This document shows positions 1 through 64,000 of a DNA stretch of 64,000 nt, one piece after another. The notes below the pieces were generated by a model. The model saw only the letters and a program-made list of their open reading frames with translations. It was not told the DNA's origin and ran no database searches. A program made the position numbers and the translations under genes. Each line of letters begins with the position of its first letter. Position 1 is the stretch's first letter. The DNA is from Leisingera methylohalidivorans DSM 14336 (lineage in GTDB: Bacteria; Pseudomonadota; Alphaproteobacteria; Rhodobacterales; Rhodobacteraceae): positions 3,374,371-3,438,370 of the forward strand of contig NC_023135.1 of assembly GCF_000511355.1 (NCBI RefSeq), given 5' to 3'.

Positions 1-619
1 TTCCTCCAAAAGCATTGCACCCTCAGCTACACGTTGGGGGAAAATGTGTCAACATTTGTAAGGTTATTTGGTGATGGCCCCCCATTGGGTGTCATAATTG
101 ATGAAATCAACGTTACTAATAGTTACAACAACATGTAAAAGGCGATTTCCAGTGTTGTGAAGCTGCCGAACACGACTAATTGCAGCGCAGTCTACTGAAG
201 CCGGCTTTCGCCCCTATCGCACCAGCCGTTCAAGCGGCCTCAGACCAGACCTTAGTTGCGGACGGCATCACGGTCTGATTTGGTGAAGGTTTTCTGATGC
301 GGGCCGCGGCGTGGGGGTGCGGCTTGGCGCGACATCGGCCCGCGTTGGAAAACCTCCCAAGGTGGAAGCCGCGGGGCTCTTGGGGCTGTCTATGGGGAAA
401 GAGCGCTGACGGCGGGGTCTGCGGCTGGAGCCGGCGGCCAAGCCGGAGGCATTCCGATGCTGGTTGGGATGCACTTAACGGGGACCTCCGGACAATTTCT
501 GCGACGAAAGCGGCGTTTCGGCGTGGTTCTGAGCTTGCAGGATAGTACAGGCGTAAATGGATACAGCCGGGCCGCAGCGGATGCCCGATGTTCACAGTAC
601 CGGAATGACGGGCGTTTCG
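1..619. other. No gene recognised; probable IS91 flank
   Basis: I see no convincing reading frame, RNA or repeat here. The stretch lies downstream of an IS91-type transposase on the minus strand, so its right part may hold the terminus of that element, but I could not locate the end. The first 200 bases are more AT-rich than the rest, so composition changes within the stretch. Confidence 0.4.
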
Positions 620-1813
620 TCATGCCGCCTCCTTCCGCGGTGGCGCGCGCGACCGGGGTTTTTGCCCGCGCCGGAAGATCTCGATGATATGCATTGTTCC
701 GCCACAGCAGGGGCATGGCTCACGCAGGGTGAGCGGGAGAACCTCGGCGGCTTCTGGCGGTTCTTGACCCGGGCACCTTGCCCCGAGCAGGGCACGGCAC
801 CGGGCGATGTTGGCCTTGCGCTGCGCTGAGGCGAGCAAGCCGTAGTGCCGGATGCGATGAAATCCACCGGGCAGGACGTGGATCAGGAAGCGGCGGATGA
901 ACTCGGGCGTGGCCAAACGCATGACTTTCTGCCTGTCGCCGCGCTTGATCCTGTAGTCCTTCCAACGGAATGCCACGGTGCCCGCATCGGAGCTGACGAG
1001 GCGGCGGTTCGAGATGGCCACCCTGTGGGTGTACCGGCTGAGATAGGCGAGCACGGCTTCCGGGCCTCCGAAGGGCGGTTTGGCATAGACCACCCATTCG
1101 GACTTGCGCAAAGGAGCCAGCCACTCTGCGAAGGCATCAGCCTGCGCCAGCGGTTCCAGGCCGCTGAAGAAGGCCAGCTCCCCGGCGCGGTGAAGCGCCA
1201 TCAGCCCCTCCAGAAACAGCCGCCGGAACAAGCGCGACAGGACCCGCACATGCAGGAAGAATCCGGGCTTGCAGGCAATCCATCTCGCGCCGTCCAGAGA
1301 CAGGCCGCCACCGGGAACGATCATATGGATGTGGGGGTGATGGGTCAGCGCCGATCCCCAGGTATGCAGCACGCTGGTCATGCCCACCCGTGCGCCAAGG
1401 CGCTTGGGGTCCGCTGCGATGGTCATGACCGTTTGTGCCGACGCCCGGAACAGCAGACCGTGGACCGCCCGCTTGTTCCAGGAGGCGATCCGGGCGATCT
1501 CTGCCGGCAGGGTAAAGACCACGTGGAAATACTCCACGGGCAGCAGATCCTCGGCGCGGGCTTCCATCCAGTCGCGCGCTGCTGGCCCTTGGCACTTCGG
1601 GCAGTGCCGGTTCTTGCAGGAATTGTAGGCGATGTGGCGATGGCCGCATTTGGCGCACCCGGCCACGTGCCCGCCGAGCGCTTCGGTCCGGCAGGCTTCG
1701 ATTGCCGACATCACCTTGAGCTGGGTCAGGCTGACATTCCCTGCATTGGCCCGCCGCCACCCGGGACCATGGGCACGGAATATATCAGCAATCTCCAGCC
1801 CCGGGCGGGACAC
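620..1813 (-). CDS. IS91 family transposase
   Basis: A 397-residue rolling-circle (HUH/Y) transposase. The N-terminal zinc-binding region has paired cysteines (CAKCGHR, then CKNRHCPKCQG, residues about 53-79). The metal-binding HUH-like segment reads HPHIHMIVPGG at mid-protein. A tyrosine lies in the SRYTHRVAISN block, and a second cysteine pair (CPCCGG) is near the C-terminus. The length is normal for the family and the frame is uninterrupted, so it may be active. A tyrosine-recombinase gene lies directly upstream on the same strand, the usual arrangement of the IS91 subgroup common in Rhodobacterales; that partner is broken here. Confidence 0.9.
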   Translation of the reverse strand: MSRPGLEIADIFRAHGPGWRRANAGNVSLTQLKVMSAIEACRTEALGGHVAGCAKCGHRHIAYNSCKNRHCPKCQGPAARDWMEARAEDLLPVEYFHVVFTLPAEIARIASWNKRAVHGLLFRASAQTVMTIAADPKRLGARVGMTSVLHTWGSALTHHPHIHMIVPGGGLSLDGARWIACKPGFFLHVRVLSRLFRRLFLEGLMALHRAGELAFFSGLEPLAQADAFAEWLAPLRKSEWVVYAKPPFGGPEAVLAYLSRYTHRVAISNRRLVSSDAGTVAFRWKDYRIKRGDRQKVMRLATPEFIRRFLIHVLPGGFHRIRHYGLLASAQRKANIARCRALLGARCPGQEPPEAAEVLPLTLREPCPCCGGTMHIIEIFRRGQKPRSRAPPRKEAA

Positions 1814-1825
1814 CCCGGCACCCCG

Positions 1826-2754
1826 TCACTTCAGGCTTCGCTTGATTGTCTGATCCTGCAACTGCGCCAGCATCTCGTAGGGGCTGACCGTGTCACGGAT
1901 CGTCTTGGTGGCGACATGGGTGTATTGGGCCGTCGTGCTCAGCTTGGCATGGCCGAGCAGCACCTGGATGACCCGGACATCCGCTGCCCGGCAGGCGCAT
2001 CCGCAGGATGCTGCCGAGAGGGGGTGTTGGCCTCCAGCAGATGCGTCGCAAAGCTGTGCCGCAGGGTATGCAGCGTGGCGGCCTTTTTGATGCCGGCCAT
2101 GTTCTTCGCTGACGTGAAGGCGCGGTTCAGCTGCCGCGGCGAGATCGGGTTGATCTTCGGCTTGCCCGGGAACAGCCAGCCCTCCGGCCGCGCTTCGCGC
2201 CAGTAGTCGCGCAGCAAGCTCAGAAGCCCGGGTGACAGCATCACCTTCCGGTCCTTCCGCCCTTTGCCCTGTTCGACATGGATCAGCATCCGGTCGCTGT
2301 CGATATCGCCGGTCTTGAGGTTGCATACCTCGGCGGCCCGCAGCCCCGCGCCGTAGGAAATGCTGAGCGCGGCCCGGTATTTGAGCCCGGGCCCCGGTGC
2401 CGCCATCAGGATGTCCGATACCTCTTCCACGCTGAAGACTACAGGCAACTTCCTGGGCTGGGTGCGGAACTGCATGTAGCGCTTCATCTCCTCGCGCCCG
2501 CAGGTCATGCCGAAGAAGAATCTGAGCGCCACGATCCGGGCGTTGAAAGTCGCCGGCGTTACCCCTGTATCCGTCATGTGCAGTTGATAGGCGCGGAGTT
2601 CCTCCGGTGAGGCGGTATCCGGCGGGTGCCCGAGGAAAATGGCGAAATCCTTGACCGCCCGGATATGCGCTTTCTGCGCCTTGTCGCCCATCCCGCGGAT
2701 GCGCATGTCCTCGATCATCCGCTCTCGAAGCGGGGTCGATCTCTCCTCTGTCAT
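1826..2754 (-). pseudogene. IS91-associated tyrosine recombinase, disrupted by hairpin element
   Basis: A phage-integrase-family recombinase starting at ATG 2754. The N-terminal SAM-like domain and the catalytic Arg (GAGLRAAEV) and HxxR ([13 protein letters not shown]) are in one frame. The last part, with LGHAKL and the nucleophile Tyr (TTAQYTHV), is in another frame and ends at 1826. The frame changes exactly at a 39-bp palindromic repeat (1985-2023) that adds about 41 net bases between EANT and DVRVIQ. Removing those bases restores a normal recombinase of about 295 residues. The product is therefore predicted to lack its catalytic tyrosine. Confidence 0.85.
1985..2023 (+). repeat. Hairpin element copy A
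   Basis: A 39-nt element with 5' block TGCCCGGCAG and 3' block CGAGAGGGG. The inner arms are GCATCC and GGATGC around loop GCA, and CGGCA pairs with TGCCG outside them. It interrupts the tyrosine recombinase on the opposite strand and shifts its frame. It is one of seven copies in this window. Confidence 0.9.
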
Positions 2755-3264
2755 GGGAGCCTCCTGTCTGGTGATTGAGAAGAGCTCAATCGTCAGGCAG
2801 AAATGCCGTTCCCCAAATGCACCACTGTCAGATCATCGCTGAACACCAGCCACCCGCGCCAATGCCGCGGAGCGGCTTCGTCCTTGGGCCGACAGCACCA
2901 GTTGCCTTGGTGCCGATTTCGTGACTTTGCAAAGGTCGCTATCTGCGCTCCGCTGCCCCCGGTGCAACCCGCAGCATCACATGAGGCAGCTTGGCCCTGC
3001 CGAGGGTCCGCTTCTCTAATTGGGCGTTCGGGTCAAGCTCGTTTTCCTTCCTTGTACGGGATCTTTGTCGCTCATCCGGGTCACGCTTCTCTTCGCAGTC
3101 TGGGTGATGCCGGGTGAGGCATCGCTGCACGCATGTGCCGGATTGGCTGTGGAGAGCCTCGCTTTCGGACGCGCTTCTCGTTGCGCAGCAGACACTTTCG
3201 GCTTCTTCCACGAACCTCGTCCGGTGAGGACGATCCCGTTCAGTTTTGGTATTGGGCTATTAGG
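2755..3264. other. Intergenic stretch between IS elements
   Basis: No gene is recognised. The only notable content is a 49-nt segment at 2961-3009 that recurs imperfectly at 27926. The stretch separates the IS91 module from the IS110 copy and probably includes their termini, which I could not delimit. Confidence 0.4.
2961..3009 (+). repeat. 49-nt dispersed repeat, copy 1
   Basis: Begins GGTGCAACCC and continues with a conserved TCACATGA core. It matches 27926-27974 at about 40 of 49 positions without gaps. On the minus strand both copies could encode a similar peptide (KL-HV-LRVAP), so this may be the conserved tail of a degraded coding sequence and not a noncoding repeat. Confidence 0.55.
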
Positions 3265-4299
3265 TCATGCCATGCCCTCCACCGTCCCTGAACGGAACTC
3301 GGCGCCATCTGCCCACATGCGATGGAGCAGAACGGCCAGTTTGCGGGCGACAGCTACGACAGCGCGGCGGCGCCCCTTGGTGCGCATCAATCGCATGCCC
3401 CATGATTTGATCTGAGAGCCAGCCTTGGTTCGTACCAGCAAGGCGTTGGCGGCGGCGTAAAGTGTCGCCCTCACGTCTCGATCCCCGGCCTTGGATATTC
3501 GACCGGGATTATCTTGTTCACCGGACTGGTATCTTCGGGGCGTCAAACCAAAGTGAGCGGCCACAGTGCGAGATCGTTTGAAACGCGCGGGGTCATCAAC
3601 CGCAGCCTTGAAGGTCAATGCTGTAACCGGGCCCACGCCGGGGGCCGTCATCAGGCGCAGGCAGACCTCATCCTGGCGGGCCGCGCGTTTACCCCGCCGG
3701 TCCAGTTCCAGGAAGTGTTGGTGCAGCGCCAACCGGGCATCAAGCAGCGGCAGCAAGGCATGGGCCAACACCTCGTCCATCTCGACCATTGGCCGGACCA
3801 TATCGTCAAAGCTGCCATGCTGCACTGTTTTGGGCAGGCGGATACCGAAGATCTTCAAAAGACCGCGCACTTCGTTGGCCAGATCAATGGTCTTGCTCAG
3901 CAGAGCTTTCCGTGTGCTCAGAAGCGCCCGAATGCCGTGCGCCTCCCGGCTCTTCATATGAACGGGGCTGAACCACCCCGTGCGCAGGACTTGAGCAATT
4001 CCCCGAGCATCGTTCCGATCCGTCTTGTTGCGCATCGCCGATAGTGCGGCGCTCACCTGACGCGCTTCCATACAGACAACTTCAAACCCTTCAGCCATCA
4101 AGCCGTAGTACAGATGCTGACACATCGTACCGGCTTCAAAGCCAACACGCTCAATCGGAAAGCGAAGCGCAGTCAGATAGCCGGCAATCGCCTCAATCTC
4201 ACAAGGCAGTTCTTGCTCGTGCAGAACCGTGCCTTTGCCATCGACAACACAGGCCGCGCAGGACCGCAGCGAAACGTCCAAGCCCGCGAAATACTCCAT
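3265..4299 (-). CDS. IS110 family transposase
   Basis: A 344-residue DEDD transposase that looks intact. The RuvC-like N-terminal domain shows the acidic set: Asp in GLDVS, Glu in GFEAGT, and two Asp in KTDRNDARG. The C-terminal transposase_20 domain is recognisable by APGVGPVTALTF, FGLTPRRYQSGE and KLAVLLHRMW. Length matches the family. The element sits inside older IS3 debris (4594-4808). Family knowledge: IS110 elements carry a guide-type noncoding RNA next to the transposase gene; I could not define one here. Confidence 0.92.
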   Translation of the reverse strand: MEYFAGLDVSLRSCAACVVDGKGTVLHEQELPCEIEAIAGYLTALRFPIERVGFEAGTMCQHLYYGLMAEGFEVVCMEARQVSAALSAMRNKTDRNDARGIAQVLRTGWFSPVHMKSREAHGIRALLSTRKALLSKTIDLANEVRGLLKIFGIRLPKTVQHGSFDDMVRPMVEMDEVLAHALLPLLDARLALHQHFLELDRRGKRAARQDEVCLRLMTAPGVGPVTALTFKAAVDDPARFKRSRTVAAHFGLTPRRYQSGEQDNPGRISKAGDRDVRATLYAAANALLVRTKAGSQIKSWGMRLMRTKGRRRAVVAVARKLAVLLHRMWADGAEFRSGTVEGMA

Positions 4300-4593
4300 T
4301 CGAAATCTCCCATCTTCACAGATCTATTGTGATCCTATCGGGAGCTCGACCTCAGTTCAGGGTCTGCCCAATTACGCATGCTTCCGGGAAGTGTTTTGCG
4401 GCTGCAGAGGAGCCTTCGCTGTGCCTGGTTCGAATGTCGCGATTGGGCTGGCTCCGGCCCCCCACCGTGGGCGGCATGATGACCCGGCTTGGGGCCGCTT
4501 ACTATTCCCCCGGGGCAAAATTTGCCGAGAGGGACACCCTCTCGGCGCTCTCCCGATTTTTCGGCTTCGGCTCAGCCGCGCGTTTGTTGTGAC
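4300..4593. other. IS110 flank and inverted repeat
   Basis: No gene is seen. The stretch holds the upstream flank of the IS110 transposase and a perfect 10-bp inverted repeat at 4524-4546. Its arms GCCGAGAGGG and CCCTCTCGGC match the 3' block of the hairpin element family. Confidence 0.4.
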
Positions 4594-4808
4594 GCGCAGC
4601 CGCGCCGCCTCCGATACCTCCATGCCGCCAGACTTGGACTTCAGCTTGTAAAAGGTCGCCGGGCTCAGCCCATGCCGACGGCACACCTCCGCCGTCGGCA
4701 TCCCGTTCGGCACTACAATTGATCCACTGGATCAATTGCTTAACGCTTGAACTCCTGCTCTTTGATCATCCCGATGATTTGCGCCTCGGTGAAACGGCTC
4801 TTACGCAT
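4594..4808 (-). pseudogene. IS3 OrfA fragment, disrupted by palindrome
   Basis: Translation from ATG 4808 begins MRKSRFTEAQIIGMIKEQE, the typical helix-turn-helix start of an IS3-family OrfA. It then hits stops in an inserted palindromic sequence. The frame resumes from about 4701 with GMPTAEVCRRHGLS and ATFYKLK and loses similarity after AARLR at 4594. About 44 net bases were gained at the palindrome. The 3' part of the gene and OrfB are absent. Confidence 0.75.
4716..4738 (+). repeat. 23-nt perfect palindrome inserted in IS3 OrfA
   Basis: Arms CAATTGATCCA and TGGATCAATTG surround one central base. The palindrome lies inside about 44 bases foreign to the OrfA frame, and it brings stop codons. 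Arm length and total size match the palindrome at 12772-12794, and the right flanks resemble each other (CTTAACGCTTG versus CTTCAATGCCTCG). Confidence 0.7.
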
Positions 4809-4909
4809 TCGTCTGCTCCTACATAGGTTGCTCTGCCCCCTGAAAACTGGACCGTATGAAGCTGGAGTTTTCCGCTAAGTTTCCCTGGCTGGGAGAGGAG
4901 CGGAATCGC

Positions 4910-5176
4910 ATGAAAGCATCGAAGTTCACGGAGGCGCAGAAGGCCTTCATCCTGAAGCAGGGCGAGCAAGGCACGCCGGTCGCGGAGATCTGCCGCAAGG
5001 CGGGGATCAGCCAGGCGACGTACTTCAACTGGAAGAAAAAATACGGGGGTCTTCTGCCGGACGAGATGCGCCGGCTGAGAGCGCTGGAGGATGAGAACAC
5101 CCGGCTGAAGAAGATCGTAGCCGATCTGACGCTGGACCGGGAAATGCTTCAGGATGTCATTCGGCGAAAGCTCTGA
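4910..5176 (+). CDS. IS3 family transposase OrfA
   Basis: An 88-residue OrfA starting at ATG 4910, preceded by a purine-rich GGAGAGGAG. The helix-turn-helix is VAEICRKAGISQATYFNWKK, and the following leucine-zipper-like helix is rich in Leu, Glu and Arg. An in-frame ATG at 4856 would add residues encoded by the inverted repeat and is less likely. OrfB follows in the -1 frame, as usual for programmed frameshifting in this family, but it is interrupted, so the element should not transpose by itself. Confidence 0.8.
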   Translation: MKASKFTEAQKAFILKQGEQGTPVAEICRKAGISQATYFNWKKKYGGLLPDEMRRLRALEDENTRLKKIVADLTLDREMLQDVIRRKL

Positions 5177-5187
5177 AGCCTGGCCGT

Positions 5188-6052
5188 TTGCGCGAGATCG
5201 TCACCGGGATGTGCGTCGACTGGGGCGTGTCGATCCGGAGGGCCTGTGGGGCCATCTGCTTCGACACCTCCACCTACCACTACAAGTCCCGGCGGATCAC
5301 TGCCCGGCAGGGCATCGCCCAGCGATGTCCCGAGAGGGGACCAGGCTGCCGTCGAGCGGCGGATCAAGGAGATTGCAGAAACGCGTGTGCGCTATGGCTA
5401 CAGGCGCGTCCATGTTCTGTTGCGGCGAGAGGGCTGGACCATCAATATCAAGAAGACACGCAGGATTTACAATGAGTTGGGTCTGCAGTTGCGGAATAAG
5501 CACCCGAAACGGCGAGTGAAAGCCAAGCTGCGCGAGGATCGCGAAGAAGCCACCGGGCCGAACGACGTCTGGGCAATGGATTTTGTTCACGACCAGCTGG
5601 CCATGGGAAAGAAATTGAGGATCCTGACCGTGGTCGACACGCATTCGCGGTTCTGCCCTGTCGTGGATCCTCGGTTCAGCTACCGCGGCGAGGACGTGGT
5701 TCAGACCCTGGAACAGGTTTGCGGCAGGATTGGCTACCCGAACACCATTCGAGTCGATAATGGCAGCGAGTTCATCTCCCGCGATCTGGATCTCTGGGCC
5801 TACGCCAATGACGTCACGCTGGACTTCTCACGGCCCGGAAAGCCGACGGACAACGGGTTCATCGAGGCGTTCAACAGCAAGCTCCGATCCGAATGCATGA
5901 ACGCGCATTGGTTCATGAGCCTTGCCGACGCCCGCGAAAAGTTGGAAGCTTGGCGTAGACACTACAACGAAGACCGACCTCACAGTGCGATCGGGTATAA
6001 CGTCCCGATTGCCATGCATTATCCCGATGGCGTCACCAGCCCGTCATCGTGA
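5188..6052 (+). pseudogene. IS3 family transposase OrfB, disrupted by hairpin element
   Basis: The N-terminal part (LREIVTGMCVDWGVSIRRAC) and the rest (DQAAVERRIKEI onward) are in different frames. The change is at the 39-nt hairpin element at 5301-5339, with a net gain of about 40 bases. The DDE residues are otherwise intact: Asp in WAMDFV, Asp in VDNGSEF, Glu in FIEAFNSK. Excision of the hairpin would restore a full transposase, so this inactivation looks recent. Confidence 0.85.
5301..5339 (+). repeat. Hairpin element copy B
   Basis: A 39-nt copy with TGCCCGGCAG at the 5' side and CGAGAGGGG at the 3' side. The arms are GGCATCGC and GCGATGTC around CCA. It has the same length as copy A but different arm sequence. 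It breaks the OrfB frame. Confidence 0.9.
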
Positions 6053-6157
6053 CACAGCCGGAAAACTCCAGCTTCCGGTGGTCCAATGTTGGGGACCAGA
6101 GCACAAACCCGCAGACTCTCGTCATGAGCGAGGGACCAGCGGGGGGCAGGTCAGCAG

Positions 6158-6750
6158 TCCTATGGGTATCAGGCCCGGCGCACCGCCACAGGGGAGACCG
6201 TCAAAGATGAAAAGGATATCAATCCGGATGAAGCACCGATCGTTGAACGTATCTTCCGAGAATACGCCTCGGGCTAGTCGCCGCTCCAAATCGCAACGGC
6301 TCTCAACGCTGATGGTATCCTTGCCCCACGCGGCCGAGGCAATGGGTCTGGAGACTGGCGCCAGACGACGATCAACGGCAACCGAGACCGCGGCACCGGC
6401 ATTCTCAACAACGAACTCTATATTGGGCGCCGAGTCTGGGATCGCCTGCGGTATTCCAAGCACCCGGAGACCGGCAAACCTGTCTCCAAGCTCAACCCGT
6501 CCAATAACTGGATCTCGCACGAGGATGCGAACCTCCGGATCATCACACAGGACCTCTGGGACAGCGTAAAGGAGCGACAGACCGCGCAGCAGCGTGTCCG
6601 CGGCGCCAAGACCGCATCGGACGCCAACGGCCTGTCCGTGGCCCAAGGCATGCGTCGGCGCAAGTATCTGCTGTCCGGCCTGCTGTCCTGCGGACAATGC
6701 GGCGGCAACCTAACCATCGCAGGGAGCGGCAAGCCTGCTGGTCCCGACAT
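6158..6750 (+). pseudogene. Large serine recombinase, internal fragment
   Basis: The translated segment runs SYGYQARR, then NPDEAPIVERIFREYASG, a stop (TAG near 6275), then PLQIATALNADGI, GTGILNNELYIGRRVWDR and [13 protein letters not shown]. These are the Recombinase domain and zinc-ribbon region of large serine recombinases. The N-terminal resolvase domain with the catalytic serine and the C-terminal coiled coil are missing. It is cut on the left by the IS3 end and on the right by IstB debris. Confidence 0.75.
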
Positions 6751-6806
6751 TGCAAACGCAGCTTTCTCCGCATCGCTGCCGCTCGTGCCGGCGCAGCACC
6801 AGGACT

Positions 6807-7022
6807 AAGGCGCTCGAGCAGCGCGGTGGTCATCCTGGCTTCACCGAAGACCAAGGGCCATTCGCCGAAGTCGAGGTTGGTGGTCACGATGATCGATGTG
6901 TGCTCGTAGAGGCAGCTGATGAGATGGAACAATAGCTGACCACAGGTTTGTGCGAAGGGGAGATAGCCAAGCTCGTTGTGGATCAGGAAGTTGAGGCGGC
7001 ACAGCAGATCTGCCGTGCGGCC
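6807..7022 (-). pseudogene. IstB (IS21 family ATPase) fragment
   Basis: The segment reads [13 protein letters not shown], then [20 protein letters not shown], then [21 protein letters not shown]. This is the Walker B and sensor region of an IS21-type IstB helper ATPase. Family members have Asp in the Walker B position (DELGY); here it is Asn (NELGY). Both ends and the partner IstA are missing. Confidence 0.8.
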
Positions 7023-7131
7023 CTGAACGCATGCTGTCGGGCCGGGCGGGCGGCTCCTCCGGAATACGCAACCCGCTCCCTGGCCAGAGTGATTCTTGCT
7101 GCGGTATCGCGGGCGGCAATCGTAGATGCCG

Positions 7132-8421
7132 TTACATGCAGTTGCCAAGCGAGGCGGCCGGATAGATCTGTACCTGCCGCGGCTCGATCAGACCCAGCGC
7201 CGTGCGCAGGCCCGACGCAATTCGGCATGCGATTGTCAAATCTTTCAGAACCGCGCTGCATTCGGTCTCGATCCGGTCCGCCCACAGCACCATCTGCGAC
7301 CGTGTGTCCGCAAGCTCCACCCTCAGCACCAGCCGCCCGCCAGATTGCGTGTAGCGCCCGGAGAGGACGGAATCGGCTGCGAGGCGATCCCGGATGACCG
7401 CAGGGTTCGGATCCCGCTTGTGATGCGCGGTGGCGGCCAGTCGGGACATCACGTTGAGCTCCTGCGACTGTGACAGGATCGAGATGATATCGTCAGCCAG
7501 CATCTCCCCCAGAATGTCTTCTTGCTCCGCCGGCAGCGCCCGGAACGGGATCACCGCGACCGACGGCCGACAGCCCTCCCCAGTGTTGCGGAGGCCCCCA
7601 GCTACTGATGTGACAGGCATAACCCGGAAAACATGTATCATTTCCCCCTTAATGCACCGCTCACCCAAGTCCTCGAAGTTCCAGCCGGTACCGTCCTTAG
7701 CGGCCTTCCTGATGCCAGCCGTAGCCAGAACCTCTCCGGGAGCTGTCAGGCTGACGAGCCGACTGACGCGGGGCTCTGCCAGCAGACAGGGCATTCCCTG
7801 GCTGCTGGGGGTCGCCGCATTGGCGAGGTCGAGCGCAATGCGGCCCTCCGAATGTCCGCCCTGGCGGCGCATTTTTTCCGACAGTTCCAGCCCCAACCTG
7901 ACTGCGGCCTCGGTTCCGGAAAGTTCAGCTACCATCAGCTGTCGCCGGCTGGCCCGCTGATGAAACGCCAGCCCGCAGACAATTCCGGTGCCCAGCGAGC
8001 CAAGAATATCCGGTGTCAGCACGCCGTCTGCAGCCTCAAGTGCAAGTACCGTGTTTTTGCCTGCCGGGGCCGGTTCATTCAACTGTTTCGAAGCGAAACC
8101 GCCGGGCGCCGTGAGAACATAGCCGCGTTTCGGCACAGTGCGCAGGATGGTCCGCTGTTTGTCATCCAGCGCACGGCGGATGTCCGCAATGCACTGGCAC
8201 AGGCTGTCCTCCGTGACACTGACATCTGGCCAGACCTCAGCAAAAAGCTCGGTCTTGGTGACGGTCTGGCCGATGCTGGCGGCCAGCAGGTCAAGCACGT
8301 GTGCGGATTGCGGGCGTAGACGGATTTCCTCTCCGTGCCTGCCAATCAGGCGGGCCTTCTTATGATGAAACCAGCATTCGCCTAATTTGACTGGCAGCTC
8401 TGGGGCACGATCGGGTAGCAT
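7132..8421 (-). CDS. Winged-helix regulator with cyclase-like and FlgO/TolB-like domains, 3'-truncated
   Basis: 429 residues. Residues about 15-105 form an OmpR/PhoB-type winged helix ([43 protein letters not shown]). The middle resembles the end of a class III nucleotide cyclase domain ([29 protein letters not shown]) without its catalytic residues. Residues about 290-400 ([29 protein letters not shown]) match the domain that usually precedes TPR repeats in CadC-like regulators. The family continues with TPRs, but this protein ends at SLGNCM, next to IS21 debris. No membrane segment is seen. The target is unknown. Confidence 0.6.
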
Positions 8422-8479
8422 GCGTCTCCTGCCTGCGGTGTATTGAGAACACCTTCTGGCTTACACAACCTTTAGTTGT

Positions 8480-8840
8480 ATTGCGTGAAAAAATGCCGGC
8501 AAATCTATATTTAGGCCGTGTTGACAAAAGGGATTCCCACCGCGACGTGATCGTGTTTCAAGCTGGTATCTGCAATGGAGACCAGCTCGGCACGAGACCT
8601 GATGGGCAACGAGGAATGGGCGCGCGGGGTATTTTACCGCAAATCCAGATGCGCAAAACCCGCAAGATGCGCGCTGGTGTCGATCATACGCTCTACCGGC
8701 TGCGCAACATGGTTGAGAGGTGCTTCAGCAAGTTGGAAAACGTCCGCCGTGTCGCAACACGCTACGATAAAACCGCTGAGAGCTTCCTGGTCTTCATAGA
8801 TATACCCTCAATCCGGCTATGGCTGCGCCATCTGACCTAG
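8480..8840 (+). pseudogene. IS5 family transposase, 3' fragment
   Basis: The end of the reading frame, TLYRLRNMVERCFSKLENV then RRVATRYDKTAESFL and SIRLWLRHLT, is the conserved C-terminus of IS5-family (IS427-like) DDE transposases, with the last catalytic Glu in MVERCF. Upstream, similarity moves between frames and no N-terminal DDE part is present. Confidence 0.7.
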
Positions 8841-9129
8841 CCAACCTCCGACGCCCCGCGCAGCGTCGGGCATGCTTCAGTGCGGGCGGGAATACGGACG
8901 AAACTTGCTCAGATGGCGGCCAGCGCGCCGGATTTGGCCTTCCGCCGCCGCCGCTTGTTCAGGAAATTTCAGATTTATTTCGGATCGAATTCAGGACTTC
9001 TCCCGCCGCTGCCGCCACGATCAACTCTGCCGGATCCGCCTCCGGATCTAAGCTCAACCCAATGCGCGTCAGGACCGGCGGACGCGCATGCGACAGCGGC
9101 GCCGCTTGGCGGCGTGCAAAGGAGAAACC
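8841..9129. promoter_or_regulatory. Upstream region of the protease cassette
   Basis: No gene is seen. This 290-nt stretch between the IS5 fragment and the first cassette gene should contain the cassette promoter, though I could not pick clear -35/-10 boxes. A GGAG ribosome-binding site lies just before ATG 9130. Confidence 0.35.
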
Positions 9130-9918
9130 ATGCTCAATGATCTCACAAAGACCGTCCTCGACACCCCGTTGCCGTCGGACAAGGATCTTGCCAATGTGCT
9201 GCTCAATATCCAGGCCGCGCAGGACGGGTCGTCTCCGGCGCTGATCCGCAGTTCCGCGGCGGATGGCATTGCTAGCGCGCAGGTCAATGCGGGGAGCCTG
9301 ACGTCCTTCACAGAACGGCTGTCAGGCCAGAGCAAGAGCGATGTCAAGAATTCCACACTGTTCGCTCAGCTCGCGTCGGACTACGCTTATGACCGCTATA
9401 GTCAGCCGATGGACTGGTACAAGAACTACGTTAACATTCTGGGTCAGATCGGCTGGAACCAGCCCGCATTCGCCTTTGATACCTACACCTCGGGCGGCTC
9501 GACCGTGAAGCTGGACGAGGCGGTTCTGAACATCCTTTCCGCCATCGCCACGGGTGCCGAAGTTGCGATGGTGGCGGCAACGATGCAGGGGCTGAATGAG
9601 CTTGGCGATGATTCCAAGCAGATGACAATCTGGGATGCCAACGGCAGCAACGGCAACAACGGCAACTTCCAGATCATGCCCGTCGACAAGTTGCCGAATG
9701 ACGATGTCGTCATGGTTCTGACCGGCATGCAGTTCAACGCATCAACCAGCCATGGCCGGTTCCTGTGGTGGACCTGGTCCAGCACCTCGATCAAAATCCA
9801 GCGCGGTGCAAACCGGTTCGTGTTGAACGAGGATGTGTACGCCCAAGTGCGCCAGGCCGTGATCGACAAGCTGGGCGATCGCGCCAGCCAGTTGGTTGCC
9901 GACATTCCGATCGGCTGA
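9130..9918 (+). CDS. Unknown protein, protease cassette paralogue 1
   Basis: 262 residues, soluble by eye, with no signal peptide or membrane segment. I do not recognise the family. It is paralogous to the next gene: both have VNA-(S/T)L, a KSDV-to-LFAQLA block (about residues 68-80), a W-to-GW block near residue 100, and a C-terminal LN-DVY-VRQ-I-KLG-R block. The centre has a Gly/Asn-rich turn (NGSNGNNGN) and an aromatic FLWWTW stretch. ATG 9130 was chosen because GGAG precedes it; an in-frame start at 9088 lacks this. It is first in a three-gene cassette ending with a V8-like protease. Confidence 0.75.
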   Translation: MLNDLTKTVLDTPLPSDKDLANVLLNIQAAQDGSSPALIRSSAADGIASAQVNAGSLTSFTERLSGQSKSDVKNSTLFAQLASDYAYDRYSQPMDWYKNYVNILGQIGWNQPAFAFDTYTSGGSTVKLDEAVLNILSAIATGAEVAMVAATMQGLNELGDDSKQMTIWDANGSNGNNGNFQIMPVDKLPNDDVVMVLTGMQFNASTSHGRFLWWTWSSTSIKIQRGANRFVLNEDVYAQVRQAVIDKLGDRASQLVADIPIG

Positions 9919-9927
9919 TGCAGAACC

Positions 9928-9961
9928 GCTGCCCGGCTCCGAAGGCCAGGCAGCTTTTTTG
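9928..9961 (+). terminator. Rho-independent terminator or attenuator
   Basis: The arms GCTGCC and GGCAGC, extended by CGGC and GGCC, are followed by a run of T. It lies between the two paralogous cassette genes, so the first gene is probably expressed above the downstream two, or the downstream genes have their own promoter. Confidence 0.7.
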
Positions 9962-10022
9962 CTTACCAACCCGCATTTGCCTGCCGGCCGAAGCACCAGC
10001 CGTCAAACATGGGAGGTTCAAT

Positions 10023-10760
10023 ATGAACCGGAAGATGGAAATTCACGGTATTGATCTACCTGATATGGCGGTCCCTGCTTCCGCCAGCCCGGTGTCGCTG
10101 AAGCCCGCCTATGGCGTCAGCGACAGCGCCGAAGTCAATGCCAGCACCCTGCTGGCGCTCGACAGCGCTCTTGGCCTGCAGCACAAATCGGATGTGTCCG
10201 CCAGCTTGCTGTTCGCGCAACTCGCCGCCACCGCAGCAAGCGACAAATTCACCGCGCCGCGCAGTTGGATCCGTAAGGTGCTGGAGGTTCTGTCGGTCGT
10301 GGGCTGGTCCGTGCGGGGAGACAAGACCTGCCCGCCTGACAGGCAAGCGATGCCGGTGGACTGGCCAGAAACGACGCTGGAAATCTTCGAGCGCCTTTAC
10401 GGCATGGCGGCACCGCTGGTCCGGCGAACGATCCAATCTGCCACGGCGCTGCCAGGAACAAGCAGCGCCGCGGAACTGTGGAATGCCGGCACCTATGGCG
10501 GAGGGCGGGGGCTTTACCTCACCGGCCTGGCGGAACAGGAGGGCGGCGGCGATCCTCGGTTGAGCCTGCTGCTGACCTCCTTCACGCTGAATGAAGGCGT
10601 GCCGGGCATCCTCGACTGGGTGCCGGATGCCGAACTGGTTCCGGAATTCGCGGCGCTTTCGCTCAACCTCGATGTCTACAGCAAGGTGCGCCAGCAGATC
10701 CTCGAAAAGCTGGGCAGCCGTCTCACCGAGGATGTCAAGCCGGTCAGCCTGGCAGGCTGA
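10023..10760 (+). CDS. Unknown protein, protease cassette paralogue 2
   Basis: 245 residues, no signal peptide or membrane helix. It shares with the preceding gene the KSDV-SLLFAQLA block, a tryptophan-containing WIRKVLEVLSVVGW segment and the C-terminal LNLDVYSKVRQQILEKLGSR block, but the central third differs and lacks the Gly/Asn turn. The start at ATG 10023 follows GGGAGG. It ends 41 nt before the protease gene. Function unknown. Duplicated architecture beside a protease would suit protease substrates or partners, but that is inference. Confidence 0.75.
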   Translation: MNRKMEIHGIDLPDMAVPASASPVSLKPAYGVSDSAEVNASTLLALDSALGLQHKSDVSASLLFAQLAATAASDKFTAPRSWIRKVLEVLSVVGWSVRGDKTCPPDRQAMPVDWPETTLEIFERLYGMAAPLVRRTIQSATALPGTSSAAELWNAGTYGGGRGLYLTGLAEQEGGGDPRLSLLLTSFTLNEGVPGILDWVPDAELVPEFAALSLNLDVYSKVRQQILEKLGSRLTEDVKPVSLAG

Positions 10761-10801
10761 CGCGCCATTGCCAGAAATTTGAACCCGACGGGAGAAAGAA
10801 G

Positions 10802-11635
10802 ATGAACAAGCCATTCAAACCTGACTATCCGGCCGCCGGCCACGTCCTGGGGCAATCCGGCGGCACCCGGAAAACATCCGGCGCTCTGAAGATACCGGGC
10901 TTTCCGGGACAGGGGGTCGAGATTGTATTCCCCCCCGATGATCGGACCCGGGTGGAGGTGACCACCAGCTACCCCTGGAACACGATCGGCCAGCTTATCA
11001 TGCAGTTCCCGAACGGGGAGTTCTTTACCGGAACGGCAACCCTGGTTGACGGAAGACACGTTCTGACTGCCGCGCACAATGTGTTCGGCAATGACCTCGG
11101 CGGGTTCGCGCGGAATGTCTGGTTTGTACCAGCGCGCAGCCACGATGACATGCCGTACGGAATCGCCGAGGCCGAAAGGGTCTTCATCACCGAGGAATAT
11201 TACACGCTTTCACCGGCAAATCCGAACCAGACACCGGACGGCGAGGTCGATGATATCACGCTTTACACCGAGGACTACGCCATCGTGCGGCTGAAAGCGC
11301 CCCTCAATCTGCCGATTATGGGGCTCTACGCGGCGAGCGATACGGAACTGTCCGGAGCTTCGGCACGGATTACGGGCTATCCGGGCGACAAGCCGAACGA
11401 CTATATGTGGACCGCCGCCGGCCCGATTTCCGCGCCGGATGAAGAATTCATTTTCTACCGGATCGATACCTATAAGGGCGAAAGCGGCGCAGGCGTGATG
11501 TTCGACTTCGACTTGCCTGTCGGGCTGGCGGTGTCGGGGGTTCACGTTGCGGGCGACGCCGAGCTGGTCACAAATTTTGCCGTGCGCCTGAACAACCAGA
11601 GAATTGGCCAAATCCTGAAATGGATGAATGCGTGA
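10802..11635 (+). CDS. V8-like trypsin-fold serine protease
   Basis: 277 residues, peptidase S1B (glutamyl endopeptidase-like) fold. The catalytic triad is visible: His92 in LTAAHNVF, Asp158 in YTEDYAIVRL, Ser228 in KGESGAGV. Family members are usually secreted, but I see no signal peptide: the N-terminus MNKPFKPDYPAAG is hydrophilic. The first 50 residues could be a propeptide. GGGAGAAAGA precedes the ATG. It is the last gene of the cassette with two paralogous unknown proteins, suggesting intracellular processing or a conflict-type module. Confidence 0.85.
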   Translation: MNKPFKPDYPAAGHVLGQSGGTRKTSGALKIPGFPGQGVEIVFPPDDRTRVEVTTSYPWNTIGQLIMQFPNGEFFTGTATLVDGRHVLTAAHNVFGNDLGGFARNVWFVPARSHDDMPYGIAEAERVFITEEYYTLSPANPNQTPDGEVDDITLYTEDYAIVRLKAPLNLPIMGLYAASDTELSGASARITGYPGDKPNDYMWTAAGPISAPDEEFIFYRIDTYKGESGAGVMFDFDLPVGLAVSGVHVAGDAELVTNFAVRLNNQRIGQILKWMNA

Positions 11636-11772
11636 CAGGGAACCGTCTTCCGGGCGCCTGGCAAGCCCCATGGAGCAGCCCCCTGAAAGGGGTCCACCAA
11701 CTGGGATAGATTGTCCCTTAAATCGGAGGATCAGCGACGGCTGGAAAACGAGAGAAGCCCGAAGAGATTGTA

Positions 11773-12015
11773 TTGAAGCTTCGGCAGGTTGAAGTGTTGC
11801 GGGGACAAGGCGCGACGATCGCCGAGGCGGTGCGTCAGATTGGCGTGGCGCAGCAGGCGTTTTATCGATGGCGCAAGCTCTATGGCGGGATGCAGCGGTC
11901 TCAACTCGTGCGACTGAAGGAGCTGGAGAAAGAGCACCAGCGGCTCCGTCGCGCAGTGTCTGGCCTGACGCTGGACAAACTCATTCTCACCGAAGCAGCA
12001 AAGGGAAACTTCTAA
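11773..12015 (+). pseudogene. IS3 family (IS407-like) OrfA, start degraded
   Basis: KLRQVEVLRGQGATIAEAVR then GVAQQAFYRWRKLYGGM is the helix-turn-helix of an IS407-group OrfA, followed by the coiled-coil-like tail ending LDKLILTEAAKGNF. The native beginning (KREKPEEIV) is readable upstream of 11773, but no ATG is left in the right place. It belongs with the broken OrfB downstream. Confidence 0.6.
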
Positions 12016-12650
12016 GCCCTTCGCGCCGGCGCAGATGCATCGGCCATGTGCGGCAGGAGCTGGGCGTGTCCGAGCGCCGCGCCTGCCGCATACCCGGTCA
12101 GCACCGGTCCACCTAACGCAAGGTGCCGCAGGGCCGGTCCGATGAGGAACGACTGACCGATGACATCATCGAACTGGCGGGCAAATACGGCCGCTATGGG
12201 TATCGGATGGTGACTGGCTTGCTGAACAATGCGGGCTGGCATGTGAACCACAAACGGGCCGGCCGCATTTGGCGGCGCGAAGGGCTGAAGATCCCGCAAA
12301 AGCAGAAGAAAAAGGGGCGGCTCTGGCTGAACGATGGCTCCTGGGTGCGTCTGCGGCCTGAACGCCCCGACCATGTCTGGCCGTACCACTTCGTCCAGGA
12401 CCGTACCGCTGATGGCAGGCTCTGCCGGACACTGAACATTACCGGCGAATACACAAGGAAGGTGCTGATGATCCGCGTCGTTCGCAAACTCAACTCAACC
12501 GAAGTGCTGGATCCGCTGACTGATCTGTTCATTCTGCCCCGCCCGCCTGCGCCGGAAAGCGTCGTCCCAGTGGACCAGAGCAAGAAGTGCGGAAGCTCTA
12601 AAGACGGCCGAGGGCACGTCGGGGAGCACATCAGACCGACGATGCACTAA
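12010..12650 (+). pseudogene. IS3 family OrfB with stop and internal deletion
   Basis: The frame begins LSPSRRRRCIGHVRQELGVS and meets a TAA near 12115. It continues with QGRSDEERLTDDIIELAGKY and GYRMVTGLLNNAGW. The first catalytic Asp of the DDE core is His here (WPYHFVQ). The sequence jumps from LTDLFIL directly to RPPAPESVVPVDQ, so the segment with the other catalytic residues is deleted. It ends in a scrambled version of the family's C-terminal RPTMH. Confidence 0.8.
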
Positions 12651-12685
12651 CAATCAAACCGGACCACCGGATGGGCGCGCGCCAT

Positions 12686-13062
12686 TGGCCTCACAGATCA
12701 TGCCGAAGCGCATCTGCCGGGAGTATACTCTGTTCCGGTTCCGGGGCTGTTCGACGAACTGGATGCCGCTCGCCATTGGGCTCGAACCAATGGCGCCTTC
12801 AATGCCTCGCTCGGTCAGGATCGTGTGGATGCGATAGGGGAATTCCTTGAGCCGATGCTCAAGGAATTCCCACGCGGTCTTACGATCGGCCTTGTCCACG
12901 AGTTGCGTGACTGCAAACTTGCTGGCCGGTCAATGCCAACAAAGAGATACAGCTTGCCCTCGGTGGTTCGCACCTCCGCGATGCCGACGTGAAAAAAAAC
13001 CGATAGGATAGCCTTTGAACTGCTGTCGCTTTGGCTTGTCACCCTCGGCCTGCGTCACTTTC
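12686..13062 (-). pseudogene. IS481 family transposase fragment with palindromic insertion
   Basis: Minus-strand segments GDKPKRQQFKGYPIGFF, HVGIAEVRTTEGKLYLFVGI, VDKADRKTAWEFLEH and RIHTILT, then GIQFVEQPRNRN and RQMRFGMICEAN match the DDE core of IS481 transposases. There are at least two frameshifts (one in the poly-A run near 12993) and an in-frame gain of about 39 bases around 12767-12811 replacing the catalytic DN before GIQF. The C-terminal part is lost. Confidence 0.75.
12772..12794 (+). repeat. 23-nt palindrome inserted in IS481
   Basis: Arms GCCATTGG and CCAATGGC surround a 7-nt loop. It lies inside a gain of about 39 bases that is in frame with the IS481 transposase but removes the second catalytic Asp. 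Size and right flank resemble the palindrome at 4716-4738, and the arms differ. Confidence 0.65.
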
Positions 13063-13065
13063 GTT

Positions 13066-13100
13066 CCGGTTTGTTGCGAGCAATGCTCGCAACAAACCGG
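13066..13100 (+). repeat. 35-nt perfect hairpin at IS3 left end
   Basis: A 16-bp perfect stem, CCGGTTTGTTGCGAGC and its reverse complement, around AAT, ending two bases before ATG 13103 of orfA. Its outer arm also matches the right terminal inverted repeat of the element (near 14285-14298). In RNA it would cover the orfA ribosome-binding region, a plausible brake on transposase translation from outside promoters. Confidence 0.7.
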
Positions 13101-13102
13101 AT

Positions 13103-13438
13103 ATGGCAGCCAAACACAGTGACGATCTAAAACGCGAAGCGGTTCGGATCGCGACTAGCAACGGCCTGACGCGCCGCCAGGTCACGTCCGATCTGGGGGT
13201 CGCATTTTCGACCTTTGGCAAATGGATGCGCGACTTTGCGGATGATCCGTCTGGCGCCACACAGGATGCCGAGTTGGCTCGTGAGAATGAGCGGCTGCGC
13301 AAAGAAAACCGCATTCTTCGGGAAGAGAGGGAAGTACTAAAAATGGCAGCGATCTTCTTCGCAGGCCAAGAGCAACGAGATTTCAATTCATTGCGGACCA
13401 CCGTGGAGATCTGTCGCGCGCCCATCTGTGCCGCCTGA
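13103..13438 (+). CDS. IS3 family transposase OrfA
   Basis: 111 residues starting MAAKHSDDLKREAVRIATSN. The helix-turn-helix is LTRRQVTSDLGVAFSTFGKW, and a Leu/Arg/Glu-rich helix (LARENERLRKENRILREERE) follows. The tail LKMAAIFFA is the usual end before the -1 frameshift into OrfB. The ATG lies directly after a strong hairpin, so translation initiation may be restricted. An upstream TTG in frame would read through that hairpin and is unlikely to be used. Confidence 0.8.
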   Translation: MAAKHSDDLKREAVRIATSNGLTRRQVTSDLGVAFSTFGKWMRDFADDPSGATQDAELARENERLRKENRILREEREVLKMAAIFFAGQEQRDFNSLRTTVEICRAPICAA

Positions 13439-14274
13439 TGCAGGTGACGGATCGTGGCTTGCGCGCATGGCGGCGCAGGCCGCCATCACGTCGTCAGCGC
13501 CGGGATATGGTCCTGCTGGCTCATATCCGCGAGCAGCACCGCCTGAGCCTTGGCAGCTACGGTCGTCCGCGCATGACGCAAGAGCTCAACGAATTGGGCA
13601 TCCATGTCTGGCAGCGGAGCGTGGCCAGGGTTATGCGCGACAACGGCATCCAGGTCCGGCGAAGCCGGAAGTTCAAGCGTACGCCCGAAAGCGACCATAG
13701 CTTCAATATGGCGCAGAATCCGCTGCGTCAGGATTTCACCGCCAATGCGCCAAACCAGAAATGGGCGGGAGATATAGCCTATATTTGGACCCGCGAGGGA
13801 TGGGCCTATCTTGCTGTCACCCTGGATCTGTATTCGCGACGCGTCATCGGCTGGGCGCTGAGCAACCGGATGAAACAGGATCTGGCCTTGCGCGCCCTGG
13901 ACATGGCCGTGGCCATCCGCAAGCCGCCTCCGGGCTGCATTCACCACACCGGTCACGGTGCGCAATACTGTGCCCGCGAATATCAGAAGCCTTTACGCAA
14001 GCACGAACTGGCGCCGTCGATGAGCGGCAAGGGCAATTGCTATGAAAAGCCGACCCCTATCAGCAGATTTTCATTGTAAATCGCCTGCCGGGCAACGGTC
14101 GAGAGCTTCTTCAAGTCACTGGAGGCCGAATTGATCCGGCGCCGGACCTGGCAGACCCGCCGCGAGGTCGAGCTGGCCGTCTTCGAATGCATCAATGGTT
14201 TTTACAACTCGCACCGACGGCATTCGGGCATCGGCTGGAAATCACCCGTGGCTTTCGAAAAGACCGCCGCCTAA
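13344..14274 (+). pseudogene. IS3 family transposase OrfB, stopped by hairpin element
   Basis: The frame carries the IS3 OrfB core: QKWAGDIAYIWTREGWAYLA with the first Asp, then HHTGHGAQY where the second Asp (normally HHTDRGSQY) is Gly. GKGNCYEK is followed by a 42-base in-frame gain (14050-14091) that contains TAA, then ATVESFFKSLEAELI with the catalytic Glu and the C-terminus WKSPVAFEKTAA. So both a point mutation and the hairpin element inactivate it. Confidence 0.85.
14054..14094 (-). repeat. Hairpin element copy G
   Basis: Minus-strand copy: TGCCCGGCAG at the 5' side, then GCGATTT, a loop, AAATC, and a degenerate 3' block GATAGGGG. It inserts 42 bases in frame into IS3 OrfB next to the catalytic Glu and brings a stop codon in the host gene's frame. 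Confidence 0.8.
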
Positions 14275-14446
14275 CATGAGCAACACACCGGAACGGAAAC
14301 GGTGCAGGTCCAGTCCCGGCATCCGGCCGTTTGATGTTTCCACATGCCATCCGGGGGGGCAATCTGAACACGGGCTCTGATGCCGCTTTTTCGCTGCACT
14401 CAATCAACTACACAACGATGTTGCATAGGTATTTGTTCTGCCATAG

Positions 14447-14468
14447 TTTTGAAACAATCGGTTCAGAA
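14447..14468 (+). promoter_or_regulatory. Putative TetR operator, autoregulatory
   Basis: The imperfect palindrome TTTTGAAAC-AATC-GGTTCAGAA lies 12 nt before the TetR start. It resembles the perfect palindrome at 15097-15120 and the site at 16996-17017, sharing TT-TG-AA, a central AT and TTC-A-AA at the same spacing. It is inferred to be where the regulator binds to control itself. Confidence 0.5.
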
Positions 14469-14480
14469 TGGTTAAGTGCT

Positions 14481-15062
14481 ATGAGGCCAAGAGAATTTGA
14501 TGAAGATGCGGCTGTTGACGCGGTCATGTGTATTTTTTGGCGAAAAGGCTATGCTGCAACTTCCATGAATGATCTGGTGGAAGCAACCGGCCTGTCTCGC
14601 AGTACCATATACAACTCCTTTGGCGGCAAGAAAAAGCTCTTTGCGCTGGCCCTTAAAGAGTACCGGCGAGTGACCACTGAAAATATTGCGATGATCTCCC
14701 GGCCCGGTGACGTGAGAACCAGCCTCCGGGAACTGCTTCTATCGATCGTTGCCGACGAATCAAGTGACCGCGAGGGCTTTGGTTGTTTCGCTGCAAACAG
14801 CAGCTTGGAGGTTTCCGGCCGGGATCCGGAGCTCAGCGCGTTGGTGGCGCAACATTTCGAGCGATTGGAGGCCGGTCTGCTGCGGCTCCTGAAGCGAGGG
14901 CAGAAAGCCGGAGAAATTCCGGCCGATCAGGACTGCCAAATGCTGGCGCGGTATTTTGTTGCTGTAATTCAAGGAATTAGGGTCGTCAGCAAGGGTCTCC
15001 CAGAGGCCTCCCGCCAGGTTCACTTGCAAAGCATCGTCGACGCGGTAATCAAATCGTTGTAG
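14481..15062 (+). CDS. TetR/AcrR family transcriptional regulator
   Basis: 193 residues from ATG 14481. The N-terminal TetR DNA-binding domain is clear: FWRKGYAATSMNDLVEATGL then SRSTIYNSFGGKKKLFALAL. The all-helical ligand domain contains the C-terminal TetR_C block LKRGQKAGEIP with CQMLARYFVAVIQGIRV. Upstream in-frame TTG/ATG codons would place DNA from the likely operator inside the protein. It precedes, in the same direction, a dehydrogenase gene with a perfect palindrome in its promoter, so it probably represses that unit and itself. The ligand is unknown. Confidence 0.88.
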   Translation: MRPREFDEDAAVDAVMCIFWRKGYAATSMNDLVEATGLSRSTIYNSFGGKKKLFALALKEYRRVTTENIAMISRPGDVRTSLRELLLSIVADESSDREGFGCFAANSSLEVSGRDPELSALVAQHFERLEAGLLRLLKRGQKAGEIPADQDCQMLARYFVAVIQGIRVVSKGLPEASRQVHLQSIVDAVIKSL

Positions 15063-15096
15063 CGGCGTCATGAAGCTCTTCCTTTGGTTGTTGACT

Positions 15097-15120
15097 GTTA
15101 TGGAATGATTGTTCCATAAC
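15097..15120 (+). promoter_or_regulatory. Putative TetR operator before the dehydrogenase gene
   Basis: Perfect palindrome GTTATGGAA-TGATTG-TTCCATAAC (9-bp arms, 6-nt spacer), about 75 nt before the start at 15195. It is the best-conserved of three similar sites around the TetR gene. Confidence 0.7.
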
Positions 15121-15194
15121 GGCGCCACACACCGGCCCCCAATGCGGTCTGCACGCTGCGACGGCCGGCCGGGCCCGGCAAACAGAGGTTAAGC

Positions 15195-16085
15195 ATGTCA
15201 ATTGAAGCAAAATCTGCAACGCACTGCCCGCTGCGCGTGGCGGTTCTGGGAACCGGGCTGATGGGGGCGCCGATGGCCCGCAATATCGCGGCGACTGGCT
15301 GCCGCGTTACGGTCTGGAACCGCACGTCTGCCAAGGCCCTGTCCTTGGCAGTACATAATATTGCCCCTGCGGCGGATTCCGCCGAGGCGGTCCTTGGCGC
15401 CGATGTCATTGTGACCATGCTGAAAGACGCCGGCGCAATCGCAGAGGCCGTGTCCACGTTGCCGGATGCGGACAGCGCGCCGGCGTCCCCTGTATGCTGG
15501 CTGCAGATGAGCACGGTCGGCCCTGCGGACCTGCCCGGGCTGCAGTCTTTGGCAGACCGCAAGGGGCTTACACTGATTGACGCGCCGGTGCTCGGCACTC
15601 GCCAGTTGGCCGAAGCCGGGCAGTTGCTGGTGCTGGCAGCAGGGCCGGAAGAAACACGGGACGCCGTTCGCCCGGTTTTGGAGGCAATCGGCAAAGCCAC
15701 CCGCTGGCTAGACACCGGCCCGGGCACGGCAACCCGGCTGAAACTGGCGCTGAACAGCTGGGTTTTCGCCCTTACCCATGGCGCGGCGGAAAGCCTGGCG
15801 CTGGCACGCGGCTTGGGGCTGGACCCGGCGCTGGTGGCGGAAACCCTGCGCGGCGGGCCGCTGGATACCGCTTTCTTCCAAATGAAAGCCCAGGCGATGG
15901 TGGCGGATGATTTCACTCCGGCCTTCACCATAGACAACGCCGTCAAGGACAGCGTTCTGATCCTGGATGCCGCCCGCGCGGCAGGTGTGCGCGCCGATCT
16001 CGCAGAGGCAGGCCTGAACCGCTACCGGCGGGTGCAGGGGCAGGGCCGGGGCGATGCCGATATGGCAGCCTCAATCCTCGCATAA
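15195..16085 (+). CDS. NAD(P)-dependent beta-hydroxyacid dehydrogenase family protein
   Basis: 296 residues of the 3-hydroxyisobutyrate dehydrogenase/GLYR family. The Rossmann motif is GTGLMGAPMARN (about 18-29), and WNRT after the second strand suggests NADP preference. The substrate-site block DAPVLGTRQLAEAGQL departs from the common DAPVSGG form. The catalytic Lys is in RLKLALN. The C-terminal NAD_binding_11 domain contains AFTIDNAVKDSVLILDAA. It is likely repressed by the upstream TetR through the palindrome at 15097 and is followed by a maleate-isomerase-like gene. The acid substrate is unknown. Confidence 0.85.
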   Translation: MSIEAKSATHCPLRVAVLGTGLMGAPMARNIAATGCRVTVWNRTSAKALSLAVHNIAPAADSAEAVLGADVIVTMLKDAGAIAEAVSTLPDADSAPASPVCWLQMSTVGPADLPGLQSLADRKGLTLIDAPVLGTRQLAEAGQLLVLAAGPEETRDAVRPVLEAIGKATRWLDTGPGTATRLKLALNSWVFALTHGAAESLALARGLGLDPALVAETLRGGPLDTAFFQMKAQAMVADDFTPAFTIDNAVKDSVLILDAARAAGVRADLAEAGLNRYRRVQGQGRGDADMAASILA

Positions 16086-16094
16086 CGTCCAGCA

Positions 16095-16130
16095 CGGCGG
16101 CTTTTGGGCCGCCGGCCGCAGAAATTTTTT
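16095..16130 (+). terminator. Possible terminator or attenuator
   Basis: Arms CGGCGGC and GCCGCCG around a T-rich loop, followed after ten bases by a T-rich tail. It lies between the dehydrogenase and the maleate-isomerase-like gene and may reduce read-through. Confidence 0.45.
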
Positions 16131-16150
16131 ATTTATTACAGGAGTTTAAT

Positions 16151-16900
16151 GTGAGCAATTTTCTCGGCCAGCGGCTGCGCATCGGCGTTGCCATTCCATC
16201 GACCAACACCTCTGCACAGCCTGAAATGGAGGATATGCGCGCCTTTGGCGTCACCAATCACATCGGCAGGATCATCATTGACGACGATTCCCTGACCCAT
16301 GCGGACGGTTCCAACCGGGTGATCGAGAACATCCGCAGCGCCACCCCCGATGCCCTCCGCAGCCTGCGCCATTGCGGCGCCGGTGCAATTATTGCCGCGG
16401 TGTCCCCGGATGGCTACTGGGAAGGCCACGCGGCACATGAAGCCCTGCATGGGCGTCTTGCGGAAGCCGCGGGCGGCGCCAAGGTCATCCTGAGCGCTGA
16501 CGCCATCCTGGCGGCCCTCAAGGCACTTGGCGGCATCCGGCGCATCGGCCTTATCTCGCCTTATCTTGAGCTTGGCGACGAACCGGTCTCGCGTTTTTTC
16601 ACCGACAGCGGGATTGAGGTTGCCGCCACCCACGGGCTGGGCGGGCGCACGCCCTCGAACATTTCGGACGTCACACCGGCGGATCTGCGCGACGCGGTTC
16701 TGGCCGTTGACAGCCCGCAGGTGGAGGCGATTGTCCAGGTTGGCACCAATGTGCCGATGGCGGCTTTTGCCCAGGCCGCGGAAGCCTGGACCGGCAAGCC
16801 GGTGCTGTCGAACAATGCGGTGCTGTACTGGCACGCATTGCGCAGCTGCGGCGTGACCGACCCGATCCCCGGCCGGGGCGTCCTGTACGAGAACCACTGA
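16151..16900 (+). CDS. Maleate isomerase/arylmalonate decarboxylase-like protein lacking the cysteine pair
   Basis: 249 residues, GTG start preceded by AGGAG. The start RIGVAIPSTNTSAQPEMEDM and the repeated alpha/beta layout belong to the Asp/Glu racemase superfamily, closest to maleate cis-trans isomerases. Those enzymes use two cysteines. Here the first site reads AAVSPDGYWEG and the second VGTNVPM, so both are replaced. The remaining cysteines (RHCGAG, RSCGVTD) are elsewhere. It may catalyse a different reaction or be a non-enzymatic homologue. It lies between a dehydrogenase and an adenylation-domain gene. Confidence 0.75.
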   Translation: MSNFLGQRLRIGVAIPSTNTSAQPEMEDMRAFGVTNHIGRIIIDDDSLTHADGSNRVIENIRSATPDALRSLRHCGAGAIIAAVSPDGYWEGHAAHEALHGRLAEAAGGAKVILSADAILAALKALGGIRRIGLISPYLELGDEPVSRFFTDSGIEVAATHGLGGRTPSNISDVTPADLRDAVLAVDSPQVEAIVQVGTNVPMAAFAQAAEAWTGKPVLSNNAVLYWHALRSCGVTDPIPGRGVLYENH

Positions 16901-16907
16901 CCCGGGC

Positions 16908-16931
16908 CCGCAGCGGCGGCTGCCGCTGCGG
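16908..16931 (+). terminator. GC-rich hairpin after the isomerase-like gene
   Basis: A perfect 10-bp stem CCGCAGCGGC/GCCGCTGCGG with loop GGCT, right after the stop codon at 16900. There is no T run, so termination is only suggested. A separate TetR-type site follows at 16996, which supports a new transcription unit. Confidence 0.4.
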
Positions 16932-16995
16932 CATCCGCATTCTTGCATAGTACCCTGTCTGCAGCAGACCCCCGTCTGCTGGCAACAGCGGCAAT

Positions 16996-17017
16996 TTATG
17001 AAACGATCATTCCAAAA
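16996..17017 (+). promoter_or_regulatory. Putative TetR operator before the adenylation gene
   Basis: TTATGAAACG-AT-CATTCCAAAA matches the perfect palindrome at 15098 at most positions and lies 16 nt before the start at 17034. It suggests that the second unit (adenylation domain, tautomerase, MFS) belongs to the same regulon. Confidence 0.55.
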
Positions 17018-17033
17018 TTGACAGGATTTACCA

Positions 17034-17821
17034 TGAACACTCCTGATCCGCTTCTTTCCCGTCCCGTTCATGCCGCTGCGCAGCAAACCAGTGCCCTGCG
17101 GGCGCTGCTGCACACCGCATCGGCCCGCACCTCCCTGGTCGACATGCTGATGCTGCAGGTGCGCTGCCGCGGTGACGAAATTGCGGTCTGCGACGATACC
17201 AGCGCGCTGCGTTATAATGATCTTGCCGAATATGCCGCCCGCCTGGCCACCCGCCTGAAACGCGCAGGCGTCGGCCCGGGCGCCCGGGTCGGCCTGTTCG
17301 CGGACTCCTCGGCCGAGATGATGGCCGGGCTTTGGGGCATTCTGTTTTCGGGCGGCGCCTATCTGCCGCTTGGCACCGATTACCCGGCAGACCGCCTGAC
17401 CTATATGATCCGCGATGCCGGCATCGACGTGATTGTCACCCAGGAAAAACTGCGCGGCCGCCTGGCCGAGATGATCCTGCCGGGGGTGACCGTGATCACC
17501 CTGGACGCGCTGGATGCAGTCCCGGGCGGCGAAGACAGCGACTGTTTGTGCGGCCCGGCCCTGCTGGAGGATGATCTGGCCTATATGATCTATACGTCCG
17601 GCACCACCGGCACCCCCAAGGGCGTCGGCATCTCGCATGCCGCTATCCTGAACCAGCTGACCTGGCTGCAGACCGAGCAGAAGCTGCGGGTCGGCGAAAC
17701 CATTCTTCAGAAAACCCCTGTCAGCTTTGACGCCGCGCAGTGGGAATTGCTGGCGGTGTGCTGCGGCGCCCAGGTCGTTATGGGCCGCCCCGGCTACTAC
17801 CGCGATCCGGAGGCGCTATGA
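17034..17821 (+). CDS. NRPS-type adenylation domain, C-terminally truncated
   Basis: 262 residues, about half of an AMP-binding domain. The core motifs seen are A1/A2-like (LATRLKRAGVGPGARVGLF, GGAYLPLGTDYP), A3, the P-loop YTSGTTGTPKG, and A4-like FDAAQWELLAV. The protein stops after MGRPGYYRDPEAL, where family members continue with A5-A10 and the C-terminal lid. The lid Lys and hinge are absent, so adenylation is unlikely. Its TGA lies 4 nt before the tautomerase ATG, so an in-place deletion could have created a coupled pair. This could be a decayed activating enzyme. Confidence 0.8.
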
Positions 17822-17825
17822 TCCC

Positions 17826-18059
17826 ATGCCCCATGTCATCATCAAGCATTTCGACGCCACCCTGACCGACGTGCAGCGAAGCGCCCTTTCCGACGCCATC
17901 ACCAAGGCGGCGACCCAGGCCTTCGGCTGCTCGGAACACGCGGTCTCCATCGCATTGCGCCCCGTGAATCCGGACGATTGGAGCAACTCCGTCTTTGCCC
18001 CGGATATCGAAGGCCGCCCCCAGGAATTGATCAGATCGCCGGATTATTCGGCGATCTGA
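17826..18059 (+). CDS. 4-oxalocrotonate tautomerase family protein (PptA-like)
   Basis: 77 residues beginning MPHVIIKHF, with Pro directly after Met. This proline becomes the catalytic N-terminal residue after Met removal. The sequence KAATQAFGCSEHAVSIAL and the tail ELIRSPDYS resemble PptA-type tautomerases, longer than the 62-residue 4-OT. The start lies 4 nt after the stop of the truncated adenylation gene. It probably isomerises a keto-enol intermediate of the pathway encoded here, but the substrate is unknown. Confidence 0.82.
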   Translation: MPHVIIKHFDATLTDVQRSALSDAITKAATQAFGCSEHAVSIALRPVNPDDWSNSVFAPDIEGRPQELIRSPDYSAI

Positions 18060-18095
18060 TCTCCGCCCGCATTCCATTCATTGAAAGGACACACC

Positions 18096-19334
18096 ATGAA
18101 TGACCGCATATCCAATGCGTCACCAGCGCTGCTGCTGATCGCAATCTTCCTGATCTCGATAAACCTGCGGCCTGCCGTTGCCGCCATCGGCCCGCTGGTG
18201 TCGCAGATCCTTGGCGACACCGGCGTCAACTCCACCATCATCGGATTCCTGACCATGATCCCGGTCTTTCTGATGGGCATCGGCGCCATCTATGTGCGCC
18301 AGCTGCGCGCCGCCCTGGGCGAGCGCGGCGGCATCACCCTGGGCGCGCTGATCATTGCGCTGTCCTGTGCCACCCGCCTGTGGCTTTCCACCGGCGCCGG
18401 CCTTCTGGTCACCGCCGCCGGGGCCGGGATCGGCATCGCCATGGTTCAATCGCTGATGCCGGGTTTTGCCAAGCGCAACTTTGGCGCCTCAACCGGCCGG
18501 GTGATCGGCCTCTATTCCACCGGTATCGTGGCCGGGGCCTCGATCGCCGCGGGCACCGCTGCCGGGCTGGCGTCCTCCCTGGAATGGGCCGGCACGCTGG
18601 CCGCCTGGAGCCTGCCCGCTGTTCTGGCAATTGTGTTCTGGGCGCTGGCCGCCCGCAATGCCGACAGCGAACGCGCTGCTCCTGCCCCTGCTGCAGGCAC
18701 CATACCGCCGCAATTCTGGCGCAGCGGCCGCTGCTGGTCTCTGATGCTGTTCTTCGGGGTTGGCACCGGCGCCTTCATGCTGGTCATGGCGTGGATTCCG
18801 CCGTTCTACCTGGAGCAGGGGCTGGATCAGGGCACTGCGGGCCTTCTGCTGTCCGTGCTGACCGTGATCGAAGCGGCGACAGCTCTGGGCGTGGCTGCCT
18901 TCATCCATCACTTCCCGGACCGCCGCGGCCCGCTGGTTTTTGCACTGATTGTGACGGCTCTGGGCTTTGGCGTTCTGTATTCCTCCCCGGTAGAGATGTC
19001 CTTCCTGGCAATGACCCTGCTGGGCGTTGGCATCGGCATCCTGTTCCCGCTGTCGATCATCGTCGCCATCGACCACGTTGATGATCCCACCACCGCGGGC
19101 AACTTCACCTCCTTCGTGCAGGGCGGCGGTTACATCCTGGCAAGCTTTGTGCCTTTGCTGGCCGGTGCGGTCCGCGACGCGATGTCTGACCTCAGCCAGG
19201 TCTGGCTGGTGATGGCCGCAGGATCGCTGCTGATGATCTTCCTGGCTGTCCGCTATTCCCCCGGCAGCTACAAACGCTTCTCCGCCATGCTGCGCAGCGT
19301 TTCCCTGGACCGCGGGCTGCGCGCGGCCAGCTGA
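18096..19334 (+). CDS. MFS transporter, CynX/NimT family
   Basis: 412 residues from ATG 18096, preceded by AAAGGA; an in-frame TTG at 18081 is less likely. About 12 membrane segments. The opening ISINLRPAVAAIGPLVSQI is the signature of the CynX/NimT (cyanate transporter-like) branch, with NLRP in helix 1. It is the last gene of the TetR-flanked cluster and probably moves the pathway's substrate or product. Gene order alone does not say import or export. Confidence 0.88.
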   Translation: MNDRISNASPALLLIAIFLISINLRPAVAAIGPLVSQILGDTGVNSTIIGFLTMIPVFLMGIGAIYVRQLRAALGERGGITLGALIIALSCATRLWLSTGAGLLVTAAGAGIGIAMVQSLMPGFAKRNFGASTGRVIGLYSTGIVAGASIAAGTAAGLASSLEWAGTLAAWSLPAVLAIVFWALAARNADSERAAPAPAAGTIPPQFWRSGRCWSLMLFFGVGTGAFMLVMAWIPPFYLEQGLDQGTAGLLLSVLTVIEAATALGVAAFIHHFPDRRGPLVFALIVTALGFGVLYSSPVEMSFLAMTLLGVGIGILFPLSIIVAIDHVDDPTTAGNFTSFVQGGGYILASFVPLLAGAVRDAMSDLSQVWLVMAAGSLLMIFLAVRYSPGSYKRFSAMLRSVSLDRGLRAAS

Positions 19335-19336
19335 GA

Positions 19337-19693
19337 TCAGTTCCTCAGCGGGCCGCTGCCGCCGCGATATAGCAGGCTTGCCTTCAGCGTCTTCCGGCGA
19401 CGGCACAATGTGCTGAAATCCGGTGCCGCCCAGTCCAACCCGGCCAACCGCAAAAGGCGCTCGGCGAAACCCGTAGTTTGCCGCAGCGGCAGGCCAAACA
19501 GGACCTTCATCGTCAGGCAGGTCTGGATCGCGGCGCCGCTGAACTTCTGCTGGCGGCCGCGCTTGCCGCTCGGCGGCGGCTCCCAGCCCATATTCGGATC
19601 AAACCAAATCGAAAGAGATCCGCGCTGCTGCAGCGCGGTGTTGTAAGACGGCCAGTTCCCGGTCTTGTACTTCGTAGGGGCCCAACTGCTCAT
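19337..19693 (-). pseudogene. IS5 family transposase, N-terminal fragment
   Basis: 118 residues: YKTGNWPSYNTALQQRGSLS, then QTCLTMKVLFGLPLRQTTGF and RLAGLDWAAPDFSTLCRRRK are the N-terminal region of IS5-family transposases. The catalytic domain is missing after LYRGGSGP. The cut lies right at the end of the MFS gene. Confidence 0.75.
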
Positions 19694-19840
19694 GACCCCC
19701 AGCTATCATGCTGAATTGCAATATTAATCCCCAATGACATTTGCGCAACAAAGCCGTTTTTGCCTCTGCACTGTATGCATCTGCGGTCGACTTTGAACGC
19801 TGGCGGTTGGCATTGAAACTGTGCAAGGCCAACCCGCCTG

Positions 19841-21520
19841 TCAGATTTTGCGCAACGGTTCCCTGCTGCGCTGGCTCTGGCCTACACCTGGGGCAGAGCC
19901 AACCGCCGCATTCGATGGCGGCAGAAGCGGGCGCTGCCGCACCATGTCCGACGCGCGCTCCGCCAGCATGATCGTCGGCGCGTTCAGGTTGGCGTTGGGT
20001 TCACTGGGGAAAACAGAGCTGTCAATCACGCGCAGCGCGTCGATACCGTGCACTTTCAGTTCGCTGTCCACTACAGCCATTCCATCCTCGCCCATGCGGC
20101 AGGTGCCGCAGGGATGATAGGTGCTTTCCATCGTTTCCCGCACCCAGGCATCGATCTCATCATCCGTCTGGACGTCCTTGCCCGGCGCCATCTCCTCGCC
20201 GCGGTATCTGTCAAAGGCCGGCTGGGCAATGATTTCCCGCGTCAGCCGCAGGCACCTGCGGAACCCTTCCCGGTCCTCCTCGCGGTCGAGGTAATTGAAC
20301 AGGATATCGGGCTGCTCGTAGGGGTCGGTGGACCGCAGCCGCACATGGCCCCGGCTTTTGGGTTTATTGGGCCCGGTCAGCACCATGAAACCATGCTCTT
20401 TCAGCGGTTCTTTGCCATCATAGCGCATCGCCGCAGGCAGGAAATGGAATTGAATATCGGGCCATTCCAGGGAGGCATCCGAACGGATGAAACCGCCGCT
20501 TTCGAAATGGTTGGTGGTCGACAGGCCGCGCTTGAACAATATCCATTCCGCGCCGATCAGAAACTTGCTCCAGAGCCCCATCTTGCCATTCAGCGTGATC
20601 GGTTCCCTGCAGGCGTATTGGATGTAGACCTCGGAGTGATCTTGCAGGTTTTCCCCGACGCCGGGCAAATCGTGCTGCACATCGACCCCGGCCTGGCGCA
20701 GAACCTGTGCCGGGCCGATTCCCGACCGCTGCAGCAGATGCGGCGTGCCGATCGGGCCGGAGGATATCAGCACTTCGCGCGTGGCATGCGCAACGTGGCG
20801 CTGACCGCCGCGTTCATATTCGACGCCTACCGCGCGCTTGCCCTCCAGGATCACCCGCCGCGTCATGGCATGGGTCACGACGGTCAGGTTCGGCCGGGAC
20901 ATCGCCGGTTTCAGATAGGCATTGGCAGTGGACCAGCGGCGGCCGTCCTTCACGGTCATATGCATCGGGCCGAACCCTTCCTGCAGGTGGCCGTTCGGAT
21001 CCTCAGTGGTGACATAGCCCGCGTCGCGCCCTGACGCGACGAAGGCGCGGTAGAGGGGGTTCTCCATTTCATTGCCGGCATTTGTGGCAAGCGGGCCGGT
21101 GTCCCCGCGCCATTCGTCGCCGCCGCCTTTCCAGCTTTCAGCGCGCTGGAAATAGGGTAGGCAGTTGGCGTAGCCCCAGCCTTTGGCGCCAAGTTCTTCC
21201 CATTCATCGAAGTCGCGGGCATGGCCGCGCATATAGACCATACCGTTGATCGAAGAGGACCCGCCCAGCACCTTGCCGCGCGGGCAATGCACCCGGCGCC
21301 CGTCCAGCCCCGGTTCGGGCAGCGTGTAATAGCGCCAGTTATGCTTGGTGCCATTCATCGGGATGGATAGCGCCGTTGGCATCTGGATAAAGATGGACTT
21401 GTCCGACCCGCCGAATTCCAGCACCAGAACGCGCGTTTCGGGATCTTCGCTCAACCGGTTCGCCAGCACGCATCCAGCCGAGCCTGCGCCAATGATGATA
21501 TAATCGTAGGACTGAGCCAT
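19841..21520 (-). CDS. betA: GMC oxidoreductase, choline dehydrogenase-like
   Basis: 559 residues from ATG 21520. FAD-binding [20 protein letters not shown] is at the N-terminus. GMC signature 1 is [20 protein letters not shown], and signature 2 is [17 protein letters not shown]. The C-terminal active site shows His in [10 protein letters not shown] and Asn in NLNAPT. Length and motifs match choline dehydrogenases, which oxidise choline to betaine aldehyde at the membrane. Many GMC paralogues use other alcohols, and the neighbours here (ureohydrolase, NCS1 permease) are not the classical bet operon, so the symbol is tentative. It is last in the operon, 80 nt after the permease. Confidence 0.8.
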
Positions 21521-21600
21521 GGGACACCTTCCGTTCTTGTAAGTAGATTGCAGCCTTGCGGCGGCCGGCAGGCAAACGAGCTTCACCTGCCGGTTGGTTG

Positions 21601-23067
21601 TCAGTTCTTGGGGTACTCTCCCCAGCCCGGCCGGTTGGCCAGCAAGCGGGTCAGCACGTAGTGGACCAGCCCGGCCATGGCGCAGGACGGCAGCGACGCG
21701 GTGAGGTAGCGGAAGGCCCCGACGTTATCGAGCGTTTGCGGGTTGAAGAGCCACACATAGGTGACAAAGCCCACCAGCAGCGCAAAGAGGCCAATCGGGT
21801 TGAAGCCGCCGAGGAACTGATAGGCGCCGTTTTCCTGCTTGCCGTGCAGCGCGCGCAGGTCAAGCCGCTGGCGGCGCAGGAAGAAGTAGTCGGCGATGCC
21901 GATCCCTGCCAGCGCCGAGTTGAGCGCCGACGTCCAGACCAGGAAAATGAAGAACCCGTCATAGATCTGCGGAAAGACCACGGCCAGCAGCAGCGGCACT
22001 ATGCAGAAACCGAACAGCAATGTGCCCCAGCCGATCCGGCGCACGCCAGCGGTGCCGACCTGGCGCAGCCCGACGATTGCAGCATAAAGGATATTGGCCA
22101 TTGAGGTGATGTTGGCAAAGGCGATGAAGCCGAGAGCCGCCACACCGACACCAACACCGGCAATCGTTGTCATCCAGATCGTCGGATCGCTGTCGCCCAG
22201 AGATACCGCAGCCAGCAGGCCCACGATCTCGCCCAGCACAGCGGCGCCGAAAATGCCAACCAGGTTGGGCCAGAAGGCCGTCCGCTCATTGCGTGTCAGC
22301 CGCGCCAGGTTGCCGATGTAGGGCCACCAGGAGAAGCCGGCCGCCATGTTGACCTCAATCGCGATGATGAAGTTCAGCTTGCTGTCTTCGAACGGCGGGT
22401 CAAGTGCCTCCATGGCCATCAGTTCGGCAAAGGAGTGCTGGCGGAAGATCAGCCACAGCATGCCCACCATCAGGAGCACCAGCGCAGGCGAAACGATCAT
22501 GTTGAAGACCTTGATCGAGGTCGGCCCGCGGGCGACGATGTACCAGGTCAGCAGGATCGCCCCAACCGCGGCGATGGCCGTTTTGATACCAATTGGCGAA
22601 GCCGTGCCGCCGCTTGCCAGCGCGGTCAGCCCGTCGATCGAACGGCCGAACATCATTGCCAGCACTGCCAGCCAGCCCATGGTCAGCACGATGACAGCCA
22701 GCAGATAGACAAGGCGGCTGCCGTTGTAACCGAACTGGCTGCGCAGGGCGGTGAACTGTTCAACGCCGTAGCGCCCGGTCATAACCGTGGTGGCCAATGC
22801 CGTCAAAACCACGCCGAATATATTGCCGATCACGATTGCCGCGATCCCTTCCTTCGGGCCGACGAACAATCCAACCGCGCCACCGATCAGGAAGGCCCAG
22901 GTGGCAATTGCCAGCGCCGAATTGGCAAAGGTGAATTCCTTGAACCCCCACAGCCGTTCCGAAGGCAGCAGCGGCGCATCGCCCCGTTCGGCTGCCGCAC
23001 CATAGCCATTGGATGCACCGGCTGCGGGATCCGCGCCGAAGTTCTCTGTTGTTGTTTCCAAGGTCAT
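21601..23067 (-). CDS. NCS1 family permease (cytosine/purine/allantoin type)
   Basis: 488 residues, about 12 membrane segments. The N-terminal motif [21 protein letters not shown] and the helix [17 protein letters not shown] are typical of nucleobase:cation symporter-1 proteins. The start ATG 23067 follows GGGGGACC and lies one base after the stop of the 54-residue gene, so the two are probably coupled. In this operon it most likely imports a nitrogen-rich compound handled by the ureohydrolase and deacetylase-like enzymes. Confidence 0.88.
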
Positions 23068-23068
23068 C

Positions 23069-23233
23069 TCAGGTCCCCCACATCCAGAAAACGGCGGCAA
23101 GCGCCAAGGTCAGCGCGGCTATCCCGAGATAGTCGATTGCGGTCATGCGGCCGCGGCCGCCTTCTCCGATCTGGTCATAGACCGCGGCGCGCCGGTCAAT
23201 CTCAGCGAGCCATTCTTCAGTATGTTCGTTCAT
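23069..23233 (-). CDS. Small single-pass membrane protein paired with the NCS1 permease
   Basis: 54 residues: charged N-terminus MNEHTEEWLAEIDRRAAVYD and one C-terminal membrane helix (YLGIAALTLALAAVFWMW). ATG 23233 was chosen because an AGGGAGG-like site precedes it. Its stop is one base from the permease start. I do not recognise a named family; the layout is like small accessory subunits of secondary transporters. Confidence 0.7.
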   Translation of the reverse strand: MNEHTEEWLAEIDRRAAVYDQIGEGGRGRMTAIDYLGIAALTLALAAVFWMWGT

Positions 23234-23250
23234 CTTTACCTCCCTAGATT

Positions 23251-23269
23251 GCAGGCCCCTCCGGCCTGC
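23251..23269. terminator. Intercistronic hairpin
   Basis: GCAGGCC-CCTCC-GGCCTGC lies in the 58-nt gap between the deacetylase-like gene and the small membrane protein gene. There is no T run on the minus strand, so it may be an mRNA-stability element instead of a terminator. Confidence 0.4.
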
Positions 23270-23291
23270 GGTTACGCTCCCCACGTATCCC

Positions 23292-24188
23292 TTAGGTTCT
23301 CCGGACCTGGACGGGTTCCGTGTAATGCGGCAGCCTGTCTATGCGCGGGCTCCAGTCCCCGCTTTGCACCACCTTCTGGACATGGGCCGCGATTTCCTCC
23401 ATCGGTGCAAACCAGACACCGCCGCGTTCCAACGCCTCTTCGATAAACCGGTGCATGATCTCCCACCGCGCCAGTCGGCCGGTGGCAAAAGGATGCACAA
23501 CGGGAACCCAAAGCCCGCCGTGGCGCCATGCCGCGTCATATTCCTGCGAGAAGATCTTGAAACCTTCCTGAGGCGCGCGGATGGGCATCATGTAGTCGAG
23601 ATCCATCGACTGAACGTATTGCGGCCAGTCGTCCAATCCCCAATGCGACGGCAGTTCCACCAGCTGCCCTGCCGCGGAGTCAAGCATATAGGGCTGGTCA
23701 TCACCCATCAGCGAGGCGTCATAAACAAAGCCCCGCTCTGCCAGAAGATCCGCCGAGCGGTGCGAGAAGTTGTAGAGCGGCGCACGCCAGCCGCGCGGGC
23801 GCTGGCCGGTTGCCTTGACGATGACGTCGATGCCCCGGTCAAGCCAATACGCCTCCTCCTCCGCGGACAGTTCACGCGGGTGCTCATGCAGGTAGCCGTG
23901 ATGGGCGATCTCATGGCCGCCCTCCAGGATCGCCTCGACCGCCCGGGGGTATTGCTCGATGCACCAGGCCGGAATGAAGAAGGTCTGGCGGATACCAAGC
24001 TGCCGGTAGCTTTCAACGATGCGGGGAATAGCAATTTCCGGCCCGTAGCGGAGCATGGAAATCGCCGCCGTGCGGCTGTGGCCGTCGGTCGGGTGGGCCA
24101 GATGGATCAGGCTGTCAGCGTCCATGTCGAAGGTGATGCTGGCCGCGCATTTCGCGCCGCCCGGCCAGGGAATTGGGTTGCTGATCAT
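23292..24188 (-). CDS. Polysaccharide deacetylase (NodB-fold) family protein
   Basis: 298 residues from ATG 24188, overlapping the upstream SDR stop by 4 bp. NodB motifs are visible: the acidic pair in SITFDMDADS and the metal-binding His pair in GGHEIAHHGYLHEH. RGWRAPLYNFS corresponds to motif 3. In bacteria this branch includes PuuE-like allantoinases and other amidases acting on small molecules. In an operon with a ureohydrolase and an NCS1 permease, a small C-N substrate is more likely than a polysaccharide. The substrate is not determined. Confidence 0.82.
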   Translation of the reverse strand: MISNPIPWPGGAKCAASITFDMDADSLIHLAHPTDGHSRTAAISMLRYGPEIAIPRIVESYRQLGIRQTFFIPAWCIEQYPRAVEAILEGGHEIAHHGYLHEHPRELSAEEEAYWLDRGIDVIVKATGQRPRGWRAPLYNFSHRSADLLAERGFVYDASLMGDDQPYMLDSAAGQLVELPSHWGLDDWPQYVQSMDLDYMMPIRAPQEGFKIFSQEYDAAWRHGGLWVPVVHPFATGRLARWEIMHRFIEEALERGGVWFAPMEEIAAHVQKVVQSGDWSPRIDRLPHYTEPVQVRRT

Positions 24189-24922
24189 GGCATGATGCTC
24201 CCGCCGTTGGGGCCAATCCCTTGGCCGGTGAAATACTGGCCGCCGGGGCCGGCGAGGAAAGTTGCCACCGAGGCAACCTCCGCTGGAGTGCCGAAGCGGC
24301 CGAGCGGAATGGCAAGTTCCTTTGCCCGCCATTCAGAACTCATATGCGCTGCGCCCAGCATTTCGGTATCAATCGGTCCGGGGCAGATGGCGTTGACAAG
24401 AATACCGGGGGCGAATTCCTTGGCCCAGCTGCGCACGAGCCCCAGCACACCGTGTTTGGAGGCGACATAGGGCGAAAAGGTCTCGCGCCCGTAGTAGGCC
24501 ATGTCGGAAGCGATCAGGATAACGCGGGGCGGATCGGCCGCATCCGGCGTCATCAGGCCGATGGCAGCCTGACCAGCCAAAAAGCTGCCGCGAAGATTGA
24601 CGCCAATCACACGGTCGAAGTCCGCCACCGGCGTGTCCAGAAGCGGCGCCTCGTGAATGATTCCGGCGCAGTGGACCAGCACGTCAAGCCCGCCCCAGGC
24701 AGATCTCAGGGTGTCAGCCAGCGCAGCCACCGCCGCCGCATCGGAGACATCGCAGGCGTGCGTATGGACCTCGGCCGCGCCTTGTGAACCGGCCGCTTCG
24801 GCCGTGGCGTCCGGCGCATTGAGATCGGCAAGCGCCAAACGCGCGCCTTGCCCTGCAAAGGCCAGAGCTGCGGCCGCTCCGATGCCGCGCTGAGCGCCGG
24901 TAATGAGAACGCGCGCCGTCAT
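24185..24922 (-). CDS. Short-chain dehydrogenase/reductase (SDR) 1
   Basis: 245 residues. Cofactor loop TGAQRGIG at the N-terminus, an acidic residue after strand 2 (LADLN) favouring NAD(H), catalytic Ser in LIASDMAYYG, and YVASK with the Tyr-Lys pair. The NNAG motif is replaced by HCAG. ATGA overlaps link it to both neighbouring genes, so it is translated as part of the operon. Probably oxidises or reduces a hydroxy or keto group of the pathway intermediate. Confidence 0.85.
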   Translation of the reverse strand: MTARVLITGAQRGIGAAAALAFAGQGARLALADLNAPDATAEAAGSQGAAEVHTHACDVSDAAAVAALADTLRSAWGGLDVLVHCAGIIHEAPLLDTPVADFDRVIGVNLRGSFLAGQAAIGLMTPDAADPPRVILIASDMAYYGRETFSPYVASKHGVLGLVRSWAKEFAPGILVNAICPGPIDTEMLGAAHMSSEWRAKELAIPLGRFGTPAEVASVATFLAGPGGQYFTGQGIGPNGGSIMP

Positions 24923-25701
24923 GCCATCACCTCGCCGCGGTCAACCATGACCGCCTGACCGGTGATATCCCGCGCCCCTTCCGAGGCGAGATACAGGTAG
25001 GCCGCAGAAATATCGTCAGGTTCCAGCAGCCCCGGCAGGACCTGCGCGGCAGTGATCTCGGACAAGAGATCCTCTTCGCTGCGGCCGGTGCGCTGCGACA
25101 TCTCGGTCAGCGACAGCATCGCTGCATCGGTCTTGACCCATCCCGGGCAAACCGCATTCACCCGGATACCGCGCGGCCCGAGCTCCTTGGCCATCACGCG
25201 GGTGAAACCCAGGTTGGCATGTTTCGAGCCGATATAGGCCGCAAATTCCGGCACTGCGGTACGGCTCCAGATCGAAGCGGTAACGATAATACTGCCGCCA
25301 TCGCGCATTTTCGGCACGGCGTGGCGGGTGACGTAGAAGGTGCCGTTCACATTGATGTCGGTGATGCGGCGGAAAGTTTCCTCGACCGCCGCGTCGGGGT
25401 CGAGCAGAGGGGTGATGCGCTCCAGCCCGGCATTGTTGACCAGCACGTCGATCCGGTCGAGCGGCGCCAGCGCCGCTTTTACCGATGCGCTGTCGGTGAT
25501 GTCAGCTTCGAGCCCCCGGCAGGGCCGCCCGCTTTCAGTGGCAATGGCATCAGCGGCGGCATGGATGCCGGCACCTGAAGACAGGATCGTCACCTCGGCA
25601 CCAGCCATGGCAAAGGCTCTGGCGGCGGCAAAACCGATGCCGCGGCTTGCGCCGGTGACCAGCACCTGTTCGCCGGTGAAATCATAGCGGAGCTTGCCCA
25701 T
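24919..25701 (-). CDS. Short-chain dehydrogenase/reductase (SDR) 2
   Basis: 260 residues. TGASRGIG cofactor loop, NNAG motif, catalytic Ser in VTASIWSRT, YIGSK with Tyr-Lys, and the PGWVKTD loop. It is separated from the ureohydrolase by 2 nt and overlaps SDR 1 by 4 bp. Two adjacent SDRs suggest consecutive redox steps, but the substrate is unknown. Confidence 0.85.
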   Translation of the reverse strand: MGKLRYDFTGEQVLVTGASRGIGFAAARAFAMAGAEVTILSSGAGIHAAADAIATESGRPCRGLEADITDSASVKAALAPLDRIDVLVNNAGLERITPLLDPDAAVEETFRRITDINVNGTFYVTRHAVPKMRDGGSIIVTASIWSRTAVPEFAAYIGSKHANLGFTRVMAKELGPRGIRVNAVCPGWVKTDAAMLSLTEMSQRTGRSEEDLLSEITAAQVLPGLLEPDDISAAYLYLASEGARDITGQAVMVDRGEVMA

Positions 25702-25703
25702 TT

Positions 25704-26675
25704 TCAGACCTCCCGCGCATGCATGATGCGGCCGATCAGGTTCATCAGCACCTGAGCCGCCAGAATTGCCGTGCCGCCGGTATGGTCGTAATCCGGCGCA
25801 ACCTCGACGAGGTCGACCCCTGCAATCGTGCCGCGTTCGGCAAGGCCGGCGAGAATCTCCAGCACCTCGTAATAAATAAAGCCGCCATGCGAAGGCGTGC
25901 CCGTGCCCGGAGCGATCGAGGGGTCGAACCCGTCAATGTCGATTGTCACGTAATAGCGTTCGCCCTTGGGGATCCGCGCCAGCACGGCCTCCACGCCGAG
26001 CGCCCGGATCTGACGGACCGAGAGAATATCGGAGCCCATGGAACGGGCGGCCTCATAGCCGTCGCGCGCCGTCGAGGAGACATTGCGGATGCCAAGCTGC
26101 GACAGGCCGCTGACATAGTCCTTCTCGGCGGCGCGGCGCATCGGGTTGCCATGTCCGCAGCGCACGCCGTGGCGCTCATCGACGAAGTCGAGATGCGCGT
26201 CGATCTGAACGACATGGATGGGGCCGTTCTTGGCACAGTCTTCCTCGAAGGCATTGATGCAGGGGATATTAACCGAATGATCGCCGCCCAGGACCACTGG
26301 CAGCGCGCCTGCGGCCAGGATCTTGCGCACACCGAATTCAATGTTGGCATGGCTTCTTTCAGTATCGGTGTGGATGATATCGGCGTCGCCGATGTCGACT
26401 ATCCGGACCTTTTCGGCCGGCAGGTAGGTGACATCATCCTCGTGGTCGTAAGCGCCGCCATGGCCGAAAGAGAACAATGTGGAGGCTTCGCGGATTGACC
26501 GTGGTCCGAACCGGGCACCGGCGCGCCACTGCGTACCAAAGTCAAACGGCGCCCCGAGGATCGCGACATCGGCGTCAATGCGGTCCCAGTCTGCTACATA
26601 GGGGTTTTTTCCAAAGGTACTGATGCCAACGAATGGCAAGTTGAGGCGGCCCTGGTCATAGGCGTTATCGGACAT
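25704..26675 (-). CDS. Agmatinase/guanidino-acid ureohydrolase family protein
   Basis: 323 residues of the arginase superfamily. The Mn-binding motifs are all present: GGDHS, DAHLDF and IDIDGFDP. The family removes urea from guanidino compounds (agmatine, guanidinobutyrate, guanidinopropionate, guanidine). The name speB would overstate what can be seen, since specificity is not readable. It is first in the operon and divergent from a LysR regulator with 98 nt between them, so the operon is probably induced by its guanidino-type substrate. Confidence 0.87.
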   Translation of the reverse strand: MSDNAYDQGRLNLPFVGISTFGKNPYVADWDRIDADVAILGAPFDFGTQWRAGARFGPRSIREASTLFSFGHGGAYDHEDDVTYLPAEKVRIVDIGDADIIHTDTERSHANIEFGVRKILAAGALPVVLGGDHSVNIPCINAFEEDCAKNGPIHVVQIDAHLDFVDERHGVRCGHGNPMRRAAEKDYVSGLSQLGIRNVSSTARDGYEAARSMGSDILSVRQIRALGVEAVLARIPKGERYYVTIDIDGFDPSIAPGTGTPSHGGFIYYEVLEILAGLAERGTIAGVDLVEVAPDYDHTGGTAILAAQVLMNLIGRIMHAREV

Positions 26676-26773
26676 GCTTTTCTCCCCTCCAAATTAGATG
26701 GGATCAGCAAAGCACCGATATATTCTCATTCAAATCTATATGTATCTAAGCTCAGTTATGATAATCTCTATGT
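26676..26773. promoter_or_regulatory. Divergent promoter of the LysR gene and ureohydrolase operon
   Basis: 98 AT-rich nt. A 13-nt direct repeat, AATCTATATGTAT (26733) and AATCTCTATGTAT (26763), is spaced by 30 nt; the second copy overlaps the LysR start codon. It could be an autoregulatory site, though no clean T-N11-A palindrome was found. Confidence 0.45.
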
Positions 26774-27700
26774 ATGGAGAAAATTGCGCCTCAAACGTCC
26801 CAACCTCACAGCCTTGCCGATGTTGATTTGCGCCTGCTGAGGGTCTTTGCAGAAATTGTGAATGCAAACGGGTTTTCGGCCGCACAGGTAAACCTCGGCA
26901 TGACGCAGGCAACGATATCAGCGCACATGCGGCATCTTGAGGAGAGGCTCGGCATGCGGCTGTGCGAACGCGGCCGCAGCGGGTTTTATCTGACCGAGGA
27001 AGGCCGCCAAATCTATTCGGCGATGCTTGACCTTTTCGGCTCCATCGACCGGTTTCAAAATGCGGTCAGCGAAGCGCAGGGGGAACTGTCCGGGGATCTG
27101 AGTTTCGGGACGGTTGATGCCATGTACACCAACCGAAGCCTGAGACTGGACCGTGCCATCGAGGAATTTGCAGAACTCGCTCCACAGGTGCGGCTGTCGA
27201 TCGACATTGCCGCGCCGCAAGTCCTGTCGCAAGGCATATTGAACGGCCGGTATCAAGCCGTTTTGATGCCGTCTCAGCGTCAGTTGGGACAGATGCAGGC
27301 TGTCGATGTCTTCGAAGAACGCCAGAACCTGTATTGCAGTTGCCGGCACCCCTTGTTTGCCGTTGATGAGGATACGCTGACGGATGCGGTTCTTGCCCGG
27401 CAGGATTTTGCCGGACGCACGTATATGCCGCAAGGACCGATCTGCGGCATCGGCTTCAACTGGCACGCTGTAGCCGCGCATATGGAAAGCACGCTGCTTC
27501 TCATTCTGTCCGGCGCCTTTATCGGATTTCTGCCCGATCATTACGCGGATCCGGAAGTGCAACGCGGCCGTTTGCGCACCCTTGCCAAGGACCGGGTCAC
27601 GTTCAATGACACGTTTCAAATCGTATACCCGCGCAAACGCCCTTCACGCGCGGCAAGTCTGCTGGCGAAGGCAATTCTTTCCTGCCAGGCAGATTCATGA
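26774..27700 (+). CDS. LysR family transcriptional regulator
   Basis: 308 residues. The winged helix-turn-helix is VDLRLLRVFAEIVNANGFSA then AQVNLGMTQATISAHMRHLE. The substrate-binding domain runs from about residue 105. Divergent placement next to the ureohydrolase operon makes it the likely activator of that operon. The effector is unknown, perhaps the transported guanidino compound. Confidence 0.88.
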   Translation: MEKIAPQTSQPHSLADVDLRLLRVFAEIVNANGFSAAQVNLGMTQATISAHMRHLEERLGMRLCERGRSGFYLTEEGRQIYSAMLDLFGSIDRFQNAVSEAQGELSGDLSFGTVDAMYTNRSLRLDRAIEEFAELAPQVRLSIDIAAPQVLSQGILNGRYQAVLMPSQRQLGQMQAVDVFEERQNLYCSCRHPLFAVDEDTLTDAVLARQDFAGRTYMPQGPICGIGFNWHAVAAHMESTLLLILSGAFIGFLPDHYADPEVQRGRLRTLAKDRVTFNDTFQIVYPRKRPSRAASLLAKAILSCQADS

Positions 27701-28216
27701 ATAGCAACTCGAACTGCACCTGAGGGGCCTCCTGCGGAAGCTTCCAGACAACCTCTTCCGGCTTGTGCCGTGTCTTTGCTATTCGATTTTCCGCTAATTT
27801 GAGAGCCAGATCGAACGAGCGTTGACGCTGCCACCGCCCCGGCCATACGGTGCCAGATTCTTGCTCCGCCTGCGGCAGGCGGCAGGGCTGGATTTGAAAA
27901 TGGCGCTTTTGCGCATAGCTGCTCCGGTGCAACCCGAAGCGTCACATGAAGCAGCTTGGTTCCGGCGAAGGACCTGTGTGGATGGCTCCTGCATAGCAAG
28001 ACATTTTTGAGTTGATTTCGTGCATTCGTCAGATGCAGTCGTGTGTCCGGCCTGTTTGCGCGGTTTTGACCGCTGGCCCTGATGGGTTCCGCAAACCAAG
28101 TTCCTTACGGCTTAGCGGGCTATGATGCCCGGGACCTTCGACGGGGTCTCTTGGTTTTCGCGGCTGACTTTTGCACCATCATTTCGCAGGTCTTGCTAAC
28201 TCGTGGTTCTGTCTCC
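27701..28216. other. Intergenic stretch with dispersed repeat
   Basis: No gene recognised. It contains the second copy of the 49-nt repeat (27926-27974) and the downstream flank of an IS110 element. Short minus-strand frames here lack recognisable domains. Confidence 0.4.
27926..27974 (+). repeat. 49-nt dispersed repeat, copy 2
   Basis: Matches 2961-3009 at about 40 of 49 positions without gaps. Both copies lie in gene-free stretches next to IS elements. Confidence 0.55.
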
Positions 28217-29236
28217 TTAGGCCAAATGTGGGTTGTAGGGTGCGCTACGGGTGAGAACGGCCCAGACGATTCGGGCCGTCTTGTTCGCCATAGCAACTGC
28301 AGCCAGGCGAGCAGGTTTGCGTTCAAGGAGCGACGTCAGCCATTTGCTGGCGCGCTCTGGATGTGATCGGGTTTGCCTGACAAGCGATGTCATCCCGACG
28401 ACAAGCAACGATCTTAAGTACTGATCGCCCATTTTGGTGATCCGGCCCAGCTTCTCTTTTCCACCACTGGATCTATTTGCGGGTGTCAAACCAAGCCACG
28501 CCGCAAATTCGCGGCCATTTCTGAACTGGTGCCCGTCTCCGATGCTGGCGATGATCCCCGAGGCTGTCACCGCTCCAACGCCTGGGATGGTTCGCAGCAG
28601 TCTTACCCGCTCATCTTCCCTAGCCACCTGCTTCAAACGTTCCTCATACCAGCGGACGCGTTTGTGCAACGCCTTAAGCTGTTCAGACAGGTTGCGGATC
28701 ACCTCATTGGCGATATCTGGGACATCGAGCACCTCTCCGAGGGTGATGTCTTCGGCAAACCCAATGACGCGAGCCAGACCTCGGGGTATATAAATGCCGA
28801 ACTCAGCGACCAGCCCTCGCAGGCCGTTGATTAACTGCGTTCTTTGGCGAACCAGAAGGTCACGCGCACGATGAAGCGATAGCAGTGACTGCTGTTCTAC
28901 CGTTTTGATGGCCACGAAGCGCATGGTCGGACGGGTAACAGCCTCGCAGATTGCCTCAGCATCAATCGCATCGGATTTGCCGCGTTTCACATAAGGTTTG
29001 ACATACATCGGAGGGATCAGACGCACGTCGTGGCCCAAGGCGGTCAACTCACGAGCCCAATGGTGCGCCGTGCTGCAGGACTCCATACCAATCAGGCAAG
29101 GTTCTAACTTCGCGAAGAACGGTAAAACTTGTGCGCGGCGTAGCGGTTTGTTGAAGGCGACACTTTCATCTCCGGAAATTCCGTGGACCTGAATTACGTT
29201 CTTCGCCAGATCAACACCGGTCGTGGTAACTTGCAT
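28217..29236 (-). CDS. IS110 family transposase (IS1111-like branch)
   Basis: 339 residues from ATG 29236; longer upstream reading is not IS110-like. DEDD residues: Asp in GVDLAKNVIQVHG, Glu in IGMESC, and two Asp in KSDAIDAEAICEA. C-terminal domain: TIPGVGAVTASGI, FAAWLGLTPANRSSGG with the family's serine, and ANKTARIVWAVL. It appears intact. It differs clearly from the copy at 3265 and is closer to the broken copy at 33660-34226. Confidence 0.9.
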   Translation of the reverse strand: MQVTTTGVDLAKNVIQVHGISGDESVAFNKPLRRAQVLPFFAKLEPCLIGMESCSTAHHWARELTALGHDVRLIPPMYVKPYVKRGKSDAIDAEAICEAVTRPTMRFVAIKTVEQQSLLSLHRARDLLVRQRTQLINGLRGLVAEFGIYIPRGLARVIGFAEDITLGEVLDVPDIANEVIRNLSEQLKALHKRVRWYEERLKQVAREDERVRLLRTIPGVGAVTASGIIASIGDGHQFRNGREFAAWLGLTPANRSSGGKEKLGRITKMGDQYLRSLLVVGMTSLVRQTRSHPERASKWLTSLLERKPARLAAVAMANKTARIVWAVLTRSAPYNPHLA

Positions 29237-29561
29237 GGGGTGGCTCCTCTCATAACCAGATATCGACACCTGCACTATGGCGCATTGCGACGCCGGTTGG
29301 AGCAGGAGCCATCCACCCCACCGGCTTCCGGGAAAGTGACCAAGGAATTTCGCGGCGGCAGAATCTTTGGCGCGACACCCCTTGTCTAAGGCCGCTTCGG
29401 GCTGCCTGCCGTCATCCTGGGGAACAGCCGGGAAGCGCTCTAATCCTCCGAAACGGTGACCCGGTCGCCCCGGCGCGGAATCGGGATTTGTTCGCGGATT
29501 TCGATGACGGCTGCGTGCTGTCGGGCGCGGTGATTTTGCCTCGGTTGACAGAGGGTTTCCC

Positions 29562-30440
29562 ATGACCGTTCAGCAGTCCGCGCCGGCGGCACCCCTTCGC
29601 GCCCGGATGATTGCCGATATGCCGGCGCGCAATCCGGGGCCGGCGCTTCAAACCAGCCTCTTGCGGGCCTGCAAGCGGTTTGCAGCCTGGCTCGGACGAT
29701 CCCCCGGGACCGCGGCAACCGATGATGTGCGGGGCTTCCAGCGGCATCTGATGGAAAGCGGCACCAGCATCTGTACCCGCAGTCAGACCATGACCGGGGT
29801 GAAGTTTCTGTTCCGGGTGACGCTGCGGCGGCATAACCTGGCCGCGGAGGTTTTCAGCCTCAAGGAGCCGGTGAAGGTGCCGCTGGGCTGAGCGGTACCG
29901 GGGTCAAGCGTATCCTGCTCATGGCACCAAGCTTGAAGGCGCGTGTGATGCTGTCGCTCGCCTATGGCTGCGGCCTGCGTGCGGGCGAAGTTGTCCGGCT
30001 CAAGGTCGGCGGCATCGACGAGGACCAGAAGATCATCCGCATCGTGCAATCCAAGGGCCCGCAAGGATCGCAACGTGATGCTGCCCGCGGGTATTCCGGG
30101 CTTGTTGCGCGAGTGGTGATAAGAACGGCCCGCCGGTCAGGACACAGGCGTGGCCGGGCCTGAACGGGTCATTTTCCCCGGCTATCGCGGCAAGCCCGGA
30201 ATACCCGTCAGTTCCCGCGTTTGTTCAAGCAGGCGGCGCGGGCCGCGGGCATCACCAAGCCTGTGACGCTGCACACGCTGCGGCACAGTTTTGCGACACA
30301 TCTGCCGGAGCGCGGCGTCGGCATCCGGGTCGTTTATTGCCCGGCAGTCGAAACCCAGTTTCGATGAGAGGGCAGGCGCTGCTCGGGCATGCCAAACTGA
30401 CCACGACGGCGCGCTACGCCAGTGTCGCCGCCACTGCCCG
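29562..30440 (+). pseudogene. Tyrosine recombinase, multiply disrupted
   Basis: An IS91-type integrase homologue in several frames. Segments: LLRACKRFAAWLGRSPGTAA, then LKEPVKVPL, a deletion, LKARVMLSLAYGCGLRAGEV with the first Arg, [18 protein letters not shown] with HxxR, then LLGHAKLTTTARYASVAAT with the nucleophile Tyr. Two hairpin elements lie in its last 110 bases. Copy D (net 38 bp) separates GIRVV from QALLGH, and copy C follows the Tyr motif. Other frameshifts occur near 29890 and 30060. Confidence 0.8.
30338..30372 (+). repeat. Hairpin element copy D
   Basis: TGCCCGGCAG, arms TCGAAAC and GTTTCGA around CCA, then the shortened 3' block GAGAGGG. The net gain in the host gene is 38 bases (30335-30372), judged from the conserved VVQALLGHA block on both sides. 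Confidence 0.88.
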
Positions 30441-30473
30441 GCAGGCGATTGCGCAGCAATACCCGAGAGGGGG
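30435..30473 (+). repeat. Hairpin element copy C
   Basis: TGCCCGGCAG, arms GATTGC and GCAAT around GCA, and 3' block CGAGAGGGG. It lies 97 nt after copy D in the same orientation, at the 3' end of the same recombinase remnant. Confidence 0.88.
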
Positions 30474-30589
30474 GACGGCGGCCTGCCTTCGGACAGCACC
30501 AAGCGGATCGCCTGCCGCAGGAATTTCTTCTTCTCCGTCCCGGTCGCCGGCCGGTCTGCTCCAATGCCGGGATCCAGTTCCGCTTGTCG

Positions 30590-30839
30590 ATAAAAGTTCT
30601 GTTCAAGCTGCTCTTAAGGCAAGCCGCCGGCATGGTGGCCAGTCTGCTGCGGATGGCGGGGCTGGACTGGCTATCACACCTGGAACCGGATCGAGGTGAA
30701 AATGCGCTGCTTTAAGGCCTTCGGTGATCGCATCGCTGCAAAAGACCCCGACGGAGAAACCGCTGAAATGCACATCCGCATTGCCCTAATGAACCGCTTC
30801 CCGGCCCTCGGCACAGCCGAGATCGTTCGCGTGGCCTGA
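30590..30839 (+). pseudogene. IS5 deletion derivative 1
   Basis: N-terminal IS5 block (KLLLRQAAGMVASLLRMAGLDW) is joined directly to the C-terminal block (WNRIEVKMRCFKAFGDRIAA, AEMHIRIALMNRFPALGTAE) with the catalytic middle deleted. The same joint occurs at 33400, and the downstream 60 nt are nearly identical in both places. So an already deleted copy was probably duplicated or moved. Confidence 0.7.
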
Positions 30840-31068
30840 CCCCAACCGGGAAAGGGGAACGCACGCCTCCGCCATCAGTTCTGCTACGAAGCCATTCAAA
30901 TCACTACAGTGAATTTTTCTCGTGCGAACTCAAGGGCAGGCCTATCCTGAAACAACGATCCGCCTGCGGCATGATTGACTGCCAATTCCGCAACAATGCA
31001 GAGATTTGTTTGATTTTTAGTTATCGAGAATCAATTATGGGGCGAATTGTTCAAGTGGAGATCTGTCT
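30840..31068. promoter_or_regulatory. Upstream region of the VPEID-CTERM gene
   Basis: The first 60 nt are the IS5 right end. The remainder is AT-rich and should carry the promoter of the small exosortase substrate. No clear operator was found. Confidence 0.35.
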
Positions 31069-31314
31069 ATGGCGGGTATTGGCAAGAAAGTTGGTGTTTG
31101 CGGTGCTTCCATTGCATTGTTGAGCGTGCTGCCCACAGTCCTAACGGCGCAATCGATCGGCGTCGATCTCGGCGCCGTTGATGTAGGCATCGGCGGAGGG
31201 CGACCGGCCTCTGTTCCCGAAATTGACGCATCCACAGGCGCAATGGCTCTCGCAGCTCTAGCCGCCGCTCTGGTGCTGGCTTGGGAGGTGAACCGGCGCC
31301 GCAAGGCTGGGTAA
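31069..31314 (+). CDS. VPEID-CTERM sorting-signal protein
   Basis: 81 residues. N-terminal signal peptide (VGVCGASIALLSVLPTVLTA, cleavage after about residue 27), a short Gly/Val-rich mature part, then a C-terminal sorting signal: VPEID at 49-53, a membrane helix at about 57-73 and the basic tail NRRRKAG. This is the tripartite layout recognised by exosortases, and VPEID is the motif of the exosortase E system. The predicted exosortase E is encoded convergently 7 nt away. Exported, then cut and probably attached or released at the cell surface; biological role unknown. Confidence 0.85.
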   Translation: MAGIGKKVGVCGASIALLSVLPTVLTAQSIGVDLGAVDVGIGGGRPASVPEIDASTGAMALAALAAALVLAWEVNRRRKAG

Positions 31315-31321
31315 GCCCAGG

Positions 31322-32899
31322 TCAGATCAAAGACCATTGCCCGGAATACCAGGCGACTGCGGCGACGGATGCGTTTGCGACAATATGCGCGACAACGGCA
31401 TCGCCCAGTCGACCCCGGCGCAACATTGCAGCTGCGAAAAGAAGGCCCGCGATGCCTGCCAGAATCAAGCGTCCATGCAGGGCTGCAAACAGAGCAGTCG
31501 ACACCAGAACTGCGATGGCTTTTGCGGCCGGAGAGCCGGTATCGAGCCTGGCCAGAATGTAGCCGCGAAAGAAAGCTTCTTCCACCACGGGCACCAGAAG
31601 GGTGGTTCCCAGCGTGCGTACCATCGCCCATGCCAGGAACGCACTACCGCTCAATGCTCCCAGAACCAGATCGTCTTCTTGATAGGGCTCGGAAAACCAC
31701 ACCCATGCCGCACCGACGACAAGACCAGCCGCGATCGAAAACGGGTCGAGCGACAGCCGGATCTGAGGAAACAGCGCACGGCGCATCCAGACCAAGACGC
31801 CAAGCATGACCGCCGCCTGGAACGGATATCCAAGAGCAGGGTTTTCCCAGAATGCATGTGCAATGACGCCCGAAATCATAAAGGCAATAAAAGGGACAAT
31901 CAGAGCGGCTACAGGGTCGGCGCTCAATTTTTCCCTCTCTGGGAGGGTATAGTTCACTCGGCGAAGCGCCGGTATAGCTTGAGCGAGATATAAGATTCCA
32001 AGCGCCAGAAAGATGAAAAGCAACCACCCGGCGAAGCTGTGAAAGCCGTTCACCGCGAGTTCCGGCGAGACATACCTGCCAATCAGAATCAGGACAGTAA
32101 TGCGCAGGATGTTAAATACCCAACTGGCCAGAAGCGCTATTGGCCAAAGAACAAGCCAGAATACATTTTGCCTCAGTGTTTCGCGAAACAGCACAGCATA
32201 GATCACCATGAACCCGGTGATCAGCGCAAACCCTTCGATGCCGGAACACTGGCTGGCGACAGCAACCACAAACCCTGGCAGCCCGATCCAAGCACGGCCC
32301 GGTTCAATGAAAACCTCAGGGCCAACTGCAGAGAGCAACAGCGCCACACCTTTGAATGTGGCGGTGGACACGAACTCAACCGCCCACAGCGGCTCTATCA
32401 GGTGCGCCAAGGACGGGATCAAAGCAGCCAACAGCAAGATTACAAGCGGCTGAAAACGCTCGGTTCCTAGCCATTCCCACCAGGACAACGGTCTTAGAAC
32501 CCAGAACAAGGATCCAAGTGCTGCTAAGGCACCGCCACCTGCGAGCAGTATGAAAACATACAGGAATTTTTCGTTCACTTCCCCTGGAGGGATGATCAGT
32601 ACCGGCAGAAATATGACCATGACGCCGAGCAAGTGAACGTTACCCCAAAGGGGCTTTCGACTTGCTGCCTTGATCAGTTCGAGAAACCGGTGCCAGCTTC
32701 TGGTCCGACCGCATATCAGAACTGCAAACGCAGCGAAGACGCAGATGGCGCTGATAAACACAATCCTCAACCCGCGGCACAATCCCGCTATTCCGGTTGC
32801 GTGACATTCGATGGGAAAAAAAATCTGATAGGTTGCGATGACCGCAATGCCCTCGAGAACGAACAAGACCAGCAGCCACCTGATACCCGCCTGAACCAA
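31322..32899 (-). CDS. xrtE: Exosortase E/protease, VPEID-CTERM system
   Basis: 525 residues, many membrane segments. The first two thirds are an exosortase: catalytic Cys218 in SQCSGIEG, Arg266 in FNILRITVL, His287 in NGFHSFAGW. The last third is a CPBP (CAAX/Abi-type) intramembrane protease with EExxxR (EEAFFRGY, 440-447), FxxxH (FAALH) and HxxxN (HIVAN). This fusion is the defined architecture of exosortase E. The likely start is TTG 32899, preceded by AGAGG. It is convergent with its probable substrate gene. Confidence 0.92.
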   Translation of the reverse strand: MVQAGIRWLLVLFVLEGIAVIATYQIFFPIECHATGIAGLCRGLRIVFISAICVFAAFAVLICGRTRSWHRFLELIKAASRKPLWGNVHLLGVMVIFLPVLIIPPGEVNEKFLYVFILLAGGGALAALGSLFWVLRPLSWWEWLGTERFQPLVILLLAALIPSLAHLIEPLWAVEFVSTATFKGVALLLSAVGPEVFIEPGRAWIGLPGFVVAVASQCSGIEGFALITGFMVIYAVLFRETLRQNVFWLVLWPIALLASWVFNILRITVLILIGRYVSPELAVNGFHSFAGWLLFIFLALGILYLAQAIPALRRVNYTLPEREKLSADPVAALIVPFIAFMISGVIAHAFWENPALGYPFQAAVMLGVLVWMRRALFPQIRLSLDPFSIAAGLVVGAAWVWFSEPYQEDDLVLGALSGSAFLAWAMVRTLGTTLLVPVVEEAFFRGYILARLDTGSPAAKAIAVLVSTALFAALHGRLILAGIAGLLFAAAMLRRGRLGDAVVAHIVANASVAAVAWYSGQWSLI

Positions 32900-33235
32900 A
32901 TAACTGTACCTCTATGAATTCGCCTCGGCCATACTGAGAAAAACTGTCAAGTATGGCAAAATTATGGGGTTTTCAGGCCGCCGTTAGCCCAGCTGCCCTA
33001 ATTGGCTTGTTTAGTGATTTTCCTTCTCCGCGGCCGACGCTCCCAAATCACCGCTGTAGTGTCGTCTTCGTTCATTACGGGCTTTGCATCGGCCACGACC
33101 ACAAGTTTCTTACGGTTCCGGATGAACTCGCCCCAGGCGATCAGCCCCTCACCAGGCGCCCACCAGGCTGGCGTTGTTGCAGAACTTGACCCCTTGAGGA
33201 TTCACCGCGTGGATACATGAGGTTAGAAGGGCTGC
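32900..33235. other. Intergenic stretch upstream of exosortase E
   Basis: Should hold the exosortase promoter. On the minus strand about 33010-33175 a start-less frame reads EFIRNRKKLVVVADAKPVMN then EDDTTAVIWERRPRRRK. This looks coding but matches nothing I recognise; it may be a remnant. Confidence 0.3.
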
Positions 33236-33580
33236 ATGACGAAACCCTTACCAGCCCGCTACCGGACGGCGAATTGGTCCAGCTACAATGCAGCGCTGCG
33301 ACAGCGCGGTTCTCTGCTCATCTGGGGAGACAAAGAGATGACCTGGCTTGCGCCACATGAGGCCCGCCCCGGTCGCCGGCCGGTCTGCTGCGGATGGCGG
33401 GGCTGGACTGGCTATCACACCCGGAGCCGGATCGAGGCGAAAATGCGCTGCTTAAAGGCCTTCGGTGATCGCACCGCTACAGAAGACCCCAATGGAAAAA
33501 CCGCTGAAATCCACATCCGCATTGCCCTAGTGAACCGCTTCCCGGCTCTCGGCGCAGCCAAGATCGTTCGCGTGGCCTGA
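33236..33580 (+). pseudogene. IS5 deletion derivative 2
   Basis: A 114-codon open frame made of the IS5 N-terminus (ARYRTANWSSYNAALRQRGS), a shifted middle, and the C-terminus (SRIEAKMRCLKAFGDRTATE, AEIHIRIALVNRFPALG). The catalytic centre is deleted at the same joint as the copy at 30590. The open frame makes a peptide but not a transposase. Confidence 0.7.
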
Positions 33581-33659
33581 CCCCAACCGGGAAAGGGGAA
33601 CGCACGCCTCCGCTATCAGTTCTGCTACGAAGCCGCTGACATGTATCCGGCCTCTGATG

Positions 33660-34226
33660 CGGCGTCAGGGCCGTGATCAGCACCTTGAGTGTGGGGATGG
33701 CATCAGCTGGCAGGCCGCTTTCCGGACTTTCGATGATTGCAATCAGCTTTGACGCGTTGGCCGCCCCCCGTGGCGCGACCTGTGCGAACTCGTTCAAATG
33801 CCCTCGCAGTGCATTGATGGCCTGGGTCCGCTGCCGGATCAGAAGCTCGCGCACGCGGAACACTATCGCCGCGCCCTGCGTCTCTTCGCTCTTCACAGGC
33901 ACAAACCGCATCGTCGGACGCAGCGCGGCCTCGCAGATCGCCTCGGCATCCGCGGCATCGTTCTTCCAATGTTTAACAAAGGGTTTCACATAAGCGGGAG
34001 GGATGAGCCGTACTTCGTGGCCGAACTTGCTGATCTCACGACCCTAATAATGAGCGCCGCCACAGGCTTCCATCGCGACAACACAGGGCTGCAACCCGCC
34101 GAATAAGGCCAGCACCTGACCCCTCCGCAGCTTCTTGCGCAGAACAGGCTGCCCCGCTGCATCTGCCCCGCGGGCCTGAACCACATTATTCGCCAGATCG
34201 GGCCCGACCTTGGAAATCTCTGGCAT
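33660..34226 (-). pseudogene. IS110 family transposase, 5' fragment
   Basis: Starts at ATG 34226. Reads LANNVVQARGADAAGQPVLR, VVAMEACGGAHY, then a stop (TAG, normally Trp), then PPAYVKPFVKHWKNDAADAE and ICEAALRPTMRFVPVKSEE. The second half is missing and ends at the IS5 derivative. Related to the intact copy at 28217. Confidence 0.8.
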
Positions 34227-34322
34227 GACCGCTTTCCTTTGTGGATCGTTGCAGACCCGCCTTGGCACATTGATGCCGTCGGGGGGCGGTCACATCATCA
34301 GAGCCGCAGCAAGCGACAAAGC

Positions 34323-34357
34323 GCAGTCGCGGCACTGGGAGAAAATGCCGCGACTGC
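34323..34357 (-). terminator. 12-bp perfect hairpin downstream of the solute-binding gene
   Basis: The arms GCAGTCGCGGCA and TGCCGCGACTGC surround an 11-nt loop, 25 nt after the end of the minus-strand solute-binding gene. On the minus strand the loop carries a T run, but no T run follows the stem. Probable terminator or 3'-end stabiliser; it could instead be part of the IS110 flank. Confidence 0.45.
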
Positions 34358-34382
34358 TGCCGATGAGAAAGCCCGGGGGGAC

Positions 34383-35360
34383 TTAGCTGCCGGCCTTCGG
34401 GAGGGTGGCCCACTTGGCAAGGAAGTCCTCGCGGGAGGTGGCCGCTTCGCCCTCATCGACGTCGAAAATCTTGATGTCACCCAGTTCAGGAAGCCCGACA
34501 TAGTCGGATACTTTGATGTCGGTCCGGCTGGGACGGCGGAAGGCAACCATCAGAAGCTCGGTCTGGGTTTCCTTCGACATGAGCGTGTCTATGACCTTCT
34601 TGGCATTCTCGCCGGCGGGGGCATTCTGCACCAGGCCGGAATAGTCGGCGGTGATGAAAGTGCCCTCTGCGGGGTAAACCAGCTGCAGCTCTTCCTGCCC
34701 GCCGTCGACATAGGCGTATCCATTGGTTTCAAAAGTTAGCCCAACGGCGTATTCGCCCATTGCCACGCCTCTCGGCACCGCGGATGACGAGCCGCTGATC
34801 ACGAGATTCGATACCACCGCTTCGAAGGTTTCCTGATCGAGCAGTTTCGACAAGCCCCAGGCGATGGTGTAGCCGGTCGAGCTGTTTGCGGGATCGGGGA
34901 TCATCACCCGGCCCTTCCATGCCGGATCGGCAAGATCGGCCCAGCTGCCGGGCATTTCAGCGCCGTCCAGCAGGTAAGAGTTCACCAGCATGGTCACGAC
35001 GTGAATGTTGGCCGGTTGGAACAGGTCGTCCGGATAGCGCAGCGATTCCTTGACCGCGGCAAGCTCGGGCGAGCTGTAGGCTTCGAAATTGCTCTTGAAG
35101 GCGCCGACGGTGTTGATCGAGGTCGACCAGAACACATCGCCCTGCGGCGCATCGGCCTCGGCCTCGATCCGGCGCAGCAGCACGCCGCTGCCCCCGGTGA
35201 TGACGCCCAGATCGGTGCCGGCACTTTCATGAACCGCCGCCTGGACGGCCTCAACCGCGGGAACCGGGTTCGATGTGTAAAGGACCGGTTCGCTGGCCAG
35301 CACCGGTGTGACGGTCAGGCCCAGGGCCAGGGCGCCGGGGATCAGTGAATTGAACTTCAT
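34383..35360 (-). CDS. ABC transporter substrate-binding protein (iron/2-AEP/spermidine-like class)
   Basis: 325 residues. N-terminal signal peptide (SLIPGALALGLTVTPVLA, cleavage near residue 22). The mature start SEPVLYTSNP and the segments GGSGVLLRRIEAEADAPQGD and PSRTDIKVSDY match the periplasmic family of Fe(III) and phosphonate binding proteins. It is last in a four-gene operon with a double permease, ATPase and an inositol-monophosphatase-family enzyme. That context points to a phosphorylated organic ligand and not iron, which is inference. Confidence 0.85.
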   Translation of the reverse strand: MKFNSLIPGALALGLTVTPVLASEPVLYTSNPVPAVEAVQAAVHESAGTDLGVITGGSGVLLRRIEAEADAPQGDVFWSTSINTVGAFKSNFEAYSSPELAAVKESLRYPDDLFQPANIHVVTMLVNSYLLDGAEMPGSWADLADPAWKGRVMIPDPANSSTGYTIAWGLSKLLDQETFEAVVSNLVISGSSSAVPRGVAMGEYAVGLTFETNGYAYVDGGQEELQLVYPAEGTFITADYSGLVQNAPAGENAKKVIDTLMSKETQTELLMVAFRRPSRTDIKVSDYVGLPELGDIKIFDVDEGEAATSREDFLAKWATLPKAGS

Positions 35361-35416
35361 GGTTTCTCCTCTCTACTGTTTCGATGTCCGCGCCGTGCGC
35401 GGGTGATGCCGACACG

Positions 35417-37057
35417 TCATTTCGATGAGAAAATGTCGATGCCGAACAGCCGGTTGGCGACTGTGATTGGGATCAGGATAATGGCCACCAGAACCAGCCC
35501 GTAAGCCGAGGCATAGGCCATCAGCCCGGAATCGATGAGCCGGAATATCTGGATCGGCAGTGTCTCCCGGCCGCCGGAATACACCAGGATAGAGGCAGAC
35601 AGTTCAGCCACCGAGGTTGTCCAGGTCAGGATCGCCGCCGATGCCACCGCGGGCAGCATCACCGGCAGGATGACACGCAGGAACGTGCGGAGCGGCGGCG
35701 AGCCGAGGCTGATGGATGCCTCCTCGATCGAGTTGGGGATGTTGTGAAGCGTCGACTGGCTGTTGCGCATTCCGAACGGCATCTTGCGGATGACATAGGC
35801 CAGCACGATGATGGCCGCCGTGCCGGTCAGCGGCAGGATCCCGCCGTTGAATGCCGCAAGCAGGCTGACACCCAGAACCGTCCCCGACAATGCCAGCGGG
35901 ATCGCTGAGACATAGTCGACCAGCGGGGTCAGCAGGCTCGGCTTCTTGACCACCAAATAGCTTACCATCGTGCTGAAAACGATAGAGATCACGGTTGCGA
36001 TTGCCGCATAGGTCAGCGAGTTCAGCAGGGGACCGGGCGCCGTGATGAAGACGCGGGCAAGATTGTCGAGCGTCCATTCCCCCCACTGCAGCACCGGGCC
36101 GCGCGATTTTGTGAACGCCCCCGCGACGATGGTGGCCAGCGGCAGAAGTGAGATCGCGACCACCAGACAGGCCGGCAGCGCGACCATCATTCCGCGCACA
36201 CCACGCAGCGGCACGGGCCTGGCGCCCCGCCCCTGAACGATTTCATAGCTGCCGCGCGACACGACCCGGCGGTTGAAGAACAGCACGACCATGACGATCA
36301 TCACCGAAACGCTGGCCAGCGTGCTTTGCATGGTGATGTCCGATGCGCCCTCGGCAACCGCCGCCTGATAGGTGGCCACCGATAGCAGCGGCAATTGATG
36401 GCTGAGGATCACCGAGATCGCGAAGTTGCCGACCGTCATGGTGAAAACCAGCAGCGCCGAGGCCAGGATCGCGGGCATGATCACCGGCAGCATTACCTTC
36501 AGGCGGGCAAAAACCGGCGGGGTGCCAAGGCTTTGCGCGGCCTCTTCCAGCTGCACATCGAATTTGCCGATGGCGGCGACGGTGCCGATATAGACATAGG
36601 TGTAATAGATGAAGCTCATCGAGGTGATCAGGCCGAACCAGCCGTAGAAAGACGGCAGGTGGATACCGAATTCGCGGAAGAACTTGGTGATTAGCCCGTT
36701 GTTCCCCAGCATCATCAGCCAGGTCTGCGCGGCGATCACCTCGGGGATCACCAGGGTGATCAGCGGCAGCAGCGCGATCAGCGTCTTGCCGCCAAAACTG
36801 TAGCGTGCGGTGACATAGGCAAGCGGAACCCCGATCAGCGTGCAGATCACGGTTACAGATGTTGCCAGGATCAGGGTGTTGCCGATGGCCCGGAGGTATT
36901 TCGGCGACTCGATCAGCCGTGACCAGCCCGACGGCCCGTCGCCCAGCACACTGGCGCTGAGGATGTTGAGGAGCGGGTAGAGGACGAACAGCGCGAGCAG
37001 CCCGAGCGCCAGAACGGTTATCCAGAACCAGGGAGAGCGGAGGTTTGCGGTGCTCAT
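35417..37057 (-). CDS. ABC transporter permease, two fused BPD domains
   Basis: 546 residues with about 12 membrane segments, as in FbpB/AfuB-type permeases. Two binding-protein-dependent transport domains each carry an EAA loop (LEEAAQSLGTPPVFARLKVM and IEEASISLGSPPLRTFLRVI) that contacts the ATPase. It overlaps the ATPase stop by 4 bp, so the two are translationally coupled. Confidence 0.9.
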   Translation of the reverse strand: MSTANLRSPWFWITVLALGLLALFVLYPLLNILSASVLGDGPSGWSRLIESPKYLRAIGNTLILATSVTVICTLIGVPLAYVTARYSFGGKTLIALLPLITLVIPEVIAAQTWLMMLGNNGLITKFFREFGIHLPSFYGWFGLITSMSFIYYTYVYIGTVAAIGKFDVQLEEAAQSLGTPPVFARLKVMLPVIMPAILASALLVFTMTVGNFAISVILSHQLPLLSVATYQAAVAEGASDITMQSTLASVSVMIVMVVLFFNRRVVSRGSYEIVQGRGARPVPLRGVRGMMVALPACLVVAISLLPLATIVAGAFTKSRGPVLQWGEWTLDNLARVFITAPGPLLNSLTYAAIATVISIVFSTMVSYLVVKKPSLLTPLVDYVSAIPLALSGTVLGVSLLAAFNGGILPLTGTAAIIVLAYVIRKMPFGMRNSQSTLHNIPNSIEEASISLGSPPLRTFLRVILPVMLPAVASAAILTWTTSVAELSASILVYSGGRETLPIQIFRLIDSGLMAYASAYGLVLVAIILIPITVANRLFGIDIFSSK

Positions 37058-38115
37058 GCTGCGATGACCCGTGCAAGGTCCGGGTCGATGCCCAGGCTGA
37101 CTTGGTCGCCGGGGGCAAAACCGTCGTGGCCGGGGCCATGCAGTTCGGCAACGACCTGCAATTCATCACCCAGATCGAGGCAATAGCTGGTTTTTGACCC
37201 GAGGTATTGCCGCTTCCGGACCTGTGCAGGCAGCGATTGCAGCCCGTCCTGCTGGCCGGCAGAGATTTTCAAGTCTTCGGGGCGCAGAACAAGCAGCCCT
37301 TCGGCGGCCTGCCCTGGCAACGCGTTCCTGGCCAGGATGCTGGCAGAACCGAACTCGGCGCGGACCATGCCGCTCTCGGCGGCGCCCAGCCGTACCTTCA
37401 TCCGGTTGGCTGCGCCGACGAAATCGGCCACATATCCGGTTACCGGTTTGGCGTATATCTCCTGTGGCGTGCCGAGCTGTTCAACGGCCCCGTCCTTCAT
37501 CACTCCGATCAGGTCGGACATCGACAGGGCCTCTTCCTGATCATGGGTGACGAAGACGGTCGTAATGTTGGCTTCGCGCTGCAGTTCCGTGATGGTTTCG
37601 CGGATCTGGATGCGCAGCTTGGCGTCGAGGTTCGACAGCGGTTCGTCCATCAACAGCACCTGCGGCTTGATGACCAGCGCCCGCGCCAGCGCCACACGCT
37701 GCCTCTGACCGCCAGACAGCGCGGCGGGGTGGCGCCCTCCAAATCCATCCAGCCCGACACGCTCCAACGCTTCCGCCACCTTGCGGTCTATTTCAGGCCT
37801 CTTTTCACCGCGTGCGCGCAGGCCGAAGGCGACGTTCTGCGCCACGGTCTTGTCGGGAAAGAGCGCGTAATCCTGAAACACCATGCCGATGGCGCGCTTG
37901 TGCGGCGGCAGGCGCGTCACGTCGCGGCCGCTGAAGCTGATCATGCCGCCGGCAGCTGGCACGAAGCCCGCGATCGTGCGCAGCAGCGTGGTCTTGCCGC
38001 AGCCGGATGGTCCCAGAAGGGTAAAGAAACATCCCTCGGGGATTGTCAGAGACAGGCCTGAAATCACGTCGACCTGCCCATAGGTGACAGTGAGATTGGA
38101 AATGTCGATACTCAT
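37054..38115 (-). CDS. ABC transporter ATP-binding protein (PotA/FbpC type)
   Basis: 353 residues. Walker A GPSGCGKTT, Q-loop VFQDYALFPDKT, signature LSGGQRQRVALARAL, Walker B VLLMDEPLSNLDA and switch His in VTHDQEEALSMSD. A C-terminal TOBE region follows from about residue 240. It energises uptake through the fused permease. Confidence 0.92.
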   Translation of the reverse strand: MSIDISNLTVTYGQVDVISGLSLTIPEGCFFTLLGPSGCGKTTLLRTIAGFVPAAGGMISFSGRDVTRLPPHKRAIGMVFQDYALFPDKTVAQNVAFGLRARGEKRPEIDRKVAEALERVGLDGFGGRHPAALSGGQRQRVALARALVIKPQVLLMDEPLSNLDAKLRIQIRETITELQREANITTVFVTHDQEEALSMSDLIGVMKDGAVEQLGTPQEIYAKPVTGYVADFVGAANRMKVRLGAAESGMVRAEFGSASILARNALPGQAAEGLLVLRPEDLKISAGQQDGLQSLPAQVRKRQYLGSKTSYCLDLGDELQVVAELHGPGHDGFAPGDQVSLGIDPDLARVIAA

Positions 38116-38165
38116 GGTTCCTCCCAGTTATCGTGCCGTTATTTTGATGCGCCCCAGCGATGGAA

Positions 38166-38969
38166 TTACTGGCCGCAGGCTTCTGTTCCGGCGATCAGAT
38201 CGACGGCTTGCCGGTGAACGGCACTGTCGCCAGCGGCCAGAATGCGGCCGTCGCTATGAATGGTCAGCGGGTCGCCCCGCCAGTCGGTGATGATGCCGCC
38301 TGCGCCTTCGATGACGGGACGGAACGGCGCGTAATCGAACACTTTTTGTCCGGCATCCACGGCCAGATCGGTGCGGCCTTCCGCAAGCCGCCCATAATTG
38401 AGAGCGGCCCCGCCATAGACGCGTGTCGCAGTTGCCGCTCTCAGGGCTTCGAAGGCGGCGCGGTCGGCGGCGGGGATGTAATCCTGATTGCTGTTGGTCA
38501 TCAAAGCCTGGGAAAGCCCGGCGCATGAGCGCACGCTCACGGGCCGGCCGTTGCAGGTGGTCTGACGCCCCGGCGCACCCAGCCAGCGGGCATTGACGCC
38601 CGGAATGTCGATGACGCCAAGCAGCGGCACGCCGTCGATTGCAAGGGCGATCAGCGTGCCAAATACCGGCAGGCCCATGATGAAGGGTGCGGTCCCGTCG
38701 ATCGGGTCGAGAATCCAAACCGCTTCAGCGTCTTCGGCGATGACGCCCTCCTCCTCGCCGATGATCCCGTGCGACGGAAACCGGTCTGCGATCATCGCCC
38801 GCAACCTGGCTTCGATCATCAGGTCCATTTGGGTGACAAGGCTGCGATCCGGCTTGACCGAAACCCCCGGGGCATCGGTGGCGTGCCGTGACAGCACATC
38901 CCGGGCGGTATCGGCAAGCGCAAGCGCAAAGGCGATGTGGTGGTCTTCGATCGCGAAAGCGCGGGTCAT
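38166..38969 (-). CDS. Inositol monophosphatase family protein (histidinol-phosphatase-like)
   Basis: 267 residues from ATG 38969 with GGAGAGA upstream. Metal and phosphate motifs: GIIGEEEG, WILDPIDGTAPF, and the C-terminal AGQKVFDYAPFRPVIEGAGG. The usual WD(x)AA element is replaced by FDYAPF, as in HisN-like members. Being first in the operon of an ABC importer suggests removal of phosphate from the imported compound, or from a signal of its metabolism. Mg-dependent, cytoplasmic. Confidence 0.85.
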   Translation of the reverse strand: MTRAFAIEDHHIAFALALADTARDVLSRHATDAPGVSVKPDRSLVTQMDLMIEARLRAMIADRFPSHGIIGEEEGVIAEDAEAVWILDPIDGTAPFIMGLPVFGTLIALAIDGVPLLGVIDIPGVNARWLGAPGRQTTCNGRPVSVRSCAGLSQALMTNSNQDYIPAADRAAFEALRAATATRVYGGAALNYGRLAEGRTDLAVDAGQKVFDYAPFRPVIEGAGGIITDWRGDPLTIHSDGRILAAGDSAVHRQAVDLIAGTEACGQ

Positions 38970-39226
38970 GCGGTCTCTCCGTTTCTGCGGCCGCAAGCCA
39001 TCGTTAGGTGCGCAAGGCTCCGGCGGCGCCCTTCGCTTTGAAGGGGCTGGTTTTCTTTCATTGGGGGCCTGTTCGCAGCCGGCCTGGAGAATCATTAGCG
39101 TGGATTCACATTTGTGGCAATATGTGTATTTTGTGTCGTTATGTGTTGAGTTGTTCGAGGTGGTTGAAGTTTGTGGAATACAGAGGCAAATTTTGACTTA
39201 TTCCAATAAAGCTGGGTGGTTCAGTT
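38970..39226. promoter_or_regulatory. Divergent promoter with tandem repeats, ABC operon/DeoR gene
   Basis: At 39119-39150 three similar heptamers follow each other every 10 nt (TATGTGT, TTGTGT, TATGTGT), one helical turn apart. Such direct repeats are typical of DeoR-family operators, so this is a likely binding site. Confidence 0.5.
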
Positions 39227-40012
39227 ATGTGGCAGGAAGAACGGCACCAGAAGATTCGTGCGCAACTGGCCGCATTCGGCCGGGTGTCCATCGACAAAAT
39301 TGTTGAGGAGTTTGGCGTTTCAAGAGAAACCATCCGCCGCGATCTGATGGAGATGGAAACCGCCGGCGAGGTTCGCCGTGTCAGGGGGGGGGCCGTCCCC
39401 GCCGTGCGGGAAGACACGGCATTTTCGACGCGGGTAAAGCAGCGCCTGCAGGAAAAACGCTGTATCGCTGCGACCGCCCTGCAGCTGCTGGAAAGCGGCA
39501 TGACCATTTTCATGGACGCGGGGGCGACCAGCCAGGCGATGGCCGATGCTCTTGCCGGACCGAATGGCCTGACTGATATGACAGTCATCACTAACGCCGT
39601 CGATGTCGCCCAGCGTCTGGCCGAGCGCCCGGGCGAGCCGGGACGCGGCTTCCGTGTCGTCATGCTGGCGGGGGATATCAAACAGGACCCGATGGAAACC
39701 CATGGCGAAGCCACGATCAACGATATTCAGCGTTATCATGCAAACGCCGCCCTGCTTGCACCCTGGGGCGTCAGCGCCAAAATGGGTGCGATGAACCACT
39801 TCCTGCACGGTGCCGAGATCGCAAGGGCGATGGTCCGGAATTCGGAGCGGCGGATCATCCTGGCCGACCATTCCAAAGTCGGGCTGCCGTCCCGCTCGGT
39901 GTTTTGCCGCACGGAAGACATGGATCATCTTATCGTCGATGCCAAGGCCAAGCTGTGCCCCGGTTTCGATGAGCTTGAGGACAAAGTGCCGGGACTGATC
40001 GTCGCGGAGTAG
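39227..40012 (+). CDS. DeoR family transcriptional regulator
   Basis: 261 residues. N-terminal winged helix VSIDKIVEEFGVSRETIRRD then LMEMETAGEVRRVRGGAV, with the DeoR signature. The C-terminal sensor domain has the sugar-phosphate isomerase-like fold with VITNAVDVAQRL and ILADHSKVG. Members sense phosphorylated sugars. Divergent from the ABC/phosphatase operon, which agrees with a phosphorylated effector. Confidence 0.88.
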   Translation: MWQEERHQKIRAQLAAFGRVSIDKIVEEFGVSRETIRRDLMEMETAGEVRRVRGGAVPAVREDTAFSTRVKQRLQEKRCIAATALQLLESGMTIFMDAGATSQAMADALAGPNGLTDMTVITNAVDVAQRLAERPGEPGRGFRVVMLAGDIKQDPMETHGEATINDIQRYHANAALLAPWGVSAKMGAMNHFLHGAEIARAMVRNSERRIILADHSKVGLPSRSVFCRTEDMDHLIVDAKAKLCPGFDELEDKVPGLIVAE

Positions 40013-40609
40013 GTTTTGCCTGACCGGATGTATCTGGCGGTGATGCTGGATCTGCAGTTCCGGCGTGTCATTGGCCGGGCCATTTTGGGCGCGGCCTGCC
40101 AACATGACCAGACACCGGCGGCAGGTGCAGAAGGCCCATGAAGCCTCTTCAGTATCCACTTCCTGCAGCAAACTCACCGGCTTCCAGCCGGATCCGCTTT
40201 AGCGTGGAAGAACCCGGTTATGCCCCCTTCGATGCAAGGGTTTTTCCGACTTTCTCAGGTTAGGTTCGGGTACGGTTCTCTGTTTGCGGCATAGTCCAGA
40301 CCTGGTTCGCTCTGTCCTTCGGAGGCATGGTTCTCTCCGAGACCGGACGTGGCCGCCTCACTATGGCGTTCGGGGCTGATTGTCTCCAAATGTCATGTGC
40401 GGGGTCATCAGGCGCAATGCTCTCAGCCCCAACCGCACCCACGAGATCAATCTGGCTCCGTCCCCTGGGGACTTCGCGCCCAGCCTCTTCCTCAGGCAGG
40501 ATTCCGTCATTTCGTGTTAGGCTGCAGCTTTTCCTAACAACAGATTTCAGTTTCATTTTTCCAGATCGTCAGCATCAGCACAGCTATCTTTCGAGCCGTC
40601 GCAACTGCG
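40013..40609. other. Degraded IS debris
   Basis: At 40030-40090 a plus-strand trace reads MYLAVMLDLQFRRVIGRAI, the DDE-core block of an IS3 OrfB. The remaining 500 nt contain no frame I recognise. Confidence 0.4.
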
Positions 40610-40626
40610 GCCTTATTGAACCCCTC

Positions 40627-40798
40627 GGCGTGACCGAACAAACCTTTTACGCTGGAAGAAAAAGTACGGTGGAATGGGCACAGAGCAACTCAAGGACCTG
40701 AAGCGGCTTCAGAAAGAGAACGAGCGGTTGCGTCGTGCGGTGTCGGATCTGACTTTGGACAAGCTGATCCTGAAGGAAGCCGCATCGGGAAACTTTTG
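40627..40798 (+). pseudogene. IS3 (IS407-like) OrfA remnant
   Basis: GVTEQTFY, then in a shifted frame RWKKKYGGMGTEQLKDLKRL, LRRAVSDLTLDKLILKEAAS and GNF. The N-terminal half is missing and one frameshift is present near 40650. It is followed directly by OrfB. Confidence 0.7.
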
Positions 40799-41648
40799 AG
40801 CCCTTCACGCCGACGCGCTTGCATTGATCATGTGCGTAGCTGGTTCAAGGTATCTGAGCGACGCGTTTGCCGTGTTCTGGGCCGGCACCGGTCCACACAG
40901 CGTCGGTCGCCACGAGGGCGGGCTGACGAGGAGCGTTTGATCGCGGATATGATTGAGCTGGCACGGCAGCACGGTCGATATGGCTACCGCCGGGTTGCCG
41001 CCCTGCTGAGAGATGCAGGATGGCAGGTGAATGACAAACGCGTGGAACGCTTGGGGCGGCGTGAGGGGCTTAAAGTGCCAATGAAACAACCAAAGAAGGG
41101 GCGGCTCCGGCTGAACGATGGATCGTGCGTCCGTCTGCAACCCGGGTATCGCAACCATGTTTGGCCGTATGGCTTCGGGCATCATAGAACCGACGCTGGC
41201 AGGGCGTTCAGGACGCTCAACATCTTGAACGAGTACAGCCGGGAATGTCTGGCGATCCGTGTAAAACGCAAGCTGAACCCGACCGAGGTCATTGATGCAC
41301 TGACTGACCTGTTCATCCTGCGCGGCGTGCCAGGCTGCATTCGGTCAGACAATGGCCCGGAGTTCATCGCTGAGGCTGTCAGAGACTGGATCAAAGCGGC
41401 CGGAGCAAAGACTGCGTATATCGAGCCTGGGCCCCCCCTGGGAAAACGGCTGCTGCGAAAGCTTCAATGGGCGGATGCGGGACGAATTGCTCAACGGTGA
41501 AATCTTCTACCCGCTGCGCGCAGCCCAAATCATCATCGAAAGCTGGAGAAAACACTGCAACACCAAGCGACCACACAGTGCATTGGGCTACCGCCCGCCA
41601 GCGCCCGAAGCCATCGTCTTGATGGACCGCAGGCCAATCATGCACTAA
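40796..41648 (+). pseudogene. IS3 (IS407-like) OrfB, frameshifted
   Basis: The frame runs from SPSRRRACIDHVRSWFKVSE through RSDNGPEFIAEAVRDWI and then shifts by one base in a C-run near 41430. It continues as ENGCCESFNGRMRDELLNGE to PIMH at 41648. The first catalytic Asp is Gly (WPYGFGH), while the second Asp and the Glu remain. So it is inactive for two independent reasons. Confidence 0.82.
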
Positions 41649-41743
41649 CTTTCAATTTGGACCACTCAAGTAGGGCTGCTCAAGCCTGAGCCTCCCCCAA
41701 AGAAGTGGTCCGCGCCTATGATGGGGAAATCGGAAGACCATAG

Positions 41744-42022
41744 ATGGCGATTAAGAGACCCAAGCCAGAAGAGATTGTCGTGAAGTTGCGGCAGGTTGAA
41801 GTCCTGATGGGACAAGGCATGCCCCGGATTGATGCAATCCGCCAGACCGGCGTGACGGAGCAAACTTATTACCGCTGGAAGAAAAAGTGCGGCGGAATGG
41901 GCGCAGAACAACTGAAGGACCTGAAGCGGCTTCAGAAAGCGATCCAGCGTCTTCGCCGGGCTGTCCCGGATCTGACGCTGGGCAAGCTGATCCTGCCGGA
42001 AGCCGCACGGGGAAACTTCTGA
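41744..42022 (+). CDS. IS3 family (IS407-like) transposase OrfA
   Basis: 92 residues, complete: MAIKRPKPEEIVVKLRQVEV, helix-turn-helix IDAIRQTGVTEQTYYRWKKK, and tail LGKLILPEAARGNF. Intact, but its OrfB partner is not, so it could at most act as a regulator of related copies. Confidence 0.75.
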   Translation: MAIKRPKPEEIVVKLRQVEVLMGQGMPRIDAIRQTGVTEQTYYRWKKKCGGMGAEQLKDLKRLQKAIQRLRRAVPDLTLGKLILPEAARGNF

Positions 42023-42910
42023 GCTCCTCGCGTCGCCGTTCCTGCATCACTCATGCGCGCAGCGGGATGCCGGTTTCAAAGCGTCGCGTTTGCCGCGTCC
42101 CGGGCCGGTACCGGTCCACACAGCGGCGATTGCCTCAGGGGCGTGAAGACGAGGAGCGCCTGGTCGCGGACATGATCGAGCTGACACGTCAATATGGCCG
42201 ATATGGCTGCCGCCGGGTTGCGGCCTTGCTGCGGGACGCCGGCTGGCAGGTGATTGACAGGCGGGCCGAACGCCTATGGCGGCGCGAGGGGCTGAAGGTT
42301 CCATTGAAACAGCCCAGGAAGGGGCGGCTCTGGCTCAACGGCGGATCATGCGCCCGGCTGCGCCCCGAATGTCGCAGCCACGTCTGGTCCTGCGGCTTCG
42401 TGCATCATCGACCTGATGATGGCGGGGCGTTCAGGACATTGAACATTCTGGAGGAACACAGCCGGGAGTGCCTGGCCATCCGTGTGAAGCGGAAGCTGAA
42501 CCGGGCCGGGGTCAGCGGCGCGCTGACCGACCTGTTCCTTCTACGCGGCGTGCCTGCCTGCATCCGGTCGGACAACGGCCCGGAGCCTATCGCTGAGGCT
42601 GTCAGAGATTGGAGCAAAGCTTCGGGGGAAAGACCGCCTGCATCGAGCCAGGATCGCCGTGGGAGAACGGATTTTGCGAGAGTTTCAACGGGCGGATGCG
42701 CCCCTCTCGGCAGCATGCTTTGCATGCGCCTGACGGGCAATGGACAAACTGCTGAACGGGGAGGTCTTCTAGCCTCTGCGGGAAGCCCAGATCATCATCG
42801 AAAGCTGGAGACAGCACTGCAACACTAAACGACCGCACAGTGCCCTGGTCTGCCGCCCGCCTGCGCCCGAGGCCATCGTCTTGATGGACCAGCGGCCAAC
42901 CATGCACTAA
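42013..42910 (+). pseudogene. IS3 (IS407-like) OrfB, disrupted by hairpin element
   Basis: LSSSRRRSCITHARSGMPVS through RSDNGPEPIAEAVRDWSKAS, then frameshifts near 42625. The hairpin element (42701-42739) splits FNGRMR from DKLLNGEVF with a net gain of 41 bases, and a stop precedes PLREAQIIIESWRQHCNTKR. The first catalytic Asp is Gly (WSCGFVH), and GPEF has become GPEP. Confidence 0.85.
42701..42739 (-). repeat. Hairpin element copy E
   Basis: Minus strand: TGCCCGTCAG, arms GCATGC and GCATGC around AAA, then CTGCCGAGAGGGG. 39 nt, the same length as copies A and B. It is inserted in IS3 OrfB just after the region of the catalytic Glu. Confidence 0.88.
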
Positions 42911-43753
42911 CTTTCAAACCGGACCGCACAAGTGGGGCTGCTCAGTGGTGACCTGCGACTAAAATTTCATCTAACCACGATTTGAGCCCGGTTGGTGTTT
43001 ACGCTGATCGGCGCAGTTTGAGCAATCGCCCGATGCGCAAAGCTTTCCTCTCGCGCAGCGGGGCGGGCGAATGCGGTGGTCAGTGTCCGCGCATAGTCCG
43101 CGGGTGGCAGGTCACTGATTGTTGAAGATCGCCCAGAGGCTGGCCGAAGCTCAGCAATCTGCTCGTGCGGGCGGCTTCACCCCGACTGCATCGCATTGTG
43201 CCGTGTTGGTTCTGTGAAGCAGCCAGCAAAGCTCACCGCGCTTTACTTCGCACGCACCCCGGACCTATGCCGTCTTTCTCGACTGGCTGGGCGAAATGCT
43301 GAGCCGGAAGCAGGCCGTTTTCTTCTCTAGTCATTCATACATTCGCAAGTCCAAAACACTCAAACGAGCCGTGCGCAGCGCGAATCTTTCCTGGGTTTTT
43401 CAGGACTCCGGAACTCTGCCCTGGGGAGATAGAGGCGCCAGAAACCGGTGTATGTTCTGGAAAAATTTTTTATATCAATCAGTTGCGATAAATCTCCCTC
43501 AGACGCACGGAGATATTGGATTTTGGATATTGTATCACTATAAAGCTTGAAGCTGCGTTTGGGAGGAGGAAGCATGGCTGGATTTGGCGAGTACTTTTTG
43601 AGCTTCGGGTGAAATTCAGAGCGATCATCACGTTCAAGGTGCTTCGACAATGGGCCGTGAATGGCAGTTGGTGTGCCCAGAAAGAAAACGCGGGAAAAGA
43701 AGCCGGGCAGCCGGTTTGATAATTATTGCCTTCACAACATGGAGAACTAAGGA
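42911..43753. promoter_or_regulatory. Long upstream region of the TRAP operon
   Basis: No intact gene. About 43236-43305 a short trace (TPRTYAVFLDWLGEML) resembles the C-terminus of a LysR regulator, with low certainty. The last 250 nt are AT-rich and carry the GntR-type site at 43513-43541. An AAGGA precedes the dctP start. Confidence 0.4.
43513..43541 (+). promoter_or_regulatory. Putative GntR operator (TRAP operon)
   Basis: ATATTGGATTTTGGATA-TTG-TATCA. The first 16 bases are identical to the site before the deaminase gene (46948), and TTGGATA-TTG-TATC matches the reverse complement of the site before the aldehyde dehydrogenase gene (53277). Confidence 0.65.
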
Positions 43754-44752
43754 ATGAAAAAGCTGTTGACAGCAGTGGCCGCCGGCACGATTGCATTGCA
43801 GTTTGCCACACCCGCTTTTGCTGAGAATATCAAGCTGCGCTTTGCAGGTGTGTTTCCGATCGACCACCAGGGCACAAAGATGATGGAGCAGGTCGCGGCT
43901 GACGTGAATGCTGCGGGTGTTGGTCTGGAAATGACCGTCTTTCCGGCCAGCCAGCTGGGGTCAGGCGAAGCCCTGTTTGAAGATGTGGCCCGCGGAAACA
44001 TCGATTTTGCCTCCGCCTTTATCTATTCTGATACGGATCCGCGGCTGGAATTCCTCAACATGCCGTTCCTCGTAAGCGGCTATGACGACATGGAGCGCGT
44101 GCTGCGCGACATGGACTCGGATTACAATCGGATCCTGCAGGACATTACCGACGAATACGGCGTCCGCGTGATGGCAGCAAATCCTGAAGGTTTCGTTGGT
44201 ATCGTTGCTACCAAGGAGCCTGACAACTGGAGCAGCTCCGAAGACAAGGGCATGAACATCCGTGTCTGGTCTTCCAATGCGGTGAAATCAACGATGGAAG
44301 CCCTAGGTTATCGCGCCACGACAATGGCCTGGGGGGACATCTTCCCCGCGCTTCAGTCCGGTATCGTGGACGGCGCGATCTGCTGCACCAAAACCGCGAC
44401 CTACTCAATCTTTGCGAAGTCTGATGTCGGCACCCATTTCATCGAGTACAACTCTCTCCTTGAACAGACCTTCTACTATGGGTCCGAGCGGACGCTGGCG
44501 AAGCTGAACGACGAGCAGCGTGAGGTTGTGCAGGCGGCGATGACCAAGGCATCGGCAGATTTCTTTGCCTACAACCGAGACAACGATGCGGCGTATGGCC
44601 AGAAGCTGATCGATAGCGGTTACACGATCCTTAGCCTCAGCGGCGAACAGCAGAAAGCGATGGCTGACCACGTGCGCGCAACCATCTGGCCGACCATGGA
44701 AGGCGCGGTTGGTAAGGACGTAATCGATCAGGTCCTGGCAGCAGTTAAGTAA
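43754..44752 (+). CDS. dctP: TRAP transporter substrate-binding protein DctP family
   Basis: 332 residues. Signal peptide MKKLLTAVAAGTIALQFATP then AFA, followed by the mature start ENIKLRFAGVFP. TRAP-type features: the Arg-containing segment NIRVWSSNAVKSTMEALGYR that binds the carboxylate, then MAWGDIFPALQSGIVDGA. It delivers a carboxylate-containing ligand to DctQM. In this regulon the ligand is most likely hydroxyproline or a related imino acid. A hairpin after the gene may favour higher expression than the membrane subunits. Confidence 0.9.
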   Translation: MKKLLTAVAAGTIALQFATPAFAENIKLRFAGVFPIDHQGTKMMEQVAADVNAAGVGLEMTVFPASQLGSGEALFEDVARGNIDFASAFIYSDTDPRLEFLNMPFLVSGYDDMERVLRDMDSDYNRILQDITDEYGVRVMAANPEGFVGIVATKEPDNWSSSEDKGMNIRVWSSNAVKSTMEALGYRATTMAWGDIFPALQSGIVDGAICCTKTATYSIFAKSDVGTHFIEYNSLLEQTFYYGSERTLAKLNDEQREVVQAAMTKASADFFAYNRDNDAAYGQKLIDSGYTILSLSGEQQKAMADHVRATIWPTMEGAVGKDVIDQVLAAVK

Positions 44753-44761
44753 TCTATTTCA

Positions 44762-44792
44762 GCAGGGGTAGCAGAGCTTGCCGCCCCTGTCT
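44762..44792 (+). terminator. Partial terminator or processing hairpin after dctP
   Basis: CAGGGG and CCCCTG arms with an additional pairing core around CAGAGCTTG. It lies in the 179-nt gap between dctP and dctQ without a T run, so it is probably an mRNA stabiliser. Confidence 0.4.
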
Positions 44793-44931
44793 GGATTCTC
44801 TGACACCTGAGTGCTCTGACGGATCTCGGCAAACCAGGCAGGAGACGGGCCGTAAGCGGCTCTGGCTCCTGCACCCTTGGTAGGCTGATTTCCCGCATTT
44901 TCAGGAGCTCAACTCCAAGAAGGGGGGGGAG

Positions 44932-45489
44932 ATGGCGCGTATTACGGATGAGTTGCCGCGCTGCATCGGCGTTCCGATGAATTGGGCAATGTTCATTATG
45001 AAGGTCCTCGTCGTGTTTTCCGGGGCGATGATGGCCGTGACCTTTGGTCTGGTTGTCGTTGTTCGCTACGGGTTCGGCGGTGACCTTTTTGCGTATGAGG
45101 AATGGCTGCTGGCGATCAGCATCGTGGGGTTCTTCGCGGGTGCCGTGCTGGCTTCCGAACGCAAGTTGCACATCAACGCCGACGTTCTCGAGGTCGTATT
45201 CAAGAACCCGCGTCTGATCTGGTGGCGCGGTTTTGTGGTTCTTGCGATCGAGCTCATTGTAGCGGTTTTTATTGCCTACGCCTGTTATGTGTCTCTTGCC
45301 GATGACTTTTCCTTCCCAAGGCTGCGCGCGACTCCTGCCTTACGCATCCCCTTCGTCTCCTGGCGCATCGCGATCATGATTGCCTTTGGCTTCATGGCGA
45401 TGTTTTCGGCCGCCTACCTTTACGTTCACATTCGAAAGGGCCTCGGCCTGCCTCTCAAATCAGATCTGAACAAGGAGGCGCAGTCATGA
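44932..45489 (+). CDS. dctQ: TRAP transporter small permease DctQ family
   Basis: 185 residues, four membrane segments, with FGGDLFAYEEWLLAISIVGF as the conserved DctQ block. It bridges the binding protein and the large subunit. GGGGGGGAG precedes ATG 44932, and the stop overlaps the DctM start by 4 bp. Confidence 0.88.
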   Translation: MARITDELPRCIGVPMNWAMFIMKVLVVFSGAMMAVTFGLVVVVRYGFGGDLFAYEEWLLAISIVGFFAGAVLASERKLHINADVLEVVFKNPRLIWWRGFVVLAIELIVAVFIAYACYVSLADDFSFPRLRATPALRIPFVSWRIAIMIAFGFMAMFSAAYLYVHIRKGLGLPLKSDLNKEAQS

Positions 45490-46775
45490 TTATCGTCGGA
45501 AGTCTTGTCATTGTCTGCGCCATGCTTCTTTTGGGTGTCAGCGTCTTTGTGGCCTTTGGGGCGGTGCTGATGTTCATCGCTTTGGTGGGCGATCAGTCGA
45601 TCACCGGCTATCTGCCGACCGGGTCGACCGGATTGCGGTCGCTGGTTCTGCTGGCCATTCCGTTGTTCATGATCGCCGGCGGCGTTATGGAGCGCGGCCG
45701 CATCGCGGCGCCGCTGGTGGCGATTGCGGAAATGTTCGTCGGCCACCTCAAGGGCGGCTTGAGCGCGGCGGCCGTGCTGGCCTGCGGGGTGTTCGGCTCC
45801 ATCGCGGGCAGCGCCAATTCGACACTGACCTGCATCGGCGGCATCATGCTGCCGCATCTCAAAAAGGCGAACTATCCCGAGGGTAAATCCGCGGCCCTGC
45901 TGGTTGCGGCAAGCCCGCTGGGGCTTTTGATCCCGCCAAGCTCGAACCATATTCTTTATGGCTGGGTCGCACAGCAGCATGTGCTTAAGTGCTTTCTGTC
46001 GACGGTGATCCCCGCCTTCATCCTGATCACGCTGCTGATCATCACCAACCATTTCCTGCTGCGCAAACATGGCGAGATCAAGCTGTCCGAGCGGCCTTCG
46101 CCCTTCTTTCCCGCGCTCAAAGCGCAGGGGCGTTTTGCCGGCCCCGCGCTGATGATGCCTGTCATCATCCTGGGCGGCATCTATGGCGGTATCATGACCC
46201 CGACCGAAGCGGCTGGCATTGCCGTGGTCTATGCGATCCCGATCGCGATCTATTTCTACCGCGGGCTGACGTGGCGGGGGCTGATGGGGACAATCGAGAA
46301 ATCTGGCATCACTATTGGCGTGGTGATGATCATGATCTTCATGGTGCTGATCGTTTCCGACAATCTTATCGCCCAGGGCGCGCCGCAGATCGCACAGCAG
46401 ATGGTTTATTCCGTGTCGGACAACCCGATCGTGATCCTGCTGATGATCAATGTCGTGATGATCCTGATCGGGATGCTGATGGATGATATTTCAGGTCTGC
46501 TGTTGTCGACACCGATCCTGTTGCCGATTGCGCAGAGCGTGGGGATGGACCCGATCCATTTCGCCGCCGTGATTGGTGTCAACCTCGGCATGGCAAACAT
46601 CACGCCACCGACGGCGCCGCTGCTTTATCTCGGCGCGCAGGTGTCAGAAACGCCCGTTGCAAAGATGCTTTGGCCGACGCTGGTGTTTATCATCTTTGCC
46701 TGGCTACCGACGCTGATGCTGACGACTTTCGTGCCCTCCGTGGCCCTGTGGCTGCCCGAACTCTTGCTGGGCTGA
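45486..46775 (+). CDS. dctM: TRAP transporter large permease DctM family
   Basis: 429 residues with about 12 membrane segments. Conserved blocks: LVLLAIPLFMIAGGVMERG, GSIAGSANSTLTCIGGIMLP, PPSSNHILYGWVAQQ and MTPTEAAGIAVVYA. This is the sodium-coupled channel subunit. It completes the dctPQM set used for uptake in the hydroxyproline regulon. Confidence 0.92.
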   Translation: MIIVGSLVIVCAMLLLGVSVFVAFGAVLMFIALVGDQSITGYLPTGSTGLRSLVLLAIPLFMIAGGVMERGRIAAPLVAIAEMFVGHLKGGLSAAAVLACGVFGSIAGSANSTLTCIGGIMLPHLKKANYPEGKSAALLVAASPLGLLIPPSSNHILYGWVAQQHVLKCFLSTVIPAFILITLLIITNHFLLRKHGEIKLSERPSPFFPALKAQGRFAGPALMMPVIILGGIYGGIMTPTEAAGIAVVYAIPIAIYFYRGLTWRGLMGTIEKSGITIGVVMIMIFMVLIVSDNLIAQGAPQIAQQMVYSVSDNPIVILLMINVVMILIGMLMDDISGLLLSTPILLPIAQSVGMDPIHFAAVIGVNLGMANITPPTAPLLYLGAQVSETPVAKMLWPTLVFIIFAWLPTLMLTTFVPSVALWLPELLLG

Positions 46776-46825
46776 GCAGGTCTTCTTTCCGTGTGATGAA
46801 GGGCAGGGGCTGCAAGCCTCGCAAG

Positions 46826-46858
46826 GACAGCCGGCGTTCAGCGCCGGCTGTCTTGTTT
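46826..46858 (+). terminator. Rho-independent terminator of the TRAP operon
   Basis: The arms GACAGCCGGC and GCCGGCTGTC form a perfect 10-bp stem followed by TTGTTT, 50 nt after the dctM stop. Confidence 0.85.
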
Positions 46859-46945
46859 CGGATCCGTCTCTGCGGCCGGGTATCGGCGCGGCTGCTCGCG
46901 CCGCTGTGGCCCGGTTTTTAAAGTTTTTTGGAACCGGTGTTAAAA

Positions 46946-46973
46946 GATATTGGATTTTGGATCCAAAAAATAC
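46946..46973 (+). promoter_or_regulatory. Putative GntR operator (deaminase operon)
   Basis: GATATTGGATTTTGGATCC then AAAAAATAC. It contains TTTTGGATCCAAAA, a perfect palindrome, and is identical with the TRAP operon site over its first 16 bases. It lies about 140 nt before the gene at 47112. Confidence 0.65.
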
Positions 46974-47111
46974 TAGGACTGCATTGCAGAGTCGTGGGTT
47001 CCAAGCGCGAGTCTGGCAAAGCGAGTTATCGTGGCATCGGGCTGCGGCCCAGGCTGGGATCTCAGTTCGACAGGCTGGCCCGAAAGGCGGCACATTTATT
47101 AAGGAGCACTC

Positions 47112-48071
47112 ATGTCCCAGAATATCTTCACGGGTACCATGCCCGCACTCATGACCCCTTGTAAGGCGGATCGCACCCCGGATTTCGACGCCCTGGTAAA
47201 AAAGGGCAAGGAAATGATCGCGGCCGGCATGTCCGCCGTGGTCTATTGCGGCTCCATGGGTGACTGGCCGCTGCTGAGCGACGAAGAACGCATGACCGGT
47301 GTTGAGCGCTTGGTCGAAGCCGGCGTGCCGACCGTTGTGGGCACCGGTGCGATCAACTCCAAATCCGCAGTGGCCCTGGCGGCCCATGCGCAGAAGGTCG
47401 GCGCTGCAGGCCTGATGGTGATCCCGCGTGTGCTGTCGCGCGGCACATCCGCCACCGCGCAGAAGAACCACTTCAAGGCGATCCTGACCGCGGCACCCGA
47501 TGTGCCTGCGATTATCTACAACAGCCCGGTCTATGGCTTTGCCACCCGCGCCGATCTGTTCTTTGCGCTGCGCGCAGAACACCCGAACCTGGTTGGTTTC
47601 AAGGAATTCGGCGGCAAGGACGATCTGCGCTATGCGGCTGAGCACATCACCAGCAAAGACGATCAGGTCACCCTGATGGTGGGCGTGGACACTGAGGTCT
47701 ACCACGGCTTCGTCAACTGCGGCGCCACCGGCTCGATCACCGGCATCGGCACCGCGCTGCCCAAGGAAGCCCTGCTGCTGGCCGCGCTGTCGCAGAAGGC
47801 GGCCGAGGGCAATGCAGAGGCGCGCCTGCGCGCGCGCGAGCTGGAAGAAGCCTTCGGCGTGCTGGCCAGCTTTGACGAGGGCACCGACCTGGTCCTCTAC
47901 TACAAGTACCTGCTGGTGCTGAACGGCGAAGAAGAGTATCGCCTGCACTTCATCGAAAGCGATGAGCTGACCGACGCGCAGCGCAACTATTGCGAACAGC
48001 AGTACAACCTGTTCCGCACCTGGTTCGCTGACTGGTCGGCCCAGGGCGGGATTATCGCTGAATGCATGTAA
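47112..48071 (+). CDS. DapA family protein, likely pyrroline-4-hydroxy-2-carboxylate deaminase
   Basis: 319 residues of the DHDPS/NAL TIM-barrel family. Schiff-base Lys in VGFKEFGGKDD, Tyr in IIYNSPVYGF, and the N-terminal GTMPALMTPCKADRTPDFDA. The pyruvate-loop motif reads YCGSMGDW, unlike the GTTGE of DapA, as seen in deaminase/decarboxylase branches. With the epimerase and D-amino-acid dehydrogenase next to it, the best role is conversion of pyrroline-4-hydroxy-2-carboxylate to alpha-ketoglutarate semialdehyde with release of ammonia. Overlaps the epimerase gene by 10 bp. Confidence 0.85.
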   Translation: MSQNIFTGTMPALMTPCKADRTPDFDALVKKGKEMIAAGMSAVVYCGSMGDWPLLSDEERMTGVERLVEAGVPTVVGTGAINSKSAVALAAHAQKVGAAGLMVIPRVLSRGTSATAQKNHFKAILTAAPDVPAIIYNSPVYGFATRADLFFALRAEHPNLVGFKEFGGKDDLRYAAEHITSKDDQVTLMVGVDTEVYHGFVNCGATGSITGIGTALPKEALLLAALSQKAAEGNAEARLRARELEEAFGVLASFDEGTDLVLYYKYLLVLNGEEEYRLHFIESDELTDAQRNYCEQQYNLFRTWFADWSAQGGIIAECM

Positions 48072-48988
48072 TCGACAGCCATACCGGCGGGATGCCCACA
48101 CGGGTTATCCTTGAGGGCAGCCCCGACCTTGGGTCGGGGCCGCTTTCCGCGCGGGCAGAGGCGCTGGCTACGGAACACCAGGATTTCTGCAATTCGGTGC
48201 TGCTCGAACCGCGCGGCCAAGCCGGGATGGTGGCGGCGCTGCTGGTGGAACCGGTGGACCCGGACTGCGTCACTGGCGTCATCTATTTTGATGCGGATGC
48301 GGTGCTGGGCATGTGCGGCCATGGCACCATCGGCCTGGCCGTTACTCTGGCGCATATGGGCCGTATTTCCCAAGGCGCCCATAGGATCGAAACCCCGGCA
48401 GGGGTGGTCACGGTGGAGCTGCATGATGCCAATACCGTCTCTGTCACCAATATCGAAAGCCGTCGCATTCATCACGATGTAGCCGTCGAGGTCGAAGGCC
48501 ACGGTGCAATCAGCGGTGACATGGCCTATGGGGGCAACTGGTTCTTCATCGCGAACGCTCCGCTTGAAGTATCGACGGCCAACATTCCTGCGCTGACGGC
48601 ACTGTCGGTCGCCATTCGCGAAAGCTGCAACCGCACAGGTGTCGCAGGGCGGGAAGGCCAACCGGTGGATCACGTGATCCTGAGCGGGGCCAGCCCGGCC
48701 AAAGGGGCGCTGCGTCGCAATTTTGTGCTGTGCCCGGATGACGAATACGACCGCTCCCCTTGTGGCACCGGTAGCTCGGCCTTCGTGTCCTGTCTCGCAG
48801 CGGCTGATCAGCTTGCAGAAGGCGAGGAGATCGTTCTGGAAAGCGTAATCGGCAGCTCTTACAAGCTGTCTTACCGGAACGGCCCCACTGGTGGGGTTAT
48901 CCCGAAGATCACCGGCCAGGCCTATGTGATGGCGGAATCCAGACTGGTGTTCGCGCCCGACGATCCGTTCAAGGCCGGGATCGTCTGA
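48062..48988 (+). CDS. 4-hydroxyproline 2-epimerase (proline racemase family)
   Basis: 308 residues. Both catalytic cysteines are present: MCGHGTIG and DRSPCGTGSSA. This supports a two-base epimerase or racemase, converting trans-4-hydroxy-L-proline to cis-4-hydroxy-D-proline. The start MHVIDSHTGGMPTRVI is the family's N-terminus, and ATG 48062 lies inside the end of the deaminase gene, indicating coupling. Proline racemase activity cannot be excluded from sequence, but the gene set fits hydroxyproline. Confidence 0.87.
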   Translation: MHVIDSHTGGMPTRVILEGSPDLGSGPLSARAEALATEHQDFCNSVLLEPRGQAGMVAALLVEPVDPDCVTGVIYFDADAVLGMCGHGTIGLAVTLAHMGRISQGAHRIETPAGVVTVELHDANTVSVTNIESRRIHHDVAVEVEGHGAISGDMAYGGNWFFIANAPLEVSTANIPALTALSVAIRESCNRTGVAGREGQPVDHVILSGASPAKGALRRNFVLCPDDEYDRSPCGTGSSAFVSCLAAADQLAEGEEIVLESVIGSSYKLSYRNGPTGGVIPKITGQAYVMAESRLVFAPDDPFKAGIV

Positions 48989-49064
48989 CAGCGCCAGCTC
49001 TCTTGTCAATTGGCGGGGCGCATGTTTCGCCCCGTGCATTCCTTTCAATCAGAGGGCAGATCCC

Positions 49065-50303
49065 ATGCCGCAAGATATCGTTGTCATCGGCGCAGGTGTC
49101 GTCGGTATCAGCATCGCAGCCGGACTGGCCCGGCAGGGGCACAAGGTCCGGGTGCTGGACCGCACCGGCGTTGCCGCCGAGACTTCGCAGGGCAACGCCG
49201 GGGCTTTTGCCTTTACAGATGTGATGCCCCTGGCGGCGCCGGGCATCATGCGCAAGGCGCCGAAGTGGTTGCTGGATCCGCTGGGCCCGCTGTCGATCCC
49301 GCCGCGCTATGCATTGCGGATCGCACCCTGGATGCTGCGGTTCTGGCGGGCCAGCTGGCAGGACCGCCACGACGCCTCCGTTGCGGCTCAAAGCGCACTG
49401 ATGGATCTGTCCAGGGCGGCGCTGGAACGCCAGATTGCCGCCACCGATGGCGAGGCGCTGATTCAACGCGACGGCCAGTTGCAGCTGTATGAGGGCGAGG
49501 CGCAGTTTCGCGACAGCCTGCCCGGGTGGGAGCTGCGCGGTCGCTATGGTATCAGGTATGAACTGCTGCGCAGCCCCGAGGAAATCGCCGAGATCCAGCC
49601 GGGCCTCGACCGCCGGTTCACCCATGCGGGCTTCACGCCGGACTGGATCAACACGACCGACCCGAAAGCCTGGACCGAACATCTGGCACGCGGCTTTGTG
49701 GCCGCAGGCGGAGAGATCCTGAGCAGCACCGTCCGCTCGATAGCCCAGGACGGGGAGCGGGTTGAGCTGGTCTGCGAAGACGGCAGCATAACGGCCGACA
49801 AGGTTGTGGTGGCAGCAGGCGCCTGGTCGCATCATTTGGCGCGCACCCTCGGGGACCGCATCCCGCTGGAGACAGAGCGTGGCTACAACACCACCCTGCC
49901 TGCCGGGGCATTTGACGTGCGCACCCATCTGACATTCGGTGCGCATGGCTTTGTGGTCAGCCGTATCAATGGTGGTGTGCGGGTCGGCGGCGCGGTGGAG
50001 CTGGGTGGGTTGAAGCTGCCACCCAACTACAAGCGCGCGGATGTGTTGCTGCAAAAGGCTGCGCGTTTCTTGCCGGGGCTTGAGACCTCGGGCGGCACCC
50101 GCTGGATGGGGTTCCGGCCCTCAATCCCGGATACGCTGCCCGTCATCGGCACCTCACCGCGGGCCGAGAACGTGATCTATGCCTTTGGTCACGGGCACCT
50201 GGGGTTGACCCAGTCCGCCGCCACCGCCGAGCTGGTGGGCGATGTGGTTGCGGGCAGGAACTGTTCGATTCCGCTTCAGCCTTACAGGGCTGACCGATTT
50301 TGA
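49065..50303 (+). CDS. FAD-dependent D-amino-acid (D-hydroxyproline) dehydrogenase
   Basis: 412 residues, DAO/DadA fold. Dinucleotide motif IVVIGAGVVGISIAAGLARQ at the N-terminus, GNAGAFAF after the second strand, and the C-terminal FAD block GHGHLGLTQSAATAELVGD. Expected reaction: oxidation of cis-4-hydroxy-D-proline to pyrroline-4-hydroxy-2-carboxylate with electrons to the respiratory chain. It stands between two proline-racemase-family genes on the same strand. Confidence 0.88.
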   Translation: MPQDIVVIGAGVVGISIAAGLARQGHKVRVLDRTGVAAETSQGNAGAFAFTDVMPLAAPGIMRKAPKWLLDPLGPLSIPPRYALRIAPWMLRFWRASWQDRHDASVAAQSALMDLSRAALERQIAATDGEALIQRDGQLQLYEGEAQFRDSLPGWELRGRYGIRYELLRSPEEIAEIQPGLDRRFTHAGFTPDWINTTDPKAWTEHLARGFVAAGGEILSSTVRSIAQDGERVELVCEDGSITADKVVVAAGAWSHHLARTLGDRIPLETERGYNTTLPAGAFDVRTHLTFGAHGFVVSRINGGVRVGGAVELGGLKLPPNYKRADVLLQKAARFLPGLETSGGTRWMGFRPSIPDTLPVIGTSPRAENVIYAFGHGHLGLTQSAATAELVGDVVAGRNCSIPLQPYRADRF

Positions 50304-50318
50304 TTGAGGAAGCAGTGA

Positions 50319-51344
50319 ATGCGTAGCGCAAAGACCATACATGTGATTTCGGCCCATGCCGAAGGCGAGGTCGGCGATGTCATTGTCGGCGGCGTGCTGC
50401 CGCCGCCGGGTGAGACGCTGTGGGAGCAGCGCAACTTCATCGCGCAGGACGAGACCCTGCGCAACTTCGTGCTGAACGAACCGCGCGGCGGCGTGTTTCG
50501 TCATGTGAACCTGCTGGTGCCGCCCAAGCACCCCGAGGCCATAGCCGCTTGGATCATCATGGAGCCGGAAGACACGCCGCCGATGTCCGGCTCGAACTCG
50601 ATCTGCGTCTCGACTGTGCTTCTGGATGGCGGGCTGGTGCCGATGCAGGAGCCGGAAACGCATATGGTGCTGGAAGCGCCGGGCGGGCTGGTGAAGGTGC
50701 GCGCGGAGTGCCGCAACGGCAAGGCTGAGCGTATTTTTGTGCAGAATCTTCCGAGTTTTGCCGACAAGATTCAGGTTCCGCTTGAGGTCGAAGGGCTGGG
50801 CACGATCACCGTGGACACCGCCTATGGCGGCGACAGTTTCGTGGTGGTAGATGCGCAGGCACTGGGTTTTAAGATTGTCGAATCCGAGGCCAAGGAAATT
50901 GCCCGCCTTGGCGTACGCATCACTAATGCGGCCAATGAACAGCTAGGCTTCAGTCACCCGGAAAACCCGGAATGGGATCATATCTCCTTTTGCGCCTTCT
51001 GCGGTCCGCTCAGCGAAACGGATACCGGCCTGAGCGGCAAATCGGCTGTGGCCATTCAACCCGGTAAGGTCGATCGCTCGCCAACCGGCACCGCGGTTTC
51101 GGCGCGGATGGCGCTGATGGCGGCGCGCGGCCAGTTGCAGGTTGGGCAGACCTTTGACGCCGTGTCGATCATCGGCTCGCGCTTTGCCGGCCGCATTGTC
51201 GAGACCGCAAAGGTGGGGGAGCGGGATGCCATCGTGCCAGAGATCAGCGGCCGCGGCTGGGTGACGGGAATTCACCAGCATCTGCTGGACCCGGATGACC
51301 CCTGGCCGGGCGGCTATCGCCTGTCGGACACTTGGGGCGCTTGA
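50319..51344 (+). CDS. Proline racemase family paralogue with Ser/Thr site, likely trans-3-hydroxyproline dehydratase
   Basis: 341 residues. It aligns with the epimerase fold, but the first catalytic Cys is Ser ([11 protein letters not shown]) and the second is Thr ([11 protein letters not shown]). A Thr at the second site is known in trans-3-hydroxy-L-proline dehydratases, so a two-base epimerase is unlikely and dehydration to pyrroline-2-carboxylate is the best guess. The convergent LDH2-family reductase at 51389 would then make L-proline. Gap to the previous gene is 15 nt. Confidence 0.78.
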
Positions 51345-51353
51345 GTACCGAAG

Positions 51354-51383
51354 AAGGGGGCTGATCAGATCTGCCCCCTTTTT
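51354..51383. terminator. Bidirectional terminator between convergent genes
   Basis: The arms AAGGGGGC and GCCCCCTT with an 11-nt loop and flanking A and T runs lie between two convergent stops (51344 and 51389). It can serve both strands. Confidence 0.88.
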
Positions 51384-51388
51384 CTGGT

Positions 51389-52408
51389 TCACGCGCCGGA
51401 CAGAGCGGTCAGGTCATCATACAGCGCCTGCGGGATTTCCACATAGCCGCGCTGCAGGTTGCGGGCGCGGGCGGCAAAGCGGCGCTGCGAGGGCAGGCGC
51501 GCGCCCTGATCGATGATGTCGGCAAACAGGCGCTCGGCGCGGGCGCCGTTTTCGGCGGTGCGGCCCGCGCTGAAATGCTGCGGATCAAAGGCGAGGATGA
51601 TCTCGCCATGATACGGCGCGCCGCCAGCGCCCTCGGCGAACTCCATGCTTTCCAGACTGGTGAGGTCGTCGATCAGCGGTCCGGCCATCAGTTCGATCAT
51701 GATCGACAGGGCGGAGCCTTTGTAGCCGCCAAAGGTCAGCATCGCCCCATCCAGAGCCGCCTGCGGGTCGGTAGTTGGCTTGCCATCCTTGTCGATCGCC
51801 ACCCCTTCAGGCAGCGGTTTGCCTGCGCGCTTGTACAGTTCGATCTGGCCGCGGGCAAAGCCGCTAGTGGCAAAGTCAAAGGTGAAGGGATCCTTGCCTG
51901 CGCGCGGCCAGGAAAAGGCGATCGGATTGGTGCCGAGACTGCCGCGTGTTCCACCGGCAGGCGCAACCCAGGAATGGCTGGGCACCATTGCCAGGCCTGC
52001 AAGACCGGCAGAGGACAACCGCTCAACCTCCGGCCAGAGCGCCGAGAAATGAAAGCAGTTGTTGATTGCCATCGCGGCAATTCCATACCTTCGCGTCTTT
52101 TCGACAAGCGTCGGCAGTGCCTGTTCCAGCGCCAGAAGAGACATGCCGCCCCGTGCGTCCGCGCGCACTATGGCGGTATCTTCGTTTAATATGTGAGGCG
52201 GAACATGCCCATCAATCTTGCCAGCCCTCATCGTCTGCTCACACATGAGCAGGCGGAACAAGCCATGCGACTGACAGTCATCTATTTGGCATGTATAAAG
52301 CATGTCCGAGATTGCCTGCGCATGGGCTTGACCATAGCCTGCGCGGCTGAGAACCGACAGGCTTAGCTCCTTGATCTCCTGAAGGGGGAGTTGTCTTACG
52401 GTTGTCAT
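51389..52408 (-). CDS. LDH2/malate dehydrogenase family reductase, likely pyrroline-2-carboxylate reductase
   Basis: 339 residues from ATG 52408. Family markers: SHGLFRL near the N-terminus, NNCFHFSALWPEVERL, GTRGSLGTNPIAFSWPR and FDFATSGFARGQIELYKRAG, plus GGYKGSALSIMIELM. NAD(P)H-dependent. Next to a probable trans-3-hydroxyproline dehydratase, reduction of pyrroline-2-carboxylate to L-proline is the likely role. A GntR-type site lies just upstream. Confidence 0.83.
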   Translation of the reverse strand: MTTVRQLPLQEIKELSLSVLSRAGYGQAHAQAISDMLYTCQIDDCQSHGLFRLLMCEQTMRAGKIDGHVPPHILNEDTAIVRADARGGMSLLALEQALPTLVEKTRRYGIAAMAINNCFHFSALWPEVERLSSAGLAGLAMVPSHSWVAPAGGTRGSLGTNPIAFSWPRAGKDPFTFDFATSGFARGQIELYKRAGKPLPEGVAIDKDGKPTTDPQAALDGAMLTFGGYKGSALSIMIELMAGPLIDDLTSLESMEFAEGAGGAPYHGEIILAFDPQHFSAGRTAENGARAERLFADIIDQGARLPSQRRFAARARNLQRGYVEIPQALYDDLTALSGA

Positions 52409-52426
52409 AGCGCGGCTCCAAACTCT

Positions 52427-52450
52427 AATTTTGGATATTGGATGCAATAG
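52427..52450 (-). promoter_or_regulatory. Putative GntR operator (reductase gene)
   Basis: AATTTTGGATATTGGATGCA, within 45 nt of the reductase start. It shares TTTTGGATATTG with the TRAP operon site. Confidence 0.6.
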
Positions 52451-52520
52451 TTGGGCGGTGTTTGGCAAATCTTTTTTGGCTTCTGAAACTGGAAATGCTG
52501 CTGTATGGTCAGTCTATTAG

Positions 52521-52540
52521 TAAATATGCATCCAAAATAC
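52521..52540 (+). promoter_or_regulatory. Putative GntR operator (autoregulatory)
   Basis: The reverse complement reads GTATTTTGGATGCATATTTA and carries the TTTTGGAT half-site 16 nt before the gntR start. Confidence 0.55.
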
Positions 52541-52556
52541 AAAAGGGAGATGCAAG

Positions 52557-53237
52557 ATGGCAGGCGGGCGAGCTGTCAAGAAGCTAAGCTTACCTGAGAT
52601 GATCGTAAGCGATCTCAGGCAGCGCATTCTGAGCGGTGAGCTGGCAGAAGGAGAGGCCATCCGGCAGGAGCTTCTGGCGAAGGAATATGATGTCTCGAGG
52701 ATGCCTGTGCGGGAAGCCTTGAAACGGCTGAGTGCGGAAGGCCTTGTGCAATGGGAGAACAACCGCGGCGGGACGGTCATCAAGCATTCCCTTCATGAGA
52801 TCGGGGAAATTTTCGATCTGAGGATTCTGATCGAAGTCGACCTTTTCCGCCGGGCAATTCCAAACATGGCAGCGGCCCACTTTGAGGCATGCGAGCGGCT
52901 TCTGACTGAGATGGAACGCTCTTATGAAGCTGACGATGTCAGCCAATGGGGCAAGTTCAACCACGAATATCACATGGGGCTTTACGCCGCGGCTGACCGG
53001 CGCATGTCGATGGAATTTCTGGAGCGCATCAGCCTTCATTCGGATCGGTATGTGCGTATCCACCTCAGCGTCATGAAACAGCGCAAACCTGCACAGGAGG
53101 AGCACAGGAAGCTCCTGACGTATGCCCGCAATGGTGACGTGGACGGCGGAGCAGCTTTGTTGCGGCAGCATATTGAACGCACCAAGACTGAATTGCTGGA
53201 AATGATTGTAAAGCAGAGGCGTCACGGAAGCGAGTGA
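52557..53237 (+). CDS. GntR family regulator, FCD domain (hydroxyproline regulon)
   Basis: 226 residues. Winged helix: LRQRILSGELAEGEAIRQEL, then YDVSRMPVREALKRLSAEGL. The FCD effector domain has metal-type residues: Asp/Glu in FDLRILIEVDLF, His in FNHEYHMGLY and the later His pairs (HSDRY, EEHRKLL). It stands in the middle of the hydroxyproline genes. Similar TTGGATA-N3-TATCCAA-type sites precede five units, including this gene, so it is probably the local repressor. Confidence 0.88.
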   Translation: MAGGRAVKKLSLPEMIVSDLRQRILSGELAEGEAIRQELLAKEYDVSRMPVREALKRLSAEGLVQWENNRGGTVIKHSLHEIGEIFDLRILIEVDLFRRAIPNMAAAHFEACERLLTEMERSYEADDVSQWGKFNHEYHMGLYAAADRRMSMEFLERISLHSDRYVRIHLSVMKQRKPAQEEHRKLLTYARNGDVDGGAALLRQHIERTKTELLEMIVKQRRHGSE

Positions 53238-53276
53238 ATGGCTGCGTGAGAAGGCAGGGGCTTGCGCGCACCGCTT

Positions 53277-53302
53277 AATTGGATACAATATCCTAAATAT
53301 CA
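53277..53302 (+). promoter_or_regulatory. Putative GntR operator (aldehyde dehydrogenase gene)
   Basis: AATTGGATACAATATCCTAA, close to the inferred full palindrome TTGGATA-N3-TATCCAA, 40-60 nt before the start at 53340. Confidence 0.65.
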
Positions 53303-53339
53303 AACCTTTACCTATGCACTCGCACGAAAGTGAGCCGAC

Positions 53340-54854
53340 ATGACCTTTATCCCGCATGGAAAACACCTCATCGCAGGCGTTTGGACCGCAGGCAGCGATT
53401 CGTTTCAATCGAGTCCCGCGCATGGGCCTAGCCACAGCTTTTCCGTTGGCCGCGTTTCGGATGTGGAGGCAGCCGCCCAGGCCGCGGAAGAGGCGTTCTG
53501 GAGCTACGGCTATTCTACCCGCCAGTCCCGCGCCGATTTTCTGAACGCAATTGCCGACGAAATCGAAGCACGGGCCGACGCGATCACCGAGATCGGAACC
53601 CAGGAGACAGGCCTGCCGGAAGCGCGTCTGCAAGGGGAACGTGGCCGTACAACTGGCCAGTTGCGCCTGTTCGCCGCCCATATTCTGAAAGGCGACTACC
53701 TGGACCGCCGTCATGACGAGGCGCTGCCGGAGCGCCAGCCCATGCCGCGCCCGGACCTGAAGATGGTGCAGCGCCCTATCGGTCCGGTTGCGGTGTTTGG
53801 CGCCTCCAACTTCCCGCTGGCTTTTTCCACTGCCGGGGGCGATACCGCCGCCGCACTGGCTGCCGGCTGCCCCGTGGTTGTCAAAGGCCATTCCGCGCAT
53901 CCGGGAACCGGAGAGATCGTCGCTGAGGCGGTTCATGCGGCGGCAGTGAAATGCGGCGTGCATCCTGGCGTGTTCAGCTTGATTCAGGGCGGCAACCGCC
54001 ACGTGGGGGCGGCGCTGGTCCAGCATCCGCTGATCAAGGCGGTCGGGTTCACCGGTTCGCTGGCCGGAGGCCGCGCGCTGTTCGATTTGTGCGCTGCGCG
54101 TCCCGAACCAATTCCGTTCTTCGGCGAACTCGGCTCTGTCAACCCGATGTTCATTTTGGACGGGGCGCTGGACGCCCGTGCCGAAGAGATCGGCAAGGGC
54201 TGGGCGGCATCGCTCAGCATGGGGGCGGGCCAGTTCTGCACCAATCCCGGTGTAGCCGTTGTCAATTCGGGTGAGCAGGCAGAAAAATTCGCCGCTGCGA
54301 CCCGGCAGGCTCTTGGCGAGACCGGGGCACAGACGATGCTGACCGATGGCATAGCTGAAGCCTACCGCAACGGTCAGCGGCGGATCGCCGAAACGGAAGG
54401 TGTCCAAGAACTGCTGACTTCGATGTGCGACCAGCGTGAAGCGACACCATACCTGTATCAGACGACCGCAAAGAACTGGATGAACAACGAAGTGCTGGCC
54501 GAGGAAGTTTTCGGGCCTATGGGCATCATTGTTGTGGCAGAAGGCGTCGAAGACATGCGCGCCATCGCACGGAACCTGAAAGGCCAGCTGACTTGCACGG
54601 TGCATATGGAAGATGCCGATACCCCGGACGCCCAGGCGCTGATGCCGATCCTAGAGCGCAAGGCGGGCCGGGTTCTGGCGAATGGTTTCCCCACTGGCGT
54701 CGAAGTGAGCGATACCATGGTGCACGGCGGGCCGTACCCCGCATCGACAAATTTCGGAGCCACATCAGTGGGGACCTTGTCGATCCGCCGCTTCCTGCGT
54801 CCGGTTTGCTATCAGAATTTGCCTGAGGGACTGGTTATTGGCCAGGATGCATGA
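53340..54854 (+). CDS. Aldehyde dehydrogenase, likely alpha-ketoglutarate semialdehyde dehydrogenase
   Basis: 504 residues. Catalytic Glu in FFGELGSVNPMFIL and Cys in GAGQFCTNPG. FGASNFPLAFSTAGGDTAAA and GHSAHPGTGE are typical of the NADP-dependent KGSADH branch of the ALDH superfamily. It closes the hydroxyproline pathway by making alpha-ketoglutarate for the TCA cycle. It has its own GntR-type operator. Confidence 0.9.
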   Translation: MTFIPHGKHLIAGVWTAGSDSFQSSPAHGPSHSFSVGRVSDVEAAAQAAEEAFWSYGYSTRQSRADFLNAIADEIEARADAITEIGTQETGLPEARLQGERGRTTGQLRLFAAHILKGDYLDRRHDEALPERQPMPRPDLKMVQRPIGPVAVFGASNFPLAFSTAGGDTAAALAAGCPVVVKGHSAHPGTGEIVAEAVHAAAVKCGVHPGVFSLIQGGNRHVGAALVQHPLIKAVGFTGSLAGGRALFDLCAARPEPIPFFGELGSVNPMFILDGALDARAEEIGKGWAASLSMGAGQFCTNPGVAVVNSGEQAEKFAAATRQALGETGAQTMLTDGIAEAYRNGQRRIAETEGVQELLTSMCDQREATPYLYQTTAKNWMNNEVLAEEVFGPMGIIVVAEGVEDMRAIARNLKGQLTCTVHMEDADTPDAQALMPILERKAGRVLANGFPTGVEVSDTMVHGGPYPASTNFGATSVGTLSIRRFLRPVCYQNLPEGLVIGQDA

Positions 54855-55552
54855 CTGCCAGCTTCACAGCGTGGCGGCTTACGGTAAAAATTGGGGCGGG
54901 CCTATCGGCCCGCTGCCTCATAGACCATCTATCCTCCGGTTTCCGTGGCAGAGGGCCGTTATATGTAGACCTCCTTCGTCTCAGAAACATTCTTGCCGTC
55001 CATGGAAACGCTATTCCTAGTGATGTCTGTTTGGCTCAGTGGGCACCTTAAAGTGAACCGGACAGGCTCGAAATTTAGGCAGGTTGCGACGTTCACGCGG
55101 CTCCGAGTTGGGCATTTCCGCGCGGTGGATTTTCGCGTTCAGCGCTTCAATCATTGCCCGGCAGGCGATTTGTGAAGCAAATCTTCCGAGAGGGGCATTG
55201 GAAACCGGTATGCAGATCCTGGTGCCAATGTTCGGCCCCGGTTTTCGGATCAGGGTGTATGCTGATAGCACCCGGGACGGAGGCAAGGGGAGCGCGATTG
55301 TGCAGGCAGGCCGAAGTATTCCATGAGCTGCGAGCTCGTGTTAGTAGCCGGCCGCCTCTGCGACTGACCCGGTTGAGCCGGGAGCGCGAACCTGTTGGTG
55401 GCGTGTCGCCCGCGGCTCCCGCTTTTTGTCACTGGCAAGAGTGGCACGCATCCGAACCAGATCAAGCATTGGAAGGATCAGCTTATGGATGGCTTGACGG
55501 ATGTATTTGACGACAAGCGGAAGACTTCCAAGGAGTAAGCAGATAGACACGA
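54855..55552. other. Gene-free stretch with hairpins
   Basis: Contains a 7-bp GC hairpin (GCGGGCC-TATC-GGCCCGC, 54896-54913) that could end the aldehyde dehydrogenase transcript, and hairpin element copy F. No real reading frame was recognised. Confidence 0.45.
55155..55195 (+). repeat. Hairpin element copy F
   Basis: TGCCCGGCAG, arms GATTTG and CAAATC around a 5-nt loop, then TTCCGAGAGGGG. 41 nt. It is the only copy not inside a recognisable mobile-element gene; the flanks are degraded DNA. Confidence 0.85.
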
Positions 55553-55656
55553 AAACTCTCAGCGAAATTGCAGGCAAAAAGCGTGTCTTTGCCTATGCAG
55601 CAGAAACCGGCAACATCGTCAAGGCGTGCAGGTACTTCGGCAATCAGGCCGCCTGA
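55553..55656 (+). pseudogene. Possible transposase N-terminal remnant
   Basis: A start-less frame ends KKRVFAYAAETGNIVKACRY then FG, resembling the helix-turn-helix start of IS481-like transposases (ETGN...CRYFG). It stops at 55656, and nothing downstream continues it. Confidence 0.35.
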
Positions 55657-55676
55657 GAAATACAAGTGCTAAAAGG

Positions 55677-55967
55677 TCAGACGTATTTAGTTGTTGCCCA
55701 GTGCCCGGGCCAATCAGGCTCGGTCATCGGAGCTGTTTCGTATTCCGCAGTGTTGGAGGCAGACCGGAGATGTCTGATGTGCCACCAGGCGCGCAGGCGC
55801 TGAAACTCGCTGCGATCGTCGGGATACTGAAAGAGGACAACGCCGCCTTCTTCCTCGGCACGGGCTGCTTTTTGCGCGGCTTTAAGATCGCGGAAAACCT
55901 GCGCTTCGATCTCTTCTTCAGTCAAAACCGGCGTGCAGGTGCCGAAGTGGATTGAATTCATACTCAT
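55677..55967 (-). CDS. Small unknown protein
   Basis: 96 residues from ATG 55967, preceded by a perfect AGGAGG 8 nt upstream, which argues for a real gene. The N-terminal half is acidic and helical (LTEEEIEAQVFRDLKAAQKA), the rest rich in Trp and Arg. I do not recognise a family. It is divergent from a GntR gene with a short gap, so the two may share a regulator. The last 20 residues look unstructured and may be out of register with the original end. Confidence 0.5.
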   Translation of the reverse strand: MSMNSIHFGTCTPVLTEEEIEAQVFRDLKAAQKAARAEEEGGVVLFQYPDDRSEFQRLRAWWHIRHLRSASNTAEYETAPMTEPDWPGHWATTKYV

Positions 55968-56047
55968 CACGTTGTCCTCCTATAGAGTGGCATCATTCCT
56001 GGCAGCAAATAGATTGGCCGGCAAATTGGTCTGAAATGGAGGCGTGT

Positions 56048-56731
56048 ATGGGGAGACGTGTCAAAGCCGTCTTGGCTGATCTTCGTCAGGCCATCGACAA
56101 GCTCGCACCCGTGCACGGGGATCGATTGCCGCCAGAGCGTGAATTGAGGGGCATTCTGGGGTGCAGCCGGGAAACTCTTCGGGCGTGTTATGCGACTCTC
56201 GAACAAGAGGGCGAAATCTGGCGTCACGTCGGACAGGGGACATATCGAGGCCATCGTCCGGTCCATATGCCTCTGCGCGATACGCTTCTGGTCGAGGGGG
56301 CTACGCCACCGGACCTCATGCAGGCGCGCTTGCTGCTTGAACCGCAAGTGGCCGCTGTGGCGGCTTTGCGCGCGGATGAATCTGATGTTGTTCACTTGCG
56401 TTCAAAGGTTGGTGAGGGCCGCGACGCGCGGGACAGGGCAGCGTGTGAACAGGCTGATAATGCGTTCCACCGCGCCGTCGCCGAGACGTCGCGCAATCCG
56501 GTGCTGACCGGGTTTCTGATTTACGTGTCAGGCGCGCGCCGCCGTGTTGCATGGCAACGGGAATGGGACCGCACCTACCGCAGCATCGCCCCTGACGAGT
56601 TTCAGACGATCCACAGTGATCAGCACGACCGGGTTGTCGACGCAATCGCGGCAGCGGACCCGCGCGCTGCGGCCAGTGCGATGACAGACCATTTGAAGAC
56701 CATCGAGGCCGCCATGCTGGACAAGGATTGA
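56048..56731 (+). CDS. GntR family regulator, FCD domain
   Basis: 227 residues from ATG 56048, chosen for GGAGG six bases upstream; an in-frame ATG at 55952 reads through non-family sequence. The winged helix includes RLPPERELRGILGCSRETLR, and the FCD domain has ADNAFHRAVAETSRNPVLT and HSDQHDRVVDAIAA. It is followed 37 nt later by a TauE/SafE permease, its likely target. Confidence 0.85.
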   Translation: MGRRVKAVLADLRQAIDKLAPVHGDRLPPERELRGILGCSRETLRACYATLEQEGEIWRHVGQGTYRGHRPVHMPLRDTLLVEGATPPDLMQARLLLEPQVAAVAALRADESDVVHLRSKVGEGRDARDRAACEQADNAFHRAVAETSRNPVLTGFLIYVSGARRRVAWQREWDRTYRSIAPDEFQTIHSDQHDRVVDAIAAADPRAAASAMTDHLKTIEAAMLDKD

Positions 56732-56768
56732 AAATGCGGGGCAACTCACCACCTGGAAACCACGCAAA

Positions 56769-57518
56769 ATGACAGTCTTCGGTGACTTTTCATTTCTTGT
56801 TTTTGCGGGGCTGATTGGCGGGCTTGTCAATGTCGTGGCCGGTGGATCCAAGCTGTTTGTGTTCCCGATGCTGATGGCCGCCGGTCTGCCGCCTCTTGTC
56901 GCTAATGCGACCGCGACAGCAGGGCTGTGGCCTGCCCAGCTCCCCGGTGTCTGGGTGTTCCGCAGATCGCTTGCCGCCGACCGGCACAGGCATGTTCTGG
57001 ACGCCATCATCGCCGCCGCAGGCGCTGTCACCGGTGCGGTGCTGCTCTATGCTCTGGGTGAGGCCGCTTTCCTGTCAATTGTTCCGGGCTTCCTTGTTCT
57101 AGCTGCCGTCGCGATCCTCTTTGGCGACCAGTTGTCAAAGCTGGGGCAGCGCTTGGCAGGCAGGAACAGAGCTGCGGCGCGCGTGATGTTTCTGTTCACA
57201 GGCGTCTATGCCGGATACTTCGGCGCGGGATATGGGTTCCTGATCGTGGCTGCAGTGTTTCTGGCGGGCGAGGGTTCCATCCACGTCGCGACGGCGCGCA
57301 AGAATTTCATATCTCTGGGAGCGAATACAGCCGCGGTCGTTCCGTTTTCCCTGACTGGTCTTGTTGCCTGGGATGCAGCGATTACGGTGCTGATCAGCGG
57401 CCTTGCCGGTGGCGCGATTGGCGGTAGAGCAATGACATACTTGCCTCAAAGGCTTTTGAAGCGGATCATCGCGGCGTGCGGAATCTTTCTGGCTGCGAGT
57501 TTCTTAATCCGGTCATAG
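56769..57518 (+). CDS. TauE/SafE (TSUP) family permease
   Basis: 249 residues, about 8 membrane segments. The repeated TSUP motif appears as GLVNVVAGGSKLFVFPMLMA with PLVANATATAGLWP in the first half, and GFLIVAAVFLAGEG with ARKNFISLGANTAAV in the second. The family moves sulfonates, sulfite or related organic anions, usually outward. Transcribed with the GntR gene. Confidence 0.87.
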   Translation: MTVFGDFSFLVFAGLIGGLVNVVAGGSKLFVFPMLMAAGLPPLVANATATAGLWPAQLPGVWVFRRSLAADRHRHVLDAIIAAAGAVTGAVLLYALGEAAFLSIVPGFLVLAAVAILFGDQLSKLGQRLAGRNRAAARVMFLFTGVYAGYFGAGYGFLIVAAVFLAGEGSIHVATARKNFISLGANTAAVVPFSLTGLVAWDAAITVLISGLAGGAIGGRAMTYLPQRLLKRIIAACGIFLAASFLIRS

Positions 57519-57766
57519 AATGAAACCACGGCAACACCTTGTGCCATGGACCGATGGCGAAACAGGCCTTGCCTAAGGTCACTTTTTGGCCGCGGTTACA
57601 GGATGCGACGTTCAAGCCGTATCAGTACCGAAGGTCGCCGGCGTTGCGCTGCCGTTTACCTTCGCCATAGCTGGCTGCCCATTCGCTTATGCCATTCACA
57701 GGCTGGTTCACTGGCAGGCTGCGCTTTGAAACGGCGCAGCCTGCATGGTTTGTGCAGCTTGAACGG
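57519..57766. other. Intergenic stretch between convergent genes
   Basis: About 250 nt between the permease and the convergent acyl-CoA dehydrogenase gene. No gene or clear terminator was seen. Confidence 0.4.
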
Positions 57767-58903
57767 CTACTTCAGCATGCTGCGGGCAATGATTGTGCGC
57801 TGGATTTCCGAAGATCCCTCGTAGATCCGGAAGATCCGTAAATCTCGCAGGTAGCGTTCCAGCGGGAAATCGCGGGTGTAGCCGTAACCGCCGTGGATCT
57901 GCAGCGCCCGGTCGGCAATACGCCAGGCCGCCTCGCTGGCATAAAGCTTGGCAAAGGCCGAGTCCGAGGAATACCGCTCGCAGGTGCCGCGCTTGCGGGC
58001 AGCCTGCAATCCCAGCGCCCGCGCTGCCGCCAGTTCGGTGGCACTATCGGCCAGCATCCACTGCAGCCCCTGGAAGCTGCCGATCGGCCGTCCGCCAACC
58101 TCGCGCTCCTTGGCATAGGACACAGCCGCATCCAGCGCGGCGCGCGCAATGCCGGTGGCCTGCGCGGCCACTTCGATACGGCCGTTGTCCAGCACCTTCA
58201 TCGCGGTGCGAAACCCGGTGCCCTCGTCGCCCAGCCGGTTTGCCGAGGGCACGTGGCAGTCAAACGAGATTGGGAACACATGGCCGCCGCGCAGACCCAT
58301 GGTCTCCTCGTGCCTGCCAATCTCCACCCCATCGGTCTTGGCCGGTTCGACTACAAAGGCGCTGACCCCGCGGGCGCCTGCCGCGCGGTCGGTCTTGGCA
58401 TAGATCACGATGAAATCCGCGCCGCCCGCGTTCGAGATGAAGCATTTGGACCCTTTCAGCCGGTAGCCGTCCCCGTCGCGGGTGGCGGTGGTGCGCATGT
58501 CGGCCGGGTTGGAGCCGGCCATCGGCTCGGTCAAAGCAAAAGCTCCCAGCGCCTCCCCCGATGCGGCGGTCGGCAGCAGCCGCTGCTTCAGCGCCTCATC
58601 CGCGCCCAGCAGCAGCGAATCCGTCGCCAGAAAATGCGCCGTCAGCATCGACGCGGTTGAGCCGCAGGCGCCGGCGATGGCCTCCACCGCGCAATAGAGC
58701 GCAGGACCGGACAGGCCAATGCCGCCATAGGCTTCGGGCAGGTTCATCCCCATGATGCCCATCTCCGCCAGCGCCGGGCGGTGCAGAGTTGCAAAGGTCC
58801 CCTCGGCATCGATCGCGGCAGCGGCAGGAGCCAGCACCTCGGTCGAAAACCGCTCGATCTGGCCGATGACGGCCTGGTCTTCACTGTTCGGATCACCGTT
58901 CAT
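57767..58903 (-). CDS. Acyl-CoA dehydrogenase family protein
   Basis: 378 residues. FAD/substrate motifs: FALTEPMAGSNPADMRTTAT, CFISNAGGADFIVIYAKT, and the C-terminal QIHGGYGYTRDFPLERYLRD with the catalytic Glu in YEGSSEIQR. Overlaps the CoA-transferase gene by 4 bp. Together they suggest activation of an acid by CoA transfer followed by alpha,beta-dehydrogenation. Chain length is not predictable. Confidence 0.9.
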   Translation of the reverse strand: MNGDPNSEDQAVIGQIERFSTEVLAPAAAAIDAEGTFATLHRPALAEMGIMGMNLPEAYGGIGLSGPALYCAVEAIAGACGSTASMLTAHFLATDSLLLGADEALKQRLLPTAASGEALGAFALTEPMAGSNPADMRTTATRDGDGYRLKGSKCFISNAGGADFIVIYAKTDRAAGARGVSAFVVEPAKTDGVEIGRHEETMGLRGGHVFPISFDCHVPSANRLGDEGTGFRTAMKVLDNGRIEVAAQATGIARAALDAAVSYAKEREVGGRPIGSFQGLQWMLADSATELAAARALGLQAARKRGTCERYSSDSAFAKLYASEAAWRIADRALQIHGGYGYTRDFPLERYLRDLRIFRIYEGSSEIQRTIIARSMLK

Positions 58904-60075
58904 TTGGTCTCTCCTTCCTGCAGCTGCTTCAGAATTTCATCCGTATGCGCCCCCAATTCCGGCGCTGCCTGCCGCCCGCCGCGCGGCGCGCCGCTGAAAT
59001 GCACCGGCTGTTCCGGCACGCTGAGCGCGCCCAGAGAGGGATGGATGACCGGCGTTGCCAGCTCCCGCGCCTGGGCCTGGGGCGATGTCCAGGCCTCTGG
59101 CACCGAACACAGCGCCGCTGCCGGGATGCCCTCTTCCGACAGTACCGCAACCACGCTCTGCACATCACGGGCGGCGGCCCAGCTTTCGATATGCCGCGCC
59201 AGCGCCGGTTCATTCTGCCGCCGCAAGCTGTCACTGGCGAAACGCAGATCAGTGGCCAGTTCCGGCGCACCGATGGCCGCTGCGAATTTTGCAAACAGCC
59301 GGTCGTTCAGCACCGCAACGGTGAAACTACCGTCCTTGGCGGGATAGGTGCCGAAGGGCGCTGACAGCGCATGTTTGCTGCCCGTCCGCCTTGGCGTTTC
59401 CCCGGCCATCAGTGCCCGGCAGGCCAGCACCGGCATCATCGATACCAGCGAGTCATAAAGCGCCAGATCGACATGCCGCCCCCTGCCGCTGCGGGCGCGG
59501 TCGAACAGCGCCACCATCGCCCCGAAGGCCGCGAACATGCCGCCCGCCACGTCGGCAAAGGCGTCCCCGGCCATCATCGGCGGGCCGTCCTCGGCGCCGG
59601 TCACGTCCATCAGCCCGCTCATCGCCTGGATGATGATGTCATAAGCCGGCAGCATCCGGTTCGGACCGGTCTGGCCGAACCCGGACACCGAGACATAGAC
59701 CAGCTGCGGACAGGCTGCGCACAGGTCCTTGGCGCCCAGCCTGAACCGCTCCATCACGCCGGGACGGAAATTCTCGATCAATACATCGCTTTCGGCTGCC
59801 AAGGCCCGTGCCGCCGCGGCGCCTTCTGCTGACTTCAGGTCCAGAACAATGGATTTCTTGCCGCGGTTCACCGAATGGAACAGCAGGCTTTCGCCGTCCT
59901 TGAACGGGCCGATATGGCGGTAGTCATCGCCCGCGGGCGGCTCCACCTTGATCACTTCCGCCCCAAGATCGGCCATCAGCGCGGTGCAGTAGGGACCTGC
60001 AAGAACGCGGGAAAAATCCAGCACCCGGACCCCGTTCAGCGGCCTGCGGCCTGCGGTCTCGTCATTATCGAACAT
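58900..60075 (-). CDS. CaiB/BaiF family (class III) CoA-transferase
   Basis: 391 residues from ATG 60075; the longer frame upstream crosses the divergent promoter. N-terminal PLNGVRVLDFSRVLAGPYCT, VIKVEPPAGDDYRHIGPF, NRGKKSIVLDLKS and DVLIENFRPGVMERF are family hallmarks. The active Asp is likely the one in AGDAFADVAGGMF. Transfers CoA between carboxylic acids. First in the operon with the acyl-CoA dehydrogenase. Confidence 0.9.
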   Translation of the reverse strand: MFDNDETAGRRPLNGVRVLDFSRVLAGPYCTALMADLGAEVIKVEPPAGDDYRHIGPFKDGESLLFHSVNRGKKSIVLDLKSAEGAAAARALAAESDVLIENFRPGVMERFRLGAKDLCAACPQLVYVSVSGFGQTGPNRMLPAYDIIIQAMSGLMDVTGAEDGPPMMAGDAFADVAGGMFAAFGAMVALFDRARSGRGRHVDLALYDSLVSMMPVLACRALMAGETPRRTGSKHALSAPFGTYPAKDGSFTVAVLNDRLFAKFAAAIGAPELATDLRFASDSLRRQNEPALARHIESWAAARDVQSVVAVLSEEGIPAAALCSVPEAWTSPQAQARELATPVIHPSLGALSVPEQPVHFSGAPRGGRQAAPELGAHTDEILKQLQEGETK

Positions 60076-60119
60076 GCATACCCCATCAATTGCTTGCTGC
60101 AGGGTAGCCTCCGCTGGGG

Positions 60120-60146
60120 TATATCGGGAAATACAGCATCGATATA
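60120..60146. promoter_or_regulatory. Putative LysR operator
   Basis: The perfect inverted repeat TATATCG-N13-CGATATA lies between the divergent CoA-transferase and LysR genes. Position and spacing suit an autoregulatory LysR site. Confidence 0.65.
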
Positions 60147-60160
60147 AAAGGTATTCCAAT

Positions 60161-61057
60161 TTGAATATACCATTGACCTTCCGCCAGGTCGAATTCCTGC
60201 TGGCGGTGGCTGAAGCCGGCAGCACGGCCGCGGCAAGCCGCGCGCTGAACACCTCGCAGCCATCGGTGTCTCTGGCCATCGCCCGCTGCGAGGAGGTGTT
60301 CGGCCAGAAGCTCTTTGTCCGCATCCCCGGCCGCGGCATGGAGCTGACGCCGTTCGGGCAGCACAAGGTTGCCCAGATGCACGAACTGGAGAAACAGGCG
60401 CGCTGGGTGCTGAGCGGCGGCGAAGGCACGCCGGAGTTCCTGAACCTCGGGGTGTTTTCCACCCTCGGCCCGCGCTATGCGCCGCAGCTGGTGCGCCGCT
60501 TCATGGAGACCCGTCCCGACGCCGAAATCCGCATCCTCGAAGGCGACCTGCAAACGCTGTTCGACTGGCTCAGCGAAGGCCGGATTGACGTCGCGCTGCT
60601 CTATGATTTCGGGGTGCCGTCCAATTTTGCGATCACCCCGCTGATGGCCGCGGAACCCTATGCCCTGCTGCCGCAAGGCCACCGGCTGGCACGGCAGCCC
60701 GCTGTCAGCGTCGAAGAGCTGGCGCAGGAGCCTGTCATCCTGATGAACCTGCCGCACAGCCGCGGCTATTTCCTGTCGCTGCTGCAGAACGCCAGCTTTC
60801 CGGTGCAGGTGGCCCATGAAACCGGATCGATCGAGATGCTGCGGTCGATGGTGGCGAACGGGTTCGGCGCCGGCCTGCTGGCCACCGATCTGCCGGACGG
60901 GATGTGCTATGACGGCAATCCGGTCGTCCGGGTACCGCTCGCCGGCCATCCGCCGCCGCACCAGATCGCCCTCGCCCACCGCGGCGCCGCGGTGAGACGG
61001 CCTGTTGTCCAGGCGTTCACCGCCTTTGCCAAGGCTTTCTTCACCCGGCCGGACTGA
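60161..61057 (+). CDS. LysR family transcriptional regulator
   Basis: 298 residues from TTG 60161, with AAAGG upstream; the next in-frame ATG upstream (60074) lies in the neighbour's start and the operator. Helix-turn-helix: LTFRQVEFLLAVAEAGSTAA then SRALNTSQPSVSLAIARCEE. Divergent from the CoA-transferase/acyl-CoA dehydrogenase operon, which it most likely controls. Confidence 0.85.
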   Translation: MNIPLTFRQVEFLLAVAEAGSTAAASRALNTSQPSVSLAIARCEEVFGQKLFVRIPGRGMELTPFGQHKVAQMHELEKQARWVLSGGEGTPEFLNLGVFSTLGPRYAPQLVRRFMETRPDAEIRILEGDLQTLFDWLSEGRIDVALLYDFGVPSNFAITPLMAAEPYALLPQGHRLARQPAVSVEELAQEPVILMNLPHSRGYFLSLLQNASFPVQVAHETGSIEMLRSMVANGFGAGLLATDLPDGMCYDGNPVVRVPLAGHPPPHQIALAHRGAAVRRPVVQAFTAFAKAFFTRPD

Positions 61058-61426
61058 GTGTTCGGCAGTCCCGCACCGGACCGGCAGCACTCCAGAGCGC
61101 CGCCGCCCGCTTGACCCGCAGCCACACCTGACGCGCAGATTGCATGCTGCAAGACCGCTTGCACAGCGCTGGCGATCCGCGTGATGGCGGCTTCCACCGG
61201 CGCAAATTCCCCCTGCGACGGCGGCTTCGAACAGGAAGAACGAAGAGGGGCCGTAGATCGACATGAGCGCCGATGAGAGAAGCGGGCCGATTGTCGTTCC
61301 GGTGGAGTCACCGGGGCGATGTTGATCAAAGTCTGGCCAAGTGCAATCGCAAGGTAGAAAGTCAGCATATAAAACCCAAGCACGCGCCCGCGGGTTTCGT
61401 TGCTGCTGCGATCATTGAGTCAGCCT
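61058..61426 (-). pseudogene. MFS permease remnant
   Basis: From about 61420 the minus strand reads NETRGRVLGFYMLTFYLAIA then LGQTLINIAPV, and in another frame LMSIYGPSSFFLFEAAVAGG. This is a short internal piece of an MFS transporter (RGRVLG loop and neighbouring helices), with at least one frameshift. Both ends are lost. Confidence 0.6.
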
Positions 61427-61786
61427 TTAATGGTCGGTCAGAAGAACCCTGACAAATTTGTTTGCTGACAGTTTTGCATCGGGATCCTCTCCATCCGGTC
61501 CTGCGGCCAGTGCCGCCGGGTTCACCGGCGCGGGCTTACCCAGCGCCCTTATCCGCTCGGCCAGAACATCCGCCGCGGTGAACATGCCGGTGTATTGCGC
61601 CTCGGTCATCTCGTGGATTGAGAAGAATAGCGGACCCGTCACATTCCAATGGTAAGTTTGGGGCTTCAGGACCAGCCGGTAAGTCTCCGCCAGGACCTCG
61701 GACACCGCCTTCGTTACGGACGCGGTGTTCGGTATATCAGCCTTGGCATGGTCGGCTGACGGGTCCTGTTCCAGTTTGGTGGTCAT
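61427..61786 (-). pseudogene. Dps/ferritin-like protein, 3'-truncated
   Basis: 119 residues from ATG 61786. KPQTYHWNVTGPLFFSIHEM then TEAQYTGMFTAADVLAERIR ALGKPAP carries part of the Dps dinuclear iron site (His in YHWN, acidic residues on the next helix). It ends at VRVLLTDH, where family members continue with one more long helix. A dodecamer is not expected to form. The start and the first helices are intact. Confidence 0.7.
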
Positions 61787-61809
61787 TGGTGCCTCCTGGA
61801 TAAAGTGGT

Positions 61810-62470
61810 CAGGATTGCTGGCCGCAGGATAGCCAGGCTGCCGGTTCTGTTGCCAGCGCGCGTGGACCGCAAACCTTCTGCCGGTCGGCAGATCAACACG
61901 TTGCAGGCGGCACTGCGCGGCAGTCGCTGCGTGACACTGCCAGTAAACCCACGCAGGATCAGGCTGGACAGGTTGGGACCCAGCATGATCAAGTCCGTAT
62001 CGGGGCTTTGCGTCGCGCGAATGAGTTCTTCTGCCGGTTCGCCGCGCAGGCGGTTCTCGGCGTCTTCGGCCAAAGTGTCGCGATGGGCGGTCAGTTCTGT
62101 CTGAGCCAAGCAGCTTTTCGACGATCCAGGGTTTTGGATTTGCCCGCCTCACGACAAGGGCAGGAACGACTTCATCACAGATTTCGACAAGCCTCTGGGC
62201 GGCCGATCCGGCTACGATTTGGACCTCGGTGGCTGCAGGATCGTTGCTGTTCCGGCGCATTGCCGCCTCGATCCGGTCGCGGGCTGCAGCCTCAGATTGG
62301 TAACGGAACGTACCTATCAATGCGCGCGCCGCCGCATGGCCGGGCAGCTCCACACCTGAACGATGGCAAGCACTGCTCCAAGCCGATTTACGAGTTCAAA
62401 TCCGCGCTCCAACACCGCGTCATCTTGCGGAAACCGTTCCACTGCCGCGAGGATTCGTGTGGCTATCATG
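61810..62470 (-). pseudogene. Universal stress protein, frameshifted
   Basis: Three frames together make a UspA-type protein: ATRILAAVERFPQDDAVLER (from about 62470), RLVEICDEVVPALVVRRANP in the middle, and GPNLSSLILRGFTGSVTQRL PRSAACNVLICRP at the end, with the G-N9-GS nucleotide motif. Frameshifts lie near 62330 and 62110. A tandem-domain UspA is likely ancestral. Confidence 0.65.
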
Positions 62471-62984
62471 GTTCTTACTCCTGACTGCGGCTGGTGTGCC
62501 GATTTGCCGTTCCAGGCGTGGCTTACCGTTGTTTCGCATCTGTCCAAAAGCAGTGATCGCGCTTCCAGCGGCCGCATGGGCCCTCGTGCTCCGTGTTGCG
62601 GCGGCAGCGATGCCGATCCTGTCAAAACCTGTCAGATCGAAACCGGTTTGCGGGCCGTCGCCGCCTGCGGTTTCGATCCGCGGGTGGACGCCGCAGGCCG
62701 TCCGCCGTCACCATCCCGCCGAGCGACACGTACGGCGCCTGGCACCTTTGACTTTGGGCGCGTTGCGCGTGCTGGTTCGGGTTGGAAAAGTGCAGGGAAC
62801 AATTCTTCGAAATCGGCATTGGAAATCATCATCGGCGTAACCCTCTCTCATAGACAGTGTCGGTCGCTTGCGGATCATGCGTCTTGTGCCGATCTGCCAG
62901 GGGCAAAAGACCAGCGAGAAACACCCTGAAAAAAGGATTTTCAATTACTTCTTATAGGCTTGGCGATCACCCGCCCCAATCAGG
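62471..62984. other. Gene-free stretch
   Basis: Several short frames but none with a recognisable domain. It lies between the decayed UspA gene and IS debris. Confidence 0.4.
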
Positions 62985-63135
62985 TCTGGTTTACTGACAT
63001 AACCAACATTCCCATGCACCTGGGTTCCTTCATTTGGTCGCGATCATGGACTGGCACAGCGGAAAGGTGTGGAGCTGGCGGTTATCGAACACGATGATCG
63101 CCGGGTCCTGCATCAAGGCCTTGAAGGAAGCGCTG
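62985..63135 (+). pseudogene. IS3 OrfB fragment
   Basis: QVWFTDITNIPMHLGSF, then in the next frame LVAIMDWHSGKVWSWRLSNT, is the first part of an IS3-group DDE core (TDITYIPM...YLVAIMDWH). Only about 50 residues remain. Confidence 0.65.
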
Positions 63136-63224
63136 GATCGTTTGCATGCGTTGTGCGGCTTCATTGGCCCTCGCATCCGCGCGGATGTCTGCAGTCAGAG
63201 CCTCGATTTTCTTCTGCGTGCCGA

Positions 63225-63772
63225 TCAGTTGGCGCCGTTAGGTTTGAAGACCGGATCTGCGAGTTCGTCAAGGAGAGACATGACCTTGATGAGATCATAC
63301 AGCTGTTGCTGGCGGCGAGGCGAAAGCTGCGGGAAGAGTTTGCCCGTTTTCAGCATTTGGCTCTGACCGTCGCTGAAAATGATGTAACTAGCAACCGCCT
63401 TATGACAATCCCGGCGGTCGGGCCGGTCACGGCCGTGGCATTTGCTAGCACAATCGATATCCCGGCCTGTTTCCGGAATTCACGAACCTTACGGGCAGTT
63501 CTCGGGCTGACGCCTATGCTCCATCAATCAGGCGAAAGCAGGCGCGCCGGCCGGATGTCGCAATGCGGCGATACAGCAGTGCGCGCACTGCTTTACAAGG
63601 CCGCTTAGGTTCTGCTCACCTGGGTTAAGAAGTGGTCCTGGCTGAAAGCCAGGGCCGTGAAACTGGCAACGCGCAGCAGCCACCGGCAGGCCATCGTCGT
63701 GCTGGACCGCCGCCTGGCTGTAATCATGCACCGGATGTGGAGCGACGGAACCGAATTTTCTTGGGAAAAGTA
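63225..63772 (+). pseudogene. IS110 family transposase, 3' fragment
   Basis: DLDEIIQLLLAARRKLREEF, TIPAVGPVTAVAFASTIDIP, LGLTPMLHQSGESRRAGRMS, a stop at 63606 and then KLATRSS with LAVIMHRMWSDGTEFSW. This is the C-terminal domain of an IS110 transposase. The DEDD half is absent. Confidence 0.75.
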
Positions 63773-64000
63773 AAGCCTAACGACGCGGCCGGAATGGCCG
63801 GATGATGACTGTCTTCTGAGGTCCGCCCAAGTTGGCAAAATGTCCTTCGCGGGACGGTGGATGCAGTGAGCTCGCGATTTCCGCAATGCCGGCGGCGCCC
63901 ATGCCGCCGGGACGGTTCTAAGATTGAACCGCTTTGTTCCTCTTATCCCATCATGGGAGGGCCGGAGTGCCGATCCCGACGAGAAGCGAGACCCCGCGGA
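63773..64000. other. Window end, no gene recognised
   Basis: About 230 nt after the IS110 remnant with no frame or repeat I can support. Confidence 0.4.

Follow-up and report, generated by a model that had tools for sequence, protein, structure and literature searches.

Short hairpins with unequal conserved ends inserted at YYRTC^G in transposase genes and other sites of Leisingera and related genomes

Our analysis of a 64-kb stretch of the Leisingera methylohalidivorans genome (the window) and of related genomes revealed a family of hairpins that are probably mobile DNA elements of very small size, non-autonomous and moved in trans as a single strand; each unit is one hairpin of about 34-45 nt. 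The family combines conserved unequal ends, a stem constrained by pairing, exact insertion at YYRTC^G without duplication and a concentration in transposase and integrase genes. Marine Leisingera-type bacteria and their relatives hold many copies, across many sites and genera.

The seven window copies and their boundaries

The seven copies of the original prediction (1985, 5301, 14054 on the reverse strand, 30338, 30435, 42701 on the reverse strand, and 55155) were all found at these positions, and all are members of a single, confirmed family. Its consensus is 5'-CRY-TGCCCGGCA, a variable self-complementary stem and GAGAGGG-3', with CRYTGCCCGGCA conserved on one side and GAGAGGG on the other. 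Both end blocks proposed earlier are present, but the true start lies three bases before TGCC, at C-R-Y, and the unit ends at GAGAGGG; a fourth G after this end is usually derived from the target and lies outside the unit. The R-Y dinucleotide occurred at 69 of 84 sites (chance sites included) when the pattern did not require it, and an identical stem shows different R-Y at different sites. The hairpins and the genes around them are as follows.

623..1825, - strand, IS91-family Y2 transposase (Y2_Tnp, Zn_Tnp_IS91), without a hairpin
1942..2832, - strand, open frame, 5' part of an IS91-associated tyrosine recombinase gene, interrupted by the hairpin at 1982-2022
1982..2022, + strand, hairpin copy of 41 nt, CGC-TGCCCGGCAG...GAGAGGG; antisense in the IS91-associated integrase gene
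5298..5338, + strand, hairpin copy, sense in an IS3-family orfB; net gain 40
5345..6049, + strand, IS3 orfB (HTH_21, rve), open, downstream of the 5298..5338 hairpin
13441..14052, + strand, part of an IS3 orfB (HTH_21, rve), upstream of the 14055-14097 hairpin
14055..14097, - strand, degenerate hairpin copy with a GATAGGGG end; antisense in an IS3-family orfB; gap of 42 against locus L082
30335..30372, + strand, hairpin copy of 38 nt, begins TAT; sense in an IS91-type integrase copy
30432..30471, + strand, hairpin copy of 40 nt, close to where the integrase copy that also holds 30335..30372 seems to be truncated
42702..42742, - strand, hairpin copy of 41 nt; antisense in an IS3-family transposase
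55152..55194, + strand, hairpin copy of 43 nt

Net gains measured against hairpin-free relatives were 41 bases at 1985, 40 at 5301, 42 at 14054, 38 at 30338 and 41 at 42701; the predicted values (41, about 40, 42, 38 and 41) carried letters (A-G) without coordinates and so do not permit value-by-value matching. The gain at 1985 was measured against two plasmid-borne copies of this IS91 with 97% identity (L153 and L154), which read GACATC^GGTGTTGG at the empty site. The relative L191 is empty at 42702..42742 and reads CTCGTC^GCGCATG; three aligned relatives of this site have TC^G in one case and TCCCG in two, and relatives of the 5301 site read GGACGGACC instead of TC^G. The transposase at 42702..42742 also has a stop at a position that encodes tyrosine in its neighbouring copy. 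No usable empty site was found for the hairpin at 30435, because the integrase copy seems to be cut short there, and no host gene was identified for the hairpin at 55155. Exact TGCCCGGCAG matches at 27394, 34945 (reverse strand) and 59413 were not counted as copies because the second end is absent.

Empty sites, target rule and stem

For 104 of 159 distinct sites, the fetched loci included a relative without the hairpin at 70% identity or more, and in these relatives the interrupted genes lack the hairpin bases. The earlier view of a discrete inserting unit, and not an inherited motif, is borne out by these empty sites and by the copies in related genomes. Exact insertion of CRY...GAGAGGG accounts for 70 of the 104 filled/empty pairs; the other 34 do not fit exactly, differing by +1 base (21 pairs), -1 base (7) or more (6). 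No target duplication was seen at the empty sites.

The target is YYRTC^G, as derived from 156 sites that are distinct by their flank letters, so that some represent one site in diverged IS copies; R-Y was required by the pattern for this table. On the left flank C stands at -1 (0.80), T at -2 (0.57) and a purine at -3 (0.81), and on the right flank G stands at +1 (0.85), against a background of 0.31 for C and 0.30 for G, the outer letters being fixed by the search pattern in this and in the covariation analysis. The same stem occurs at two or more distinct flanks in 23 of 105 distinct stems, with the same reservation that diverged IS copies may share a site. The target purine did not depend on the element purine (Fisher p = 0.69). 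Five of eight other flank tests gave p between 0.02 and 0.05, uncorrected.

Among 58 distinct 41-mers, 494 of 522 inner stem cells were Watson-Crick pairs, against a mean of 361 and a maximum of 378 after shuffling and at most 173 in slid registers. The remaining cells included 9 G-T and 12 A-C, hence no RNA wobble bias. With one bulge permitted per stem, a bulge was detected in 58 of 113 stems, always on the 3' arm; the bulged base was T in 46 of these 58, and 45 of the 46 lay exactly 3 bp from the stem base. Since G-T does not exceed A-C and the unpaired T is strand-specific, these results point to a hairpin that acts as folded DNA, not RNA. Folded as single copies, the seven window hairpins gave z-scores between -0.47 and -3.08, of which four did not reach -2, and an Rfam search of the window returned 0 matches, thus no known Rfam family.

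Host genes and distribution

A strict two-end pattern matched 14 times in the whole genome of the window (G000; backwards control, 0) and a relaxed pattern 22 times (control, 1), with up to 60 relaxed matches in genomes of the same genus (G002, the richest). The further copies anticipated in related genomes are thus numerous: the pattern matched in 47 of 101 genomes, its own included, a count that contains chance matches, among them several single matches without a stem.

At least 41 of 80 collection sites lay within 450 bp of transposase or integrase homology, compared with 13 of 365 control positions; the 80 sites, drawn from at least 189 stretches, are those that have an energetic stem and begin with C-R-Y, and may include a few chance matches. 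The figure is a lower bound because the query set comprised 17 proteins, two of them sharing one frame; frames were inspected for 30 of the 39 sites without a match, and Pfam was run on four. The hairpins occupy different sites in a number of unrelated IS families and also lie between genes, and they occur in both orientations, even within one gene. ISs bearing them still multiply, with full copies numbering 6 at 99-100% identity in G033, 8 in G003 and 4 in G000, the last being the IS of the 5301 hairpin at 100%. A first impression that these ISs are otherwise intact was dropped, as frameshifts and stops were found in several.

Mechanism, known systems and rival readings

We infer that the unit would move as folded single-stranded DNA, one strand being recognised by its unequal ends and by the T left unpaired on the 3' arm, with cutting and joining by an enzyme supplied in trans, possibly HUH-like or another hairpin-reading nuclease or recombinase. 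The hairpin would then travel with its host IS as this multiplies or moves between genomes; such a transposon parasite would require no benefit to the cell.

The hairpin works like a REP or a MITE, yet fails defining features of both. MITEs are also non-autonomous, numerous and hairpin-forming, but their usual terminal inverted repeats and target-site duplication are absent here, the ends being unequal and the empty sites without duplication. Of the concepts named as nearest in the original prediction, REP is indeed the closest in way of working, whereas the GTAG tag and RAYT gene, the attC boxes and the Rickettsia-type in-frame rule do not apply. GTAG REPs with RAYT share the single hairpin unit, non-autonomy and strand-specific features; however, in place of their GTAG foot the hairpin has the feet CRYTGCCC and GAGAGGG with flanks YYRTC and G. 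Integron attC sites, which have R and L box motifs, also combine conserved ends, an unpaired middle section and a variable stem, but by inspection such motifs are not seen at the hairpin ends, and the hairpin is much shorter and has no cassette. Rickettsia palindromic elements (RPEs) are likewise palindromic units inside protein genes, and they are read in frame. This in-frame reading is partly described by Di Nocera et al. (2013, PMC3733652). Here only 24 of 159 unit lengths are divisible by three, although in-frame cases do occur. A translational bypassing element would require one orientation, sense, whereas the hairpin occurs both ways. The likeness to single-strand DNA hairpin transposition is indirect, consisting of the unpaired T on one arm, the lack of duplication and the one-sided target.

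Di Nocera et al. (2013, PMC3733652) describe CGTC-tagged REPs as short hairpins, commonest in and mainly from Alphaproteobacteria, with heterogeneous stems of 8-9 bp, A-T first pairs, loops of 4-5 nt and a CCA tail, mostly intergenic with some copies inside genes, and apparently without a dedicated or associated transposase gene. The hairpin is alike in its shortness, heterogeneous stems, lack of an associated transposase gene and some intragenic copies. It differs in its first pair (G-C or G-T, the G fixed by the pattern), its mostly 3-4 nt loops, its GAGAGGG tail and its strong enrichment in transposase genes. A GTC-like tag may also stand beside the hairpin: immediately to its left, 44 of the 156 sites carry ATC and 32 carry GTC, but these bases, the TC included, are part of the empty target. 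Among the matches listed, literature on REPs, palindromes, Roseobacter or the end sequences contained no description of the hairpin.

No mobilising gene was found, each of three candidates being missing from some hairpin-rich genomes: Y1_Tnp (PF01797) had no match in G002 (60 copies), G006, G011, G019 and G033, Y2_Tnp (PF04986) none in G006, G011, G016, G033 and G059, and RVT_1 none in G002, G003, G006, G008, G011 and G019. These present-day absences rule out Y1, Y2 or a reverse transcriptase as a constant partner, although any of them may have had a past role. That the hairpins form an ordinary REP family, mobilised by a Y1 transposase of the RAYT type that is often lost later, would be consistent with Y1 matches in 15 of 61 genomes searched and with the size, hairpin, strand-specific unpaired base, one-sided target and lack of duplication, which resemble the IS200/IS605 mode of transposition. 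The GTAG foot is absent, however. Of 12 Y1 loci fetched, each roughly 2-3.4 kb long, just one, L139, contains the hairpin; its two copies, one inside an IS5, lie some 0.9 kb away from the Y1 match, and none of the 12 has a hairpin at its ends. With G002, the genome with the most copies, also lacking a Y1 match, we consider this origin unlikely. A motif of transposase genes, structural or at the RNA level, that is inherited and not mobile would explain the same hairpin at the same site in the IS91 integrases of G000, G009 and G014, but near-identical hairpin-free copies, different sites in unrelated IS families and intergenic occurrences contradict it; the existence of empty sites already refutes this reading, which retains practically no probability.

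The hairpins could also be neutral to expression, removed from the transcript or passed by ribosomes like a mini-intron or bypassing element, with the interrupted transposases still working; we regard this as very improbable. The IS3 orfB of G033 holds four hairpins, none with a length that is a multiple of three; two have exact ends and two, identified by eye, have diverged slightly. This gene is otherwise open in the one copy read, and no hairpin-free full-length copy was found in that genome; the multiplied IS3 of G003 holds two hairpins, one frame-breaking. Furthermore, the IS91 transposase of L156 contains four inserted hairpins, of which two belong to this family and two to another, and no stop; over 60 substitutions, the only further indel is of 1 nt, close to where the reading begins. 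However, the G033 gene has two sense and two antisense hairpins, and both orientations in the same, otherwise open gene do not allow RNA-level recognition of unequal ends; the stems without wobble bias also argue against it. Some multiplying ISs are, by our reading, dead for other reasons (frameshifts in the G002 IS5, a short duplication in the G009 IS5), which indicates that trans-mobilisation exists; possible helpers are, in G003, a relative of its IS3 at 78% and, in G000, a relative of the 5301 IS that lacks the hairpin, at 92%. L070 carries an additional nonsense change, and integrase pN/pS was 0.30, 0.47 and 0.53 between filled copies, compared with 0.17, 0.22 and 0.38 for pairs of a filled and an empty copy, rough values because some 69 nt upstream of the start codon are part of the stretch. 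It seems very unlikely that transposase genes remain functional, when they carry several hairpins that break the frame and lie in both orientations, through removal or skipping at the RNA, translation or DNA level; if they did, this would be a bacterial mini-intron-like system living in transposons, with G033 as the sharpest case.

The mode of insertion of REP-type hairpins is a long-standing question. As a probable minimal mobile element, the family offers filled and empty sites, the YYRTC^G rule and a structural feature that marks one strand, and its copies can be counted in marine strains amenable to culture; together these make the missing enzyme and its chemistry directly testable. In Roseobacter-group genomes, where its presence breaks transposase reading frames, the hairpin would be a very small parasite that uses insertion sequences as vehicles.

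Empty sites and target of the hairpin unit

The hairpin of the window is a unit that has inserted repeatedly; it follows a target rule, has a strand-specific structure and favours transposons. A pattern search confirmed all seven copies of the original prediction at their positions; three more exact matches to its left end, TGCCCGGCAG, each lacked the second end (GAGAGGG). Host genes, and orientations as assigned by reading, were as follows (copies named by start):

1985, in an IS91-associated tyrosine recombinase, antisense
5301, in an IS3 transposase, sense
14054 (-), in an IS3 transposase, antisense
30338, in an IS91-associated tyrosine recombinase, sense
30435, in an IS91-associated tyrosine recombinase, sense
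42701 (-), in an IS3 transposase, antisense

The window's IS91 was found hairpin-free on plasmids of Leisingera sp. M527 at 97% identity, where the empty site reads GACATC^GGTGTTGG (^, insertion point); the filled site reads GACATC-[CGC TGCCCGGCAG...GAGAGGG]-GGTGTTGG, a gain of 41 bp with no target duplication. This near-identical IS copy, lacking exactly 41 bp, supplies the filled-versus-empty comparison originally called for, and net gains against hairpin-free relatives were 41 in the IS91 integrase, 40 in the 5301 IS3 (relatives read GGACGGACC), 38 at 30338 and 42 at 14054. The fetched loci together gave 159 distinct sites with a stem and 100-bp flanks. For 104 of them a relative without the hairpin existed at no less than 70% identity; its length matched that of the joined flanks at 70 sites, exceeded it by one base at 21, fell one base short at 7 and differed by more at 6. 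The empty sites, the exact fits and the spread across genomes bear out the proposal of a discrete inserting unit.

Empty sites of the form TC^G include GTGCTGTC^GATCA in an IS5 and CTCGTC^GCGCATG in an IS3; at 42701, TC^G was seen in one of three aligned relatives and TCCCG in the other two, and L042 reads AAC^ACC. Over 156 distinct sites, defined by distinct flank letters so that some are one place in diverged IS copies, the left flank was YYRTC (C at -1, 0.80; T at -2, 0.57; A or G at -3, 0.81) and the right flank began with G in 0.85, against a background of 0.31 C and 0.30 G. The element itself began with C at 154 of the 156 sites and was 34-45 nt long, most commonly 41 (66 sites). An odd feature is the R-Y that follows this first C, present in 69 of 84 sites, chance sites included, when the pattern did not demand it. 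Within a single stem type, GGCGATTGCGAAGCAATCTGCC, R-Y varied from site to site (AT, AC, GC), and the target purine showed no dependence on the element purine (Fisher p=0.69).

A strand-specific hairpin

A stem was formed by 113 of 126 distinct stem segments, and 58 of these stems carried one bulged base, in every case on the 3' arm; the base was T in 46, in 45 of them exactly 3 bp from the base of the stem. Under separate stem criteria, stems occurred in 104 of 152 distinct cores versus 9 of 760 shuffles. Among 58 distinct 41-mers, 494 of 522 inner cells were Watson-Crick, compared with a mean of 361 (maximum 378) after re-dealing the 3' letters and at most 173 in a slid register; the outer CCC/GGG is dictated by the search pattern and uninformative for pairing. 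Whole pairs flip (G-C 30 versus C-G 26 at one position), and G-T cells (9) were not in excess over A-C cells (12), as expected if the constraint acts on DNA and not RNA. When each of the seven window copies was folded on its own as DNA, z ranged from -0.47 to -3.08.

Distribution and multiplication inside transposons

The genome as a whole (4.65 Mb in 3 contigs) held 14 strict two-end matches versus none for the backwards control, and 22 relaxed matches versus one. Further copies in related genomes, which the original prediction had proposed to seek, were indeed found: 47 of 101 genomes (this one and 100 relatives) matched, chance matches included, with 60 in G002, 53 in G009, 43 in G003, 31 in G027 and 23 in G019; several single matches among relatives lacked a stem and are chance. 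The majority of the listed, titled stem-bearing matches (L216-L295) were from Rhodobacterales; among the matches listed, a clear copy outside this order was in Vreelandella neptunia (L237), a Rhodospirillales MAG (L234) had a stem-bearing match with no C-R-Y start, and Cohaesibacter (L224) had a weaker one.

Public genome collections yielded at least 118 stretches and viral collections 71, from which 80 stem-bearing sites were scored. With 17 queries, transposase or integrase homology lay within 450 bp of at least 41 of the 80 sites versus 13 of 365 control positions, taken in the same loci more than 1.5 kb from the hairpin site; some sites with no query match also lie in transposases (L222, Mutator family; L361, DDE family). 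Three viral contigs (L365, L339, L378) have a hairpin near a putative cytosine-methyltransferase-like frame, named by eye, and a RelE-like toxin gene lies beside or around the hairpin of L355 (Pfam) and, by eye, of L266. The window also contains two IS110-family transposases, 3268-4323 (-) and 28220-29569 (-).

ISs multiply with the hairpin inside in four genomes (G000, the window's own, G002, G003 and G033). The 5301 IS3 is present in G000 in four copies at 100%, along with a 92% hairpin-free relative; in G033 an IS3 of 1386 bp that bears four hairpins has six copies (99-100%), and a genome search found no full-length hairpin-free copy; in G003 an IS3 of 1311 bp that bears two has eight copies (99-100%) and one 78% relative. 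In G002 an IS5 of 1249 bp that has, by reading, additional frameshifts occurs seven times, which shows that dead ISs are mobilised in trans, so intact-looking hairpin-bearing ISs require no special explanation. On the other hand, the IS91 of L156 contains five insertions of hairpin type: two are of another kind, and of the three that belong to this family one has a diverged end. Across its two genes, 89 substitutions are accompanied by no stop and by a single further 1-nt insertion, and pN/pS is 0.15 (integrase) and 0.37 (transposase). Rough integrase values were 0.30, 0.47 and 0.53 for filled-filled and 0.17, 0.22 and 0.38 for filled-empty pairs.

Other small repeats were seen alongside. The second insertion type, in the same kind of IS (L156, in IS91 tnpA, and L163), starts GTCGTGYYGAA, has a CGCCTCCGGC hairpin and measures 25-27 nt in L156. 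L067, L073, L107, L164 and L178 share a third hairpin repeat, GCGAGCYTTTGTCCGCCATTGRTCCGAG..CAATGGCGA, roughly 40 nt long. In L116 (the G002 IS5), by reading, conserved transposase motifs are separated by an additional insertion of some 49 nt that has a GTGGCCCCAGTGGGGCCGC hairpin. A short form, whose stem is GGCGGC-loop-GCCGCC, lies in several different places (L001, L049, L054, L059, L061, L062, L064), mostly with a AAATACTCCCG-like stretch upstream and GAGGC downstream, flanks that suggest it is part of a larger intergenic repeat.

Relatives and mobilisation

REP, attC and Rickettsia-type elements had been named as the nearest concepts. CGTC-tagged REPs (PMC3733652) share size, host class and the lack of a transposase with the hairpin family but are unlike it in stems, loops and tails; GTAG REPs, attC and RPEs, as well as MITEs, each differ from it in at least one tested defining feature. 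When the open-licence literature was searched by sequence and by keyword, no earlier description of the family appeared among the matches listed.

The Y1 transposase domain (PF01797) was present in 15 of 61 genomes searched, with no match in G002, G006, G011, G019 or G033; the ends of 12 fetched Y1 loci had no hairpin, and one such locus, L139, has two copies about 0.9 kb away. Among 20 genomes searched, Y2 (PF04986) was present in 12, with no match in G006, G011, G016, G033 or G059, and reverse transcriptase (PF00078) in 12, with no match in G002, G003, G006, G008, G011 or G019. Because copies travel inside ISs, the present-day absence of an enzyme is no proof against its past action. The hairpin would move as folded single-stranded DNA, with the mobilising enzyme probably supplied in trans.
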